A stretch of 64,000 bases of DNA, from NCBI GenBank assembly GCA_022495995.1, contig JAFEMH010002517.1:248001-312000 (forward strand), written 5' to 3'. The notes under the pieces were generated by a model. The model made no database searches. It saw only the letters and a program-made list of their open reading frames with translations, and was not told where the DNA came from. The translations under genes were made by a program, and so were the position numbers. Source of the stretch: Adenophora triphylla var. japonica. Its lineage: Eukaryota; Streptophyta; Magnoliopsida; Asterales; Campanulaceae. Positions 1 to 64,000 of this stretch are shown in pieces (position 1 is the first letter of the stretch; the number at the start of each line of letters is the position of its first letter).

Positions 1-153
1 TTGGGGATCGTGTCCATGGTTGAGACGAATCTTCTAGCCTGTTAGTGTAGTCTGGAGGAATACGAAGTGGCTTTGGAGCAGCAATTGGCCTTTCTTGATT
101 TGTGGCCAATGATTTTCTAGACAAAGGCGGGGGTGAACTAAGGCGCGGTACAC
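1..153 (-). CDS. TTM-like gene, exon 12 (partial)
   Basis: The acceptor TTGCAG at 160-154 precedes a proline-rich coding stretch ([11 protein letters not shown], then [15 protein letters not shown] and PWTRSP). It is still open at the window edge. The phase matches exon 11. Confidence 0.85.
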
Positions 154-3100
154 CTGCAAGGCAGATAATTAGTTAGAACTCTAATTGAATAACATGTAAA
201 GAGAAATAAAAATAGTGAGTGATCTATGTTAAAAGGGGGCAATAAAATTGGATCAGACTAGCTTTCTCCATGAATTCCCTTAACAAGACTGTCAGATGTG
301 TATAGGAGAATATAATTCTCCTATCAAGACGTTTCTTGTTAGGTTATCAACTCATCTAACAGCTTAAGCTGGTAGGTGGGGATCAAAGATGTATATCAAG
401 TTTAACACTCCCCTCAAATGTGACCCATTCATATGCCAATAGTAAACAAACATCCCAAAGAAAAGCATCAGAAACCAAAGAGGAAATATAAGTCCCCCAC
501 CGTGCCACCCCAACACAGAGACACGCACACATGGACATTATATTAGCAAGTTCATTACCCTAACCATGTTATTCCATAGTTGGAAAGAAGTGAAAGGTTT
601 ATTATTTAATTAAATTCTAGAAAGCCATACTGTTTATTCAGTAAGCACAGGAAAAAATCTTTATACATCAAGTAAACAAGTCTTCTTCTACAAAGATTTA
701 GGGTTCATGTAATCTTTTGATGTCATATTTTAATACAAGCAGGTCTGCTGCTTGAATCAACATTCAAAAATAAAAAGCACAGAATGAAAAAAAATACAAT
801 GCAAATGTTCAAAGACAAACCTCTCCTCTCGAGAATCATTTCAAGATATGATTTTGTGATCCATGGCCCAGTGATACCCATCTTTGATGCTTCTGCTTCA
901 ACTGTCTACGAGAGAGATGCAACAAAATAAAAAGTAACCTGGCTTCAAGGCTTCTGCTCAATATTTAACCAAATATATGTTTGTCGGTATATAGGTGGGA
1001 TATATTCCCAACAATATTTCACATCACAGAAAAAGGGTCATTTACTTGAATTTCAGGAATATGTTGAAAACCTTTCTGAACTTTTTGAAGTACAAACCAT
1101 ATGTAAAAACTGAAAGTAAACTGCGACTTACAGAAGTAGCGCAAAAATACTTCGTTACCATGCAATAAACTACCTCGGAGCACTAAAAAACTTGTATATA
1201 TAAGATTCCCTTTTTGGACCGTCCAATGTCCTACTGATCCTCTACTTGACAGGAAACCAAAAAGAAGCACATACTCCCTCCGTCCCATCTTTTTATAGAC
1301 TTTTGGGTTTTGCACGGGAATTAAGAAGAAAGTATTATATTGAAAGTGTTGTGAGTGTGAAAATAAAATAGGAGAGAGAATGAGTGGAGAGAATAGTAAA
1401 TTATAATGGTGATGTGAGTATTAAAATAATGTAGGAGAGAGAATGAGTGGAGGGAATAGTAAAGATTCCTTTCCATTTTAGGAAAGTATATATTATTGTG
1501 GGACGCCCAAAATGGAAAGTTTATATATTATTGTGGGACGGAGGGAGTATACAATAACTCCCAAAAGAATCTGCAGATCTGCACTCTACAGCCAATGAGA
1601 GCCGCAAACTCAGAAAGATGATCACAACAAATATTAATACTGGACATACTTGCAAAAATTTATTCTCAGACCCGATACTAATATTTGGTGAATGGTGGAC
1701 ACATTGCTAAAGCTACTCAAACTACCCCAAAAAGGAAGAGATATAATCAGTAAATTGAAGATGAGAAACTGTCAAAACCACTTTGGCAGCCCAAGTAATC
1801 CTCCTACTCAACACATCTAACAGAGTGAAAATGGAAGGATAGGGCACAAAACTCTAGAGGCTGATAACCATGTTTAGCCTCTCCATCAACAATAACAGGG
1901 AAAAGGGTGGAAGACAGCCCAAAATTCACTTTCTTGATCTACCACTGAACGCATTCATCTGCATAACCTTATCTAAGAACCAGCAATAAGAGTGACATGC
2001 ATGATCTGCCACCCCTTGATAGAGGCAATAGAGAGGTAGCAATCATATCCCTCAGGGCTCAATCAGTAGCGAGAATTTAGCAGACTCTGTATATGTTTGT
2101 GAAAAGACTAATAAGGCCTTAAATTAGAAACCTTCATTGCACCTTTTTCTTATTAGGGACCAGCAAAATGAAGGTAAAATTAATGCTCTTGGAAACTATG
2201 ATAAGAATCACAAAAAATCATCATTAAGGATGTTCATTATACAAAGGCATGGTAGAACGACCTGGGTAGGAGCTTTAGCCTCATCCACAAAGGAAATAGC
2301 CTTCCTGCTATCCTCTTTGTTAAGATGCCTTGACTCATCATCAAAATGCCTCTCTCGCCAACAGGGCCGGTCCTGTCGAATTTGGGCCCTAGGCAAACTA
2401 ATCGGTCGGGAGCCCTTTGATTCTCTAATGGAAAAAAAAATGGTGCAGCGTTCTCGAATTTCTACTTCTCTCTTTATTTTCCCGCCTATAGCCATTCTTT
2501 CTATTGGAGTAGAGACACTTTATTTTCATTTTTCCTCAGGTTTTAAGGAAAAATTGAACCCTAAATAGAATCGTATAAGACATGCCTAAATTGAATCATA
2601 CAAGACTTGGCAATTTTTATTAATAAAAGAATGAGATTTTGACTTGAACAGTTGGGTTTGATAATTAGATTGAGTTGACATGATTTAAAGTAATACTTGC
2701 AATAATAATTGTAAATTATTAATAAAAATATATTGAAAACTAATTAAGCAAAAAAAAAAAAAAAAAAAGAAGAAGAAGAAGAAGAAGAAGAAGAAAGCAT
2801 AAACATGGTTGATTAAGCTTGGTCCAAACATCCGAAATATAAGAGAAAGAAACACGGCTAAGGCTTGGCCCAAACATATATGGAGAGTAGAGGTGAAAGA
2901 AAAAATAAATTACACTAACAGAGGGATTCGAACCTGGGCCTCATCACACAAAGAGTTTTAAGCATCACTCCTCTACCACTGAACCACCATGCTTCTTGTG
3001 ATAAAAATTGGCGTCTTAAATATATACTCCCTCCATCCCATTAATAACTTCACCTTTTACCATTTTGGGTGTCCCATTTAAAGCTTCACCTTTCCTTTTT

Positions 3101-5857
3101 TGGCAAAGAATCTTTACTATTTCACCCACTTATTCTCTCTCCTATTTTACTATTACACTCACAACATTTTTCAAATTTACTATTTCCTCCACTCATTCTC
3201 TCTCCTATTTTACTATTACACTCACAACATTTTCTCCACCCTTAATTTGCGTGCCGGGCCAAAAAGGGTGAACTAATTACTGGGACGGAGGGAGTATATA
3301 AAGAAAACTATAAATTTGGGGGCCCTAAATTTCGTTAAAATTTCGGGGCCCCAGGCGACCGCCTTACTCGCCTCACCTAAATTCCTACAGACCACTCTAA
3401 GATTCCAAACAAAGCAGGTATACTTGTCTCCCTCCTTACCCTAGTTCCTTCATTTCTTACCATTAGCAATTAAGTGAAAAATCTAGAATTACAATCTCCT
3501 TCAAGGACACATTTAATTTACGGCTTGACAGTTGTGCTACTAAAACTAGCAGTAAAAATCAAAATACCTTATAATGCTGCGATAACAAGTGAATTCCGAT
3601 CCGCACTAACTCATAGACTTCTATCAATCACGAGAAATTGGATATACCGTGCTAATTTCACAAAATGTCACACTGTACTTTCAGCCATTTTAGGAATTTC
3701 ACAAAGTAAAATGCAAAAGTGGTACATCAGTGATAAGACATGAAAGACAAAGAGTACAACAACAATAACAATAACAACAACAACAATAACAAAGCCTTAG
3801 TCCCAAAATAATTTGGAGTAGGCTAACATGAATCCTCATATGTCATCGTGTAAAAAGGTTGTTGAAAAAAAATAATAAAAAAAAAATCAACCCCCCATGG
3901 GTTTTTGACCTCCACTCCTGCCTCTTCCACACCATACTTTCATCTACTCCAAGTAAACTCATATCATTTTCAATCACTCTAATTCAAGTTTATTTGGGTC
4001 TTCCCCTACCCCTTGCCATTTTATCATTTCTCCACTGCTCCGGGCTTCTAACCGATGCATCACTCGGTCTCCTTCTCACATGTCTAAACCACCTTAGACG
4101 ATTTTCCCTCATTTTATCCTCAATGGGCGTAACTCCTACTTTACCTCTGATCACCTCATTCCCCAATCGATCATTTCTTGTATGACCGCACATCCATCAA
4201 AGCATACGCATCTCCGCCACATTCATCTTATGCACGTGACACTGTTTCACGGCCCAACATTCGGTGCCGTAAAACAGTGCCGACCTAATTGCCGTGCGGT
4301 AGAATTTTCCCTTTAATCTATGGGGCATGCCGCGATCACATAGGAACCCTGTGGCACTCTTCCACATCAACCAACCTGCTTTAATCCTATGAGCCACATC
4401 TTCATCTAATTCTCCATCCTTTTAGATAATGGATCCAAGATAGCGAAAAAACTCAGAAGCATGGACAATATTTCCATCAAATGTGACCGCCCCTGCCTCC
4501 CTAGTTCCAACTCTGCTAAACCTACACTCCAAATATTCAGTCTTGCTTCTGCTCAGTCTAAAACCTCGAGATTCCAAAGTGTGTCTCCACAACTCCAATT
4601 TTCTTTCAACACCTTCTCTTGTCTCATCAATCAACATAATATCATCTGCGAACAACATACACCTTGGTATATCATCTTGGACTGACCTCGTCAATTAGTC
4701 CATTATCAAAGCAAAGAGAAAGGGGCTAAGTGTGGAACCTTGATGCACTCCAATCTTTATAGGGAACTCTTCAGTCTTTTCAACACTAGTCTGTACACAA
4801 GTACTAACTCCATTATACATGTCCTTGATAATATAAATATATTTATTTGAAACACCCTTCTTTGCTAATGCCCACCAAAGTACCTCTCTTGGCACTTTAT
4901 CATACACCTTCTCCAAATCAATGAAAACCATATGCAAATCTTTCTTTTGATCCCGATATTTCTCCATGGTTTGTCTCATAAGATATATTGCCTCCATAGT
5001 CGATCTTTCCGGCATAAACCCAAATTGGTTATCCGAAATATCCACAAATTTTCTCAGCCTTTGTGCAATCACTCTTTCCCAAAGTTTCATAGTATGGCTC
5101 ATTAGTTTGATCCCCCGATAGTTGGCACAATTTTGGACATCACATTTGTTCTTATACAAAGTGATCAGAGTACTCTTCCGCCACTCCAATGGCATTGTGT
5201 TAATTCTCCATATCTTGAAAAATAGCGTTGTTAACCAATCTATTCCCCTCTCCCCGAAACATCTCCAAACCTCAATTGGTATTCCATCTGGTCCTACAGC
5301 TTTCTTCAATCCCATCTATTTCATTGCCATTTCCACTTCACCCTTTTGAATTCTCCGCATAAAATCTCGATTAACCATACTCGAAGAGATAATTAAATCT
5401 CCAATATCCTGCTCTTGACCGCCATTGAACAAGGTATCTAAGTACGAACTCCATCTATCTTTTATCTCTTTATCCCCGACTAGAACTCTTTGATCTACAT
5501 CCTTCACACATTTAACCGTCCCAATATCTCGTGTCCTCTTATCCCTCATACGAGCGAGTCTGTAGATGTCTTTTTTCCCTTCTTTTGTATCCAACTTATC
5601 ATAAAGTTTCTGATTCACCTTTGCCCTTGCGTCTCTTACTGCTTTCTTAGCATCTCTTCTAGCATCCTTATACTTCTCATAGTTCTCGTCGCTCCTACAT
5701 TTCCCCAATAATTTGTAGCATTCTCGCTTGCCCTTTATTGCTTGTTTTACTTCCTCGTTCCACCATGATATGTCCTTACTTGGTGGCAGGCCCGTTTTCG
5801 AGGGTGCTCAAGGAGCGCAGAGGCACAGGGCCCCAAAAACTATAGGTCCCCAATTTT

Positions 5858-5895
<38 letters not shown>

Positions 5896-8800
5896 CTCTG
5901 AATCAATACTCAAGTTGGAAAGTGTTCTAGTGGTTAAGCGGCGTGTAAAAGGTGTTGGGAAGCCTGGGTTCGATTCTTTGTATCAACATGTTTGTTTATT
6001 TTGACTTCCCTCCTCTTCATTTCATTTTTCAACCATATTAAGGGCCTAATAACCTCATTTTGCACAGGGCACCATAAATTATTGAGACGGGCCTGCTTGG
6101 TGGCACATTTCCTCTAGATTCTCCAATGACTTCTTTCGCCACCTCCTTTATGGTATGTTCCATCTTAGTCCAAGTCGAATCTATATCCATATCGTCCATA
6201 TTATCCGACCAAATATCGGTATCGACCATCTTAGCTACAAATTTCTGGTGATTTTCCCCTTGAAGTCTCCACCACTTGATTCTAGGGTCTACCTGTGGTT
6301 TTCTCTTTCTCGAAATTCTCTTACTTCGAAAATCAAGATAGATCAAAATGGTATATAACAAAAATTCAACACGAGTAATTGTACAAAAGCATAACAACAA
6401 TATTTTGTCACAATGGTATTGCAAAAAAAAAAACAAAAAACACAGAACATGACATAACACCAATCTAGATAGATCAATAATTTTCCTTCTGACTGTTTTC
6501 TTTTTTCTGTACGAAATTTGTTCTAAATATCTTGATAGAGAAAATTAATTGAATCACCAAGCATTAATCATTAACAATAATTATGAGATGATGCAAAACT
6601 ACACACGCAGTAATCATAAAGGTCAAACCATTCGTAGTTATGCATGAGAGCGCGTGTAGAAGGTCTGACAGCGATAAAAGAGGCTAATCAGACTAACACA
6701 AAATATCTCTTGGTTTCAGGATTTACAAATCAGCACATGAAAGCAAAGAGAAAACAAAGAAGAAATATTTCTAGGTATCATGAACATCGTAGTTGGGACA
6801 AAAGGCTGAGCTCAGTCGAACGCCCAAAGACACCATCAAGAAAATGCATATGGGCTACGGTGATCTTCTTCCACCTTTCAGTATTAGCATAACATATCCA
6901 ACCAATATCATTAAGATACCATGCATGCAAGAGAAAATAAGGCAGTACCTCACTGTTGGTACCCCTGAGCACCAAATATGTCTCTCCAAGGGAATCAATT
7001 GTCTCCAGGGATATTGAAAGATTTCCATCAGTGACTGATTCCGATTCCCGTTTATAGCTAACTACAACAGTATAACCCAAGCGCAGCAATCCGCCCAGAG
7101 TCAATCGTCCAACCTATAATACCAATAAGAAAAAAAGGCTCAAGATAAACAAGACAAACAACCCCAAGAAAGTCCAGCATGACAGAACTATCTGAATATT
7201 TCAGGTTAGCTTTATAATATGCAGAAATTCAGTAGCAACACATGGGCGTTGTTTTTCATATATGCTCAGTCCTTTATTGAGTATCAATATATCAGCACCA
7301 GAATAAGATTTAAAGATGAAACCATGAATAATAATTTGTGCAGATATCTAAAAAGAGCCAATCAGACACAATTTGCAGTAGTACTACAACAACATAAGTG
7401 CATGTAATTTGTCAGGTAATAACCTATTAGGCAATTATAGAGAGTATTTTGTCCTTCCCCAGGTGGCAAAGCTTGAGAAGTTTTGTTTTACATCTTACAG
7501 ATTAGTCAGAATAAGAGTTCTCAGGTTTTCCTTATTTCTTTCTTAAGGATGTGTTCTGAGAAGTTCTTGGAGCTTCACTCAACATCTAACTGGCAGGCTA
7601 AACCTACCAAAGGCAAACTTTTCTTCTGTAGTATATGAACATGTGATACATAAGGAAGAGATACCCTATACCCAAGGACTCAGATCAAATAAAATCAAAG
7701 AACAGAATACAGAACCTTTCTTAAAGGAAGATAAGCCAAGTAAACAAAGAAGATAGATCCAAACGAGATGGAAGAGGCTAAATTTTCCAATTTTGATTAA
7801 CCTTCAAATAAATGCCGGATGAGATAACTAATCACAGGGATGTGACCAAGCCTTCATTCAACTATACACATTCTTGCGATGTGATCACTGGTCTAAAGTA
7901 TTTCAAGGCACTAATTGAATTGGCACCAACTACAATGTCCTCTCATTTTGGATGGATGGCTATTAAACTGGGATGATAATATGTAGTTTACCACCCATTC
8001 TCAGTCATTGCAACCTAATTATTCAGTCCTATTAAATATTGCATGCCAACAAATCAATTCGCCTTTCTTTCGTTAGTTAATTAACAGCTCCATAAGAAAT
8101 TCAAGCACATTGCAAAAACGTGACAAATTATGTGAGAATATCGAAGAAAAAAGGAAATTACATCCACGAGATACTTTGTTATAATGCATCCTTTTGCCAT
8201 CAAGGAATATTTAGAACAGAGAAATTCCTCTATAGTGCTAAGTCCTGATCAACACCTTCGAGTAAGTTTTGCTGTTCTTATGAAGCATTGACCAGTATCA
8301 GTAAACCAATTTTTTCATTATTATGTCATCATTGAGATACCAATTAAGCTGGCACAAAGCTGTAGAAGTTATATCACACCTCGAATTCAGCCTTCGGCCG
8401 GATTATGAAATGGTTCCGCACAAATCTTTGATCACCAAGTGATAGATAATATCTGATACCAGTCTGCCGCACTTTAATCCAATCGTTTATGCGTGCTTCT
8501 TCGTTTGCAGATGGAGGTCTTAAGTACATCTCAATGCAACTGTAAGAAATGTTTAAAGCACATTCAGTTGCAACAACAAAATAGAAATAAATAGAGAAAA
8601 CAAATGCGAAATATCATCTCTCAAACATAAGGAGCTGCTAGCACAAAGGGGAAAAATACATTCTTTTGTGATTAAGGCAAATAAGTATATTCTTCTTTAC
8701 ATTTTATATTTTCACTTTAGATCAAATATAGGAAAATAAGTCTGCAACTTACGTATCCAATTTTGCTTCCTTTCCATGAAATACATAAGCTGATTCTCCA

Positions 8801-11800
8801 CTTTGTAACTGTTAACAAGAGCTTAACTCTGTAAGCATGCAGACAATGAAGTTGATACAAAAATAAAGACAGGTTGCACTCATGCGGAAAGGTCTGTTGA
8901 CGGTTGGGATAGGTCACGGCATCTAATAAAGAGTAGTTGTTCAAGGCACATAGTGCCATATTCATAGGAAAGATACACTAGGGATGCATATTGAATTCAC
9001 CAAGTGTAAATTTCTTTAGTTTATAATTTTCTTTGTAACTACTCTAAAAGCAGTTCTATATCTCGTGGTTACTGTGAGCAAGCCATGTACCTTTCACAGA
9101 ATCGAAATAGACAAGCTTTTTTGCAATTCATTTACATTCAGCTTGGTCAAGAAATGTTACAACAGCAAGGAATAACATCAATAGTTCTAGATGACATATA
9201 CATGTCCCATATTCTTCAATACCCAGGTACTGCACAAAATATGTGCTTCACACTCGTATTCACGATTTGACACATCCAATATATGGAAGTAAAAGAACAA
9301 GGGAGTTCTTAATATGAACAGAACATCAGAAGTTCAAATTAAGAAGCGTAGTATTACGCCCTACATTGTTGAGAGGTTTGATATGGGTGTCACATTAAGT
9401 CCAAATGTTATTGAGTCTTCTAGAGATCCCTGGTTTGTTCAAGATTACTCTGAAAATAGCGGTTCTAGAGTTCTCTGATTGGTCCTAGAGTACTCTGGAA
9501 TGTTCGGTCTTCTAGATTTATCTAGTTGGTCCTAGAGTACTCTAGAATGTTCTATAACTTAGTGAATTATCTTGTATAGTAGTAAAGAATAGTAGAGTGT
9601 TCTTAAATAGAAAGAATAATTTAGAGTAAAAGGAGTTGGATTTATATAGAACTTTCTAAGATCCTAGAGGTGATGGAGTAAAGAGCCTATAAACAGGATG
9701 GGCCTCATTCCTTGGAACCGTTATCAATTTGTTAGACTAAAACTTTCTCATCCTTCACATAATTTAGTATACACTAATCAAAGGAGCTTTAACTTCTCAT
9801 TCCGCACCATTTAAGAACACCTTACTCCAGGGTTGCACGATTCGTAGTTCTTCCGATTCGAATTCGCGATTCGCTCAATCCATGGAATCCGATACGTAGA
9901 GTATTACAATTATTGCGATTCACGAATTCGCAATATTAGTACGTTTGATTTAAATAAATATTTCTGCCACAGGTTCTTCATTTTGCATAACCTGAGAAGC
10001 TTTCTTTGACATTTGAAATTGTAGTGACCTTATTTGGTTGTATTATTTGATTTTTGGAAAATATTGGTTTGTGGGAAGTCTTTAGCAACAGAAATTTGTA
10101 GTGAGGGATTGACAATAAGGGTTACCAGCAGCTCCCTTGATATGAGCATTGAGTCTGGTATGACTTTTCAGTTTTCTACAGCTGATCCTTGGAACATATC
10201 AATAGTTAATGGGCAGCATTCATTGCAACAATGCATTTTCATATCTAGAGAACATTAATTGCGAATTCAAAGAGGTTTTTCAAGGTATCGGAACACGAAT
10301 CGAAGGTTACGATTCGCAAATTCCAGCGTATCGATTCGGTATCGAATCGCGAATCGATACCTAGGAATCGATACGCGATTCGATGTCTAGATGAGAGTAT
10401 CCTGCAACCCTGCATTACTCTATACTATTTAAGTATACCTTGTAGCATTATTCCTAAATAAAGACAACTTTTCTCAAGTTGTGAAAAACTCAATATCCAA
10501 AGATGAAGAGAATTTAGAAAAGAAATTATGTATTCACATCAAAACATCAATGTCATCAAAACTCTCTTGTGAAATAAAAATATGAAAGACAGCATACCTC
10601 ACTTTTACATTTTATTTTGTAGATTGGCTCTCTAAATGATGACACAAAGCTGTTATTGATCCTAATCTGCATCACAGGTAAAGTAAATCAGGAATTACAA
10701 CATGATAACATTGAGGTTGGAACTTTAAATATTGTACCTGTGCATGGTGAAGATCAGGCTCAATATGCTTACTAAACAACGGGAAAATGCTGTCAATAAG
10801 GGAGTCCAACGAGCAGGATTCCCCAATATCATATTGAACTTTGGAAAGAAGACTAAAATGAACACCACCCACCTAATCATCACAGACAAGCAAGCAAACA
10901 CTAGTCAAAACTTCTTGATATCTATTATCACTCCACTTACTAAAACCTTTAACATCAATCTAGAAACATATTCATCAAAGAAAAAATCAAAATATGAAGT
11001 ATACAAAACTTACCACAGCAACCCAGATATCTAACAAAGGGCGTAGCCTTGCATGCAAAGCGTAAGTGCCATCAACAATCACCTAAAAACAAAATGCAGA
11101 ATTATTTTAAATACAACGATCTATGCTTAATCACATAAGGATATGTATATAAATACTCACCACCCCAAATGAAATACCCATTAATTTAAATATAATGATC
11201 TATGTTTGTTCATGTAAGGATATGCATATAAATACTCACCACCCCAAATGAAGTACCCTTTATAGCTTTAGAACCAGTGCGTCTTTTCCGTTGAAAATCA
11301 AACACCGGCGTTAATGTATCCCTGCCTTTTTTCAGATCCTATTTTGCATAAAAAATTGTTTAAGCTTATGAAATGAAAAAAAAATATGAAGGAAAAGAAG
11401 ACCTACAGATAATAAGCCAATTCAACACATCAAGAATACTGATCTAAGGGTAAATTGTAACCAGATAAGAATGTCAACCTTGACAAAAATAATTGGTTAG
11501 GTTAAATAAATAAATAACTCTCATAGCATAAGAACTAGAATAGTGCCTTTGTAATGTTGGACTAAGTATTTGATGGAAGCCAACCACGGTAATAACTTTT
11601 TTCCTCCAAGAAAGAGCCCCATACCTCTAGATTCTGAACCAGAAGATCAAAATCAGTTGAATCCAAATCATTCCCATCATCGTTTCCAGTACGATAGTTC
11701 TCCATTGATATAACACTACAGCCAATAACGGATGCTACCTTCTCTGCCAAGCTTGAGAACATTGAATTCACAGAACTAAGTACAACCCCAAAATGGTGAA

Positions 11801-12603
11801 TGCACAATTTTGTAGTCAACTGATTCTAAAATATCTATGATATAAACAAGACACAAGTATACCTTGTTTTGCCAGACCCACTTGGACCACCAATGCCAAC
11901 AGTTACCAAACCCTCCTTTTCAGATCTACGCTCTTGAATTGATCGTATCAAGTAGTGATACCCATGATCAAAAGACTGAAAATTTTCAAACCCAACAACG
12001 ATTACCACATAAAAATCAAAAAAGCTAAACAATCAAATAATCATTTCCATCAGATAGAAAAAAAGTTGTACACCCAGTATCGATTTAGCATCCAGAACAA
12101 CAGAACAACAGAACAAGAAGTATAATGGAAGTTCAGTTCACTAATAACAATACACGGGCTTTCTCGTTTTGCTTTTTTCAAAAGGAGACATCATTGACAT
12201 AATCATTTTTTTAGAATGGAAGACAGAAATTACATGTATTACCATGGTGCTCTATCTAGATAATTCATGTGCCAACTTTCCCTAACCCAAAACACAAGCT
12301 TGAACTTGAAGACATAGAAAGATGGGTGGATAATGATTGTAAAAGAACATAAAATTCGTCGAAACTTAATCAAATTTCTCTCATTAAACAAGTAGAATGT
12401 CATTGGGTAATATCGTCAAACACCTGGCATACAGAATCTAATGCTACAAGTAGATGCAGATAAAACAAGTTAAACTGAATACAAACCACATGGGAAGGGA
12501 GAGATTGGAGGATGGAATAGGTAGAAGTAGAAGGCGACGGCTGGTTGAAATCTCGACCACCTTCTTGGAAATCCCGCCTCACCGCATCATCATTCAACAT
12601 CAT
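1..12603 (-). CDS. Uridine-kinase-like P-loop / CYTH (triphosphate tunnel metalloenzyme-like) protein, 12 exons, 3' end outside window
   Basis: The minus-strand exons are 12487-12603, 11863-11975, 11625-11751, 11240-11338, 11014-11082, 10738-10872, 10598-10666, 8753-8808, 8380-8539, 6949-7113, 821-905 and 1-153 (continuing). All junctions are GT-AG and keep one open frame of about 449 residues. Residues 69-76 are a Walker A loop, GPSGSGKT, followed by the nucleoside-kinase-like [10 protein letters not shown] strand and [11 protein letters not shown]. Residues from about 235 to 370 ([38 protein letters not shown]) resemble the CYTH half of plant TTM proteins, and a proline-rich tail follows. 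From memory it is closest to the Arabidopsis PRK/uridine-kinase family member At2g01460 and more distant from TTM1/TTM2. Family knowledge suggests phosphate-ester or pyrophosphate chemistry; the true substrate is not known from sequence. Either ATG at 12601-12603 or 12598-12600 could start translation. The introns are loaded with transposons, but every exon read here is intact. Confidence 0.9.
154..820 (-). other. Intron 11 of the TTM-like gene
   Basis: AT-rich intron with no recognisable repeat ends or coding signal. Confidence 0.7.
821..905 (-). CDS. TTM-like gene, exon 11
   Basis: The exon codes [20 protein letters not shown] and LEMILERR, plus one base of the next Gly codon. It lies 6 kb from exon 10 because that intron has collected several insertions. 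Confidence 0.88.
1274..1547. mobile_element. Stowaway-type MITE (Tc1/mariner)
   Basis: The terminal inverted repeats CTCCCTCCGTCCCA / TGGGACGGAGGGAG are flanked by TA on both sides. The interior has two copies of an AT-rich segment with AGGAGAGAGAATGAGTGGA. It has no coding capacity. Confidence 0.9.
2750..2796. repeat. Poly-A plus (AAG)n microsatellite
   Basis: About nineteen A residues run into about nine AAG units inside the hAT-like element. Confidence 0.95.
2923..2989 (-). other. tRNA-like pol III module in a hAT element
   Basis: The minus strand reads TGGTTCAGTGGTAGAG (A-box-like) and, about 40 bases later, GGTTCGAATCCC (B-box). The rest does not fold into a normal cloverleaf, so this is a tRNA-derived pseudogene or SINE-like piece. 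A similar module lies in the hAT element at 5787-6095. Confidence 0.6.
3027..3294. mobile_element. Stowaway-type MITE nested in the hAT-like element
   Basis: CTCCCTCCATCCCA at the left and TGGGACGGAGGGAG at the right, each flanked by TA. The interior repeats TATTCTCTCTCCTATTTTAC twice, as in the MITE at 1274. Confidence 0.9.
3990..5708 (-). pseudogene. RTE-type reverse transcriptase, decayed
   Basis: Successive minus-strand blocks give a linker rich in Lys/Arg (5708-5316), then RT fingers and palm (5315-4695: [63 protein letters not shown]). Next come the catalytic FADD ([15 protein letters not shown], 4694-4422), a cysteine-containing thumb, and the C-terminal [14 protein letters not shown] motif (4193-3990). 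In-frame stops lie at the 5315/5316 and 4694/4695 junctions, and a frameshift lies between 4422 and 4397. The block order and motifs are those of plant RTE elements. The endonuclease is missing, so the copy is dead. Confidence 0.85.
5787..6095. mobile_element. hAT-type MITE with perfect 8-bp target duplication
   Basis: The element starts CAGGCCCGT and ends ACGGGCCTG, and is flanked on both sides by CTTGGTGG (5779-5786 and 6096-6103). It is inserted in the LINE. It contains an (AT)n tract at 5864-5894 and a tRNA-like module. It has no transposase. Confidence 0.93.
5918..5985 (+). other. tRNA-like pol III module in the hAT MITE
   Basis: TCTAGTGGTTAAGCGG is A-box-like, and GGGTTCGATTC 30 bases later is a B-box. 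The arms are too degenerate for a functional tRNA. Confidence 0.55.
6949..7113 (-). CDS. TTM-like gene, exon 10
   Basis: The 55-residue exon begins [20 protein letters not shown] and ends VLRGTNSE. It closes the CYTH-like region. The acceptor is ATTATAG and the donor is GTACTG. Confidence 0.9.
7114..8379 (-). other. Intron 9 of the TTM-like gene
   Basis: AT-rich sequence with no repeat ends or coding signal that I recognise. Confidence 0.7.
8380..8539 (-). CDS. TTM-like gene, exon 9 (CYTH-like core)
   Basis: The exon codes [20 protein letters not shown], then [19 protein letters not shown] and [10 protein letters not shown]. These are the alternating basic/acidic strands of a CYTH-type beta barrel. 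The donor is GTGTGA. Confidence 0.9.
8753..8808 (-). CDS. TTM-like gene, exon 8
   Basis: This 56-bp exon codes [18 protein letters not shown] and leaves two bases of a Thr codon. It is short, but the frame joins exons 7 and 9 exactly, with acceptor TTAACAG and donor GTAAGT. Confidence 0.85.
8809..10597 (-). other. Intron 7 of the TTM-like gene
   Basis: The intron contains the hAT-type element at 9828-10412 and a TCTAGAG/GAATGTTC-rich stretch at about 9410-9660 that may be old LTR sequence. The rest (8809-9400) is featureless. Confidence 0.6.
9828..10412. mobile_element. hAT-type non-autonomous element with GATTCG subterminal repeats
   Basis: The ends are CAGGGTTGCA and TGCAACCCTG, flanked by near-identical 8-bp duplications CCTTACTC (9820-9827) and CATTACTC (10413-10420). 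Both subterminal regions carry many GATTCG/CGAATC copies, as transposase-binding repeats in hAT elements do. A 74-codon open stretch at 10034-10258 has no recognised homology. Confidence 0.85.
10598..10666 (-). CDS. TTM-like gene, exon 7
   Basis: The 23-residue exon ([20 protein letters not shown] plus KSE) is the linker entering the CYTH-like region. Phase 0, with acceptor GATGCAG and donor GTATGC. Confidence 0.88.
10738..10872 (-). CDS. TTM-like gene, exon 6
   Basis: The exon codes 45 residues from [12 protein letters not shown] to the conserved [11 protein letters not shown], the end of the kinase-like domain. It is phase 0 at both ends. Confidence 0.9.
11014..11082 (-). CDS. TTM-like gene, exon 5
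   Basis: The 69-bp, phase-0 exon codes [20 protein letters not shown] plus VAV. The VDGTYAL strand matches the EGIYAL motif of the plant PRK/uridine kinase fold. Confidence 0.9.
11105..11258. repeat. 79-bp tandem duplication covering a splice donor
   Basis: Two copies (11105-11179 and 11183-11258) share AAATACTCACCACCCCAAAT, starting at 11151 and 11230. The copy at 11230 holds the real exon 4 end and donor on the minus strand. The other copy repeats the donor and the last exon bases inside the intron. Confidence 0.85.
11240..11338 (-). CDS. TTM-like gene, exon 4
   Basis: The exon codes 33 residues including [19 protein letters not shown], the kinase lid-like segment. Its donor GTGAGTATT, together with the last bases of the exon, is duplicated 79 bp further into the intron. 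Confidence 0.9.
11625..11751 (-). CDS. TTM-like gene, exon 3
   Basis: The exon codes [20 protein letters not shown], then a Gly/Asp-rich loop and FDLLVQNLE. This matches the helix after the P-loop and the strand carrying the catalytic-type acidic residue in uridine kinases. The acceptor is CTCAAG and the donor is GTATGG. Confidence 0.9.
11863..11975 (-). CDS. TTM-like gene, exon 2 (P-loop)
   Basis: The exon runs from SFDHGYHYL to the Walker [12 protein letters not shown]. It ends in phase 2, so the Ser after the Thr is split across the intron. The acceptor is TTTTCAG and the donor is GTATACTT. Confidence 0.9.
12487..12603 (-). CDS. TTM-like gene, exon 1 (start codon)
   Basis: This exon codes 39 residues, a polar Ser/Pro-rich leader ending ILQSLPSHV, and stops at a GTTTGT donor. 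Two adjacent ATGs sit at its 5' end. An upstream in-frame ATG near 12618 would add five residues, so the start is uncertain by a few codons. Confidence 0.75.
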
Positions 12604-13361
12604 ACCCAACACACACAAATTCTTGATTGATTGTGTGAACTATGTGGGTACAGAAATCAAAGAAAGATGCTATGAAGAATTGAGAAAGAGGGAATCTTTC
12701 GAATTGCTTCCTGGGTATGATTCTGTGTCCAGTGAAGAAGAGTTTATTGGAGAAAATTTGTAGAAAATGGGAAATTTTAGTGATCAGAGAAATGGGGGGC
12801 GTTGTTTTTGGTAAGGAAACTAACCCCAGTACGCAATGTCAAAAACGGTTTTACCTTACCCCAAAACCAAAGCAATTAATTATAACTTTTTCTTTTGTGA
12901 TATAGAATTTGTTGATTTTATTAATACTGTAAATGGGATAACTACTTTCTCAAGTGTTGTTTTCAAATTTTGAGATGAGATGAGAGGTTTTCCAAAGTTG
13001 AGTGATGTTTATGTAAACAATAACAAAATACAATGGTTAAGTGAAAGTAGATCAAAAGTAGGATGATTGAAATGAATTTAAAGCTTTCTTTTAAAGTGGG
13101 ACTGTGGGAATGGTAAAGATTAGATAATTGGTGAAATAAGTATTTATTGAGTGACTAAATTTGGAAAGGACTCAAAGTTTAGTGATAGTTTTTGCAATTA
13201 AGAAATTCTTGAACCTTAGTAGTAAGAATATCAAGTTCATCCTTGACCTTTGAAACTTTTTTTTATAGTCCCTAAACTGTTTTTGTTTTCGTTATCATCC
13301 TTAACCCATAACTTTTACAAGATTAATGGTCCTTCCCTTAAAAAAAACATTAACTTTGTAA
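12604..13361. other. Upstream region of the TTM-like gene
   Basis: AT-rich sequence between the gene's start and the Harbinger element. It should hold the minus-strand promoter, but I see no convincing TATA box or other defined site. Confidence 0.5.
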
Positions 13362-13857
13362 GACTACCCACAATGGGTTAGTTGAAATGAGAATGAAAGT
13401 TAAGTTAGTTAGTTGAAATGGTGTAATGGGTTAAATAAAATTGGTTAAATGAAATTTGAAGATGAAATGTTTCAACCCGGTTAAAAAAAAAAAGCCAAAC
13501 AAGATGACACGTGGCGCGAGCTAATTGGGCCGACATGGCGCGTGCGCCTCACCGCCCGACAAGGCGCGTGAGGCGGTCCCTTTTTTCCTTTTTTTTTTGT
13601 TTTTTCTTGATCTGACACATGGCGCGATCTGATTGGTCCGTTTGATTTTCAGATTTTTTTTATCTCAAATCTTTGAACTGAATTATCACCTAGTAAATTA
13701 ATTTTTATTTTTATTTTGGCCAAAATTCATCATTTTTTTTCCTATAAATTGATGCAAGTTTCATTTGATTTGGACAAAAAAAAAAAACACTTATTTCTCA
13801 ATTATCCTTCTTCATTTTAGCCTTTATTTAAAAAAAAATCATCATCCTTTTAGTGAA

Positions 13858-14412
13858 ATGGATTCCAATAATAATCCTTTCAACACTCAAAATTCAAGTA
13901 ATTTTTCTCCATTCAACTACAATCCTAATGATTTTCACTTAGAGAACCAATCTTCCAACCAACCATGTTCCCAAAATGTTTCAATTCCTTTTCCCCCCTA
14001 AATCTTATGCCTTCAGCTGTCCCAAATCTCATGCCTTCAGGTGTGTCAAATTGGAATCCATATTATCCTATGCAATTTCAACCACCTCCTCCCCATTATT
14101 ATCCTAATAATCCTTACATGTCAAGGATGAGAAATGAAAATCCTGAAGCAGGGGAATTTCCAGCTATTCAACACAAAATGGGTCAGGATAGCATAAGCGG
14201 ACCTATCGAAGCTACTCCCACTGAAGAATGTCCAACCCCGCAGCGCAAAAAAAAAGGTCAAATGGACAACGGCACAAATTTTAGTGCTACTTAGTGGGTA
14301 TATGAAATTTGAAACAGACAGTGTTGTCGAAAATAATCAGAAATACGATGCGTTTTGGGGTAAGATTACGGAATACTGTAATGAGTTTGGCTCATTTGTT
14401 CGGGCACATTGA
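13858..14412 (+). pseudogene. Harbinger ORF1 (Myb/SANT-like DNA-binding accessory protein), frameshifted
   Basis: The ATG at 13858 starts an Asn/Ser/Pro-rich N-terminus (MDSNNNPFNTQNSSNFSPFN). The frame shifts at a run of six C near 13997 and again at a run of nine A near 14250. The last block, 14257-14412, reads VKWTTAQILVLLSGYMKFET, then a WGKITEYCNEF segment, the first helices of the SANT-like domain typical of plant Harbinger ORF1. It ends at TGA 14410-14412 where the deletion joins ORF2, so most of the SANT domain's end is missing. In intact elements this protein works with the transposase at the TIRs. Confidence 0.8.
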
Positions 14413-14786
14413 ACGATATAAATGTTCTGGACCGATCGCCATTGTTCGATGATGTTGAACAAGGAAAAGCTCCACGAGTTCATTTCTATGTGAATCAACG
14501 TCAATATAACATGGCGTATTATCTTGTTGACGGTATCTACCCTTCTTATCCGACTTTCATCAAATCAATTAGACTTCCTCAAAGTGATGAATATAAGCTA
14601 TTTGCAAAATATCAGGAGGGATGTCAGAAGGATATAGAACGTGCATTTGGAGTGCTCCAAACTCGATTTAAAATCATTCGAGAACCAACTCGAATGTGGG
14701 AGATAGACGACTTGGCTATCATCATGAGGTCATGTATCATATTACATAGTATGATTGTTGAGGATGAACGGGATACGTATTCTTAG
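14409..14786 (+). pseudogene. Harbinger transposase (DDE_4/HARBI1-like), C-terminal fragment
   Basis: The frame carries NMAYYLVDGIYPSYPTF and then KDIERAFGVLQTRFKIIREP, RSCIILHSMIVEDERD. These are the conserved segments around and after the second and third acidic residues of HARBI1-type nucleases. The N-terminal half, with the helix-turn-helix and first catalytic Asp, is absent. It sits directly after the truncated ORF1, so one internal deletion removed the end of ORF1 and the start of ORF2. It cannot transpose itself but could be mobilised if its ends still work. Confidence 0.88.
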
Positions 14787-15350
14787 AATTGGCTTGACTA
14801 TCATGATGAATCCGAGGCAAGTGGGTCTAGTACACAACAACCATTGTCGACTGAGGTACTACCTGCATTTGCAGAGCATCTGCGTACTAGATCGAAAATG
14901 CGTGATTCAAGAGTTCATCAACAATTGCAGAAGGATCTAGTCAAGCACATATGGGCAAAGTTCGAAAATTTGTGATTTAATAATTTTTTTGTCTTTCATT
15001 ACTTGTGTCGCGAGCTAAGTTTATTGTAACTTTTCTTATTTTTAATAATAATTATCGTCATTTATCTAATTATTTAATTGCAAAAAAAAGTGTGAAATAT
15101 TTTTTTTAATTATAAATAATAATAATAATAATAATTTTACTAAACATAAAAATAGAGAATATAAATAAAATAAAAGTGATGGGATATCGAATGATGAGTT
15201 GGAGGGAGTTAAAATTTAATTTAATTCAACCATTGTAGGGTGATTAAATGAAATTGGTAGTTGAAATATAACGTGGATGAGATAAAGTGATGTTGATGAG
15301 ATAAAGTGATTAAATGAAATGGGGGATTAAATGAAACCATATGAATAGTC
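14787..15350. other. 3' non-coding part of the Harbinger element
   Basis: Remnant transposase C-terminus, then AT-rich sequence with a TAA/ATA microsatellite near 15115 and subterminal repeats. Confidence 0.6.
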
Positions 15351-15907
15351 TAACAAAAATTTCTGATGTGGCATATTTATGCTTAGTTGGCATCTATTAT
15401 TGATGCTAACGTGAATAGTATAAAATATAGTGGGTACTACAAGTATATAATATTAAATCTTTAAGTCCAAATATATTGAGTTGGTCTTATAAAAAACTAG
15501 TTTTTTCTTAAGATAAGGAAAAACGTGTTTTCAAAACAAACGGTGACATTTTTGTAATTACTGGCAACCATGATAAATGCCGGTGTTAATATTACAAATT
15601 CGTGCCATCCCAAGCTCCGATCATCTTCTCTGGCCATCCCAAGCTCCGATCGTTCTCCGGCGTTCACTCAGTTTGAGTATTTTGTAACCTACAATTCATG
15701 CCCTAGTTTCGCCATTAATGTCCATTGTCAATTCTGCTTCGTTACATAATTGATTGGTACTTTATTGATTGGTACATAATTAATTGGAGATATCTGTGTG
15801 ATTTGATTCCATAGCTCTTCGTTTTTTCGTTGGATAAACAGAATGTCCTTCAATGGTGTGGATAAAGGGTTTAATTTGCTGAAGTTAAAAGCTCTCTTTG
15901 TCCAGAA

Positions 15908-16107
15908 ACTTAGTGCCAGTGCATGTGTAACAAAGTGCCAGTGCCAGTGTAAAAAAGTGTCAGTGTTAGTGTAATAAAGTGCCAGTGTTAGTGTATCAAA
16001 GTGCTGGTGTTAGTGTAAAACAAGTGCCAGTGTTAGTTTAACAAAGTGCCAGTGTTAGTGTAACAAAGTGCCAGTGTTAGTGTAACCAAGTGCCAGTGTT
16101 AGTTTAT
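15908..16107. repeat. 22-bp tandem array in the MULE-like element
   Basis: About nine degenerate copies of AAAGTGCCAGTGTTAGTGTA. They are complementary in part to the array that follows, so the two can pair as a large hairpin. Confidence 0.85.
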
Positions 16108-16136
16108 AAAGTCACTTAATATACATGCACTAGCAC

Positions 16137-16445
16137 TTTTTTACACCGGCATTCAAAAACACATGGATCGGCATTTGAAAACACAAACACCGGCACTCAA
16201 AAATACATACACTCGGCACTCAAAAACACTGGTAATAATTTTTGTTGGCTCTCAAAAATACAAGCACTGGCATTCAAAAACACATGGACTCGGCATTTGA
16301 AAACACATGGATCGGCACTTCAAAACACATGGACTGGCATCTGAAATTGGAATTAAAATTGGAACTAACTGACATTCAAAAACACATGGACTGGCATTTG
16401 AAAACACATGGACTGGCACTTCAAAACACATGGACTGGTTCACGA
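16137..16445. repeat. 24-bp tandem array in the MULE-like element
   Basis: About a dozen variants of AAAACACATGGACTGGCATT. The ACTGGCAC core is the reverse complement of the GTGCCAGT core in 15908-16107. Open frames across it are a by-product of the repeat. Confidence 0.85.
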
Positions 16446-16539
16446 AACAAGTTTAAACAGATTAGGAACAAGGTAAATAATTCATCCATAACAAGGAGAA
16501 TCACATTTTGAATAGAGGGGAATATCCAAGAACACAAGT

Positions 16540-16666
16540 AGGAAGTAATTAACGAACCAAAAATCTTACAAATCTTAAGTAGGAAGTAATTAATGAACCA
16601 TTCTTGGTATCAATACAGAGAACAATTCTTCAGCAACAATTAAGTAGGAAGTAATTAACGAACCAA
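16540..16666. repeat. Three dispersed copies of a 24-bp direct repeat
   Basis: AAGTAGGAAGTAATTAACGA occurs near 16540, 16579 (one change) and 16643 with unequal spacing, inside the MULE-like element. Confidence 0.8.
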
Positions 16667-17039
16667 TTACAATTTCATACACTACTATCCCCAAATCAAA
16701 AACCCTAAATTAAGTGAGATTAATTGGATTTTTATGTTCAGATTTGATCTGATTTTGATGTCCAGATTAGAGAAAACAATGAAGAAGACGATTGAGGGAG
16801 CCGACAATGGTGAGGAACTCTGTTTGCGTTTAGAGAGAGAGAGTAGAGAGAGAGTCCGAGCGCGACGGGTGAAAAACACGTTTTTTGTTAAGGTTAAAAA
16901 AATGCGTTTTTTATAAGTTTTTGGCAATATATTTCTAATAATATGAAGATTCTTTTAACTCAAATATATTTCCAATTGAAAGAAATATTTTTAATTATTA
17001 AAAAGGTATAAGCTATTTTAAAAATGTAGTTGTAAAAAA

Positions 17040-17680
17040 ATTATTGATGCAGCAAAAAATGAGCGGTATCGGGGGTACCTGATCAGTCGGGAACGCGACG
17101 TTGAATTTCTGGACGAACAACGGATGGATGTGCAAAACAAACACCGTTAGGGCGCGGGTAGTTACCTCCGCGCAAACCCTCCGGCGTGAGAATAAGCATT
17201 TGTATAGAGATGATATAAATCGGAAGGAAAGGCGTATTATAATATTGAGAGTGTGTTTGAATGTATCTTTTGTGTGAGGGTTTTGACCCTTATTTATAGC
17301 TTTCAAGTGGTGTGTCCTCCAAGAATAGGAGTTCCATAGTTGACTTGTATTAGAAAAGTGAATCTTTGTCTAATTTAGGTTCCTTAGCCCGCTAGGAGTC
17401 CGCTCCAAATAAGACTTCTTGAGTGAGAATAAATTCCTATTGAATTAGGATTCTGTGTGCTAATTGCTTTCCTTATTTTTAGGGATATTTAATAGAGTGA
17501 GAATTATATTCCGTTCAATTATTATTTTTGTTTAGGAAAAAACAATTATTCTATTTAATTGTAATACCTTTTCTGAAAGAATTGTAACAATTTTTCAATA
17601 GGGGAGTTTTCACTAAAATAATTGATTTATTTGCACATCTACCATCTCATCATATTATTAATTATTATTATATAAACAAT
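17040..17680 (-). repeat. Possible LTR remnant (minus orientation)
   Basis: On the minus strand there is a TATAAATAAGG box at about 17290, followed by a CT-rich leader and a GC-rich block with CGCCGGAGGGTTTGCGCGGA. This looks like an LTR U3-R-U5 order, but no matching second copy or clean TG...CA ends were found. Confidence 0.3.
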
Positions 17681-18236
17681 ATAAGTGTATAATTTGTTAT
17701 GCATTTAACTATTTTAGGACATGATTTCAAAAATACTAAATTAAAACATTTTCAGTTAAACTTACTCTCCATTAAAAGAAAGTAATCTAATAAATGTTTT
17801 TTTCTTTTGAGCAAATAAACATGAGTTGGTCTTACGAGAAACACATTTTTTCATACGGTTTGAAAATATGAATTTCTCGTAAGTGAGCCAAAATGCATTT
17901 TGGTGCCCAAAATTTACCTTGTAATCTCACTTAGGTTCCTAAACTATAACATGTTCCACATAAATTCCACAAAAATATTTTAATCCTAGCGGATTGTTTA
18001 AAATTTAACGGAATATAACATATGTCGCTCAAATCTTCACAATTAACGGGCATAATTGTCTTTTTCATCACCCTAAAATGATTTCACCGACATACACCAT
18101 TACATCACCAAGCTCGGTCATCTGAAATGCGGCGATGGCTTCTGCAATCCTGCATAGCTCAATACTCGATTAAAAGAAAAGAAAACATGGCGAACATCGT
18201 AATAGAATTAGAGAATTTTGTTGGAGAAGAAGTGGG
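17681..18236. other. AT-rich intergenic sequence with a short hairpin
   Basis: GAGTTGGTCTTACGAGAAAC at 17823 and TTTCTCGTAAGTGAGCC ending near 17889 form a hairpin whose left arm resembles the end of the MULE-like element at 15478. The rest holds nothing I recognise. Confidence 0.45.
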
Positions 18237-18716
18237 TGTTGGAACATTTTTATTTAGTTAATCCAATGCGTACACATTTCTTGAATAAGTATGAGAAAGA
18301 AAATAAAGGCGGAAGCGTAGTATACCTGATGAATCCATTTGTTTTGATGTTTTGAAGAGAAGAAGAAGAAATAAAGAAGGGAGATGAAATCTTCTAAATG
18401 ATGAATGTCTTCTCTTTACTCAGATTTTATGGAGAGAATATAAGTAATAAATTAGGTATGTTTCTAGGCTGATGGAAGCCTTCTATATATAGGAAACAAA
18501 TAGACACTTCATTTAGGGATCACACCCTTTCATATATGAAGTAGTGAAAGATTACTTTTTGTCCATCATAAATAGGTAATTTTCACTTCGGGAATTCTAC
18601 AAATTGATTAATTTTCTATACTTTATATTAACATTATATTTATAATTTATACATGCACGTCTACACGTTTATGTATATTTACTAAGTATACACATTTTGC
18701 AATCCATGTTCTAACA
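18237..18716 (-). repeat. 3' LTR of the Copia element
   Basis: On the minus strand the LTR runs TGTTAGAACATGG ... TTCCAACA (480 bp). It is directly preceded by a polypurine tract. A CGGAAGCG block near its end is usual in plant Copia LTRs. Confidence 0.75.
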
Positions 18717-18958
18717 ATCTCCCACTTGAATTGTCCAAACATGTGTTTGTACTTAACAAACCCTTTTAAAATCATATTTATAATGTAAATGAAAATTCTT
18801 ATGTATACTTTATTGTCATTTCAACAATCTCGTCCATTAGTTTTATAAGTATACGGACTAAAGGAACAGTCGTTGTAATTGATTCACAACTAAACTCGCA
18901 ATAATCATATATATAATCATATAAGTATAAGGACTAAAGGAGCAGTCGTTATTAGATA

Positions 18959-19223
18959 CTCCCTCCGTCCCATAATACCTTACCCGGTTAATACGAACTC
19001 AGTTCAACCAAGTTCAACTTTGACCAAACTTTAATATCAATTTACTTATCATAATAAAAATCTAAAACTTGTTATCCATAAAATAACCAAATGATTTATC
19101 AATAGCAATTATTAAAATTTCATTAGAATGAATAGATTGATATTAAAGTTTGGTCAAAGTTGAACTCGGTTGACTTGCTACTGTTCATACTATATTGGGA
19201 AAGGTATTATGGGACGGAGGGAG
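18959..19223. mobile_element. Stowaway-type MITE
   Basis: A 23-bp perfect inverted repeat starting CTCCCTCCGTCCCATAATAC is flanked by TA on both sides. A second, inner inverted repeat (GTTCAACTTTGACCAAACTT) extends the hairpin. Confidence 0.93.
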
Positions 19224-19239
19224 TATAAAACAATCAAAT

Positions 19240-20345
19240 GAAAGTACAACACAAACTTCCACTATATTAAATGTTATCAAAAGTTGTTACACCCATATGA
19301 GCAGTTGTAGTGATGCAATTTTAGATGAACACAGAGTCGTCACTTATTATTTATTTAGGAAAACAATAAGAAAAACCTTTTTAAAAAGATTTGGATTCGG
19401 GACTTAAGTGATGGATTTGAAAGGTCAGGGAGCACCGCATCCACCCAATCCAAAAATCGGTCTTACTTAAGGGGGTTTTAAATAATTAGTTCTTTTTATT
19501 TAATGAAGAAAAACATCCATTTAATTAGATTAAATGGAATATGGGATCGATTGCTTTGAGACCATCTCCATAATTTGAAGAGGCTCTAGGCCGATCCCAG
19601 ATTCGATGTGTGTATACCACTCTAAAAAATCAATTAGAATAAGTAAAGAAGAAAGGAAGATTACCTTTAGGTCGAGAAATGATTTGGACATAGTTTCGCC
19701 TTGATTCTAGGCTTGAATCTTGATATTCGTCGATCAACAAGGTTGATGGAAGAATTTGTGTGTTATTTTAGAGTGATTTGCAGGAATCTTTCAAGGAGAG
19801 AAACAAGCAAATTGTGTGTGTTGTGTTATTGATCGGGGTTTTACCTCCTCCCAAATACTGAAAGTCATCTAGTATTTATAGGGGTTGATTTACTTGATCA
19901 CCAAGATTAGGAGACTCAAGTGGATTGGGATATCTCCTAAGGAAGGTTTCAGAACTCTAAGATCAGTAGAGACCCAGATTGGATAAGAGTTATCAAGAAA
20001 AGAGGTCGAAATCGACAAGGAAAGTGATTCTCCTCTCCTGCAGAGGGTTAGTTTCGCGCGAGACACGCCATGTCCCGCGCTCAAAGGACAAATTTGTCCT
20101 CCCCTTGTTATCTCGTATGCAGTTTAGTCCAAACTAACGCGCGTTAGTCAAAACTTAATGAAACATGACAAAATGGTGGATTTTTACTCTAAAATCAAAG
20201 GCAAGACTTAGAGTAGTATAACTCTGATACGACAGGATTAGAATGGGGTGTCTACAACGGTATGCTCGTGAAATGCTCAAGGAGATAACGCTTTAGTAAA
20301 CGGATCCGCTAACATGGAGTTTGTTCCTATAAGTTGTATTTCTAT
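19240..20345 (-). pseudogene. Copia RNase H C-terminus, split by a solo LTR
   Basis: The minus strand 20345-20257 reads IQLIGTNSMLADPFTKALSP, a stop, then AFHEHT. After the solo LTR the frame continues AHMGV (19305). LADPFTK and FHEH...HMGV are the hallmark end of Copia polyproteins. It is dead: one internal stop, a large insertion and no upstream pol. Confidence 0.8.
19306..20256 (-). repeat. Solo LTR of the element C family
   Basis: The minus strand starts TGTAGACACCCCATTCT and matches the 5' LTR of element C (49234-50212) through most of its length. This includes the TATAAATA box (plus strand about 19871-19880) and the GCGCGAGAC palindrome pair near 20047-20080. The flanks in the Copia ORF are ACCGT and ACTGC, a 5-bp duplication with two C/T changes. 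Confidence 0.85.
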
Positions 20346-20440
20346 TTGTCCATTCTGTACGCTTTAGATGAACTCTTGTTGTTGTTAAAATATAGCACTG
20401 CATCCCTGTTAGTGTAAACTGCAGGTGATATCGTAGATGA

Positions 20441-20932
20441 TTTCCCAAATTCCAGGTGATATGACAGATGATTTCCTGAACTGAAATTTATATAGTTGTA
20501 TATTTCTTGTTTATTATTTAATGGACTAATGTGCTAATATAATCTGTATAGTCTATGATTTATGTTTATATTTCAGAGTGCAATAGCATCAAAGAAAGAG
20601 CTAGACACGTGTGGAATTTGGAAGAAAATGATTTATGCATTTTATGCATAAATTCGTATCTTTGGCAACAACAATTAAAAACGTGTGAGACTTGGCCAAG
20701 GAGTTGTTGCTGAACAAAAGAAGAGTACAAGGTTGATAAAGCTTGGGAGTACAAGGCGTGGAAGCTTGGACTTGAGGATTAATCAACTCGGTTGCTACAA
20801 TTTAGAAAGTTGGAGCTAGAATTGAGGAACAATCTCAATCACTCTCCCTACTCCCCCTCAACATGCAAATACAGCCCCAAGGCTGTTAATTGAGTAGCCT
20901 CAACGTGCAAATACAGCCCCAAGGCTGTTAAT
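20441..20932. other. Unassigned sequence before element A, with a 42-bp tandem duplication
   Basis: No gene is recognised. TGCAAATACAGCCCCAAGGC occurs twice, 42 bp apart (20863 and 20905). The second copy ends exactly where element A's left LTR begins, and both copies end in the shared bases TTGAG. Confidence 0.7.
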
Positions 20933-23091
20933 TGAGAATAATTATCAGTCAGCGTTAAAAAGGGGGATTTTCTCATTTTTGTGGGGAGGCAATACCAATC
21001 TCTCTCTCTCACTCTCAGATTCTCTCACTAGCCGCTCTCTCTCTCTCTCAAGACGCAAAGGGCGTAGCTCTCTCTCTCTCTCAGCGTTTTCCCCACCAAT
21101 CCTCTTACACCAAACCAGTTCGCCAGCGACCCACCTAGCTCTTCCTCTACCTAAATCGCCTTCTTCTTCATCAGCTCTCACTAACCGCAAAAGACCTTTC
21201 TCTCACTACTCTCTCTCAAGCCGCAAAGACCGAGCTCTCTCCCTCAAACCATTCGCCGGCCAAAACAATCGTCCCTCACCGGCGACCCAAGGCCTCCCTC
21301 CTTCTCCGATCGCCATCACCGATCTCCCAAGGCGTCCCTCTACCTCAATCATCTCTCCACCAAACAACAGAGGCCTCTCACCGCCCTCTCTCACTAAATG
21401 GTTTAGAAGGAGTCTCTCTCTCTCTAAACGCAATCCCTCTCTCAAAAACGCAAAGGGTCCTCACCATTGTTCCGGACCTTCAGCTGGGTTCTCCTTCTCC
21501 GGCCAAGCCCACCACTGAGCTCCTTCGATTTCTTATCCCCAGTTACAGACCGTAAACCCATTCACCGGGTCTCGAATCCATCATCTCCGGCCGTCCGTTC
21601 TCACAATCTCAGTCCGGTCCATTTTCGGGTCTTCACCAAAATCAGCCTTAGTTCTTCGATCCATCTGAGAGTTCAAATCTCGCGTTCTGTGGATCTACGA
21701 GGGTAACGAATCTCAACCTTTTGCTCTCTCTCTGTTTTCATTGTGCAGTGCCATTTCCATGTTCGTTATTGGCAATCCGTGAATCTGTGATTGGATCTGT
21801 TTTGCATCAGTTTATGCTTGTGATATTCATGTATTGATCCACATGTTTTAGCTATACAATGGTTTGAATTGGATTATCTGTGTTTTAAACACAAAGATGA
21901 GTGTGAATCATCTATATTCACCCTCATCTGAGTGTTGGTTCCTTCCCCCGTGGTTTATGGATGTGCTGGTTATGCATTCTTCTGGTTCAGCTGCCCACAT
22001 CCTCTTTGTTTGGGTTAGGAGGTGATGGCCCCATGATTATGGCCCAAAATGTGTGATCATTCATATTTGGCCATTAAAGCCATATGATCCTCCCATAATT
22101 CTCATTTGTTACTATTTTTCTACTGCTTTTAGTTGGTATTGTAGTCTAGTTTCATGTTCTGAGCAGTGGGGATCAGCCTGATGAAGCTTACTGAAACAGG
22201 ACACCTATGTCGTCCGACACAGGACATCCCTAAGGTCCTGTGTCATACGACATGGAGATCCCAGAAAGTCATCTTGACTTCAGTGACTTCCCAGATTGAT
22301 TCCCTTTGTAGTTCCAAGCTATGTTTAGTGTAATTTCATAGTTCAATTGTCACTGTTTGGGAAGTCTGAAACCATTTGGGTGTGAATCGCTTGTTGGAGG
22401 CGGCTTATGTCGTATGACGTAGACTGCCCTGGGCATCCTGTGTCATACGACATCCGTATCACAGAAAGTCAATCTTGACTTCATCAACTCCAATCAACCT
22501 CAAATCGGTTCCAGACCCTAAACAGTGGTTCTCCATAGTTAAAGTAGTCTTATGTTAGCTTTAAATTAGCTTTGGTGGCATGTCCACCCCCTTTGTAAGA
22601 GACAGTCTGACCAGGGCATCCTATGTCATACGACATCCACGCTCCTGGGTAATCCTGTGTCATATGACACCCAAGGTCCTGAGCAGTCCTGTGTCGTATG
22701 ACATCCGTGGCCCTGGACAGACTGCCTCAACCCATTTCCTTGTAATTCATTTTCATTAATTGTAAGTGGGATGTGGCCTCCCACAGTAAAAGGTTCACAA
22801 GTTGTAATCTCTCATTTTGATCAATAAAGCAAAGCATTAAAATGCATTTTATTACATATATTGTCTCACACAATTGCACACACTTTGGATGAATTTGAAT
22901 GTTGAACATAGAAAGACTCGTCTACGGACGAGGCGTGTTGGGTGAGCTCTATATTCTCTTCCCAACACGTAACCTGACCCTTGGACCCATTTTCTCTTTT
23001 CAAAAGGTTTTTCAATGTTTTCCTTAAAAACGGCGTGGCGACTCCTAAAAAATAATTTATTTTATTTTATTTTTCGGCGAGCGTTCATTCA
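20933..23091 (+). repeat. Element A left LTR (5'-truncated)
   Basis: It begins at TGAGAATAATTATC, corresponding to 29893 in the right LTR, and ends CGAGCGTTCATTCA. CT-rich R-like leader, then GGTAACGAATCTCAACC and seven copies of a TGTCRTAYGACA-type palindrome between 22208 and 22703. It carries a 44-bp deletion (at 21689/21690) relative to the right LTR. Confidence 0.93.
22208..22703 (+). promoter_or_regulatory. Seven TGTC-TA-GACA palindromes in the R-U5 part of LTR A
   Basis: Copies at 22208, 22241, 22408, 22441, 22624, 22658 and 22692 read TGTCGTCCGACA, TGTCATACGACA, TGTCGTATGACG and close variants. Most come in pairs 33-34 bp apart, with CCTG before the second copy. The right LTR has the same set between 31209 and 31702. 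Function unknown. Confidence 0.8.
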
Positions 23092-23092
23092 G

Positions 23093-23110
23093 TGGCGACT
23101 TCGCTGGGGA
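23093..23110 (+). promoter_or_regulatory. Primer-binding site of element A
   Basis: TGGCGACTTCGCTGGGGA, one base after the LTR, matches the type of site used with tRNA-Arg in Tat/Ogre elements. A partial copy, TGGCGACTCC, lies 57 bases upstream inside the LTR (23036-23045). Confidence 0.85.
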
Positions 23111-24664
23111 CTTGAAACCTGTTTTCAAAAGTGGGTCAAACTTTCGTGCTTGTTCAACATTCACTTCATTCATATATGTGTGCATTGTTGGTGACTTTAT
23201 ATGTGCATAAATGCATGTTAATGCTTTGCTTTATCCCTTCCCCCTTCCTGGCTTCCTGCTTTGTTGCATTAGGTGCTTGGGGCTGAGATCTTGTGTTGTG
23301 CTTGGAGGCTGGGGCTGGTCCTGGTTTGTCGTTCAGATTATGGATGTGTGACTCCTTATGTCACGCGACACAATTGACCTAGTCCTGTGTCACGCGACAT
23401 AAGTGGTCAATTGGCAGGATTTGTTTTCTCTGGTGCAGGTTGTGATTGTGGGGCAGTCCCCCATGATCAATTTATTGATCCTTGATTATTGTGCTCTGTG
23501 GGGTGTGTGTGTTATTTTCCATTTCATCCCCTTTTCGAAAAAAAAAGAAAAGAAAAGAAAAGAGAAGAGAAAGTTTTTTTAGAAATTACCTTCACACTAC
23601 TCGCACACTACCTGCACATAGAGTTAGAACCCTTGGAGTGTACGGACGGCATCGCGGACGGTGACATGTTTCGCCTACGCTTGAGCGCCTAAAGTCCTCC
23701 CGACCTATAGATTGTTAGGAGCCACACTTGTCCGTGACACACTTTTTACCGTGACCGGTTGGTTTTTGGCAAAAATACTTTTCAAAACATTTTCAAACTC
23801 GATTTTCAAAATTTTCTCACAAAGTTCGAGTCGTACTTCATTTCCAAAGTCTTGGCATACTCTCCATCTTCATGTCGAAATTACGACATAACTTAACGTG
23901 AGTACATGTCAAAATTTTGACATGTCTCGACGTAGGTACATGTCGATTTCTCGACTTGGCTTCGCAAGAAGTCATGACGCGTTTTCGACATGTGCTAACG
24001 CGAGACCATGTCGGATTTTTGACACGTACTAACGAGAGGTCATGCCGAAATTTCACCATGAAGCGACGAGAGGTCATGCCGGATTTTCGACTCAAAGTGA
24101 GGAGAGGTCATGCCGAATTTTTTTCAGGATTTTACCTGCAAATTGCGGTCTCGTACATTCAAACGTACTTCCGACCCTCTCTCCTCCCGAGTCAAGACGT
24201 TGTTGACTTGAACTTGGTTTTGAAAATCTTGAGTTTGACTTGTATGCCCTTAGGTCCGTTCTGCTTTTTGATTGGTGGGTTCCACGTGCCCTATAGGACC
24301 TCTGCCAGGATTGTCCGTTCCGGGTGTGCAATACAGGGGGTCTATAGACGTAGTGATGGAACCCACTAGTCCAGGGATAGTGTAGAATGCGAAAAAGAAG
24401 GTGTCCCCCTTTTCCAACCATTCTTAGGACTAATACAAATTGTTTTTATTCAAACCATTAATAAGATGTTGCATGAGTCCATCTCCTTCCGTACTCCTCC
24501 CTCTCCCATACCATCTCAAAGTTCTCTATCCTCTGCCTTATACTCGCTCTCTCCTCTCCAGTTAGGGCAAGTTGGGTGTGCGCTTCGGCTCCCAGTATTC
24601 GTTTAGTTCGCGTCTTGAGGCAATTGCAGTGCCAGCAGAGATTGCATCCGATTCATTTTCAGAG
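23111..24664 (+). other. Element A leader between primer site and gag
   Basis: No gene. It holds a palindrome pair at 23359-23370 and 23388-23399 (TGTCACGCGACA twice, inside CTTATGTC...GACATAAG arms). A conserved block GTGACCGGTTGGTTTTTGGC near 23750 is also found in C. Degenerate repeats of about 38 bp (GAGAGGTCATGCCG...TTTTCGAC) span about 23870-24120. Confidence 0.75.
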
Positions 24665-25753
24665 ATGCCCAGTGCGGAAAAGAGTATGACTACTCAATTT
24701 GAGGGTTCATCTGCTTTGGTTCAGCAAGGCATGCATGATCAGTCGATGGAAGAGATGAGGGCTAATTTGGAAGCTGCTCTAGTTAGAGGGCGTGAGGCCC
24801 AGTTACTCATTCAAGCCGCTGAAGCTAGAAAAGAGGCAGCACATTCTACGTTGGTGGAAACAATGAGAAGCCATGGTATTCCCACGATCCAACGTACTAT
24901 TGGGACTTATGAGGATATTACCGATGCCATTGAGTTTGATGTCGAGACCAGGAATGTCTCCCTTCCTCCCCTTGCTCCAACATTTCATCCAACTCAAGTT
25001 TCGAGTCATGGTGTGCAGTCAAGCCCACAGGCAAGTTTTGGTTTAGTGGGAGGACCACGGCTGACCTTCCATGATTTGGCCTTCCCACCAGTTCCCGGCG
25101 CTTCTGCGCCTCTAAGCCAATTTGGGTCCCAATTTTCGAATAGTCAGGGTTTGTTGTTTCCGGGTTCTCAGTATCAACAGGATCAGTTTCATGGTCCTCA
25201 CTTCCAAGGTAACGCCCATTATCAGAATCAGCACCCTTACTCCGGAAATCAGTTCAGCCAGGATGGTTTTCTGCAGTTTCCGGCTAGCCAGCCTCAATCT
25301 CAGCCTTTGATGGATTCAGCTTTTGGTTTTGGCTCATCATCTATGCAACATCCGAGGTCAACTCCTTACATGCCTGCTAGTGCTCCGCTTTGGAATCAGA
25401 TGTCCTCCATTCCCATCATGACTCCCATTCGGCAAAAGGTGCCAACACCCGAGTTACCTCCAAAGATGATTCAGAAGAAGAGAGAAAAGCAGCACTTTGA
25501 TGATGTGGGGATGCCTATAGAAGAATTCTTTGAAATCTTATCAAGCGGAGGACTTGTCCAGCCGTTGGTGAATTATAACCCTGTTCGTTGCAGTCCCAAG
25601 TTGGACGCTAGCAAGTTTTGCCTCTATCACCAATATCCTGGCCATACCACCAATGACTGCAAAATTTTGAAGGTGGTCATTCAAGGGCTCATGGACGAAG
25701 GGAAGATTGAGAAGGGTCCTTACCCCAGTGTTGTCACCAATCCTTTTTCGTAA
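24665..25753 (+). CDS. Element A Gag-like protein with CX2HX4HX4C zinc knuckle
   Basis: One intact ORF of 362 residues. The frame opens earlier but without an ATG; MPSAEKSMTT at 24665 is the first. A charged N-terminal part includes a helical segment with MEEMRANLEAALVRGREAQL. A Gln/Pro/Ser/Phe-rich middle follows (roughly residues 120-270), then a C-terminal domain with GGLVQPLVNYNPVRC and the zinc knuckle FCLYHQYPGHTTNDCKILK, then VVTNPF. The knuckle has the same spacing as in C's Gag (FCKYHNFTSHDTNSC), which supports the Tat lineage. It probably packages the element's RNA, while replication enzymes must come from elsewhere. Element B has lost this ORF. Confidence 0.85.
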   Translation: MPSAEKSMTTQFEGSSALVQQGMHDQSMEEMRANLEAALVRGREAQLLIQAAEARKEAAHSTLVETMRSHGIPTIQRTIGTYEDITDAIEFDVETRNVSLPPLAPTFHPTQVSSHGVQSSPQASFGLVGGPRLTFHDLAFPPVPGASAPLSQFGSQFSNSQGLLFPGSQYQQDQFHGPHFQGNAHYQNQHPYSGNQFSQDGFLQFPASQPQSQPLMDSAFGFGSSSMQHPRSTPYMPASAPLWNQMSSIPIMTPIRQKVPTPELPPKMIQKKREKQHFDDVGMPIEEFFEILSSGGLVQPLVNYNPVRCSPKLDASKFCLYHQYPGHTTNDCKILKVVIQGLMDEGKIEKGPYPSVVTNPFS

Positions 25754-26670
25754 TATCGGCAGAGTTCAAGAGGCCCTCCCATCTAAAGACAGAGAAGTCA
25801 GTCAGTCAGCGTCATAGGTTCTAGAGTGTCCTTTACGTTGTCATCGAGTCTGTCAAGTCCAAGATGGACCGGTCTTTTCTTTCAATGATAAAAATCTTTG
25901 TTTCTCTTCTTGCTAGACTCAAGACATCACTAGCACACCTACATTACGCTCAACTGAAATGGTCTTATTCCAAATGATCACTTGTGCTGCTCACTGACTA
26001 ATGCTTTGAAATGACTCATATTTAAATCAATTGGAGTGAGAAAATCAATTGATATCCTTCTCAAATTGGGGCTTACCAAATTCCCATCTTGCATCTCATA
26101 TGCTCACATCTCTTTCATCATCCTCATCATCTCGTTGCTCGATGAATTTGCATGGATCTTTTCTCATTTAAAGCTTAAGCAAGCAATGAAGACTTAATCT
26201 CGTTTAGGTCATCCGGTAGGGATTGCGATTGAAGCCTTTCACCCTAGGGAAGCCATTACCCCGCCCTCACCAAATAATATCCTTTCATTTCAAGATCGGC
26301 ATGTTTTGAAACCTTGTTTAGCCATCACCTTTGCTCCTTGCCGAGAGAAGTCCAAGTAATGCCAAGAAGTTAGCTTCGAGAGTCGGCGGTGCGTAAAATA
26401 CTCAAGTTGTGAAGGAAGGGCAAAGATAATCCTCAACTCCTCAAAGAGGCCTTCCAAGTTATCAAAAGAAGGATTTTAAATCCTCACAATTCAGCAAGAA
26501 TCCTCAATGTCTCAAGAGGCTTTCCAAAAGAAAGACTGTCGATCCTCACAATTCAGCAAAAGTCTCCGAATCCTCAAGAAGCTCTCCAATGATCAAAAAG
26601 GAGCTCAAACTCTCGCAAGATTCGCAAAGTTCTCGATAGCTTGGACTTCCTCTCACCATTACCTTAAATC
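25754..26670 (+). other. Element A interior after gag, non-coding
   Basis: No coding signal. It is collinear with element B 38290-39120, so the region is a conserved untranslated part of the family. Confidence 0.6.
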
Positions 26671-26976
26671 AATCCCAAGCCATCCTCTCGATTTTAGAGG
26701 ATATTCCCATTTCCTTAACCAATCCCAAGCCATCCTCTCGATTTTAGAGGATATTCCCATTTCCTTAACCAATCCCAAGCCATCCTCTCGATTTTAGAGG
26801 ATATTCCCATTACCATTACCCTTGCCTTTGGCCAAAGTCAAAATTTGACCTCTCACTCTTAGAGGCAATCAATCTTCCCCATCGTAGATTTCCCAAACAC
26901 ATCCCTGTAAGCCAACCTCTCATCTTTAGAGGTTCAGTCAGTAAAAGGCCCAGCCGACCTCTCATCTTAAGAGGTC
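26671..26976 (+). repeat. 50-bp tandem repeats and CCTCT/AGAGG hairpins in element A
   Basis: Three copies of a 50-bp unit start at 26671, 26721 and 26771 (AATCCCAAGCCATCCTCTCG...). Each unit and three following segments contain CCTCT-N6/7-AGAGG, a small hairpin. Element B has the same hairpins at 39140-39352. Confidence 0.85.
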
Positions 26977-28620
26977 ATGACTTCCAAAATTACCCGATGG
27001 TCGATCGAAGCCCGAAAACCCAACTACAGTCCCTACCGGATAGTAATTTCATCCCAATATCTTCGAGAGCTAAATCAAATTAATGCTTCATTGCTTGCTT
27101 AAATTGGAACCTAATCCATCTTGGCTCAAAGTCATCAATCTAAGATTGTGCAAATTCAATCCATTCACTTGGCACTTCATGTGAGCATATCTCATTTCTC
27201 TTCCGCAAACACTTGTCGTGGATGTCCCACTGGGGCTTCACATCCGTGTCTTTCGTCGACACTCCAGGAGGACATATTTTTTTAACCCTCCAAATCAACA
27301 TTCATTCTCTTTTCAATCGGGATAAGCCCGAACTACGGCGACCTGAGCTCCTCCCATGGTGGGGAACGTAGGCAACCATAATTGGTCCGGTCGAAATCAC
27401 AAACATGTCTCAGAAAATCCGGTCTCATCAAGGACCGTCCCTATACACTTTCCATCCTTCCGAGCTTGATTCTCGATATCAGTTGGTTTTCTCTTTGTGA
27501 TTAATCAAAATATTTGTTCATATCAGATTTAGTGGTTGAATAACCCGAACATCAATAAAGGGTTTTATGCAGCCTTGTGATCATCACGAATAAGACAAGT
27601 TTTCAAGTGTCTCGACATGTCTTCTCTTTCTACATTCTAGGAATATAGATCCAAACACTGTCTTTCTGTCAGCAGGGGCTTCCAAACACTTTTCCACACC
27701 TTGTTATGCTTATACTCTCCCAAAAGAGTCAAATCCAAAAGCAAGAGTGTCATACACAAATTCGGGATCCATTCCCACTCTCGAAAATCGTGCCCCTGCA
27801 CGTAAACATTTCCGAGTCTTGTCCAGTGACTGATTGACTGCGGTTTGAAATGATGTGTTGGCTCCTCGACCACAAGATGACTCTGTCTGCAATGAAGATG
27901 CATTGAATCTCTTCAAGATGGGGCTTTGCTATGCTGTTCTCTCAGGACCAGATTCCTTCCGGGTTTGCCTTGCATTATCAATTGGGGCTTCGCCTAGTCA
28001 TCTCTTCACCAAGCCAGGATCATTCTCTGCACATTCTCTGCTGCTTGCCTCCTCGGACGCGCGATACACTTTGTTCTTATTAGCAACAATCAACCTGCTG
28101 CCACCAGTACTCCCGGGAGCATCCTCGACTTGCCTAGGCTGCACCATCCATACACCATCACTCATACATTTCCCCACCTCATGGGAGAGGGTCCAACCCA
28201 TACACCATTATATACATTCATCCCATACACAATCCATCATAGCATAATTGCTCCATACATATCCGCTTGTCAAGCCTTGCAAAAACCCTCACTTCCCTTC
28301 CATCCCCAGCTGAGATGGACTTGTGCAACAAAAGATTAATAATGCATAAGCAAAAGTCGAATAAAATGCAAAGTGCCTAGTAGTGTTGTGTTTTCCCCCC
28401 ACAGGGTACAATAATCAAGTGATCATAATCTGATCATGGGGACTGCGCCTCAAATCACAATCTGTACAATGAGTCCAAATCCTGCAGGTGGCATATTCTG
28501 CCTTTATCATCTTCATATGCCTTGTCATCTTCAGGCTCATCAGCATCGTTTGAAAGAGCCCTAGCTGCCTCAGCCTCCAAGCAATGATGCTCATCAGTCT
28601 CAGCGACACCAAAAGCCCAT
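26977..28620 (+). other. Element A untranslated interior with one conserved hairpin
   Basis: No gene. It contains a GAACTACG...AACGTAGG hairpin at 27330-27393 and is collinear with B 39353-41060. Confidence 0.6.
27330..27393 (+). promoter_or_regulatory. GAACTACG hairpin, copy A1
   Basis: GAACTACGGCGACCTGAGCT, an inner stem-loop, then GGAACGTAGGCAACC and a GGTCCGG tail. The outer arms CTACG/CGTAG pair. Confidence 0.7.
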
Positions 28621-28624
28621 CCTC

Positions 28625-28965
28625 ATGAGCAAGTCATCATCAAAAGCCCGTTCTCATAGGCGAATCATCAAAGCATGTTCCACACATCAAACCATCTCCA
28701 AGAGCCCATTCTCAAGGGCGCATCATCATCAAGAGCCCGTTCTCATGGGCAGATCTTCACAAAAAGCCCATTCTCATGGGCAGATCATTATCAAAAGCCC
28801 GTTCTCATGGGCAGATCATTATCAAGAGCCCGTCCTCATGGGCAAATCTTCATTCAGAATCCATTCTCATAGGCAGACCTTCAAATAGGCAGACCTTCAA
28901 AGAGCCCGTTCTCATGGGCAGATCTTCGTTCAAAAGCCCATTCCCACGGGCGCACCTTCATCAAG
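28625..28965 (+). repeat. About 31-bp tandem array with GCCC/GGGC hairpin (element A)
   Basis: About ten degenerate units around GAGCCCGTTCTCATGGGCAG. GCCC...GGGC gives each unit a hairpin. Open frames here come from the repeat. Confidence 0.85.
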
Positions 28966-29172
28966 TCCTGTATGAACCGACACGTCTTCATCCGAGTCTC
29001 CATGAGTGGACGGAAGATCATCCACCAAAGACCGTCCCTTGCACGGCAATCCAACATCTCTTCATCATCAGTCACAGTCTCAGTCCTTTCGGTAGCTACA
29101 GGTAAGCACAGCACAGGTATGAAAGCATATCTCAGTCAATTACTTTTCCGAAAGCATCGATATTTTTTTCGT

Positions 29173-29515
29173 GTGACTCCCCAAAGAAACAGTCAAATCC
29201 TCGGGTGACTCCCCAAAGAAACAGTCAAATCCTCGGGTGACTCATCAAAGAAACAGTCAAATCCTCGGGTGACTCCCCAAAGAAACAGTCAAATCCTCGG
29301 GTGACTCCCCAAAGAAACAGTCAAATCCTCGGGTGACTCCCCAAAGAAACAGTCAAATCCTCGGGTGACTCCCCAAAGAAACAGTCAAATCCTCGGGTGA
29401 CTCCCAAATACAGTCAATCTTTCGGGTGACTCCCAAATACAGTCAAATCCTCGGGTGACTCCCCAAAGAAACAATCAAACTTGGGGTGACTCCCCTAAGA
29501 ACAGTCACTTTTGGG
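29173..29515 (+). repeat. 32-bp tandem array with TGACT/AGTCA hairpin (element A)
   Basis: About eleven units of GTGACTCCCCAAAGAAACAG + TCAAATCCTCGG, nearly identical at the left and shortened at the right. TGACT...AGTCA pairs within each unit. It lies just before the GAACTACG hairpin and the right LTR. Confidence 0.92.
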
Positions 29516-29555
29516 TACAAAGCCCGTGGCCTTTCGTTATCGCCACCTCTTTGTT

Positions 29556-29628
29556 GAACTACGATTTGGCTTGATTCCCTCACGGGATACGTAGGAATCC
29601 TTTTCATAAAAGGTCCAGCCGCTCGACC
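29556..29628 (+). promoter_or_regulatory. GAACTACG hairpin, copy A2
   Basis: GAACTACGATTTGGCTTGAT, inner stem TCCC/GGGA, then TACGTAGGAATCC and AAAGGTCCAGCC. It sits about 100 bases upstream of the right LTR. Confidence 0.75.
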
Positions 29629-29731
29629 ATCTTGGTCATCCCTTTTTCCCGCCAGTCGTTGTCCGGCTCAGGATTCTCATTTTTGTCAACGACCCCACTT
29701 CCCGTGGAAGCGACGTCACCGAGGGGCTCTT

Positions 29732-32092
29732 TGAGTACCCTGACCCAAACTCGTGTTTTTGGGTCCGCTTTCCTTGAATTGCAAAGACTTTGCCTTAATA
29801 TTGGGCTTGTCTCATTTATTCACATTCATTAGTTTTGGTCCTGCCTCCTTTCGGCCCACTCTGCCAGTAAAAGGACCGGTGTCGTACGACATTGAGAATA
29901 ATTATCAGTCAGCGTTAAAAAGGGGGATTTTCTCATTTTTGTGGGGAGGCAATACCAATCTCTCTCTCTCACTCTCAGATTCTCTCACTAGCCGCTCTCT
30001 CTCTCTCAAGACGCAAAGGGCGTAGCTCTCTCTCTCTCAGCGTCTTCCCCACCAATCCTCTTACACCAAACCAATTCGCCGGCAACCCACCTAGCTCTTC
30101 CTCTCCCTAAATTGCCTTCTTCTTCATCAGCTCTCACTAACCGCAAAAGACCTTTCTCTCACTACTCTCTCTCTCTAGCCGCAAAGACAGAGCTCTCTCC
30201 CTCAAACCATTCGCCGACCAAAAGAATCGTCCCTCACCGGCGACCCAAGGCCTCCCTCCTTCTCCGATCGCCATCACCGATCTCCCAAGGCCTCCCTCTA
30301 CCTCAATCATCTCTCCACCAAACAACAGAGGCCTCTCACCGCCCTCTCTCACTAAACGGTTTAGAAGGAGTCTCTCTCTCTCTAAACGCAATCCCTCTCT
30401 CAAAAACGCAAAGGGTTCTCACCATTGTTTCAGACCTTCAGATGGGTTCTCCTTCTCCGGCCAAGCCCACCACCGAGCTCCTTCGATTTCTTCTCCCCTG
30501 TTACAGACCGTAAACCCATTCACCGGGTCTCGAATCCATCATCTCCGGCCGTCCGTTCTCATAATCTCAGTCCGGTCCATTTTCGGGTCTTCACCAAAAT
30601 CAGCGTTAGTTCTTCGATCCATCTGAGAGTTCGAATCTCGCGTTCTGAAGCTGATTGGAAGGCTTCCTATACCGACGTGGTATAGGAAGTGTGGATCTAC
30701 GAGGGTAACGAATCTCAACCTTTTGCTCTCTCTCTGTTTTCATTGTGCAGTGCCATTTCCATGTTCGTTATTGGCAATTCGTGAATCTGTGATTGAATCT
30801 CTTTTGCATCAGTTTATGCTTGTGGTATTCATGTATTGATCCACATGTTTTAGCTATACAATGGTTTGAATTGGATTATCTGTGTTTTAAACACAAAGAT
30901 GAGTGTGAATCATCTATATTAACACTCATCTGAGTGTTGGTTCCTTCCCCCGTGGTTTATGGATGTGCTGGTTATGCATTCTTCTGGTTCAACTGCACAC
31001 ATCCTCTTTGTTTGGGTTAGGAGGTGATGGCCCCATGATTATGGCCCAAAATGTGTGATCATTCATATTTGGCCATTAAAGCCATATGATCCTCCCATAA
31101 TACTCATTTGTTACTATTTTTCTACTGCTTTTAGTTGGTATTGTAGTCTAGTTTCATGTTCTGAGCAGTGGGGATCAGCCTGATGAAGCTTACTGAAACA
31201 GGACACCTATGTCGTCCGACACAGGACATCCCTAAGGTCCTGTGTCATACGACATGGAGATCCCAGAAAGTCATCTTGACTTCAGTGACTTCCCAGATTG
31301 ATTCCCTTTGTAGTTCCAAGCTATGTTTAGTGTAATTTCATAGTTCATTTGTCACTGTTTGGGAAGTCTGAAACCATTTGGGTGTGAACTGTTGTTGGAG
31401 GCGGCTTATGTCGTATGACGTAGACTGCCCTGGGCATCCTGTGTCATACGACATCCGTATCACAGAAAGTCAATCTTGACTTCATCAACTCCAATCAACC
31501 TCAAATCGGTTCCAGACCCTAAACAGTGGTTCTCCATAGTTAAAGTAGTCTTATGTTAGCTTTAGATTAGCTTTGGTGGCATGTCCACCCCCTTTGTAAG
31601 AGACAGTCTGACCAGGGCATCCTATGTCATACGACATCCACGCTCCTGGGTAATCCTGTGTCGTATGACACCCAAGGTCCTGAGCAGTCCTGTGTCGTAT
31701 GACATCCGTGGCCCTGGACAGACTGCCTTAACCCATTTCCTTGTAATTCATTTTCATTAATTGTAAGTGGGATGTGGCCTCCCATAGTAAAAGGTTCACA
31801 AGTTGTAATCTCTCATTTTGATCAATAAAGCAAAGCATTAAAATGCATTTTATTACATATATTGTCTCACACAATTGCACACACTTTGGATGAATTTGAA
31901 TGTTGAACATAGAAAGACTCGTCTACGGACGAGGCGTGTTGGGTGAGCTCTATATTCTCTTCCCAACACGTAACCTGACCCCCAGACCCATTTTCTCATT
32001 TCAAAAGGTTTTTCAATGTTTTCCTTAAAAACGGCGTGGCGACTCCTAAAAAATAATTAATTTTATTTTATTTTTCGGCGAGCGTTCATTCA
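29732..32092 (+). repeat. Element A right LTR (full length)
   Basis: It starts TGAGTACCCTGACCC after GAGGGGCTCT and ends CGAGCGTTCATTCA. The first 161 bases, missing on the left, include TGTCGTACGACA (29880-29891) just upstream of the AT-rich GTTAAAAA stretch at about 29914-29921. It keeps the 44-bp segment at 30648-30691 that the left LTR lost. Confidence 0.92.
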
Positions 32093-33292
32093 ATAGGGAC
32101 ATTGATGTCCGTCTCAAGTGATTATCGGAGATGTCGGGACTAAGTTCCGTCCGCTTCTAAAGGGACTACGACTATGGCATTTTAGTGGCAGAAATGATGT
32201 AAAGATGGAGTCTTTACACCGATCCACAACACAGAATGCTCCAAGAACCAAAGGGACTAGGGGAAGGGGTATAAAGATTGGATCTTTATACTCGTCCTAT
32301 GTCTTTCGTGCCTTAAAAGGCTACTAGACAATCCTCGGAGAGTGATCCAACCTTAAAGGGACATGGGGAGATGACATTTAAAGTAAAGATTGTATTTTTA
32401 AGGTAAATAACGTAATGAACATTATTAAAGCTAAAGACATAATGTAAAAGGATGGCCGTTATGGCTTTCCTATGTCCTTTAAAACCTCATAAGGTGGACA
32501 ATCCTTGGAAGCTAGGTCAAAGGAGAGGGATGACATAATGAGAGTAAATATAACATTTTTATGTAATAAAATGAAGGGATTTCACATCATCATGTGGTGA
32601 ATCTTTCCTAGAACAAGCCACTTGTTGACTCTTGTTCATCCTTGGGAGAGGATTCCCCATGAATCATTTGTGTAGGGGAAAGGGGAATATGATGATTTAC
32701 ATGGTAAAGATAGGAACTTTATAGCAAATAATCAATGTAAATGACAAATAAAGGCAAGATAAATGACAAACAATAAATAAAGCAATATAATGAGAGTATT
32801 TCAAGGTGAAAGGAAGGAGAGATTACCAATGGTGGTTCTCTCTATCTCCCAAGGGGATTTTCCTATTTAGGAATAGTTTAGGAAGGGTTTTATGGAGGAG
32901 GGAGGTATTTTTTAGGTGTTTTAATCTCTGGAAATTCGTGGTGTCAAATGGGCAGAGTAACAGTGCCTAAAAGTTCTTTCTGAAATGGGTAGTGAAGGCC
33001 TCTATTTATAGGCTGCAGTGTGCTTCCTAAAGAAGCCGTCCGACGTTAACCTGCAACAAATGAAGCCGCTCGGCATTATCCTCTGTCGTGTCAGCATGTT
33101 TCTAGATTCATGCAAGGTGGCAGCTAGAGGCTTCTTTCCAGCATGGTTTTGCTTGGAATTTTAATTCCTAGCAGGTCCTTCCTCCCTTGGAAAGTTTGGA
33201 AAAGTTCCCAAATCGCCCCTGTACTTTATGAAAGTTCGGGAAATTGCCAGGAAACTAAACCGGAAGGCATGAGCCAGATTTGGGTACTTAGA
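32093..33292 (-). repeat. 3' LTR of element D, truncated by element A
   Basis: On the minus strand it starts TCTAAGTACCC after GCCGAGGGGCTTC, parallel to the LTR starts of B (TGTAAGTACGCC) and A (TGAGTACCC); the terminal TG appears mutated to TC. A palindrome pair at 33063-33074 and 33033-33044 is followed by a CTATAAATAGA box. There is no second copy to confirm the ends. Confidence 0.6.
33001..33074 (-). promoter_or_regulatory. LTR D promoter: AAGCCG palindrome pair plus TATA box
   Basis: On the plus strand AAGCCGCTCGGC (33063-33074) and AAGCCGTCCGAC (33033-33044) lie upstream, in transcription direction, of the minus-strand box CCTATAAATAGA (33001-33012). The same AAGCCG motif type precedes both PMD genes of D. 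Confidence 0.65.
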
Positions 33293-33395
33293 GAAGCCCC
33301 TCGGCAACGGTACTTGCAAGGCAAGTGGGGTTGTCGATAAAAGAATCCAATCTGACGAACTGCCGAGATGGATTGGGTGACCAAGGAGGTCGAGT

Positions 33396-33456
33396 GGCTG
33401 AACCTTTGGAAAGGTTACATACGTATCCCGGAGGAATCAAGCCATGATCGTAGTTC
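33396..33456 (-). promoter_or_regulatory. GAACTACG hairpin, copy D3
   Basis: Minus strand: GAACTACGATCATGGCTTGA, inner stem TCC/GGA, TACGTATG, then AAAGGTTCAGCC. Confidence 0.7.
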
Positions 33457-33493
33457 GGAATCCACTGGGGAAAGGGTGTCATATGTGATGGAT

Positions 33494-33555
33494 TGGCTGA
33501 ACCTAAAGTAGGCTACCTACCTATCCTAGAGGAATCAAGCCATGATCGTAGTTTG
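33494..33555 (-). promoter_or_regulatory. GAACTACG hairpin, copy D2
   Basis: Minus strand: AAACTACGATCATGGCTTGA, inner stem TCCT/AGGA, then TAGGTAGGTAGCC. Confidence 0.65.
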
Positions 33556-33757
33556 AAATCCACTGGGGAATGGCGAAGAGAAACTGATCCCTTTCTATGA
33601 GGATGGAAAGGAAGTGACCTAAGAGGTCGAATGGCTGATCCTGCTGGGGATATGCCAAATGAAGGGAGTGACCAATGTGGTCGGATAGCCGGACCTTTTG
33701 AAAGGCTCATGCACCATTGAGGAATGGTGAAGGAAGGGGTGACCAATGTGGTCGGAT

Positions 33758-33818
33758 GGCTGGACCTTTTGAAAGGCTACCTACGTATTCTGAAGAAATC
33801 AAGCCGTGATCGTAGTTC
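33758..33818 (-). promoter_or_regulatory. GAACTACG hairpin, copy D1
   Basis: Minus strand: GAACTACGATCACGGCTTGA, inner stem TTCT/AGAA, TACGTAGGTAGCC, then AAAGGTCCAGCC. Confidence 0.7.
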
Positions 33819-33892
33819 AAGGGCTCACTAGATAGTTAGGAACAGGTCTAGGATCCTTGGAATTTTGATGATGAATGGAGGAGTCACCTTAA

Positions 33893-34051
33893 GAAACTAA
33901 AGCTTACATCACTATCGAGGAGATAGAGGTAGCTAAAGTTGGAAAAACTAAAGCTTACGTCGCTATCGAGGAGATAGAGGTAGCTAAAGTTGGAAAGACT
34001 AAAGCTTACGTCGCTATTGAGGAGATAGAGGTAGCTAAAGTTGAAATTTGA
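33893..34051. repeat. 51-bp tandem repeats (element D)
   Basis: Three units start at about 33901, 33952 and 34003 around AGCTTACGTCGCTATCGAGG. CTATC...GATAG pairs within each unit. Confidence 0.85.
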
Positions 34052-34070
34052 CAATTCAGAGGCTGTCACC

Positions 34071-34315
34071 TGAAGAAGCTATAGCTTTCGTCACTATCGC
34101 GGAGATAGAGGTAGCTAAAGCTGGATTTTGACAATTCAAAGGTTGTCACCTGAAGAAGCTATAGCTTTCGTTACTATCGCAGAGATAGAGGTAGCTAAAG
34201 CTGGATTTTGACAATTCGGAGGCTGTCACCTGAAGAAGCTATAGCTTTCGTCACTATCGCGGAGATAGAGATAGCTAAAGCTGGATTTTGACAATTCGGA
34301 GGATGTCACCTGACG
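34071..34315. repeat. 80-bp tandem repeats (element D)
   Basis: Three units start at 34071, 34151 and 34231 around GAAGCTATAGCTTTCGTCAC. They extend the 51-bp unit with TTGACAATTCGGAGGCTGTC. CTATCGCGGAGATAG pairs. Confidence 0.9.
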
Positions 34316-34441
34316 TTATCCCATTTGGCGATAACGGAGAGTTTCCCGAAGGAGACGTTATCCCATTTGGCGATAACGGAAGGTTTCCCAGAGGAGACAT
34401 TATCCCATTTGGCGATAACGGAGGATTTCCCGGAGGATACG
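34315..34441. repeat. 42-bp minisatellite with GTTATC/GATAAC hairpin, left part (element D)
   Basis: Units start at 34315, 34357 and 34399; the array is interrupted by element B and continues at 44845. GTTATC and GATAAC in each unit pair around CCATTTGGC. Confidence 0.9.
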
Positions 34442-36663
34442 TGTAAGTACGCCAATCCAATTCGCGATCCCTTTTTAGGTTCATTTTAAATGATAAAATT
34501 GCACTAAGGGGCGTTTTGGTAAATTCCCGGTCCGTTCCGAGACTTCCGGGAACTTTTTATAAGTTTCCCGCGAAGGAAGTATTTTTTAGTACTTGTCCCG
34601 GACAAAAGGACCTACAGGGAATTAACTGCTTTGGGCTTTTAAAGAATTAACCCGAAATGTTCCAGAAGCAGGTTTTGGCGCCAGAAACGGTTATGGACGT
34701 GCCCCGTCGTGCGACAGCTTGAAGCATGGAAATTGGAAGCGTTGGGTCGTGCGACAAATAAAGCTCATTCCCAATTTACGTTTAAATACCAATTTTCCAT
34801 TCATTTGTTGGGGGGGCCTCTCACAGTTCACACACACAAACACACAGACCTCACTCTTTCTCTCTCTACCCGGAATTACTTTCTCTCTCTCCTCTCTCTC
34901 TCTCTATACGCAGGAAGCCAAATCCTCCATTGCCGTCCCCATCTTCGTCCTCACCAAGCCTCCCTCACCAAATCCCTCACCGGCGACCTCATCCAAACCA
35001 ATTTCCTCTCCCTGCATCGTCTTCCCGAAGCTCCTTCGGTCCTTCCCTCTACCTTAATCCCCTTCTTCTCCGAACTTCCCTACCAAAAACTCACCCAATT
35101 CCCCCTAGATCGGTGCCAATTCTCTCTCCTCTCCCAACCATGACGGCAACCTAATCCCTCTCAACCTTCACCGATCCAGTTTCTCTCAACCGCTCCTTGC
35201 TCAACCTGTTCCCCGGCGGTCCTCAACCTCCTCACCATCGGAAAGCTCAATCTCCATCCACAAACACTACCTCACCGCTCTACCTCCTTCAACTTTCCTC
35301 ATCCCGATCCAAAACCTCCATCGCCGTCCTCTGTTCTACCCCAATCAACGTTCCCTCTCTAAACCGTTCACCACCGTCGACCCAATTCCTTCCCTCACAA
35401 TCGAACCAAGTCAACGCCCATTCTCTATCTCTCAAGTCCAACCCCAATCTCCTTTGCCGATTCTCTGTTCTATACCTAAAAAGCCGATCGAAGCCTTCTT
35501 CCCCTGTTCCGGAGCCAAGCCAGTTCAACGCACTCACGCACGTACTGGGAACAACAAAATCAATTGGTCTGGTATTTAAGTTCAAGGTAGCTCTAAGTCT
35601 GAAGTCTAGATCCGGTTTCGAAGCTGAATTGAAGAATTCGATACCTAACGTGGTATAGAATTTGTGGACTACGAGGGTAACGAATCTCTTCCCTCACCTT
35701 TGTTTCATTTTTGCTATTGTGTTTGCTCCGTTGCAATTTGTCCCCGGACTTGATAATTAGGCTCCGTCCGCCTCCAATTATCAAGTCCCAACTGCCATCT
35801 CTCTGTTTAATTGTTGGTTTGGTGCTATTGGTATTCATGATGTGATCTATTGGTTTTGCGGCTTGATTGCCAAGGGAGTGTGGATTTCCCATATCCACAT
35901 CCCTTTGGTCAATCCTTTGTTGACTCGTAGTTATATTATTTGATCTGGTGTGGTGATTTGATCTGTTTTGGTTGTTGTTGAATCTGATTTCAAAATTGTA
36001 AAGTACCTGCATATGGCAAGGTTATGTCACGCGACACAACGGATCTCATCACCCCGTGTAGTGCGACATAACTAAGCCTATGCAGGGACTATAATTTCAG
36101 TTGTAAGTTGTTTGTTCAGTCCACTTGTCACTTAGAGTAGGGTGTGAATCCTCAATGTTCACACTCATTTAAGGTGACTGTGTTGATCCCTGTGCTTCTG
36201 TTCATTTGGTGTTGCTGTAGTGTGATTTCTTGTACAACCTCTGCAGGTTGCTTTGTTGTGTCACGCGACACATTTGATCCCTTAGATCCTGTGTCACGCA
36301 ACACAATGAGTCCTCTGCAAGAGGTTCCATTTCAGTTGTAAGTTCAGTCCTCGTTGTAAATGGGATGTGGCCTCCCATGGCAATTGGCTTACAAGTTGTA
36401 TTTCCCCTTGTTGAGTAATAAAACAAAGCACTTTTATGCATTTTACACATATCTTGTTACACACATTTGCACACACGTTTGAATGTCTTGAATGTTGAAC
36501 AACAGAAAGACTCGTCTACGGACGAGGCGTGTTGGGTGAACTCTCGGTTCTTCCCAACACGTAACCTGACCCTCGAACCCATTTTCTCTGTCAAAAAGGT
36601 TTTCAATGCTTCCTTTAAAACGGCGTGGCGACTCCTTTTATTTTTTCTGCGAGCGCACATTCA
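34442..36663 (+). repeat. Element B left LTR
   Basis: TGTAAGTACGCC ... GAGCGCACATTCA. A GTCGTGCGAC pair precedes a TTTAAATA box, then a CT-rich leader, and TGTCACGCGACA-type palindromes at 36025, 36057, 36259 and 36292. Long open frames (for example 35197-35658) occur in both LTRs but have no recognised product. Confidence 0.95.
34706..34788 (+). promoter_or_regulatory. LTR B promoter: GTCGTGCGAC pair plus TATA box
   Basis: GTCGTGCGACA at 34706 and TCGTGCGACA at 34746-34756 lie about 25 bp upstream of TTTAAATA (34781-34788). The right LTR has the same arrangement (palindrome near 42888, box near 42964). Confidence 0.7.
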
Positions 36664-36664
36664 G

Positions 36665-36682
36665 TGGCGACTCCGCTGGGGA
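36665..36682 (+). promoter_or_regulatory. Primer-binding site of element B
   Basis: TGGCGACTCCGCTGGGGA, one base after the left LTR, of the tRNA-Arg type. A partial copy lies 39 bases upstream (36626-36635). Confidence 0.87.
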
Positions 36683-37948
36683 CTTGAAACTTGGTTTTCA
36701 AAAGTGGGTCAAACTTTCGTCCTTGTTCAACGTTCATTTCATTCATTTGTGTGTGCTTTGATTGTGTGACATTTTATGTGCTTAAATGCATCTTATGTGC
36801 TTTGTTTTATTCCGTTCCCTCCTTGTGTCCCATCTTTGTTGTCTGTGTTGCTGCTGATGCTTGGGGCTGAGATTTCTGTGTTATGCTTGGAGGCTGGGGC
36901 TGGCTATGGTTATTGATTCAGATTCTGGTAATGTGACTCCTTCTGTCACGCGACAGAGCGTACCTTAGATGACCTGTGTAGCGCGACAGAAGGTGTCACT
37001 CTGCAGGATTTGATTTCCTTGATACAGGTTATGATTGTGGGGCGGTCCCCCATGATCAAATTATTGATCCTTGATTATTATGCTCTGCGGGGATGTGTGT
37101 GTGTGTTGTTTTTTCCTTTATCACCCCTTTTAAAAAAAAAAAAATAAAAAAATAATAATAATAATAATAAAAAATCATTTTTCGCAAAATAAAGGAAGAT
37201 AGCCATCCCGCACACTACACCACGTAGATCTAGAACCCTCGGGTGCGATTGATGGCATCGCGGACGGTGATAATATTCGCCTACGTTTGAGCGCCTAATG
37301 TCAAACCTATCCCCCTAGCGCGTTATAGGTGGCACCACACATTTAAACCTTACCCAAAACGGTTGGTTTTTGACACGCCATTTTTCAAATACACTAAAAT
37401 GAGTTGTTTCAAAATTTTTAATAGACCTTCATACCTATCCCAAAATCTAGCACGTGTGGGCATGTTGCTAAATGCAACATGGTTTCACGAAAGGACATGT
37501 CGTTCCCACGGCATGTTCTAACGAGAGATCATGTCGCTTTGTCAACGTGCACCGACGAGAGGTCATGCCGGATTTTTCTTGGAAATTCCCCGAGAATACC
37601 CGTTATGCTGCCCAAATTTCTCCAGAAATTGGGGCTGCTCGTCCGTCCCATAAATGCTTTGGTTTTATTTAGGTACTATTGCCTATTATTATTTTTGAAC
37701 CAATACATTTGGTATATTTGTGGATGATGTGTCCATAGGTTCCCCCGAGGTCTAGATTGTGTGAATAAAGGATTAGTCTTTCCCAACCGTTCATAGGACT
37801 TAAAAGACACCGATTTCTACTTGAAGATTAATAAAGTGTTGCACGAGTCCGTCTCCTTTCCCGCTCTTCCCTCTCCCATACCTTCTCAAAGTTCTCTACC
37901 CTCCGTCTATACCTCTTCACCTCTGCAAGACTAAGGCAAGTTGGGTGT
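36683..37948 (+). other. Element B leader
   Basis: No gene. Palindrome pair TGTCACGCGACA (36954-36965) and TGTAGCGCGACA (36977-36988) inside CTTCTGTC/GACAGAAG arms. A poly-A/TAA tract lies near 37130-37175, and degenerate GAGAGGTCATGCCG repeats near 37490-37580. Confidence 0.7.
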
Positions 37949-38290
37949 ATGCTCTCGTTCCCGGCGCTCATTGGTCCACATTCCCAAGGCGAAAGCAGTT
38001 CAAGTGCCCGAGCGGTTATCCATCTGATTCAAAATCCAAAATGCTCGGTGCAGAAAAGATTATGGCCCACCAGTCTGGAGGTTCATAGCCCATGGGTCAG
38101 TAGAGTGCGAATGGTGTGTCCATTGGAAAGTTGCGGGCTACCCTTGAAGCCGTTTTTTCCTTGCGAGCGGGAGGCCCGGGTTCTTGCTCAGATTGCTAAA
38201 GATAAGGAGGGCGACTTATGAAGAACAGAAAGATTGAGAAGGGTCCTCACCGCACCGATGGCAATGATGCTCTTCCTCCCGTCCGAAGTT
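37949..38290 (+). pseudogene. Gag remnant of element B
   Basis: The region starts at the position of A's gag (after GGCAAGTTGGGTGT) and ends with a few codons resembling the end of A's Gag (RKIEKGPH). Everything between, including the zinc knuckle, is deleted or scrambled. It cannot give a functional Gag. Confidence 0.55.
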
Positions 38291-41075
38291 GATGCAGTCG
38301 ATCAGTCCTCGTAGGGTCTAGAATGTCCACTGTCGGACATGAGTCTGTCGAGTCCAAGTTGGACCAGTTTTGCTTTGCAGTGATAAAAATCTTTGTTTCT
38401 ATTCTTGCTAGACTCGAGACATCACTAGCACACCTACGTTACACTCGATTGAAATGGTCTTATTCCAAATGATCACTTGTGCTGCTCACCAACCAACGCT
38501 TTGAAATGGCTAATGTTTGAATTGATCAGAGTGAGATAATCGACTGATATCCTTCCCAAAGTGGGCTTACCAACTCCCCATCTTGCATCCCCTGTGCTCA
38601 CATATCTTCCTTCGTCCTCCCATCTCGTTGTTCGATGAATTTGCACGGATCTTTCTCAAGTAAGCTTAAGCAAGCAATGAAGACTCGATCTCGTTCGGAT
38701 CATCCGGTAGGGAATGCGGTTGAAACCTTTCACCCCTAGGAAAACCTTTACCTCACCCTCACTAAATAATACCCCTTCAGTTCAAGATCGGCATGTTTTG
38801 AAACCCATCTAGCCATCACCAGAAGAAGAGGGACTATCCTTGAGACTCCCGTAATTTACAAGAAGATTGACCGTCTCCAAGCTCAAGAATGGCGGAAAGC
38901 AATGATCCATCCTGGGGACTAGCTGAAATTCTCCTCTCAAAGTCAAAATTGAAAAAAAAGAGAGACAAAAAAATATATAGATAAAAAAAAGGAAAAAAAG
39001 AAAAGAAAGAGAGCCTAGTCCCCAGCGATCCTCTCAAAAGCAAAAGTCAAAGGATCCGGTCGTTACTCAAGAGGAGTCTCAGAGTGAATAAAGAGACAGC
39101 ACGGATGTCCCTCACCATTACCTCTAACCAATCCCAAGCCGTCCTCTCGATTTTAGGGGACATTCCCGTTACCATTATCCTTACCTTTGCCTTTAGCCAA
39201 AGCCAAGATTGACCTCTCATTCTTAGAGGCATTGAAGATGCAACCACAGACTTCCCTCACCTTAGAATTCCTAAACACATACCCTGAAAGCCAACCTCTC
39301 ATCTTTAGAGGATCAGCCAGCAAAAAGCCTAGCCGACCTCTCATTTTAAGAGGTCATGATATCCTAAATCACCCGAAGACCGATCGAAACCCCGAGACCC
39401 AGTCGCAGTTCCTACCGGATTTCATTCCAATATCGTCGAGATCTAAAACAGATTGTTGCTTAAAGCGGAGCCAAATCCATCCCGGCTCAAAGGACCGTCA
39501 AGCGAAGATTGTGCAAATTTCATTCATTCATTCGACGTTTTATGTGAGCATATTTCATTTTCTCCTCCGCAAACACTTGCCGTGGACGTCCCACTGGGGC
39601 TTCACATTTGTGTCTCCTATCGACACTCTAAGAGGACATGTCTTTCAATTCTCAAAATCCTCAAAGGTCCTCAGATCCTCGAATTCCAACGTTCATTCTT
39701 TTCATTCGGGATAAGCCCGAACTACGGCGACCTGAGCTCCTCCTATGGAGGGGAACGTAGGCAACCATAACTGGTCCGGTCGAAAGCACAAACAAATCTC
39801 AGAAAATCTGGTCTCCTCAAGGGCCGTCCCTATACACAGATCCTTCGTTCCGTCTTTCCAAATTTGATCTCGATATCAGTGGGCTTTCTCCTCAGGATTG
39901 ATAAAAAATATTTGCTCATATCGGTTTTTGGCGGTTGAATAACCCGAACATCAATAAAGGGTTTTAAGCAGCTTTGTGATCATCACGAATAAGACAGGTT
40001 TACAAGTGTCTCGACAAGTCTTCTCTTTCTACATCATAGGAAGATAGAGCCAAACACTGTGTAAGTCAGCAGGGGATTCCATACACCTTTCCCTACCTTG
40101 TGACGCTTAATACTCTCCCAAAAGAGTCAAACCCAAAGCGAGGATGTCATACAGAAGTTCGGGACTCATTTCCCACCATTCGAAAGATATGCCCCTGCAC
40201 GTAAACACTTCCGAGTCTTGTCCAACGACTGATTGACTACAGTTTGAAACGATGGGTTGCCTCTTCGGCCACAAGATGACTATGTCTGCGACGAAGCTAC
40301 ATGGAATTTCCTCAAGCTGGGGCTTTGGTTAAGATATCCCTCCGGCTCTCCTTACCAGATTTCCCTCCAGAATTGCTTTGTACTGTCAACTGGGGCTTCG
40401 CCAAGCTGGGATTGCTCTCTGCCCCCCTCTGCTGCTTGCTGTCTCAAACGCGCTATACACTTTGTCCTCACTAGCAACGGACCTGCTGCAATCAGTACTC
40501 TCGGGAGCGTCCCTGACTTGCCTAGCCGCGCCATATCATTTTTCCACCTCACGGGAGAGGGTCCACCTTATTATAAGCACTTTTGTCCTATACACAATCC
40601 CTCATAGCATAATAGCTACCTACACATCTGCTCATCAAGCCATGCAAAACCCTCCCTACTTCCTATTCTCCCCAGCTGAGATGGACTTGTGCAACAAAAG
40701 ATTAATAATGCATAAGCAAAGAGTCGAATAAAGTGCAGAGTGCGTAGAAGTGTTGTGTTTTCCTCCCCCGCAGGGTACAATAGTCAAGTGATCGTAATCT
40801 GATCATGGGGATTGCCCCTCAAATAACAATTTTGGACAAGGATTCCAAATCCTGCAGGTGGCAGATCCAGCCTTTATTATCTTCATCAGGCCCGTCACCT
40901 TCGAACTTATCAACACCGTCGGAAAAGAGTCTCAGCTACCCAATCTCCAAGCAATGCTTGTCGAAAAAGAAAAAAAGGAAAAAGAGCCCCAGCTGCCCCA
41001 GAATCCAGGCGATAATGGTCACCAGCCTCAGCGACTTTAAGGCATGTTCCGCACAGCGAGATTATATTCACCAAG
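38291..41075 (+). other. Element B untranslated interior
   Basis: Collinear with element A 25754-28620. Holds CCTCT/AGAGG hairpins (39140-39352), an AG-rich tract near 38950-39010 and a GAACTACG hairpin (39719-39783). No gene is seen. Confidence 0.65.
39719..39783 (+). promoter_or_regulatory. GAACTACG hairpin, copy B1
   Basis: GAACTACGGCGACCTGAGCT, inner stem CTCC-TAT-GGAG, then GGAACGTAGGCAACC and GGTCCGGTCG. Confidence 0.75.
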
Positions 41076-41190
41076 AGCCCGTTCTTAAGGGCAGATTTTC
41101 AGTCAGAGCCCGTTCCCATAGGGCAGATTTTCAGTCAGAGCTCGTTCCCATGGGCAGATTTTCAGTCAGAGCCCATCCCGTGAATGGCCA
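41076..41190 (+). repeat. 32-bp tandem repeats with GCCC/GGGC hairpin (element B)
   Basis: Four degenerate units around GAGCCCGTTCCCATAGGGCA, the counterpart of A's array at 28625. Confidence 0.8.
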
Positions 41191-41365
41191 CCCAGCAACC
41201 GTCAACAACAATAGTAGCATGAGATCCTCCGGTAGCTACAACCCTCCATCACCACCAACAATAGTAGTCTAAGACCTTCCGGCAGCTACAGGTGAGCACA
41301 ACACAGGTATGAATGCATATTTCTTTCAAGCGTCAAATCATCATATCGCGACATTTTCAAAACTG

Positions 41366-42430
41366 GTTCGAGACACCGTAGGTCTCACTTCATTTTCAAA
41401 AAGTGGTTCGAGACGCCGTAGATCTCACTTCATTTTCAAAAGTGGTTCGAGACGCCGTAGATCTCACTTCATTTTCAAAAGTGGTTCGAGACGCCGTAGA
41501 TCTCACAACATTTTCAAAAGTGGTTCGAGAGGCCATAGATCTCACTTCATTTTCAAAAGTGATTCGAGACGCCGTAGATCTCACTTCATTTTCAAAAGTG
41601 GTTCGAGACGCCGTAGATCTCACTTCATTTTCAAAAGTGGTTCGAGACGCCGTAGATCTCACTTCATTTTCAAAAGTGGTTCGAGACGCCGTAGATCTCA
41701 CAACATTTTCAAAAGTGGTTCGAGACGCCGTAGATCTCACAACATTTTCAAAAGTGGTTCGAGACGCCGTAGATCTCACTTCATTTTCAAAAGTGGTTCG
41801 AGACGCCGTAGATCTCACTTCATTTTCAAAAGTGGTTCGAGACGCCGTAGATCTCACTTCATTTTCAAAAGCGGTTCGAGACTCTCACTTCATTTTCAAA
41901 AGTGGTTCGAGACGCCGTAGGTCTCACTTCATTTTCAAAAGTGGTTCGAGACGCCGTATATCTCACTTCATTTTCAAAAGTGGTTCGAGACACCGTAGAT
42001 CTCACTTCATTTTCAAAAGTGGTTCGAGACCCCGTAGATCTCACAACATTTTCAAAAGTGGTTCGAGACGCCGTAGATCTCACAACATTTTCAAAAGTGG
42101 TTCGAGACGCCGTAGATCTCACAACATTTTCAAAAGTGGTCCGAGACACCGTAGGTCTCATGTCGTTTTCAAAATCGGTTCGAGACACCGTAGGTCTCAT
42201 GTCATTTTCAAATCGGTTCGAGACACCGTAGGTCTCATGTATTTTTCAAATCGGTTCGAGACACCGTAGGTCTCACGTCATTTTCAAAATCGGGTCGAGA
42301 CACCATATGTCTCACGTCACTGTCAAATTGGTTCGAGACACCGTAAGTCTCGCGTTATTTTCAAGTTGGTTTGAGACACCGTATGTCTCACGTCATTGTC
42401 TTTTCGGTTCGAGACACCGTACGTTCTCAC
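41366..42430 (+). repeat. 39-bp tandem array with GAGAC/GTCTC hairpin (element B)
   Basis: About 27 units around TTCGAGACGCCGTAGATCTC, highly uniform in the left two thirds and diverging to the right. The 39-bp period, a multiple of three, keeps several frames open and gives artefact peptides. GAGAC and ATCTC/GTCTC pair within a unit. Confidence 0.95.
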
Positions 42431-42438
42431 ATGTTTCC

Positions 42439-42506
42439 GAACTACGATTCGGCTTGATTCCCTTTTGAAGGGATACGTAGGAATCCTTTCTCAGAAAGGT
42501 CCAGCC
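42439..42506 (+). promoter_or_regulatory. GAACTACG hairpin, copy B2
   Basis: GAACTACGATTCGGCTTGAT, inner stem TCCCTT/AAGGGA, TACGTAGGAATCC, then AAAGGTCCAGCC, upstream of the right LTR. Confidence 0.78.
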
Positions 42507-42624
42507 ACCCGATTTCCCCAGTTCACCTTCTAGCCCGTCGCCTTATCCCCCTGCTGCTCATTGAGATTGGGTCCTTTTATCGACAACCTCACTTTTTTCC
42601 AAAAGTGACGTTGCCGAGGGGCTC

Positions 42625-44839
42625 TGTAAGTACGCCAATCCAATTCGCGATCCCTTTTTAGGTGCATTTTAAATGATAAAATTGCACTAAGGGGCGTTTT
42701 GGTAAATTTCCGGTCCGTTCCGAGACTTCCGGGAACTTTTTATAAGTTTCCCGCGAAGGAAGTATTTTTTAGTACTTTTCCCGGACAAAAGGACCTACAG
42801 GGAATTAACTGCTTTGGGCTTTTAAAGAATTAACCCGAAATGTTCCAGAAGCAGGTTTTGGCGCCAGAACGGTTATGGACGTGGCCCGTCGTGCGACAGC
42901 TTGAAGCATGGAAATTGGAAGTGTTGGGTCGTGCGACAAAATAAAGCTCATTCCCAATTTACGTTTAAATACCAATTTTCCATTCATTTGTTGGGGGGGG
43001 GGCTCTCACAGTTCACACACACAAACATACAGACCTCACTCTTTCTCTCTCTACCCGGAATTACTTTCTCTCTCTCCTCTCTCTCTCTATACGCAGGAAG
43101 CCAAATCCTCCATTGCAGTCCCCATCTTCGTCCTCACCAAGCCTCCCTCACCAAATCCCTCACCGGCGACCTCATCCAAACCAATTTCCTCTCCCTGCAT
43201 TGTCTTCCCGAAGCTCCTTCCCTCTACCTTAATCCCCTTCTTCTCCGAACTTCCCTACTAAAAACTCACCCAATTCCCCCTCGACCGGTGCCAATTCTCT
43301 CTCCTCTCCCAACCACGACGGCAACCTAATCCCTCTCAACCTTCACCGATCCAGTTTCTCTCAACCGCTCCTTGCTCAACCTGTTCCCCGGTGGTCCTCA
43401 ACCTCCTCACCACCGGAAAGCTCAATCTCCATCCACAAACACTACCTCACCGCTCTACCTCCTTCAACTTTCCTCATCCCGATCCAAAACCTCCATCGCC
43501 GTCCTCTGTTCTACCCCAATCAACGTTCCCTCTCTAAACCGTTCACCACCGTCGACCCAATTCCTTCCCTCACAATCGAACCAAGTCAACGCCCATTCTC
43601 TATCTCTCAAGTCCAACCCCAATCTCCTTTGCCGATTCTCTGTTCTATACCTACAAAGCCGATCGAAGCCTTCTTCCCCTGTTTCGGAGCCAAGCCAGTT
43701 CAACGCACTCACGCACGTACTGGGAACAACAAAATCAATTGGTCTGGTATTTAAGTTCAAGGCAGCTCTAAGTCTGAAGTCTAGATCCGGTTCCGAAGCT
43801 GAATTGAAGAATTCGATACCTAACGTGGTATAGAATTTGTGGACTACGAGGGTAACGAATCTCTTCCCTCACCTTTGTTTCATTTTTGCTATTGTGTTTG
43901 CTCCGTTGCAATTTGTCCCCGGACTTGATAATTAGGCTCCGTCCGCCTCCAATTATCAAGTCCCAACTGCCATCTCTCTGTTTAATTGTTGGTTTGGTGC
44001 TATTGGTATTCATGATGTGATCTATTGGTTTTGCGGCTTGATTGCCAAGGGAGTGTGGATTTCCCATATCCACATCCCTTTGGTCAATCCTTTGTTGACT
44101 CGTAGTTATATTATTTGATCTGGTGTGGTGATTTGATCTGTTTTGGTTGTTGTTGAATCTGATTTCAAAATTGTAAAGTACCTGCATATGGCAAGGTTAT
44201 GTCACGCGACACAACGGCTCTCATCAGTCCTGTGTAGCGCGACATAACTAAGCCTATGCAGGGACTATAATTTCAGTTGTAAGTTGTTTGTTCAGTCCAC
44301 TTGTCACTTAGAGTAGGGTGTGAATCCTCAATGTTCACACTCATTTAAGGTGACTGTGTTGATCCCTGTGCTTCTGTTCATTTGGTGTTGCTGTAGTGTG
44401 AGTTCTTGTACAACCTCTGCAGGTTGCTTTGTTGTGTCACGCGACACATTTGATCCCTTAGATCCTGTGTCACGCGACACAATGAGTCCTCTGCAACAGG
44501 TTCCATTTCAGTTGTAAGTTCAGTCCTCGTTGTAAATGGGATGTGGCCTCCCATGGCAATTGGCTTACAAGTTGTATTTCCCCTTGTTGAGTAATAAAAC
44601 AAAGCACTTTTATGCATTTTACACATATCTTGTTACACACATTTGCACACACGTTTGAATGTCTTGAATGTTGAACAACAGAAAGACTCATCTACGGACG
44701 AGGCGTGTTGGGTGAACTCTCGGTTCTTCCCAACACGTAACCTGACCCCCGAACCCATTTTCTCTGTCAAAAAGGTTTTCAATGTTTCCTTTAAAACGGC
44801 GTGGCGACTCCTTTTATTTTTTCGGCGAGCGCAAATTCA
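42625..44839 (+). repeat. Element B right LTR
   Basis: TGTAAGTACGCC ... GAGCGCAAATTCA, the partner of 34442-36663 with scattered substitutions and small indels. Confidence 0.95.
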
Positions 44840-44844
44840 ATATG

Positions 44845-45110
44845 TTATCCCATTTGGCGATAACGGAAGGTTTCCCGGAGGAGTCGTTAATAACGGAAGG
44901 TTTCTCGGAGGAGACGTTATCCCATTTGGCGATAACGGAAGATTTCCCGGAGGAGACGTTATCCCATTTGGCGATAACTGAAGGTTTTTGAGAGACAACG
45001 TTATTACATTTGGAGATAACGGGAAATTTTGGGAGAAAATGTTATTCCATTTGGATATAACGGGAATTTTTGGGATAAAACGTTATTCCGTTTGGAGATA
45101 ATGGGAAATT
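44845..45110. repeat. 42-bp minisatellite of element D, right part
   Basis: The array continues after element B, with units near 44845, 44917 and 44959 and one internal deletion. More degenerate copies follow (GTTATTCCATTTGG..ATAACGGG) to about 45110. The hairpin arms stay recognisable. Confidence 0.85.
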
Positions 45111-45166
45111 GTTGCTTAAATGGAAAGTCCAGGGGCAAAAAGTGTAAATTCAGTCTGAGGCAAATG

Positions 45167-45237
45167 AAGCCGCCCGACATGAGATGGAGAAAAAGAAGCC
45201 ATCCGGCTTGAATCCTTATTTCACCAGATTATTTAAA
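45167..45237 (+). promoter_or_regulatory. PMD1 (element D) promoter: AAGCC palindrome pair plus TATA box
   Basis: AAGCCGCCCGAC (45167-45178) and the perfect-ended AAGCCATCCGGCTT (45196-45209) lie about 20 bp upstream of TATTTAAA (45230-45237). The ATG of PMD1 follows at 45351. Confidence 0.65.
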
Positions 45238-45350
45238 CAGAAGGAGAACGGGCGACGACAGCCATTGTTGTCGTTGTTCTTGCGAGGAGAAAGGAGAGAA
45301 AAGAGGAAAAAGCACCAAAGCTTTCACTCTCTAGCTTCCTATTGCTCAAA

Positions 45351-47949
45351 ATGGATCAAGAAGGGAACATCTTGCCCCGCCAAGCGATTCAGAATTTGTC
45401 GCAAATTGCGAGGATGAGGCGGAGGGAATTTGTTAGGACCGTGCGGAAGTATGACTTCGTGGCACCTACTTCTGAGTTCTATCCCGGTACAAGGGAGCAC
45501 AAGTCCATGAAACCTCAATCGATTGGGGTAAGCGCTCTCAATTTACTTGATTTCATCAATTTTAATTGATTAGGGCTAGACTCGAATTTTGGAATTTTTT
45601 GGATTTTTCTTGTGATTTTATTGATGATTTTATGGATTTGGTAATTAACCTATGGGGCTAAGGATATAAATAATCATGCATGTGCAATTTATTTGAAAAA
45701 ATATGAGAATGACTCATTTTTTGAAAATAAAGTGAGACAAAAAATGCCTAAAATGTGACGGAGTTCTTGCATGTGCTAGAACTAGGTCAACTTCTAATCA
45801 TGGATGTGAAAACAAGATTTTGGACGATGAAAATGATTCATGCATGCCATTTTGAAAGATTAAAACCTATATACAAATAATTTTGTGAAAACCGGAGTTT
45901 TTGCGTTTGGGAGAGCATGTGCTAGGGGTGACGTGTTTCAAATGATGAAAGACACGTGTTCTAGGCAAATGATGCTAGAAAACTTCTCATGAATGCTTTC
46001 CTTTAGCAATGTGTGCATTATTTTGTGCATGTATGCATGTTTCTGAGATAAGCTGAAGGACTAACGTGCTTTTGTTGTGCTTACCTACAGGAGAGCAAGT
46101 CATGGGGACCCGCTGAGATAGCGGTGAAGTTGTAGGAGAGGATGCCCAACTTTGAGAAGGATGGCCACAATCCTAAACAGCTAGTGGTGGTGACTGGTCT
46201 CCATTCTTTTGTCGAGGCTATCGACCGAGGCATTCATGTGACATCTAAGAGCAAGGGGCTGGTCCAAGCTTTTTCAGAGTTTTGGTGGGACACCACTCAC
46301 AACTTTCATCTAGGCTGGGGAGAGGTTACGGTGACTCCCGCCGACTTTACAGCTATTACTGGCTTGAGATTCACTGATCGGCCTGTGACCTGGAGGGATC
46401 ACATTTCTGAGGCTGAGTTCAGAGATTATGTGGGATTTGACCTCCGTCCGAAGGGGCTAGGGATGGAGACTCGGTTTGTTGAGGTTGAGGTTTTGAGGTG
46501 TATGGAGGGATTTGCGGCCAATGAGGTGACTGCCCACCAGCTCGCGAGAGCTTTCTTGTGGTTGACCCTATCTGTCACCATTTTTGCCAATTCTGGGACG
46601 TTGGCGATGGTTTGCTTGCTGGACTCTTTGGATGATTTGGCTACGGTTGGGGAGGTCTCTTGGGGTGAGGCCGGATTGGCGGAGCTTTATTTCTCTCTAG
46701 ATTTGTACAGCCGGAACAAGGCTGCTTCGATGGACTGCTTTTCTTTTGCTCTGGAGGTATTCTCATTCTCTTTTCCTCTTTTCCCTTTGTTCTTAAGATT
46801 TTATGAGAGAAATGACCCTTATGTTCTGACATGCAGGTCTAGTTCTACGAGGTGATTGGGTTCTTTCCTTGGAACCAGCAGAGTGATCCTGCTATCTTCC
46901 CGACTATGGTGCGTTGGAGAGGAGAGGCTAGGGACAAGTTCACCGGGAAGACCCGGATCACCTTTGATTACAAGATGGTGAAGCCTGTCATCAACAGGGA
47001 CAGTTATGAGGGAATGAGCTTCTATCCCTGGGAGAGATATCCGGAGTCTCTTATGGGAGATGCTGTGGTGGTGACCAGCCAGAGGAGGTGGCTGACAGGC
47101 TTGACCTGTGATATTATCTATTTAGGGGACCGATTCTCCAGGCAGCACGGTCATGTCCCTCCTTTGGGCGCGATTACCCCTCAGGACCCCCCTCCTTTCA
47201 TGCTGCAGCCTAGGCACTGGTCAGCGGATGAGAGGGACAGGTATAAGGCTGGCTTGGCGGCTGAGGACTATTTTGACTACGCCACCCCGTACGCCACCTT
47301 TGTGGAGGAGCGTTTGAGGACGCCACAGAGGTTGGTGAAGATAGCTGCTGCTCAGGGGTACGGGGAGGCAGAACCGACTGATCCACCTGTTCCTCCAGCT
47401 CACCTTTCCTATGTGGTGAATGGAGTGCCGAGGAGGCTGATGGTGCCTATTCTAGACACGAGGGATGCTGAGTATACTTTGCCGGCTGATAGCACTGTAA
47501 GTAACTCTGGGTCCCTTTTCTTTTCGGCTTTTCTATTTTCTGCGATTCTGAACTTCTTTGGGAATTTTCTGAGTTTTTCCTTTTTCTCGCAGGTCCCCGC
47601 TCGCACATACGACACTCTGGTGCGGCATAATAGGGGCTGGAAGGAGCTGAATCGGTCCCTCTTGAGGAAGCTGGCTTGCGCGTCAAGGGCTGCGGGAAAT
47701 GCGCAGGAGCCTGAGCGTAAGAGGAGGCAAGTCGGGAGCACGGCTTCTTCATCATCAGCGTCAGGGTACCCCTCATCCTCTACCAGTGTCGTGCCTCGGG
47801 GGCGAGGTCCTAACACTGATATCTTAGAGCAGCTGGCGGAGTACGAGCATGTGCCCGTCAACCTGACCGCCGTGAGTGATGACGAAGACCTGCTAAGGGA
47901 CCCCAAGCTTTATAAGATGAGTAGCGATGACGATGAGTCAGAGGCTTAG
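45351..47949 (+). pseudogene. PMD1 of element D: plant mobile domain (MAIN-like) protein, two nonsense codons
   Basis: Four exons: 45351-45527, 46091-46756, 46837-47496 and 47593-47949, joined in phase 0 by GT-AG introns, giving 619 codons. The N-terminus is MDQEGNILPRQAIQNLSQIA. The plant-mobile-domain core (aminotransferase-like PMD, about residues 95-400) shows FSEFWWDTTHNFHLGWGEVT, VTPADFTAITGLRF and YEVIGFFPWNQQSDPAIFP. The C-terminus is basic, then Ser-rich and acidic (DDDESEA). In-frame TAG codons at 46133-46135 and 46840-46842 replace what look like Gln codons, so this copy is probably dead. PMD proteins occur in MAIN/MAIL silencing factors and in transposons. The gene lies antisense to element D, with its own TATA box, and PMD2 follows it. 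Confidence 0.85.
45528..46090 (+). other. Intron 1 of PMD1 (element D)
   Basis: A 563-bp AT-rich intron, donor GTAAGCGC and acceptor CTACAG, with no repeat seen. Confidence 0.75.
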
Positions 47950-48293
47950 GGTTCCTTTGGGTCAAACTTGGAGAGTGAGAGAGAAAACAATGAACAAATT
48001 ATGCACAATTTGTATTTATTATTTTATTTGGGTGCCAAGGAGGCAAAGACAATGTAATGATCTTTTTTTTTCTTATTGATGCTTTATTATTTTGCATATT
48101 ACTTGAGCCTCAGGGCAACTTTTTGCATGGAAATGGGGCGGAATTTGAGGCGAAAAGGTTTATGATGGTATATGAATGTATGAATGGTGTTTGGGAATGT
48201 TTTTATGCAGGTTTTGTTGAGAAAGTGGGGTGAGAATCCCACATGGGCAGCAGCTTTGGCTACTGCAGATTTTTTTTTTTGCAGAAGCAAATG
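47950..48293 (+). other. Spacer between PMD1 and PMD2 of element D
   Basis: PMD1 3'UTR-like, AT-rich sequence up to a poly-T tract near 48270-48280. No gene. Confidence 0.65.
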
Positions 48294-48370
48294 AAGCCGT
48301 CCGGCTAGGACCTAGGCAAATGAGGCCGCACGGCTTGGAGCCTTGTCTGAACTGATTTTCTGCAAATAAA
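48294..48370 (+). promoter_or_regulatory. PMD2 (element D) promoter: AAGCCG palindrome pair plus TATA-like box
   Basis: AAGCCGTCCGGCT (48294-48306) and AGGCCGCACGGCTT (48323-48336) lie upstream of CAAATAAAA (48363-48371). The ATG is at 48470. The layout is the same as at PMD1 and in LTR D. Confidence 0.6.
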
Positions 48371-48469
48371 ACCAAGGGAGGGCCTTTTCATTTCATTTTC
48401 AACTTTAGCTTGTCCCAACTGATTCCAAAGCACATTTTTGACCAAAAATCGTCGAGTCCGATCACCGCT

Positions 48470-49218
48470 ATGGAAAAACCAGTCCGATTGCAAAAGGGGA
48501 AAAGGGATCGTTTTCTTTCCGACCTCCAATCCTGGATGAGACACAATTTTCAATCTCATAAGGGGCTATTTGACAACACCTTCAAGATCAAGTCTTTATG
48601 GCATTTGAAGGATCTCCCGCCTGATTGGGACCTTTTGAGAGCAGCAGCGAGATTTTGGGACGTCCGGAGACATGTATACTGCTTTTCCTACAAAGAGCTC
48701 ATTCCAACCTTTGAAGATTTCTGGGCATTGATTGGGGGTCCAGAAATTGAAGCTATTTCGATTCCTTTGACCGGGGACTTGCCGGTGACCGTAAAGTTGG
48801 CATCTTTTCTGCAAATTTCTCCGGAAGAAGCCGAAGGGATGATGATAGCTCCTGACAGAATCGACATTTCTGATATTCCGAGCAAATTCGGGTTTTTGGG
48901 TACTGCTGCGACCACAATATCTATGGACGCCTTTATCCTCTGCGTATTCTCCTTCCTATTCAATGCCGAGTCCTTCGGAGTGTGTCATAGTGGTCTTTTG
49001 GACATGGTCAGAGACTGCAGGGCTGGGAGAGATATTGTCCCACTAATTTTGGGAGAGACTCTACATGGCATTGACAGGATGGCTAGGGGGACCATTTCAT
49101 GCGGTCTGGGAGCCCAGCTGTATTGACTTTATGGTTGCAGGAGAGACTCGGGGGTTTACCTGGGGCTTTGCCTACCCAGTGTCCTTGGGTGATTTCTCGG
49201 AGGGGTGCACCGAGATAG
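48470..49218 (+). pseudogene. PMD2 of element D: second plant mobile domain protein, frameshifted and cut by element C
   Basis: The ATG at 48470 (MEKPVRLQKGKRDRFLSDL) was chosen because the frame upstream has no ATG. The core carries LKDLPPDWDLLRAAARFWDV, then FSYKELIPTFEDFWALIGGP and DIVPLILGETLHGID. These match the PMD2 copy in element C (PDWNLLQGAARFWD, NIIPLILGETLHGLD). The first frame stops at 49126. A one-base shift near 49100 restores SPAVLTLWLQERLG up to TAG 49216-49218. Element C begins at 49234, so the C-terminal half is outside the window or lost. It has no introns in the part seen, unlike PMD1. Confidence 0.8.
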
Positions 49219-49233
49219 CAGGATCAGGGTAGC

Positions 49234-50212
49234 TGTAGACACCCCATTCTGAACCTGTCGGAGCAGATTAATACCACTCTAAGTCTCGCCTTGAGTCAAG
49301 AGTAGAAATCCACTATTTTGTCATGTTTCGTTAAGTTTTGACTAACGACCGTTATTTTGGACTAAACTGCATACGGGATAACGAGGGAAGGACAGAATTG
49401 TCCACTGACAACCTTGTCTCGTGCGGAACTTACGTGTCTCGCGCGATACTAAGCTTCTACAGACGTGCAGAAGCCAGTTTCCTCGTCAATTTCAACCTCT
49501 TTCTTTCTGGATAAAACCTTATCAATCCGGTCATCCAATAGAATTTGGGTTCTGGAACCTTCCCAGGGTATTTTACCTCTCCACCTTCACCTCTCCAACA
49601 CCTATAAATACTTGAAGACTTTCAGTATTTCGGATCCCTGACTTTTCTGGTCGAACCCCTACATTTACTGGTTTTTCTCCCTGAAAAATTCCTGTAAACC
49701 ACCCTAAAAATCACCTAAAGTTTGTTCATCAACCTTGTTGGTAAACAAACATCGAAGCCCGAATCAAGGACCGAGGCGAAGCTCTGTCCACATCAAGATT
49801 TGACTCTAAACTTGAGTCGAAACTCTGTCCGAGTCTCTTCACACGAGGTATTCTTCCTCCTTCCTTTCTAATTGATTGTTAGAGTGGTATAATACATCAA
49901 ACTTAGGATCAGCCTAGAGCCTCTCCAAGTCATGGGGACAATCTCGAAGCAATCGATCCTATATTCCGTTTAACCTAGTTAAATGGATTATTTTACTTGT
50001 TTCTTTAATTAAAACGTCTTTTATTTGAAAACCCCCTTTTTAGCAAGACCGATATCCGGATTGGGTTGAATGGGTGCTCCTTGACCTTCCCATTCCATAA
50101 CCTAAGTCTCGAACCCAAAAATATCTTTTCAAATGGTTTTTTCTATATTTCCAACTAAATAATATAGGTGGCGACTCAAAAGATGTTAAAGAAAAATTCA
50201 CGCATCGCTACA
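49234..50212 (+). repeat. 5' LTR of element C
   Basis: TGTAGACACCCCATTC ... CATCGCTACA (979 bp). It matches the solo LTR at 19306-20256 in reverse orientation. Confidence 0.9.
49415..49610 (+). promoter_or_regulatory. LTR C promoter: TCTCGYGCG motif pair plus TATA box
   Basis: TGTCTCGTGCGGAAC (49415) and TGTCTCGCGCGATAC (49434-49448) precede TATAAATA (49603-49610) by about 155 bp. The same motifs and box occur in the solo LTR. Confidence 0.7.
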
Positions 50213-50213
50213 G

Positions 50214-50231
50214 TGGCGACTCTACAGGGGA
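50214..50231 (+). promoter_or_regulatory. Primer-binding site of element C
   Basis: TGGCGACTCTACAGGGGA, one base after the LTR, is the same tRNA-Arg type as in A and B. A partial copy TGGCGACTC lies 45 bases upstream (50169-50177). Confidence 0.83.
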
Positions 50232-51461
50232 CGATAAATTTAAAGTGGCTTAAACTTGCGTTAATAAAGAAGGGTTTCCAAATAAAAAAAAATCGTTGTT
50301 TGTATTCAGATCAAGCTAGTCTCGCACGATACAACCTGTTTCGCGCGAGACAATGCTTCGGCAATCAGCGTGTCTTCGGGTTTTCCCTGTTCGTCTCAAG
50401 ATCCAAGATGAGAGTCGAACACGCAAGAGGAATTCCAGATTACATTATCTGCAGAGTTCTTTCATCTTAAGGCATCCCTTAAGATGTAGAACTCGAATCC
50501 GTATTTAGTTTAAATAATTGATTATTATTTATAAACTGCGTGTGATTGGGTTTTTAAATTAAAGTCCGGTCCAATGGGGATTCGGGAGTTGTAATTAAAT
50601 TATTTATCTCTCTCTCTCATTAAGTGGAACTACGACGGCCTGAGTCTTTCGAATTTGGGAGAAACGTAGGCAACCACTTGGTGCGGCCATTATCTGTTTT
50701 ATTTTTATCTTTTCAAAAAAAAAGTCTCTATTTTATCTATCACCTAGATTGACTCTCTCACACGCGCACGCATGTTATATCTGTCATTGCACTACATACC
50801 CCCATTAACCCGAGACCCACACTAAGGACGGGTGACGGTAACCACCTAGTCGCCGGTCTCTCCGAAGTTGGATCATCTCACTCCGCGTATTCAATCCACC
50901 TAGATTGTCATATCGCGGGGAGCCTAGCCTTCCAGCTCTGCATCACCACATATCATGTAGATTGTCTTTTTAGGATCACTCCGTGACCGGTCGGTTTTGA
51001 CTTGGTGATCTCTCTTATTTTTGACAAAAATAAAGCCATATAAAATTGACCATAAAAAAGGACCCGGAATAGTCCCTTCGGAATGACCCTTTCGGATTTG
51101 TCCCTCAAAAGAAAAAATAGCCCTTCAAAAAAAAAATCCTTCAAAGAATCTTACATGGCTTTGTTTTTCAAAAATTGGACTGATTACTTAGTCGTTAGGT
51201 TCTGATGAAGACCTTAGAAACCCCTCAAAATGGATTCTCCATTCCGACCAAGAATTAGGTTTAATAAAAATCGACTTTCCGTGTGATTGTCTCGTGCGAG
51301 ACTACCTGTCCCGCACGTGACAATGTCTCTGTTTGCTGTGTTTGAGCCTGAACTGTTTAAGCCTTCTTCCGACTCGTTGGGGCTAGATTTGATCCTGATA
51401 CCATCTCTGCGTCTCTTCTGTCAGTTTTCCGAAGCTACTCAACCTCAAGACTCCCAACACA
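50232..51461 (+). other. Element C leader between primer site and gag
   Basis: No gene. Palindrome pairs at 50318-50352 (CTCGCACGA, TTCGCGCGAGACA) and 51287-51322 (TTGTCTCGTGCGAGAC, GTCCCGCACGTGACA). GAACTACG hairpin at 50627-50688. Conserved block CCGTGACCGGTCGGTTTTGA at about 50981, shared with element A. Confidence 0.75.
50627..50688 (+). promoter_or_regulatory. GAACTACG hairpin, copy C1
   Basis: GAACTACGACGGCCTGAGTC, a weak inner TCTTTC/GGGAGA-like stem, then AACGTAGGCAACC and GTGCGGCC. Confidence 0.65.
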
Positions 51462-54400
51462 ATGTCCGGCATCGACGAAATTCCGGGTGACGAAACTTTG
51501 TCCGAAAACAATCACAAACTGCTAGAAGAAGCCAATGATCGCTTAGAAGTGCAAGCTACCCAAATCCACACTCTCGTGGAAGAAATCCAAGAGCTTGGGC
51601 AGCACTAGCCAATAAAGAAAAGAAGAAGAGAAATGATTCTTCCTCCGAAGAAGAGGAATCATACACCAAGAAGGCCAAGGATCATCGCCAAAGAAAAAGC
51701 AAGAAAAAGAAGTACGAGCCTAGCTCGTCATCTTCCTCCTCTGACAATGAGAGTTACACATCCAAGAAAGATAGTAAAGGGGAAAACAAGAACGAACCCC
51801 TCACCATGGCCATGTTGGAAAAGAAACTTGCATCCCTCGATGTAGGTAAGGGAGCCTCGCTCTCTATTGATTACGACACCCTTCGTCAATCCATGTCCAA
51901 GCTTCCTAGAAAATACAAAACACCCGACATTGCACAATTCAATGGTACCACCTGTCCCAAATCACATTTGGAAACCTATTCTTGGGCCATGCTACCTATG
52001 GGTGTTGATGACAACCTGCTAGCTCAATGCTTTCCACAAACTCTCGATGGTGCCGCTAGAGATTGGTACATGACTCTTCCACTCTCCACAAGGCTTGATT
52101 GGCCACTCGCCAGTCGTACCTTCCAAAAGCAATATGAGGATAACTCCACTTACCGCACTACTAGAAGGGACCTCGAACAAACCAAGCAGCTTCCAAACGA
52201 ATCATTTACAGACTTCGTCAAAAGATGGAGGACCAAACCGACTGAAATCGTTGATAGGCCAAGCCTAGACGAACAAATCCACATCCTCATCCAATGTCTT
52301 CGGGAATAGTATCAAGACAAACTCGCGGGCAACTATTTTCCTAGCTTCGCCGAACTCCACAAATCCGGCATACGGTTAGATGACCTCATCAAGCAAAAGA
52401 GGGAAGCCAAGAAAGAAAGCGGTTTCCGTTACAACAAAAGTTCCTTTTCCAACCCTAAGGACACTTCCGTCAATGCTATAGTCTTCAATCATCCCGGAAA
52501 TGGTAAGTACTCTACGGTACCTCCACCACAAAAGAAGAAAAGGGATAGGCATTATGACAAACTTGAGGGGATAACTCAAGAGGAACTCCTCGCGGTGCTT
52601 GTCAAGAATGGAAAAATCAAACCAAGAGAAGGTGGACCACCAAAGAAAGATCTTCCTGCTAATCAAGCTCATCATCTCTTCTGCAAGTACCACAACTTCA
52701 CTAGCCACGACACCAACTCATGCTTCCACCTGAAAGACGTCATCCAAGATCTGTTCGATGATAAAGAGATAGGACTTCCTAATGTTGTTACTAATCCTTT
52801 ACCAAATAATGAAGTCAATTTGATAGAAATAGAAGGTAGCACCAAGGATCCTACTCGTCTGGCCACAATTGTGGACGAGAGCCCTTTTGAATTTAATAAT
52901 TCTTCTTTCTGCTACATGATGTCTTGGGATGAACTCTTAGAACAAAAAGGAAAAGGGTCTAAAACAGTCAACCTCCTCACACGATCTGGTCGAGTGATTA
53001 TCAACAAAGACCCAAGGGATGAAAATCCTCCTAAACAAGCAAAAGCCCCATCATCAAATGAGCCCGAAGATCCTCTCTTAGCCCAGCTAAAGAAGACACA
53101 AGCAAACATCTCAGTTTGGGATCTCATAGGAGCATCCCACAAGTATCGTGAAATGTTGAAGAAGGTCTTGGCTCAAATGAACATTTCCTCAGAAGCTACA
53201 CCCAAATATCTTACTCAAATGATTGGCCAAGTACAATTTGGCAACGTCATCACTTTCACCGACTTGGACCTCCCATCCTATGGGAACAATCATCATGAGG
53301 CCCTATACATAACTGCTAAGGTGAATGGATATCGAATGCCACGCATTTTGATCGACAATGGTTCTGCAATCAACGTCCTTCCAAAGAAAGCCTTATCATC
53401 ATTGGGTCTCACCCACAAAGACCTTAAGCCATCAGGGCACACTGTGCGAGGCTATGATTGTACTGCTAGAACTGCTTTGGGTTCGGTCGCAATACCTATA
53501 GAAATGGGGCAAGTCACCATGAGCATCGAATTTCAAGTCATTGACATCCCGACATCCTTCAACTTACTACTTGGCCGCCCTTGGCTACACGACATAGGGG
53601 GTATACCTTCATCCCTACACCAATGCATCAAATTCAGACACAATGACACAATAGTCACCATACACGGGGAAATGGTTACTGCTAGCCCTATCCTCGAGGT
53701 ACAACACAACACTTCTGATTACTTGTTCAGTGGCTTCGAGATTGAGAAAGAAAGCACTGTGAGTGTCATTGAAACTTGCATTGAAAACGACTACTCTAAA
53801 GCACTTTGATTTTTCGAAAACCTTCCTGTTTGGAGAATGATGCAAGCGAAAGGGTACTTTCCTGGCTTGGGACTTGGCAAACACTTACAAGGGATAACGG
53901 ATCCACCGCCGGTTCCCCCACCACACACGAAGCATGGCCTAGGATACGTCATTTCCATCCGCGATGAAAGTGACGAAGAAGAGTAGGACTTCACTCAAAT
54001 CAAGTGGGAAGAAACCGCGTACAAAGGTTACAATGACCCAAAGGCCAAAAACTGCAACCTCGAACCATACCGAAAGACACTCAACGGCTACTTCGTTAAG
54101 GAAGGAGAAAGCATCCCATACTTTATCTTTTCAGAACCATGGACTGACGATAAAGGAAAGCGCCAACCAGGCTTTGAAATTTTCAGCGACTGCGACGCTT
54201 CGTCAGATGAAACAGAACCCGTCCCACTAATCCTTAAAGATTTGTGGGGCAAAAAGGCAGAAATGACCAGCGAATGGGACTTTGTGTTGGGAGAAGAAAT
54301 GCTACGACAGTTAGAGAACCTGTGCCAGCTAGAAGACAACCAGATCCATGCAATATCCAAGGGGGATGCTCCAACTATTGATTACACAAGGCTAATCCAG

Positions 54401-57400
54401 AAATGTGATGAGCCAATTCTAAACTGGCACGTCACCGGGGGACCAGTTGTTGATGAAGACTTCATGATCAAAGAGCTTGGGTGTACTCCCTATCCCCACA
54501 GGAAGATAGGCCATATAGCTTTCACTTTAGAGTCAGGCTCCACCTCTGATGAACTCACTCAAGAGGAAATTGAGGCGGTGGCCAAACATGTATTTCCTTA
54601 CTTCCTTAACGAAAACTTTGATCTTTCCGAGTACCCTGAGATTGCTAACATCGTGAATAATGAATTAACTAATAATAATCAATATAATGAACAAGTTAAT
54701 AATGAATCATACTATGAGATAGACCAAGAAAATGAACAAATTTTAAAAGAATTAGCAAAGCAAGTAGGTCGTTGTGGAAAGAATGGCCCCGTTGACAATG
54801 AAGAAATGCAAACGGTTAATATCCGGACAACAGAAGATCCCAGAGAAACAAAGATCGGCAACTTCTTCAAGGGGGAAGACAGGGAAACCTTAACGCAGCT
54901 CCTCAAAGAATATGTTGACGTCTTCGCTTGGTCCTACAAAGATATGCCTCGGTTAAATCGGTCGATCGTAGAACACAAAATACCGCTACTACCCAACGCC
55001 AAACCAGTCAAACAGAAACTACATAGAATTAACCCCAAATGGTCAATGCAAGTAAAAGAAGAGATCATGAAACTCTTGAACGTAGGGTTTATCAAGGTGA
55101 TCGAGTATCCGAAATGGCTAGCCAATACAGTACAAGTAGCCAAATCAAATGGGAAAATATGAGTCTGTGTTGACTTTAGAGACCTGAACAAGGCGTCCCC
55201 TAAAGATGACTTCCCGCTACCGAACATAGACATGTTGGTCGACGCCACCGCAGCATACGAAGTCCGCTCATTTGTAGATGGCTTCGCAGGGTATAACCAA
55301 ATTCTCATGGCAGAAGAAGACCAACACAAAACAACGTTCACCACGCCTTGGGGGACGTTCTGTTATACGGTCATGCCGTTTGGTCTGAAAAACGTTGGGG
55401 CTACTTATCAAAAGGCAGTCACAACGCTGTTTCACGACATGATCCACAAAGAAATAGAGGTATATGTGGACGACATGATTATCCACTAAAAGGGGACAGA
55501 TGGTCAGCACTTCAGAGATCTCAGAAAATTCTTAAATCGACTGAGACAATACAAAATGAGGCTCAAACCCGCGAAATGCTCATTCGGGGTGGTCAAAGGG
55601 ACGGTCCTAGGATACATGGTCACCGAACGTGGCATAGAAGCGGATCCCGCCAAGATAAAGGCCATCATAGACATGCCTCCACCCAGAACAGAGAAAGAAG
55701 TAAAGGGATTCATGGGCAGACTCCAATACATCAGTCGATTCATCAATTAAATGACTACGATGTGCGATCCTATCTTCAAGCTACTTAAGAAAAATGCACC
55801 TCAAGAATAGACCGAGGAATGTCAAGAAGCGTTCGAGGAAGTTAAGCACTACTTAACCTCCCCACCCATCCGGGTTTCACCACACAAGGAAAAACCCTTA
55901 AAACTATACCTCACGGTTACTGACAATGCGCTAGGGGCTATGCTCGCTCAAGAACAGCCAGCTTTGCACACTTTGTCAGCCACAGATTCCAAGGCAGCGA
56001 AATCAATTACTTCCCACTCGACAAGTCTTGCGCTGCTCTTGTCTGGGTAACACAGAGACTAAAGCACTACATGGAAGCCTTCCCGGTTCGTCTAATAGCA
56101 CGAATGGATCCTTTGAAATACATCCTAGACAAATCAAATTTGTCTTCGCGACTGGCTAAGTGGTATTTCATGCTCGCGGGATATGATATCACTTACGTCA
56201 CTCAGAAATCCATCAGAGGCAGTGTATTCGCAGATCAGTTGGCCGAATTTCCTTGCGACGAAGTGAAGGGGGAAGACCCGTGATTCCCCGATGAGGACAT
56301 CATGAGTATAGAAGACGAAAATAAGTGGCAAATATTTTTTGATGGCGCAGCCAATAAGAAAGGTTTCGGCATCGGAATGTTGTTAGTGGATCCCGACGAT
56401 ATCTATACTCCACTAGCAATACGTCTTGTCTTTGATGCCACCAATAACACGGCCGAATATGAAGCTTGCATAGCGGGACTCGAAGCAACCCTAGAACGCA
56501 ACGTAATCAAACTTGAGGTATTTGGGGACTCCCAGTTGACCATCAACCAGACACTGAAAAAGTGGAGGACCCAAGATCCGACCCTTCAAAGATACAATGC
56601 CCACCTCCAAGAGTTGGTGCAACAATTCCAAGATGTCTCATTCCACTATCTTCCTAGAGACAAAAACCGGTTTGCTGACGCATTGGCTACACTTGCTTCC
56701 TTGGCTGAAATCCCTGCAGGAAAGACAGTAAAACCCTTCAAAATAACCCGACGAGCAACTCCTGCCTACTGCGCCGTCATAGACCTCCATGACTGCAAAG
56801 ACAAGTGGTTATCTGAATGCACCACCATCGAAGACTCCAAAAAGAAACCAGGGTACTATGACATTTTGAATTTCATCCTAGATGGAACCATTTCGCCTGA
56901 GGCCGACAAGAAAACTCAGATTACCCTTAAGAGGCTGGCATCTAACTACGTCATCATTGCTGGCCGTCTATTCAAAAAATACTCCCAAGGGAACCTCCTT
57001 TGCGCCACCGAAGAAGAGGCCCAAGAAATAATGGACCATGTTCATCAAGGAGTATGTGGAACCCACATGAGCGGAAACATGCTCGCCAAAAAGATCATCA
57101 GACAAGGGTACTTTTGGTTAACCATGGAAGCCGACTGTACCAGCATGGTCAAAAAATGCCATAAGTGTCAGATACACACCAACCTTCAGCACGCACCGCC
57201 TTCCCTGCTATATCCTATGACATCCCCTTGGCTGTTCTCAACATAGGGCATAGATGTGATTGGAAAGGTTACACCCGCAGGAGCCAACGGGCACTGTTTC
57301 GTCCTAGTAGCCATCGACTATTTCACTAAATGGATGGAGGCTGCCTCCTACAAAGTTTTGAACGCCAGAAAGGTAGCAGAATTCATCAAGCACAACATCA

Positions 57401-58097
57401 TCTGCCGATACGGGGTCCCACAAGAGATGATATCTGATAATGGCTCCCATTTCGAGAAAGAAACCGACCGCCTCTTAACAGAGTACAAAATTGTGAGGTA
57501 TGTCATAAGTCATCTCCTTACAGGCCTCAAACGAATGGAGTAGTTGAAGCCGCAAACAAAACGATCGAAACCATCATCAGAAAAATGGCAGTCACTGGGA
57601 AGGACTGGCCCGACAAACTACTCTTCACACTTTGGGGATACCGCACTTCGATCCGAAGAGCTACATGGAGGACTCCATACGCTCTCACATACGGAATGGA
57701 AGTTGTTCTACCAATAGAATTGGAAATACCGTCACTAAGGGTTCTCCTAGAAAACCAAGTGAATGAAGTTGACTGGTTAGAAAGCAGACACGAAGAGCTA
57801 GCCCTGCTAGACGAAAGAAGGTTGAGAGCAGCCGAGCACACTCAAGGTTACCAAAGAAGAATGGCAAGAGCTTTCAACAAAATGGTCAAGACAAGAAACA
57901 TCAGAGTAGGCGACCTGGTTCTCCGCGAGCATCGTCCTGGACCTTTCAATCCTCTAGGCAAGTGGGGACCAAGATAGATAGGACCCTACGTTGTTAAGAA
58001 GATATTCTCTGGGGGAGCCCTTCAGCTAGTGGACTTAGACGGAAATAAACTACCGAAGCCGGTCAACATGGACAAGCTCAAAAAGTACTTCGCGTGA
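51462..58097 (+). pseudogene. Element C gag-protease-G-patch-RT-RNaseH-aRNaseH-integrase polyprotein, decayed
   Basis: ATG 51462 (MSGIDEIPGDETLSEN). One frameshift near 51590 leads into the main frame. In order: Ser/Lys-rich linker; Gag (FNGTTCPKSHLETYSWAM, 51950-52290); zinc knuckle FCKYHNFTSHDTNSC (52680); protease ILIDNGSAINVLP (53345); G-patch-like MMQAKGYFPGLGLGKHLQGI (53838); RT with VCVDFRDLNKASPKDDFPLP, MPFGLKNVGATYQ and YVDDM (55465); RNase H start LYLTVTDNALGAMLAQ, then a frameshift near 55960; archaeal-type RNase H FFDGAANKKGFGIGMLLVDP...NNTAEYEACIAGLEA (56335-56500); integrase zinc finger and DDE core VAIDYFTKWMEAA, VPQEMISDNGSHFEK. A frameshift near 57510 precedes the tail ending at TGA 58095-58097. 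Premature stops lie at 52307, 53807, 53984, 55160, 55487, 55748, 55808, 56281, 57244 and 57975. The copy is dead but complete in domain order. Confidence 0.92.
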
Positions 58098-58262
58098 CTT
58101 GGCCTCTTAAAAAGAAAAAATGCTCGCTAGGCTGAAAATCCCGAAGGGGACGGCCTAGGAAAAACTTAGAGCTTGCACAAGAAAAGAAGCCCGCTAGATT
58201 GAAAACCTGAAAGGGCGGTCTAGGAAAAAGCCAGGGTGTGCATAAAAAAAAAAGAGGAAGCC

Positions 58263-58280
58263 TTGTCTCGCGCGAGACTA
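58263..58280 (+). promoter_or_regulatory. Single C-family palindrome downstream of pol
   Basis: TTGTCTCGCGCGAGACTA: the core GTCTCGCGCGAGAC is a perfect 14-bp palindrome, the best version of the C-family motif in the window. Confidence 0.8.
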
Positions 58281-58325
58281 GCCTTCGGCCAGAAATCGAA
58301 ATATTGTCCTTTTTCTCTAAAAAAT

Positions 58326-58398
58326 GAACTACGTTAGACCTGAGCCTCTTATTTAATTGCTGTAAAAGAGGAACATAGGCAGCCTTCGGGTTCGGTCC
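58326..58398 (+). promoter_or_regulatory. GAACTACG hairpin, copy C2
   Basis: GAACTACGTTAGACCTGAGC, inner stem CCTCTT/AAGAGG with a longer loop, then AACATAGGCAGCC and GGTTCGGTCC. Confidence 0.72.
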
Positions 58399-58605
58399 AA
58401 TCAAATAAATAAATCAAATTTTGTCCATTTATTAATCAAATGCATTCTATTAATATAAAAGGGAAATCCTAACCACAACGACTATTTGCTAAGCTAACCA
58501 TCTTGAAAAAATATATAATAAAACTAGCGGTCTATCAAAGCAATCTCATGGTACTCTCTAGGATCTAGCCTTTCATTGACTTGGTAGGCCGGCGGACATG
58601 ATCAC

Positions 58606-61324
58606 TGTGAGGACCTCAACCCGGAACCTAACCCGTGTCCCGAGCTAGAGCGTCCTCAATAGAACTCAAACTACCTAAACTTTTTAAAACTTTGATTTAA
58701 CTTACAACTTAAACATACTGAACATAACCATTTCAAAATAACTTCATTCCTCTCTACATGGGAGGAAGAGTTGAATAACTTTAAAAGTAACAACCTGTTT
58801 TAATTACAAAAGACTTTGGTTATAACGTAGAAACTAAGTTTTACACACACAAACTCCATAAATGAATTATACCAAAATACATCTTCTACGCCAACCTATA
58901 TGTACCCTGACAATCCCAAAATACCACGTCCAAACTCCTTTCCGTCCTCACTTGGCCGGTCCGCCTGTCTCAGGATCTAAAAACATTAAAGGGAGAGGGG
59001 TGAGAATAAATCTCAGCAAGCTATTATGAATGTAGCAATATGCCAAGTAAGATGCAACACATAACAAAGTACATCTCACATATTGGTAAAACAATAAACA
59101 CCTTCCGTTACCTTTGTTTACCTTTCCCGTCTGAATCATAAGTCGTACCACTGTGGAAGTAAATACTCCACTTATTCTGTGAATGCATATCCACCAGAAT
59201 CAATATCATATAACCGAGATAGTTATGATTATAACTCATCTCCTGTGAACTGCTTAGGCATATTCACATATTATAAGACCCGTGTTCCAGGGAACCATAT
59301 AAGATAGTAGCAACTCTGTAAGGCTTTTGGCTCAATACAGACGCTATAACCCCAGTCTGTGGCCACAGAGGGGGAGAGGTCACAGGTATAATGTAATCCG
59401 AGCACCTTATGGAATAATTTCTCATAAGTGATCGTATTCCATTATACCCCCAAAGATCAGCTGATATAAACACGCTCAAGCACATAATAGATACTTGAAA
59501 TAACCTCCACCAAAGGAATAATAATATATCAACATGGTAATGTATACTCATGCTAAGTCAATACCATAGTGCAACATTCATTTAACACACTATACATAGT
59601 ACCATCAATGAATATGAATCCAAGTAAGGTACAATATAATCATATCCACACTTGGGATAACCATGCAACCATAAAATGAACATATCCACCCTTGGGATAA
59701 CAATGCAACCATATAATGAACATATCCATACTTGGGATAACAAGTTAACAACATAGTATATATAAATCCACACTTTGGATAATAATGAAACAATGTGATA
59801 AATACACATTCCCAAACTAGCACGATAGGGTAACATACAGCTTCTACACTATTCAAACCAATCACCAAGGATATGGGCAAGTAAGGCCACTATGTATCAT
59901 AAACCATTCCTACATAGTCATTATACAACCTCGAATAACCTTAATAAAAGTTCAAGATCTACTTCCAATGTTTGAACTACTTTGGTGAAGTTACTAATCA
60001 AGCCTATTAACCATTTTCCGGACAATATTTAAACCACTTCCACTAATCCATTTTGGTCCAATAAGACGTCATTGTGTAGCCAAAGTATTCTATTTTAATC
60101 TAGGTTAAAGAGGTTTCATTTTAGTTCTAGTTTGAATAGGTTTAAACAGCTCTAAAGTTGGTTCAAAGTCACCAGGTCAGGGCACGACTCGTGCCCATTT
60201 GACCTTCCCCAGAATCATGCGTCCCCAGAAGGCACGAATTCAGCTTAAACTTGATCACGACTCGTCCCCTCCTCAGGCATGACTCGTGCCACAGGGCACG
60301 ACTCGTGACCTGAGCCCAGAATTCAGAACAGACTTAAAAATTCTTCAGCAACCCAACCAAATTGTTCCAAACTAAATTTCCCCTGTTTTGTAAACCTAGA
60401 AGGGCTTACTAAACTTCATCCTTTTCATACTAAATCGTTTAAACCCCAAAATAGCATAAACCTAGATCATTTACAACTTGATTTCCCATCCATTTCACTA
60501 CCACATTTCAAGTTTAATCTTCTTAATCTAACTCAACCCATTTTCTTACACTCTTACTCAACTTCCATGAACAACAACATTATTCTATGTCATTAACCAA
60601 TTCTTCAACTCCAAGAAGGGTTCCAAAGCATCAATCAACCATTATAATAACAATAACAACATCAATAGTTCATGAACATTTAATGAAGGGAAAGTCATAA
60701 TAACTCACCTTAGAATTATGAGATGGATTAAGGATTTTCTTGGCTTGATAAGCTTCCCTAGTTGCCCCGAACACAAAAGTACACCCGGATTGTAAAATGG
60801 AGAAGGATTGAATGCCCCAAGAACTTGGAAAGGGGTGGTCTTCAAGAAGGAGCTTCCATGGAAATTATTGGAAAAGAATGAAGGAGGATAATGGAGGAGT
60901 ATGGGGAATGATTGATTAATTGAAGGAGAATAATAGAAAAGATGGGGGAAGTATGGGTGAAGTTTGACTAAGAAAATGGTGGGGAGGAAAAGAGGGAATA
61001 TGGCCCCCTATGCTATAATAAATGGAAACTTCCCAATTTAAACATTTAAGCCCCTAAATTTCCAAGGAATGAAATTAAACCTTCTACTTCTCTCCTCTAC
61101 ACAAGTACCACCCAACTACTCATAATTTATTTATTTTCAATTAATATACCACAACAAAATACTTTAACTTATTTCCATTTTATCCTAAGCTTTAGAATTA
61201 TTTCACAATCACCTCATTTTAACATAGGAAAATCAAGGACACAAAATGAACGCATAAAGTCAACAATAATATAAAAAGCATATAATATGATACTAAAATA
61301 GTTCCTAGGGTTAGGGTCGTTACA
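58606..61324 (-). repeat. Solo LTR E (2.7 kb) inside PMD2, perfect 5-bp target duplication
   Basis: The minus strand starts TGTAACGACCCTAACCC and ends GAGGTCCTCACA. ATCAC flanks both sides (58601-58605 and 61325-61329). The TGTAACGACCC start is common in plant Ty3/gypsy chromovirus LTRs, but the lineage is a guess. It has no internal region or ORF. Degenerate CTTGGGATAACAATGCAACC repeats lie near 59640-59800 and GCACGACTCGTGCC palindromes at 60180-60310. Confidence 0.88.
60180..60310. promoter_or_regulatory. GCACGACTCGTGC palindromes in solo LTR E
   Basis: GGGCACGACTCGTGCCC (60180-60196) is a perfect palindrome around one base. At least three weaker copies (ATCACGACTCGTCCCC, GGCATGACTCGTGCCA, GGGCACGACTCGTGACC) follow by 60310. 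It is a fifth family-specific core in the same layout as in the other LTRs. Confidence 0.75.
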
Positions 61325-62785
61325 ATCACCCCCGTCATCTCGATCTCTCTTGCGCTTTGGACCCTTCGAAGCAGAACATCCTTCGAGGCGAGTGAAAACA
61401 GATCCCAAAAGCCTTTTGAAGACATTGGGCCTATCCAAGGCTTGCATCTTTCCGGGGAGACCCTTACCTCGTCGCTCGTACCAATCCCCATCAAGAAAAT
61501 CTTGGGTTGGATCAGTCCGTACATTAGCAGGATCAGACTGGGCCTCACTCCTTCTCAAAATACTGCTCCCCACGAAGGAATCCCCTAACAGTGAAAGCCA
61601 CAGATCATCAATCTTCTCCGCACTTGGGTGACCGGTATGAAGGAACCAATCCAAATACTTGTCAGATAAGAAGACGCTTGCATCAAAAGTCTGAAGGTTT
61701 GACCAGCGATCTCGATTAGTTCCTTCACCCCATGCTTGAGCTAACACCTTCGCAAACTCCACACCGATATAGGACACTTCACGAGAAGCTCCTTCGAAAA
61801 GATAAGTGTCCTGCTGCTGGCCAAACTGACGAAGCACCCGCTTGGGAAAATAAAAGGAAGAATCTCGCAAACCCGGGAGAACAACCCTGTCGAAACCCTT
61901 GGTATTGGCAACATACTTGTTCAGTCTCCAATAAGGTGGACACCAAATAATATCTACAGTGGCGGTTTTTGCAATCAACTTGGCCCACTCATCCACCGAG
62001 AGATCCTTGATCAGCAACTTCCTCAAGTGGTATGTGAATGAGGAATACTCCAACGGAGGATCTACCAACTTGAGATGTTCCCTAAGCCAAATAGTCAACA
62101 AAAGAGGACTCCCTTGAGTCATGGCACCGGTCTTATGCAACTCATCAAGACCATGCAGGGTTTCACCCAAGATTAGCGGGATAATGTTCCTAGAACGTTT
62201 CCTAGCCTGCAGAACGATTTCCACCAATTGGGAGTCAACCAAGCCATCCCTGCACGTGAACAAAACATCTCCGAAAAGAGAAAGGGCCAGAAAGTTTCAT
62301 TTGTAAACATGGAAAACCTCGTCATCTGAATCTCCGCTGAAGCGTTCAGGAAAAGAAGAGCAATCCACCCATCTGCGTCGAACCAACTCATAGCAAGTGT
62401 CAAGGGGGATCCCCAACAATTCATTCAAAGCTTCTGAATGGTTCCTATTGAATTTAGGAACATCGATTTCACCAGTCAAAGGCATATCCAAAATAATGGC
62501 AAATTTCTCAACAGTAGGCACCATCTCATTAAGAGAGAAATTAAAGAGATGAACAGAGGGATCCCAAAATCGAGCAGCACCCTGCAGAAGATTCCAATCC
62601 GGTTGGAGGTTCTTCAAAGTGAAAAGGATTCTGAATCCGAATTCTGCAATAAACTTATTGCGAGATCGATTACGAAACGACCTCACAAAATTTCTTGATG
62701 CATGCTTGAATGCTTCGACTACATAAGATGGCAGAGAAAAATCATCAACAATCATGGATGTTGGGACGATCTCCATGGAAGCCAT

Positions 62786-63314
62786 GGATCACAGGGTTGG
62801 AAAAGAAGGCAAGAATTCGACCATAACAGAATATCTCTAGAGTTTGAGAGGCTAGAATGAGTTATCTGGCCTGACTACAGGGTGTTTATATATAGGAAGA
62901 ACTGACAGAACCCTGTTCGAAGAAGAAAAAGAATTCCTCCTGAGTAGCGTGTCTCGCGCGAGATACCTTGTCCCGCGCGATACATCCCTTAGGCAAATCC
63001 AGCAGCATTCCTGCACAAATAAGCAATCTAGCCCCGACTTGACGAAGCAAGTCTCGAATCCTGCAAATGCAGCTCCCAATATGCAATACAGGCATCAAAA
63101 TCAAGCCCAAAACTTTGACCTAAATGGTCATTTCATTCCACCACCGAAGTCGAGAAAGTTAAAAAATTAATTAGACCTAGGACTAGGAATTAAGAAAATC
63201 TTGTTCTTTTGTGCTACCTACGTGCTACCAGGTACAAGAAAAGAAAAAATTGTCTGGGCCCACCCGGCCAATATTTACAAATTCTCAAAGAAATGAATGG
63301 GGAGAAAAAGGGGG
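62786..63314 (-). other. Spacer between PMD1 and PMD2 of element C
   Basis: Holds the PMD2 promoter (62886-62983) and the 3' flank of PMD1. No further gene is seen. Confidence 0.65.
62886..62983 (-). promoter_or_regulatory. PMD2 (element C) promoter: TCTCGCGCGAGA pair plus TATA box
   Basis: GTGTCTCGCGCGAGATA (62949-62965) and TGTCCCGCGCGATACA (62969-62984) lie about 55 bp upstream, in transcription direction, of the minus-strand box TATATATAA (62886-62894). The core is the same as in LTR C and after pol. Confidence 0.7.
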
Positions 63315-64000
63315 TTATGCCATCAAGTTGCCCGAGCTGTCGGCGCCTCCATCACCTTCACCACCGTTGGGGCTACCGTCCCTCCTTGACCGTTTGGCTC
63401 CACAAGATGGGGTCACTACAGAGGCTACTGTCGACGCCGTCGAAGCCGCCTTTTGAAACAGTCTCTCGGACAGATCAGATACCATAGCCATCAAGCCGGC
63501 CATCCTGCTCGCCCCACGGTTGTAATCAGCCGCGGACATGGTAACCTGATCACAAAAAGAAAAACCCTCAGAAAGGATCAGACATATACACATATATAGA
63601 CGACTCAAGGGACATTAAGAGCAGATAAGTATATCAGTCTTACCGAAGAGGCACCTGAAGGAAGGCAATAACCCTCAGGAATCTGATCCGGGACCGCGAT
63701 ATGGCCCACCATCAGCATGCTTCCCATCATGTACGTATAGATCGGAGGACCATAATCCGGTGCAAAAGGCATAGGACCCGCATACTGTGACGAAGAACAA
63801 GGGGCTGATGAACCTGAGGCTGAGGGAGAGGTAGAAGCTCGAGCACATGAGCGCCTGTCACCCACCACAAGGGGACCCATCAAGCATAGCCATTCACAAG
63901 ATCGGTATAATATCTGTCAGGGATAAAGTGGGTAGGATACATCGCCCTAGGCGGATCCTCTGGCACCCTGTAGGGCAGTAAACCCCGGCCATGCTGAGGG
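63315..64000 (-). pseudogene. PMD1 of element C, 3' part, frameshifted (continues beyond window)
   Basis: From the window edge, one minus-strand frame reads QHGRGLLPYRVPEDPPRAMY then PTHFIPDRYYTDLVNGYA and a stop near 63883. It parallels RQHGHVPPLGAITPQDPPPF in D's PMD1. The next frame continues with a Ser-rich stretch and PPIYTYMMGSMLMVGHIAVP to a donor near 63645. After an intron, the last exon (about 63549-63315) reads VTMSAADYNRGASRMAGLMA through a basic KRSRRDG segment to TAA. D's PMD1 also has a separate last exon with an HNRGW motif and basic tail. The copy is probably dead; the frameshift position is approximate. Confidence 0.65.

Follow-up and report, generated by a model that had tools for sequence, protein, structure and literature searches.

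Elements and accessory genes in the window

The window, that is, the whole 64,000-nucleotide stretch of Adenophora triphylla var. japonica DNA analysed here, contained elements A to D and LTR E, which lay at about 19334-20256 and was 70% identical to LTR C. Element C was an LTR retrotransposon with reverse transcriptase (RT), RNase H and integrase. A second RNase H adjoining RT-RNase H is a trait of the Tat clade (PMC9289625), and was found in element C only; A and B yielded no pol, and the pol of D lay outside the window. Elements A and B had a gag-like match, and neither tblastn with the window's own proteins nor Pfam on nine frames detected RT, integrase or plant mobile domain (PMD) sequences in them. 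The coding features of C and D were as follows.

45351..47949, plus strand: PMD1-D, antisense to D, with a PMD domain; exon boundaries were assigned by eye, as were two or more in-frame stops
48470..49234, plus strand: PMD2-D, antisense to D, interrupted by element C
51539..57974, plus strand: gag, protease, RT, RNase H, second RNase H (RVT_3) and integrase pieces of C
61217..62785, minus strand: PMD2-C, antisense to C, with one in-frame stop; 3' limit uncertain

All PMD genes of the window were broken or incomplete. The plant mobile domain (PF10536 / DUF7745) was detected above the curated cut-off in PMD1-D (PF10536, E = 1.1e-19 on 46136-46852; 71.2 bits, cut-off 34.9) and in pieces of PMD2-C (DUF7745, E = 1e-10 and 3e-7; 41.7 and 30.3 bits, cut-off 26); the PMD match of PMD2-C (1.6e-6) was under its cut-off. 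PMD2-D stayed below the threshold (DUF7745, 21.8 bits, cut-off 26), but could be aligned to PMD2-C (32% identity, 1.6e-20). Its own frame stopped near 49126, and the similarity continued in another frame.

Searches with the PMD proteins found no relative with a solved structure, and a predicted fold of PMD1-D exon 2, based on a two-row alignment, was set aside (mean pLDDT 36). Protein searches returned one relative for PMD1-D exon 2, none for the PMD2-C piece and 185 for the RNase H/integrase piece of C, for which 19 sequences from the best 120 of 185 were aligned. No relatives of the elements were found in viral contigs searched with three proteins and one alignment, or in genome contigs searched with the same alignment. 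The primer-binding-site pattern occurred in one viral and 20 genome stretches, none of which matched the related proteins.

Family-private dyads and their layout

Short palindromes upstream of TATA boxes had been described in the initial annotation for seven LTR and PMD-promoter places. They were confirmed at all seven, as a pair at six and as a single copy at LTR A. The 13 sites listed there were real, but 20 of the 33 sites that we found in the window (one LTR counted per element) were missing from that list, most of these without an adjoining TATA box. The 33 sites formed 17 clusters, 15 of which contained at least two sites. The dyad of A and B was TGTC-N4-GACA, with 15 exact copies in A, 6 in B and 1 elsewhere, in C. 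The C dyad, TTGTCTCG-NN-CGAGACAA, was present eight times in C (up to three mismatches) and once in the related LTR E. The D dyad, AAGCCG-NN-CGGCTT, occurred six times in D (up to two mismatches), all at three promoters, and not outside D.

22208..22703, plus strand: TGTC-N4-GACA sites in the body of the 5' LTR A (22208/22241, 22408/22441, 22624/22658/22692; 22408 with one arm mismatch); copies in the 3' LTR at 31210 to 31704
23359..23399, plus strand: A leader pair TGTCACGCGACA (23359/23388)
29880..29891, plus strand: single TGTCGTACGACA in the U3 of the 3' LTR A
34706..34755, plus strand: U3 pair GTCGTGCGAC of the 5' LTR B (34706/34746, 40 bp), with a TATA-like TTTAAATA at 34781; the pair recurs in the 3' LTR at 42888/42928
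36025..36303, plus strand: TGTCACGCGACA-type pairs in the LTR B body (36025/36057, 36259/36292; partners with one arm mismatch); copies in the 3' LTR at 44200/44233 and 44435/44468
36944..36988, plus strand: B leader pair, 3' of the primer binding site (36944/36977; partner with one arm mismatch)
20049..20066, minus strand: C-type site with three mismatches in LTR E
49416..49449, plus strand: LTR C U3 pair (49416/49436, 20 bp), TATAAATA at 49603
50319..50351, plus strand: C leader pair, 3' of the primer binding site (50319/50338, 19 bp), absent from the earlier list
51289..51321, plus strand: C leader pair, 5' of gag (51289/51308, 19 bp), absent from the earlier list
58265..58278, no strand assigned: single perfect GTCTCGCGCGAGAC of C, directly 3' of pol, absent from the earlier list
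62951..62983, minus strand: PMD2-C promoter pair (62970/62951, 19 bp), TATATATA at 62887-62894, minus strand
33033..33076, minus strand: LTR D U3 pair (33063/33033, 30 bp), TATAAATA at 33003-33010, minus strand
45167..45209, plus strand: PMD1-D promoter pair (45167/45196, 29 bp), TATTTAAA at 45230
48294..48336, plus strand: PMD2-D promoter pair (48294/48323, 29 bp), weak AT-rich box only, near 48361

The dyads in leaders, in LTR bodies and 3' of pol are new relative to the initial annotation. None of the C sites fell within a gag-pol or PMD frame as these were read. The 5' copy of LTR A was truncated ahead of the position of the single U3 site, and part of the A sites sat within a 34-bp tandem unit. 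Sites within a cluster were spaced by 19-20 bp in C, 29-30 bp in D and 32-34, 40 or once 29 bp in A and B. Spacings of 19-20, 29-30 and 40 bp hinted that paired sites are helically phased, an idea dropped because the spacing in A and B was mostly 32-34 bp. A CG-NN-CG centre was likewise dropped as a common rule, since it was present in 18 of the 33 sites (C 9/9, D 5/6, B 2/8, A 2/10).

The part common within an element was the arms; the inner four bases in A and B differed among the sites of each. PMD genes were found here in C and D only, and in both of these elements (2/2) the LTR and the PMD promoters carried the same dyad. Elements A and B carried dyads although pol and PMD were not found in them.

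A TATA box had been placed after each pair. TATAWAWA was matched exactly downstream of the sites at LTR D, PMD2-C and LTR C (153 bp away at the last), but with one mismatch at LTR B and PMD1-D and with two at PMD2-D and LTR A; random 70-bp stretches equalled a one-mismatch box in 8.7% and a two-mismatch box in 45.8% of cases.

Recurrence of the dyads compared with chance

Motif frequencies exceeded those of shuffled sequence and of permuted dyads, in counts that are partly circular because the motifs were derived from the same window. Across 500 dinucleotide shuffles, TGTC-N4-GACA (22 in the window) had a mean of 0.94 and a maximum of 5, and the C 18-mer with up to three mismatches (9) a mean of 0.19 and a maximum of 2. 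The 14-mer core of C with up to two mismatches was found 11 times (9 in C, 1 in E, 1 in D; shuffle mean 0.86, maximum 5), and the D 14-mer with up to two mismatches 6 times (mean 1.08, maximum 5). On the real window, dyads made by permuting the half-sites reached the real count in 0/11, 0/29, 0/11 and 0/11 cases for the TGTC dyad, C 18-mer, C 14-mer and D dyad, respectively.

The remaining tests were made without the motif. The highest count over all dyads, compared between each real region and 30 shuffles of it, was 15 vs 4 in A and 6 vs 4 in B (both LTRs counted). In C it was 3 vs 2 with 5-base halves and a tie (4 vs 4) with 4-base halves, and the D dyad in its exact form also tied (3 vs 3). 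The stretch 1-18000 showed no excess over shuffles in this test. Other dyads also exceeded shuffles, for example CCTCT-N7-AGAGG (A) and GACC-N5-GGTC (D), which both lay in repeated stretches.

Best matches of 22 bases among 12 regions reached 18 in 4 of 66 region pairs (shuffles, 2/300), of which three were D promoter pairs and one was plain LTR homology (A-D). The C pair of U3 and PMD2 promoter scored 17, equalled in 13/300 shuffles; with 18-base matching this link was equalled in 37/400. Best matches of 16 bases among 17 regions, where leader and post-pol regions were included in knowledge of their sites, reached 15 in 12 of 136 pairs (shuffles, 2/400): one was LTR homology and 11 were within C (with E) or within D, and no pair at 15 crossed families or involved controls. 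Restricted to the 12 regions of the 22-base test, 3 of 66 pairs remained, all within C or D. The motif-free comparison thus points to a common dyad of LTR and PMD promoter, clearly for D and weakly for C. As a footprint, LTR C against LTR E was rejected: one site was conserved (17/18) and the other was not (4/18), and 11.8% of U3 windows matched the conservation of the better site, which was therefore not beyond the U3 background.

Pairs of near-palindromes that resembled each other and lay 15-45 bp apart numbered 18 after a GC filter, whereas 200 shuffles had a mean of 0.89 and a maximum of 5; this screen was used as a list only, since other repeats were among the 18. Palindromic 14-mers recurred more than other 14-mers in A-D and less in the control stretch; this result was left unused, the top class holding only 4-14 k-mers per element.

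Possible readers of the dyads

The initial annotation regarded the palindromes as operators of a family-specific trans-factor. This is partly supported by dyads that are private, mostly paired, common to LTR and PMD promoters in both elements with PMD genes found, and present in A and B as well. We hypothesize, with a chance of about even, that the private paired dyads are operators for a dimeric element-encoded protein, most likely PMD, which would activate or un-silence the LTR and its own genes. A protein would bind the family-private dyad, probably as a dimer because the site is a dyad. It would be encoded by the elements, since the arms are private to each family, and PMD is the most likely candidate because its genes bear the same sites, a sharing known from two PMD-bearing elements only. 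PMD would act positively, switching on or un-silencing LTR and PMD genes of its own kind, and elements without a PMD gene would depend on a fuller relative acting in trans. As the sites extend across non-coding parts beyond TATA boxes, VANC-like anti-silencing is favoured over a plain promoter switch.

To our knowledge, VANC is not a PMD protein, and we know of no homology between PMD proteins and Tas of foamy viruses. For VANC of the Arabidopsis VANDAL elements, short family-specific non-coding motifs are described, often in tandem and differing among related families (PMC5735166, PMC10398659). A short family-private motif in non-coding parts was found here also. VANDALs, in contrast, are DNA transposons, the VANC21 motif YAGTATTAY is not palindromic, and binding and demethylation at the sites here are putative. 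With C an LTR retrotransposon and the extra genes matching PMD/DUF7745, the elements are not members of the VANC/VANDAL group. Foamy-virus Tas binds the LTR and also the internal promoter that serves the Tas gene, located between env and the 3' LTR (PMC4929722). Similarly, C and D have one site type in both LTR and accessory-gene promoter (weak for C in 22-base matches), but Tas belongs to an animal retrovirus with a sense internal promoter, whereas the PMD genes here are antisense and their binding is putative.

Antisense accessory genes are also known from other plant Gypsy elements. Grande gene23 and Retand TRP28 lie antisense between pol and the 3' LTR, with a proposed regulatory role (PMC7264820, PMC11963269), and gene23 has its own promoter and a nuclear protein (PMC7264820). 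Their domain is TRP28, not PMD, and the available text on them mentions no motif shared by LTR and promoter. PMD itself was reported in 57% of Ogre elements (PMC6317226), and its A1 and A2 clades in Gypsy only (PMC5418596). MAIN/MAIL1 share the PMD domain with the retrotransposon genes here, but are host genes required for silencing. A 'DOWN' motif marks promoters dependent on them, and its direct recognition by MAIN/MAIL1 is one of two published hypotheses (PMC7156037).

Could the dyads instead be host transcription factor sites exploited by the elements, with different host factors for each family? Plant LTRs are known to use host transcription factor motifs, and the pairing and TATA proximity at LTR B, LTR D, PMD1-D and PMD2-C resemble an ordinary enhancer. 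The families have a layout in common but arms of their own, accessory genes are preceded by the same pairs, and many sites are distant from any promoter seen here, so we regard host factors as rather unlikely. Still less probable is a reader from the elements other than PMD, such as the product of an unrecognised or out-of-window gene of C or D. PMD1-C and the greater part of D are beyond the window, and the antisense TRP28 of Retand is predicted to bind DNA with a proposed regulatory role (PMC11963269). Both extra genes of D, however, are PMD-type and preceded by the dyad pair, and Pfam on 31 frames inside A-D (40 scanned in all) gave no other accessory-gene candidate, although short or spliced genes could escape.

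An origin of the dyads as functionless by-products of repeat growth, as pieces of short duplicated units, appears very unlikely. Some A sites do fall in the 34-bp tandem unit and unrelated tandem arrays are numerous in the elements, but within one element the same dyad recurs at separate spots whose surroundings differ, and it also stands at promoters of genes that are unrelated. Action at the RNA level, where the dyads would serve packaging as hairpins or as palindromes that form dimers, was considered because several of them sit between primer binding site and gag; each of A, B and C has at least one leader pair. Palindromes act as dimerisation signals in retroviruses. We consider such a role highly improbable here: mismatches had no wobble bias (9 G-U, 14 A-C and 11 other vs 146 paired positions), an Rfam search of the window gave no match, and U3 regions and the sequences ahead of antisense genes contain dyads as well.

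Returning to PMD as the reader, we tentatively extend the proposal: retrotransposon PMDs may be sequence-specific anti-silencing DNA readers of their own family dyad that also serve non-autonomous relatives, with MAIN/MAIL1 as their kin. This broader view is possible rather than probable. A site set common to LTR and PMD genes and private to the family makes the role of PMD in retrotransposons addressable by a binding assay. If PMD reads the dyads, a counterpart of the VANC code would exist in LTR retrotransposons too, and MAIN/MAIL1 activity could be approached via the DNA read by retrotransposon relatives. Such reading would also hint at how elements that lack pol or PMD remain linked to fuller relatives.

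Elements and their genes

Four LTR retrotransposons (A to D) lay in the window, together with E, an LTR related to that of element C.

Retrotransposons and related LTR (window coordinates)
about 19334–20256, minus strand: LTR E, 70% identical to LTR C
about 20.9–32.1 kb: element A, LTRs 95.6% identical across their common part
about 32.1–34.44 kb and 44.84–49.23 kb, minus strand: element D
34442 to about 44840: element B, 2.2-kb LTRs, 97.9% identical
from about 49235, past the window end: element C, inserted in the gene PMD2-D

Element B was inserted within element D; read by eye, its flanking sequences are ATACG and ATATG. Its insertion point was the 42-bp array of D, whose 51-, 80- and 42-bp tandem arrays adjoined the 3' LTR of D (33894–34442, 44860–45110). 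Upstream of its own 3' LTR, B carried a 39-bp tandem array (27 copies, 41352–42397) with an inverted GAGAC...GTCTC in many copies of the unit. No primer binding site was seen by eye after LTR E. Elsewhere, fragments of a reverse transcriptase (4698–5315, minus strand) and of a Plant_tran transposase (PF04827; 14385–14783) were present.

Element C contained pieces of gag, protease, reverse transcriptase, integrase and two RNase H domains, the second of which was of the RVT_3 type; dual RNase H is given as a trait of the Tat family in the available part of PMC9289625. The named organisms among the 120 relatives listed for the RNase H/integrase piece were flowering plants, on which basis the window was assigned to a plant. 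Viral and bacterial sequence collections yielded no relative from outside the window. Antisense genes with a plant mobile domain (PMD) or DUF7745 were found in D (PMD1-D and PMD2-D) and C (at least one, PMD2-C). PMD1-D matched PF10536 (E = 1.1e-19) and PMD2-C matched DUF7745 (E = 1e-10), the DUF7745 match of PMD2-D was below the cut-off, and PMD2-D and PMD2-C aligned with 32% identity. All PMD genes found in the window were damaged: PMD1-D had two in-frame stops (by eye), PMD2-C had one, and PMD2-D showed a change of frame besides its interruption by element C. A stretch between pol of C and PMD2-C (58600–61340) resembled a later insertion. In tblastn searches with the window's own proteins and Pfam searches of nine A/B frames, A gave a gag-like match and B gave A-like ones, with no reverse transcriptase, integrase or PMD among them; within that scope, A and B look non-autonomous.

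Family-specific dyads

Counting one LTR per element, 33 dyad sites were catalogued (C 9, D 6, B 8, A 10). They formed 17 clusters, 15 of which held at least two sites. Below, the leader is the part that follows the primer binding site and precedes gag.

Dyad sites by element (window coordinates)
Element A, TGTC-N4-GACA, 10 sites
22208/22241, 22408/22441, 22624/22658/22692: LTR body
23359/23388: pair in leader
29880: unpaired copy in the 3' LTR (U3)
Element B, 8 sites
34706/34746: pair of GTCGTGCGAC in U3
36025/36057, 36259/36292, 36944/36977: pairs of TGTCACGCGACA type in LTR body and leader
Element C, TTGTCTCG-NN-CGAGACAA, 9 sites
49416/49436: pair in U3
50319/50338: pair after primer binding site
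51289/51308: pair before gag
58265: single copy after pol
62951/62970: pair upstream of PMD2-C
Element D, AAGCCG-NN-CGGCTT, 6 sites
33033/33063: pair in LTR U3
45167/45196: pair upstream of PMD1-D
48294/48323: pair upstream of PMD2-D

The palindromes reported in the initial annotation were present on re-reading at all seven of its loci; its places were correct, and its list covered 13 of the 33 sites. Arm mismatches occurred in five partners, with one each at 22408, 36057, 36292 and 36977, and 4 of 16 long-consensus positions at 49416. The A sites differed from each other largely by CG to CA or TG, the pattern expected from decay of methylated sites, and the two LTR copies of one A site (22658 and 31659) showed the same kind of difference. 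CpG was present in the majority of the catalogued sites.

Other dyads were also seen. ACTAACG-NN-CGTTAGT lay in U3 of LTR C (49341–49356, imperfect) and LTR E (20133–20148, perfect, 16 bp). CCTCT-N7-AGAGG occurred six times in A (26684–26974) and three times in B (39213–39353), partly within a 50-bp tandem repeat. A cluster of TAGAGT..ACTCT-like dyads at 9460–9555 contained GGAATGTTC/AGAATGTTCT, which we take to resemble heat-shock elements.

Tests against chance

Whole-window motif counts were compared with 500 dinucleotide shuffles, a check proposed in the initial annotation, and all exceeded the shuffle maxima. The A/B motif occurred 22 times (shuffle mean 0.94, maximum 5), 21 of these in A or B; the C motif, with up to three mismatches, nine times (mean 0.19, maximum 2), eight in C and one in E; and the D motif, with up to two mismatches, six times (mean 1.08, maximum 5), all in D. 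When the half-sites were permuted, the resulting dyads reached at most 3 (11 A/B dyads), 6 (29 C dyads) and 4 (11 D dyads) in the real window.

Since the motifs were derived from the window itself, motif-free tests carry more weight. In a scan of every dyad with halves of 4 or 5 bases, A and B were above all 30 shuffles, C was above them with 5-base halves and tied with 4-base halves, and the dyad of D tied. Some further dyads, located in repeats, were also above the shuffles, and positions 1–18000 showed no excess. Best 22-base matches among 12 regions singled out 4 of 66 pairs, one an LTR homology and the other three the D promoter pairs, a level reached in 2 of 300 shuffles; the C pair (U3 versus PMD2-C promoter) was not singled out. 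With best 16-base matches among 17 regions, 12 of 136 pairs scored at least 15, a level reached in 2 of 400 shuffles. One was an LTR homology and 11 were within C (with E) or within D; none crossed families or involved the six controls. Three of the 17 regions (two leaders, post-pol) were picked with knowledge of their sites; with these, E and an added control removed, 3 of 66 pairs scored at least 15, and every one joined regions of a single element, C or D.

TATA boxes and candidate readers

The initial annotation had placed the palindromes before TATA boxes, as putative operators of a family-specific trans-factor. An exact TATAWAWA lay downstream at LTR D, PMD2-C and LTR C (153 bp away in LTR C), and the boxes of LTR B and PMD1-D departed from it at one position each; those at PMD2-D and LTR A had two mismatches, no better than chance. 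A one-mismatch box followed C site 58265, and no box with fewer than three mismatches was found within 70 bp of the C leader pairs on the plus strand. Given these leader pairs and the weak boxes at PMD2-D and LTR A, the promoter reading accounts for part of the sites only.

A dyad with constant arms, paired at a family-typical distance, would be the expected trace of a dimeric DNA-binding protein, and the dyad arms were family-specific. The C consensus and B site 44465 differed at 4 of 16 fixed positions, of which two are placed symmetrically, a likeness that would fit one drifting kind of reader. Host factors, or an element-encoded protein other than PMD, may read the dyads. The dyads may instead act in RNA, against which stand the mismatches (9 G-U versus 14 A-C, no wobble bias) and the lack of any Rfam match in the window, or they may be a mere product of repeat growth. 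The proposed sharing within elements was borne out, the same pair lying in the LTR and upstream of the antisense PMD genes in both elements with such genes (C and D). PMD is therefore a natural candidate reader, its DNA binding being putative and the sharing known from two elements. By sequence, PMD proteins had no solved relative, and a fold predicted for PMD1-D exon 2 was too poor in quality to bear on DNA binding.

In the available parts of the papers cited here, antisense accessory genes are known from plant Gypsy elements, with a regulatory role proposed (PMC7264820, PMC11963269); that of Grande has its own promoter and a nuclear product (PMC7264820). PMD-A clades are restricted to Gypsy (PMC5418596), and 57% of Ogre elements carry PMD (PMC6317226). 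The spread of sites over leader, LTR body and end of pol resembles that of VANC targets (PMC5735166, PMC10398659), and sites common to an LTR and an accessory-gene promoter recall foamy-virus Tas (PMC4929722). Within the searched parts of the literature, no report of sites common to an LTR and its antisense genes was found. Elements A and B carry sites, and no PMD gene was found there, which suggests that their sites are served in trans.
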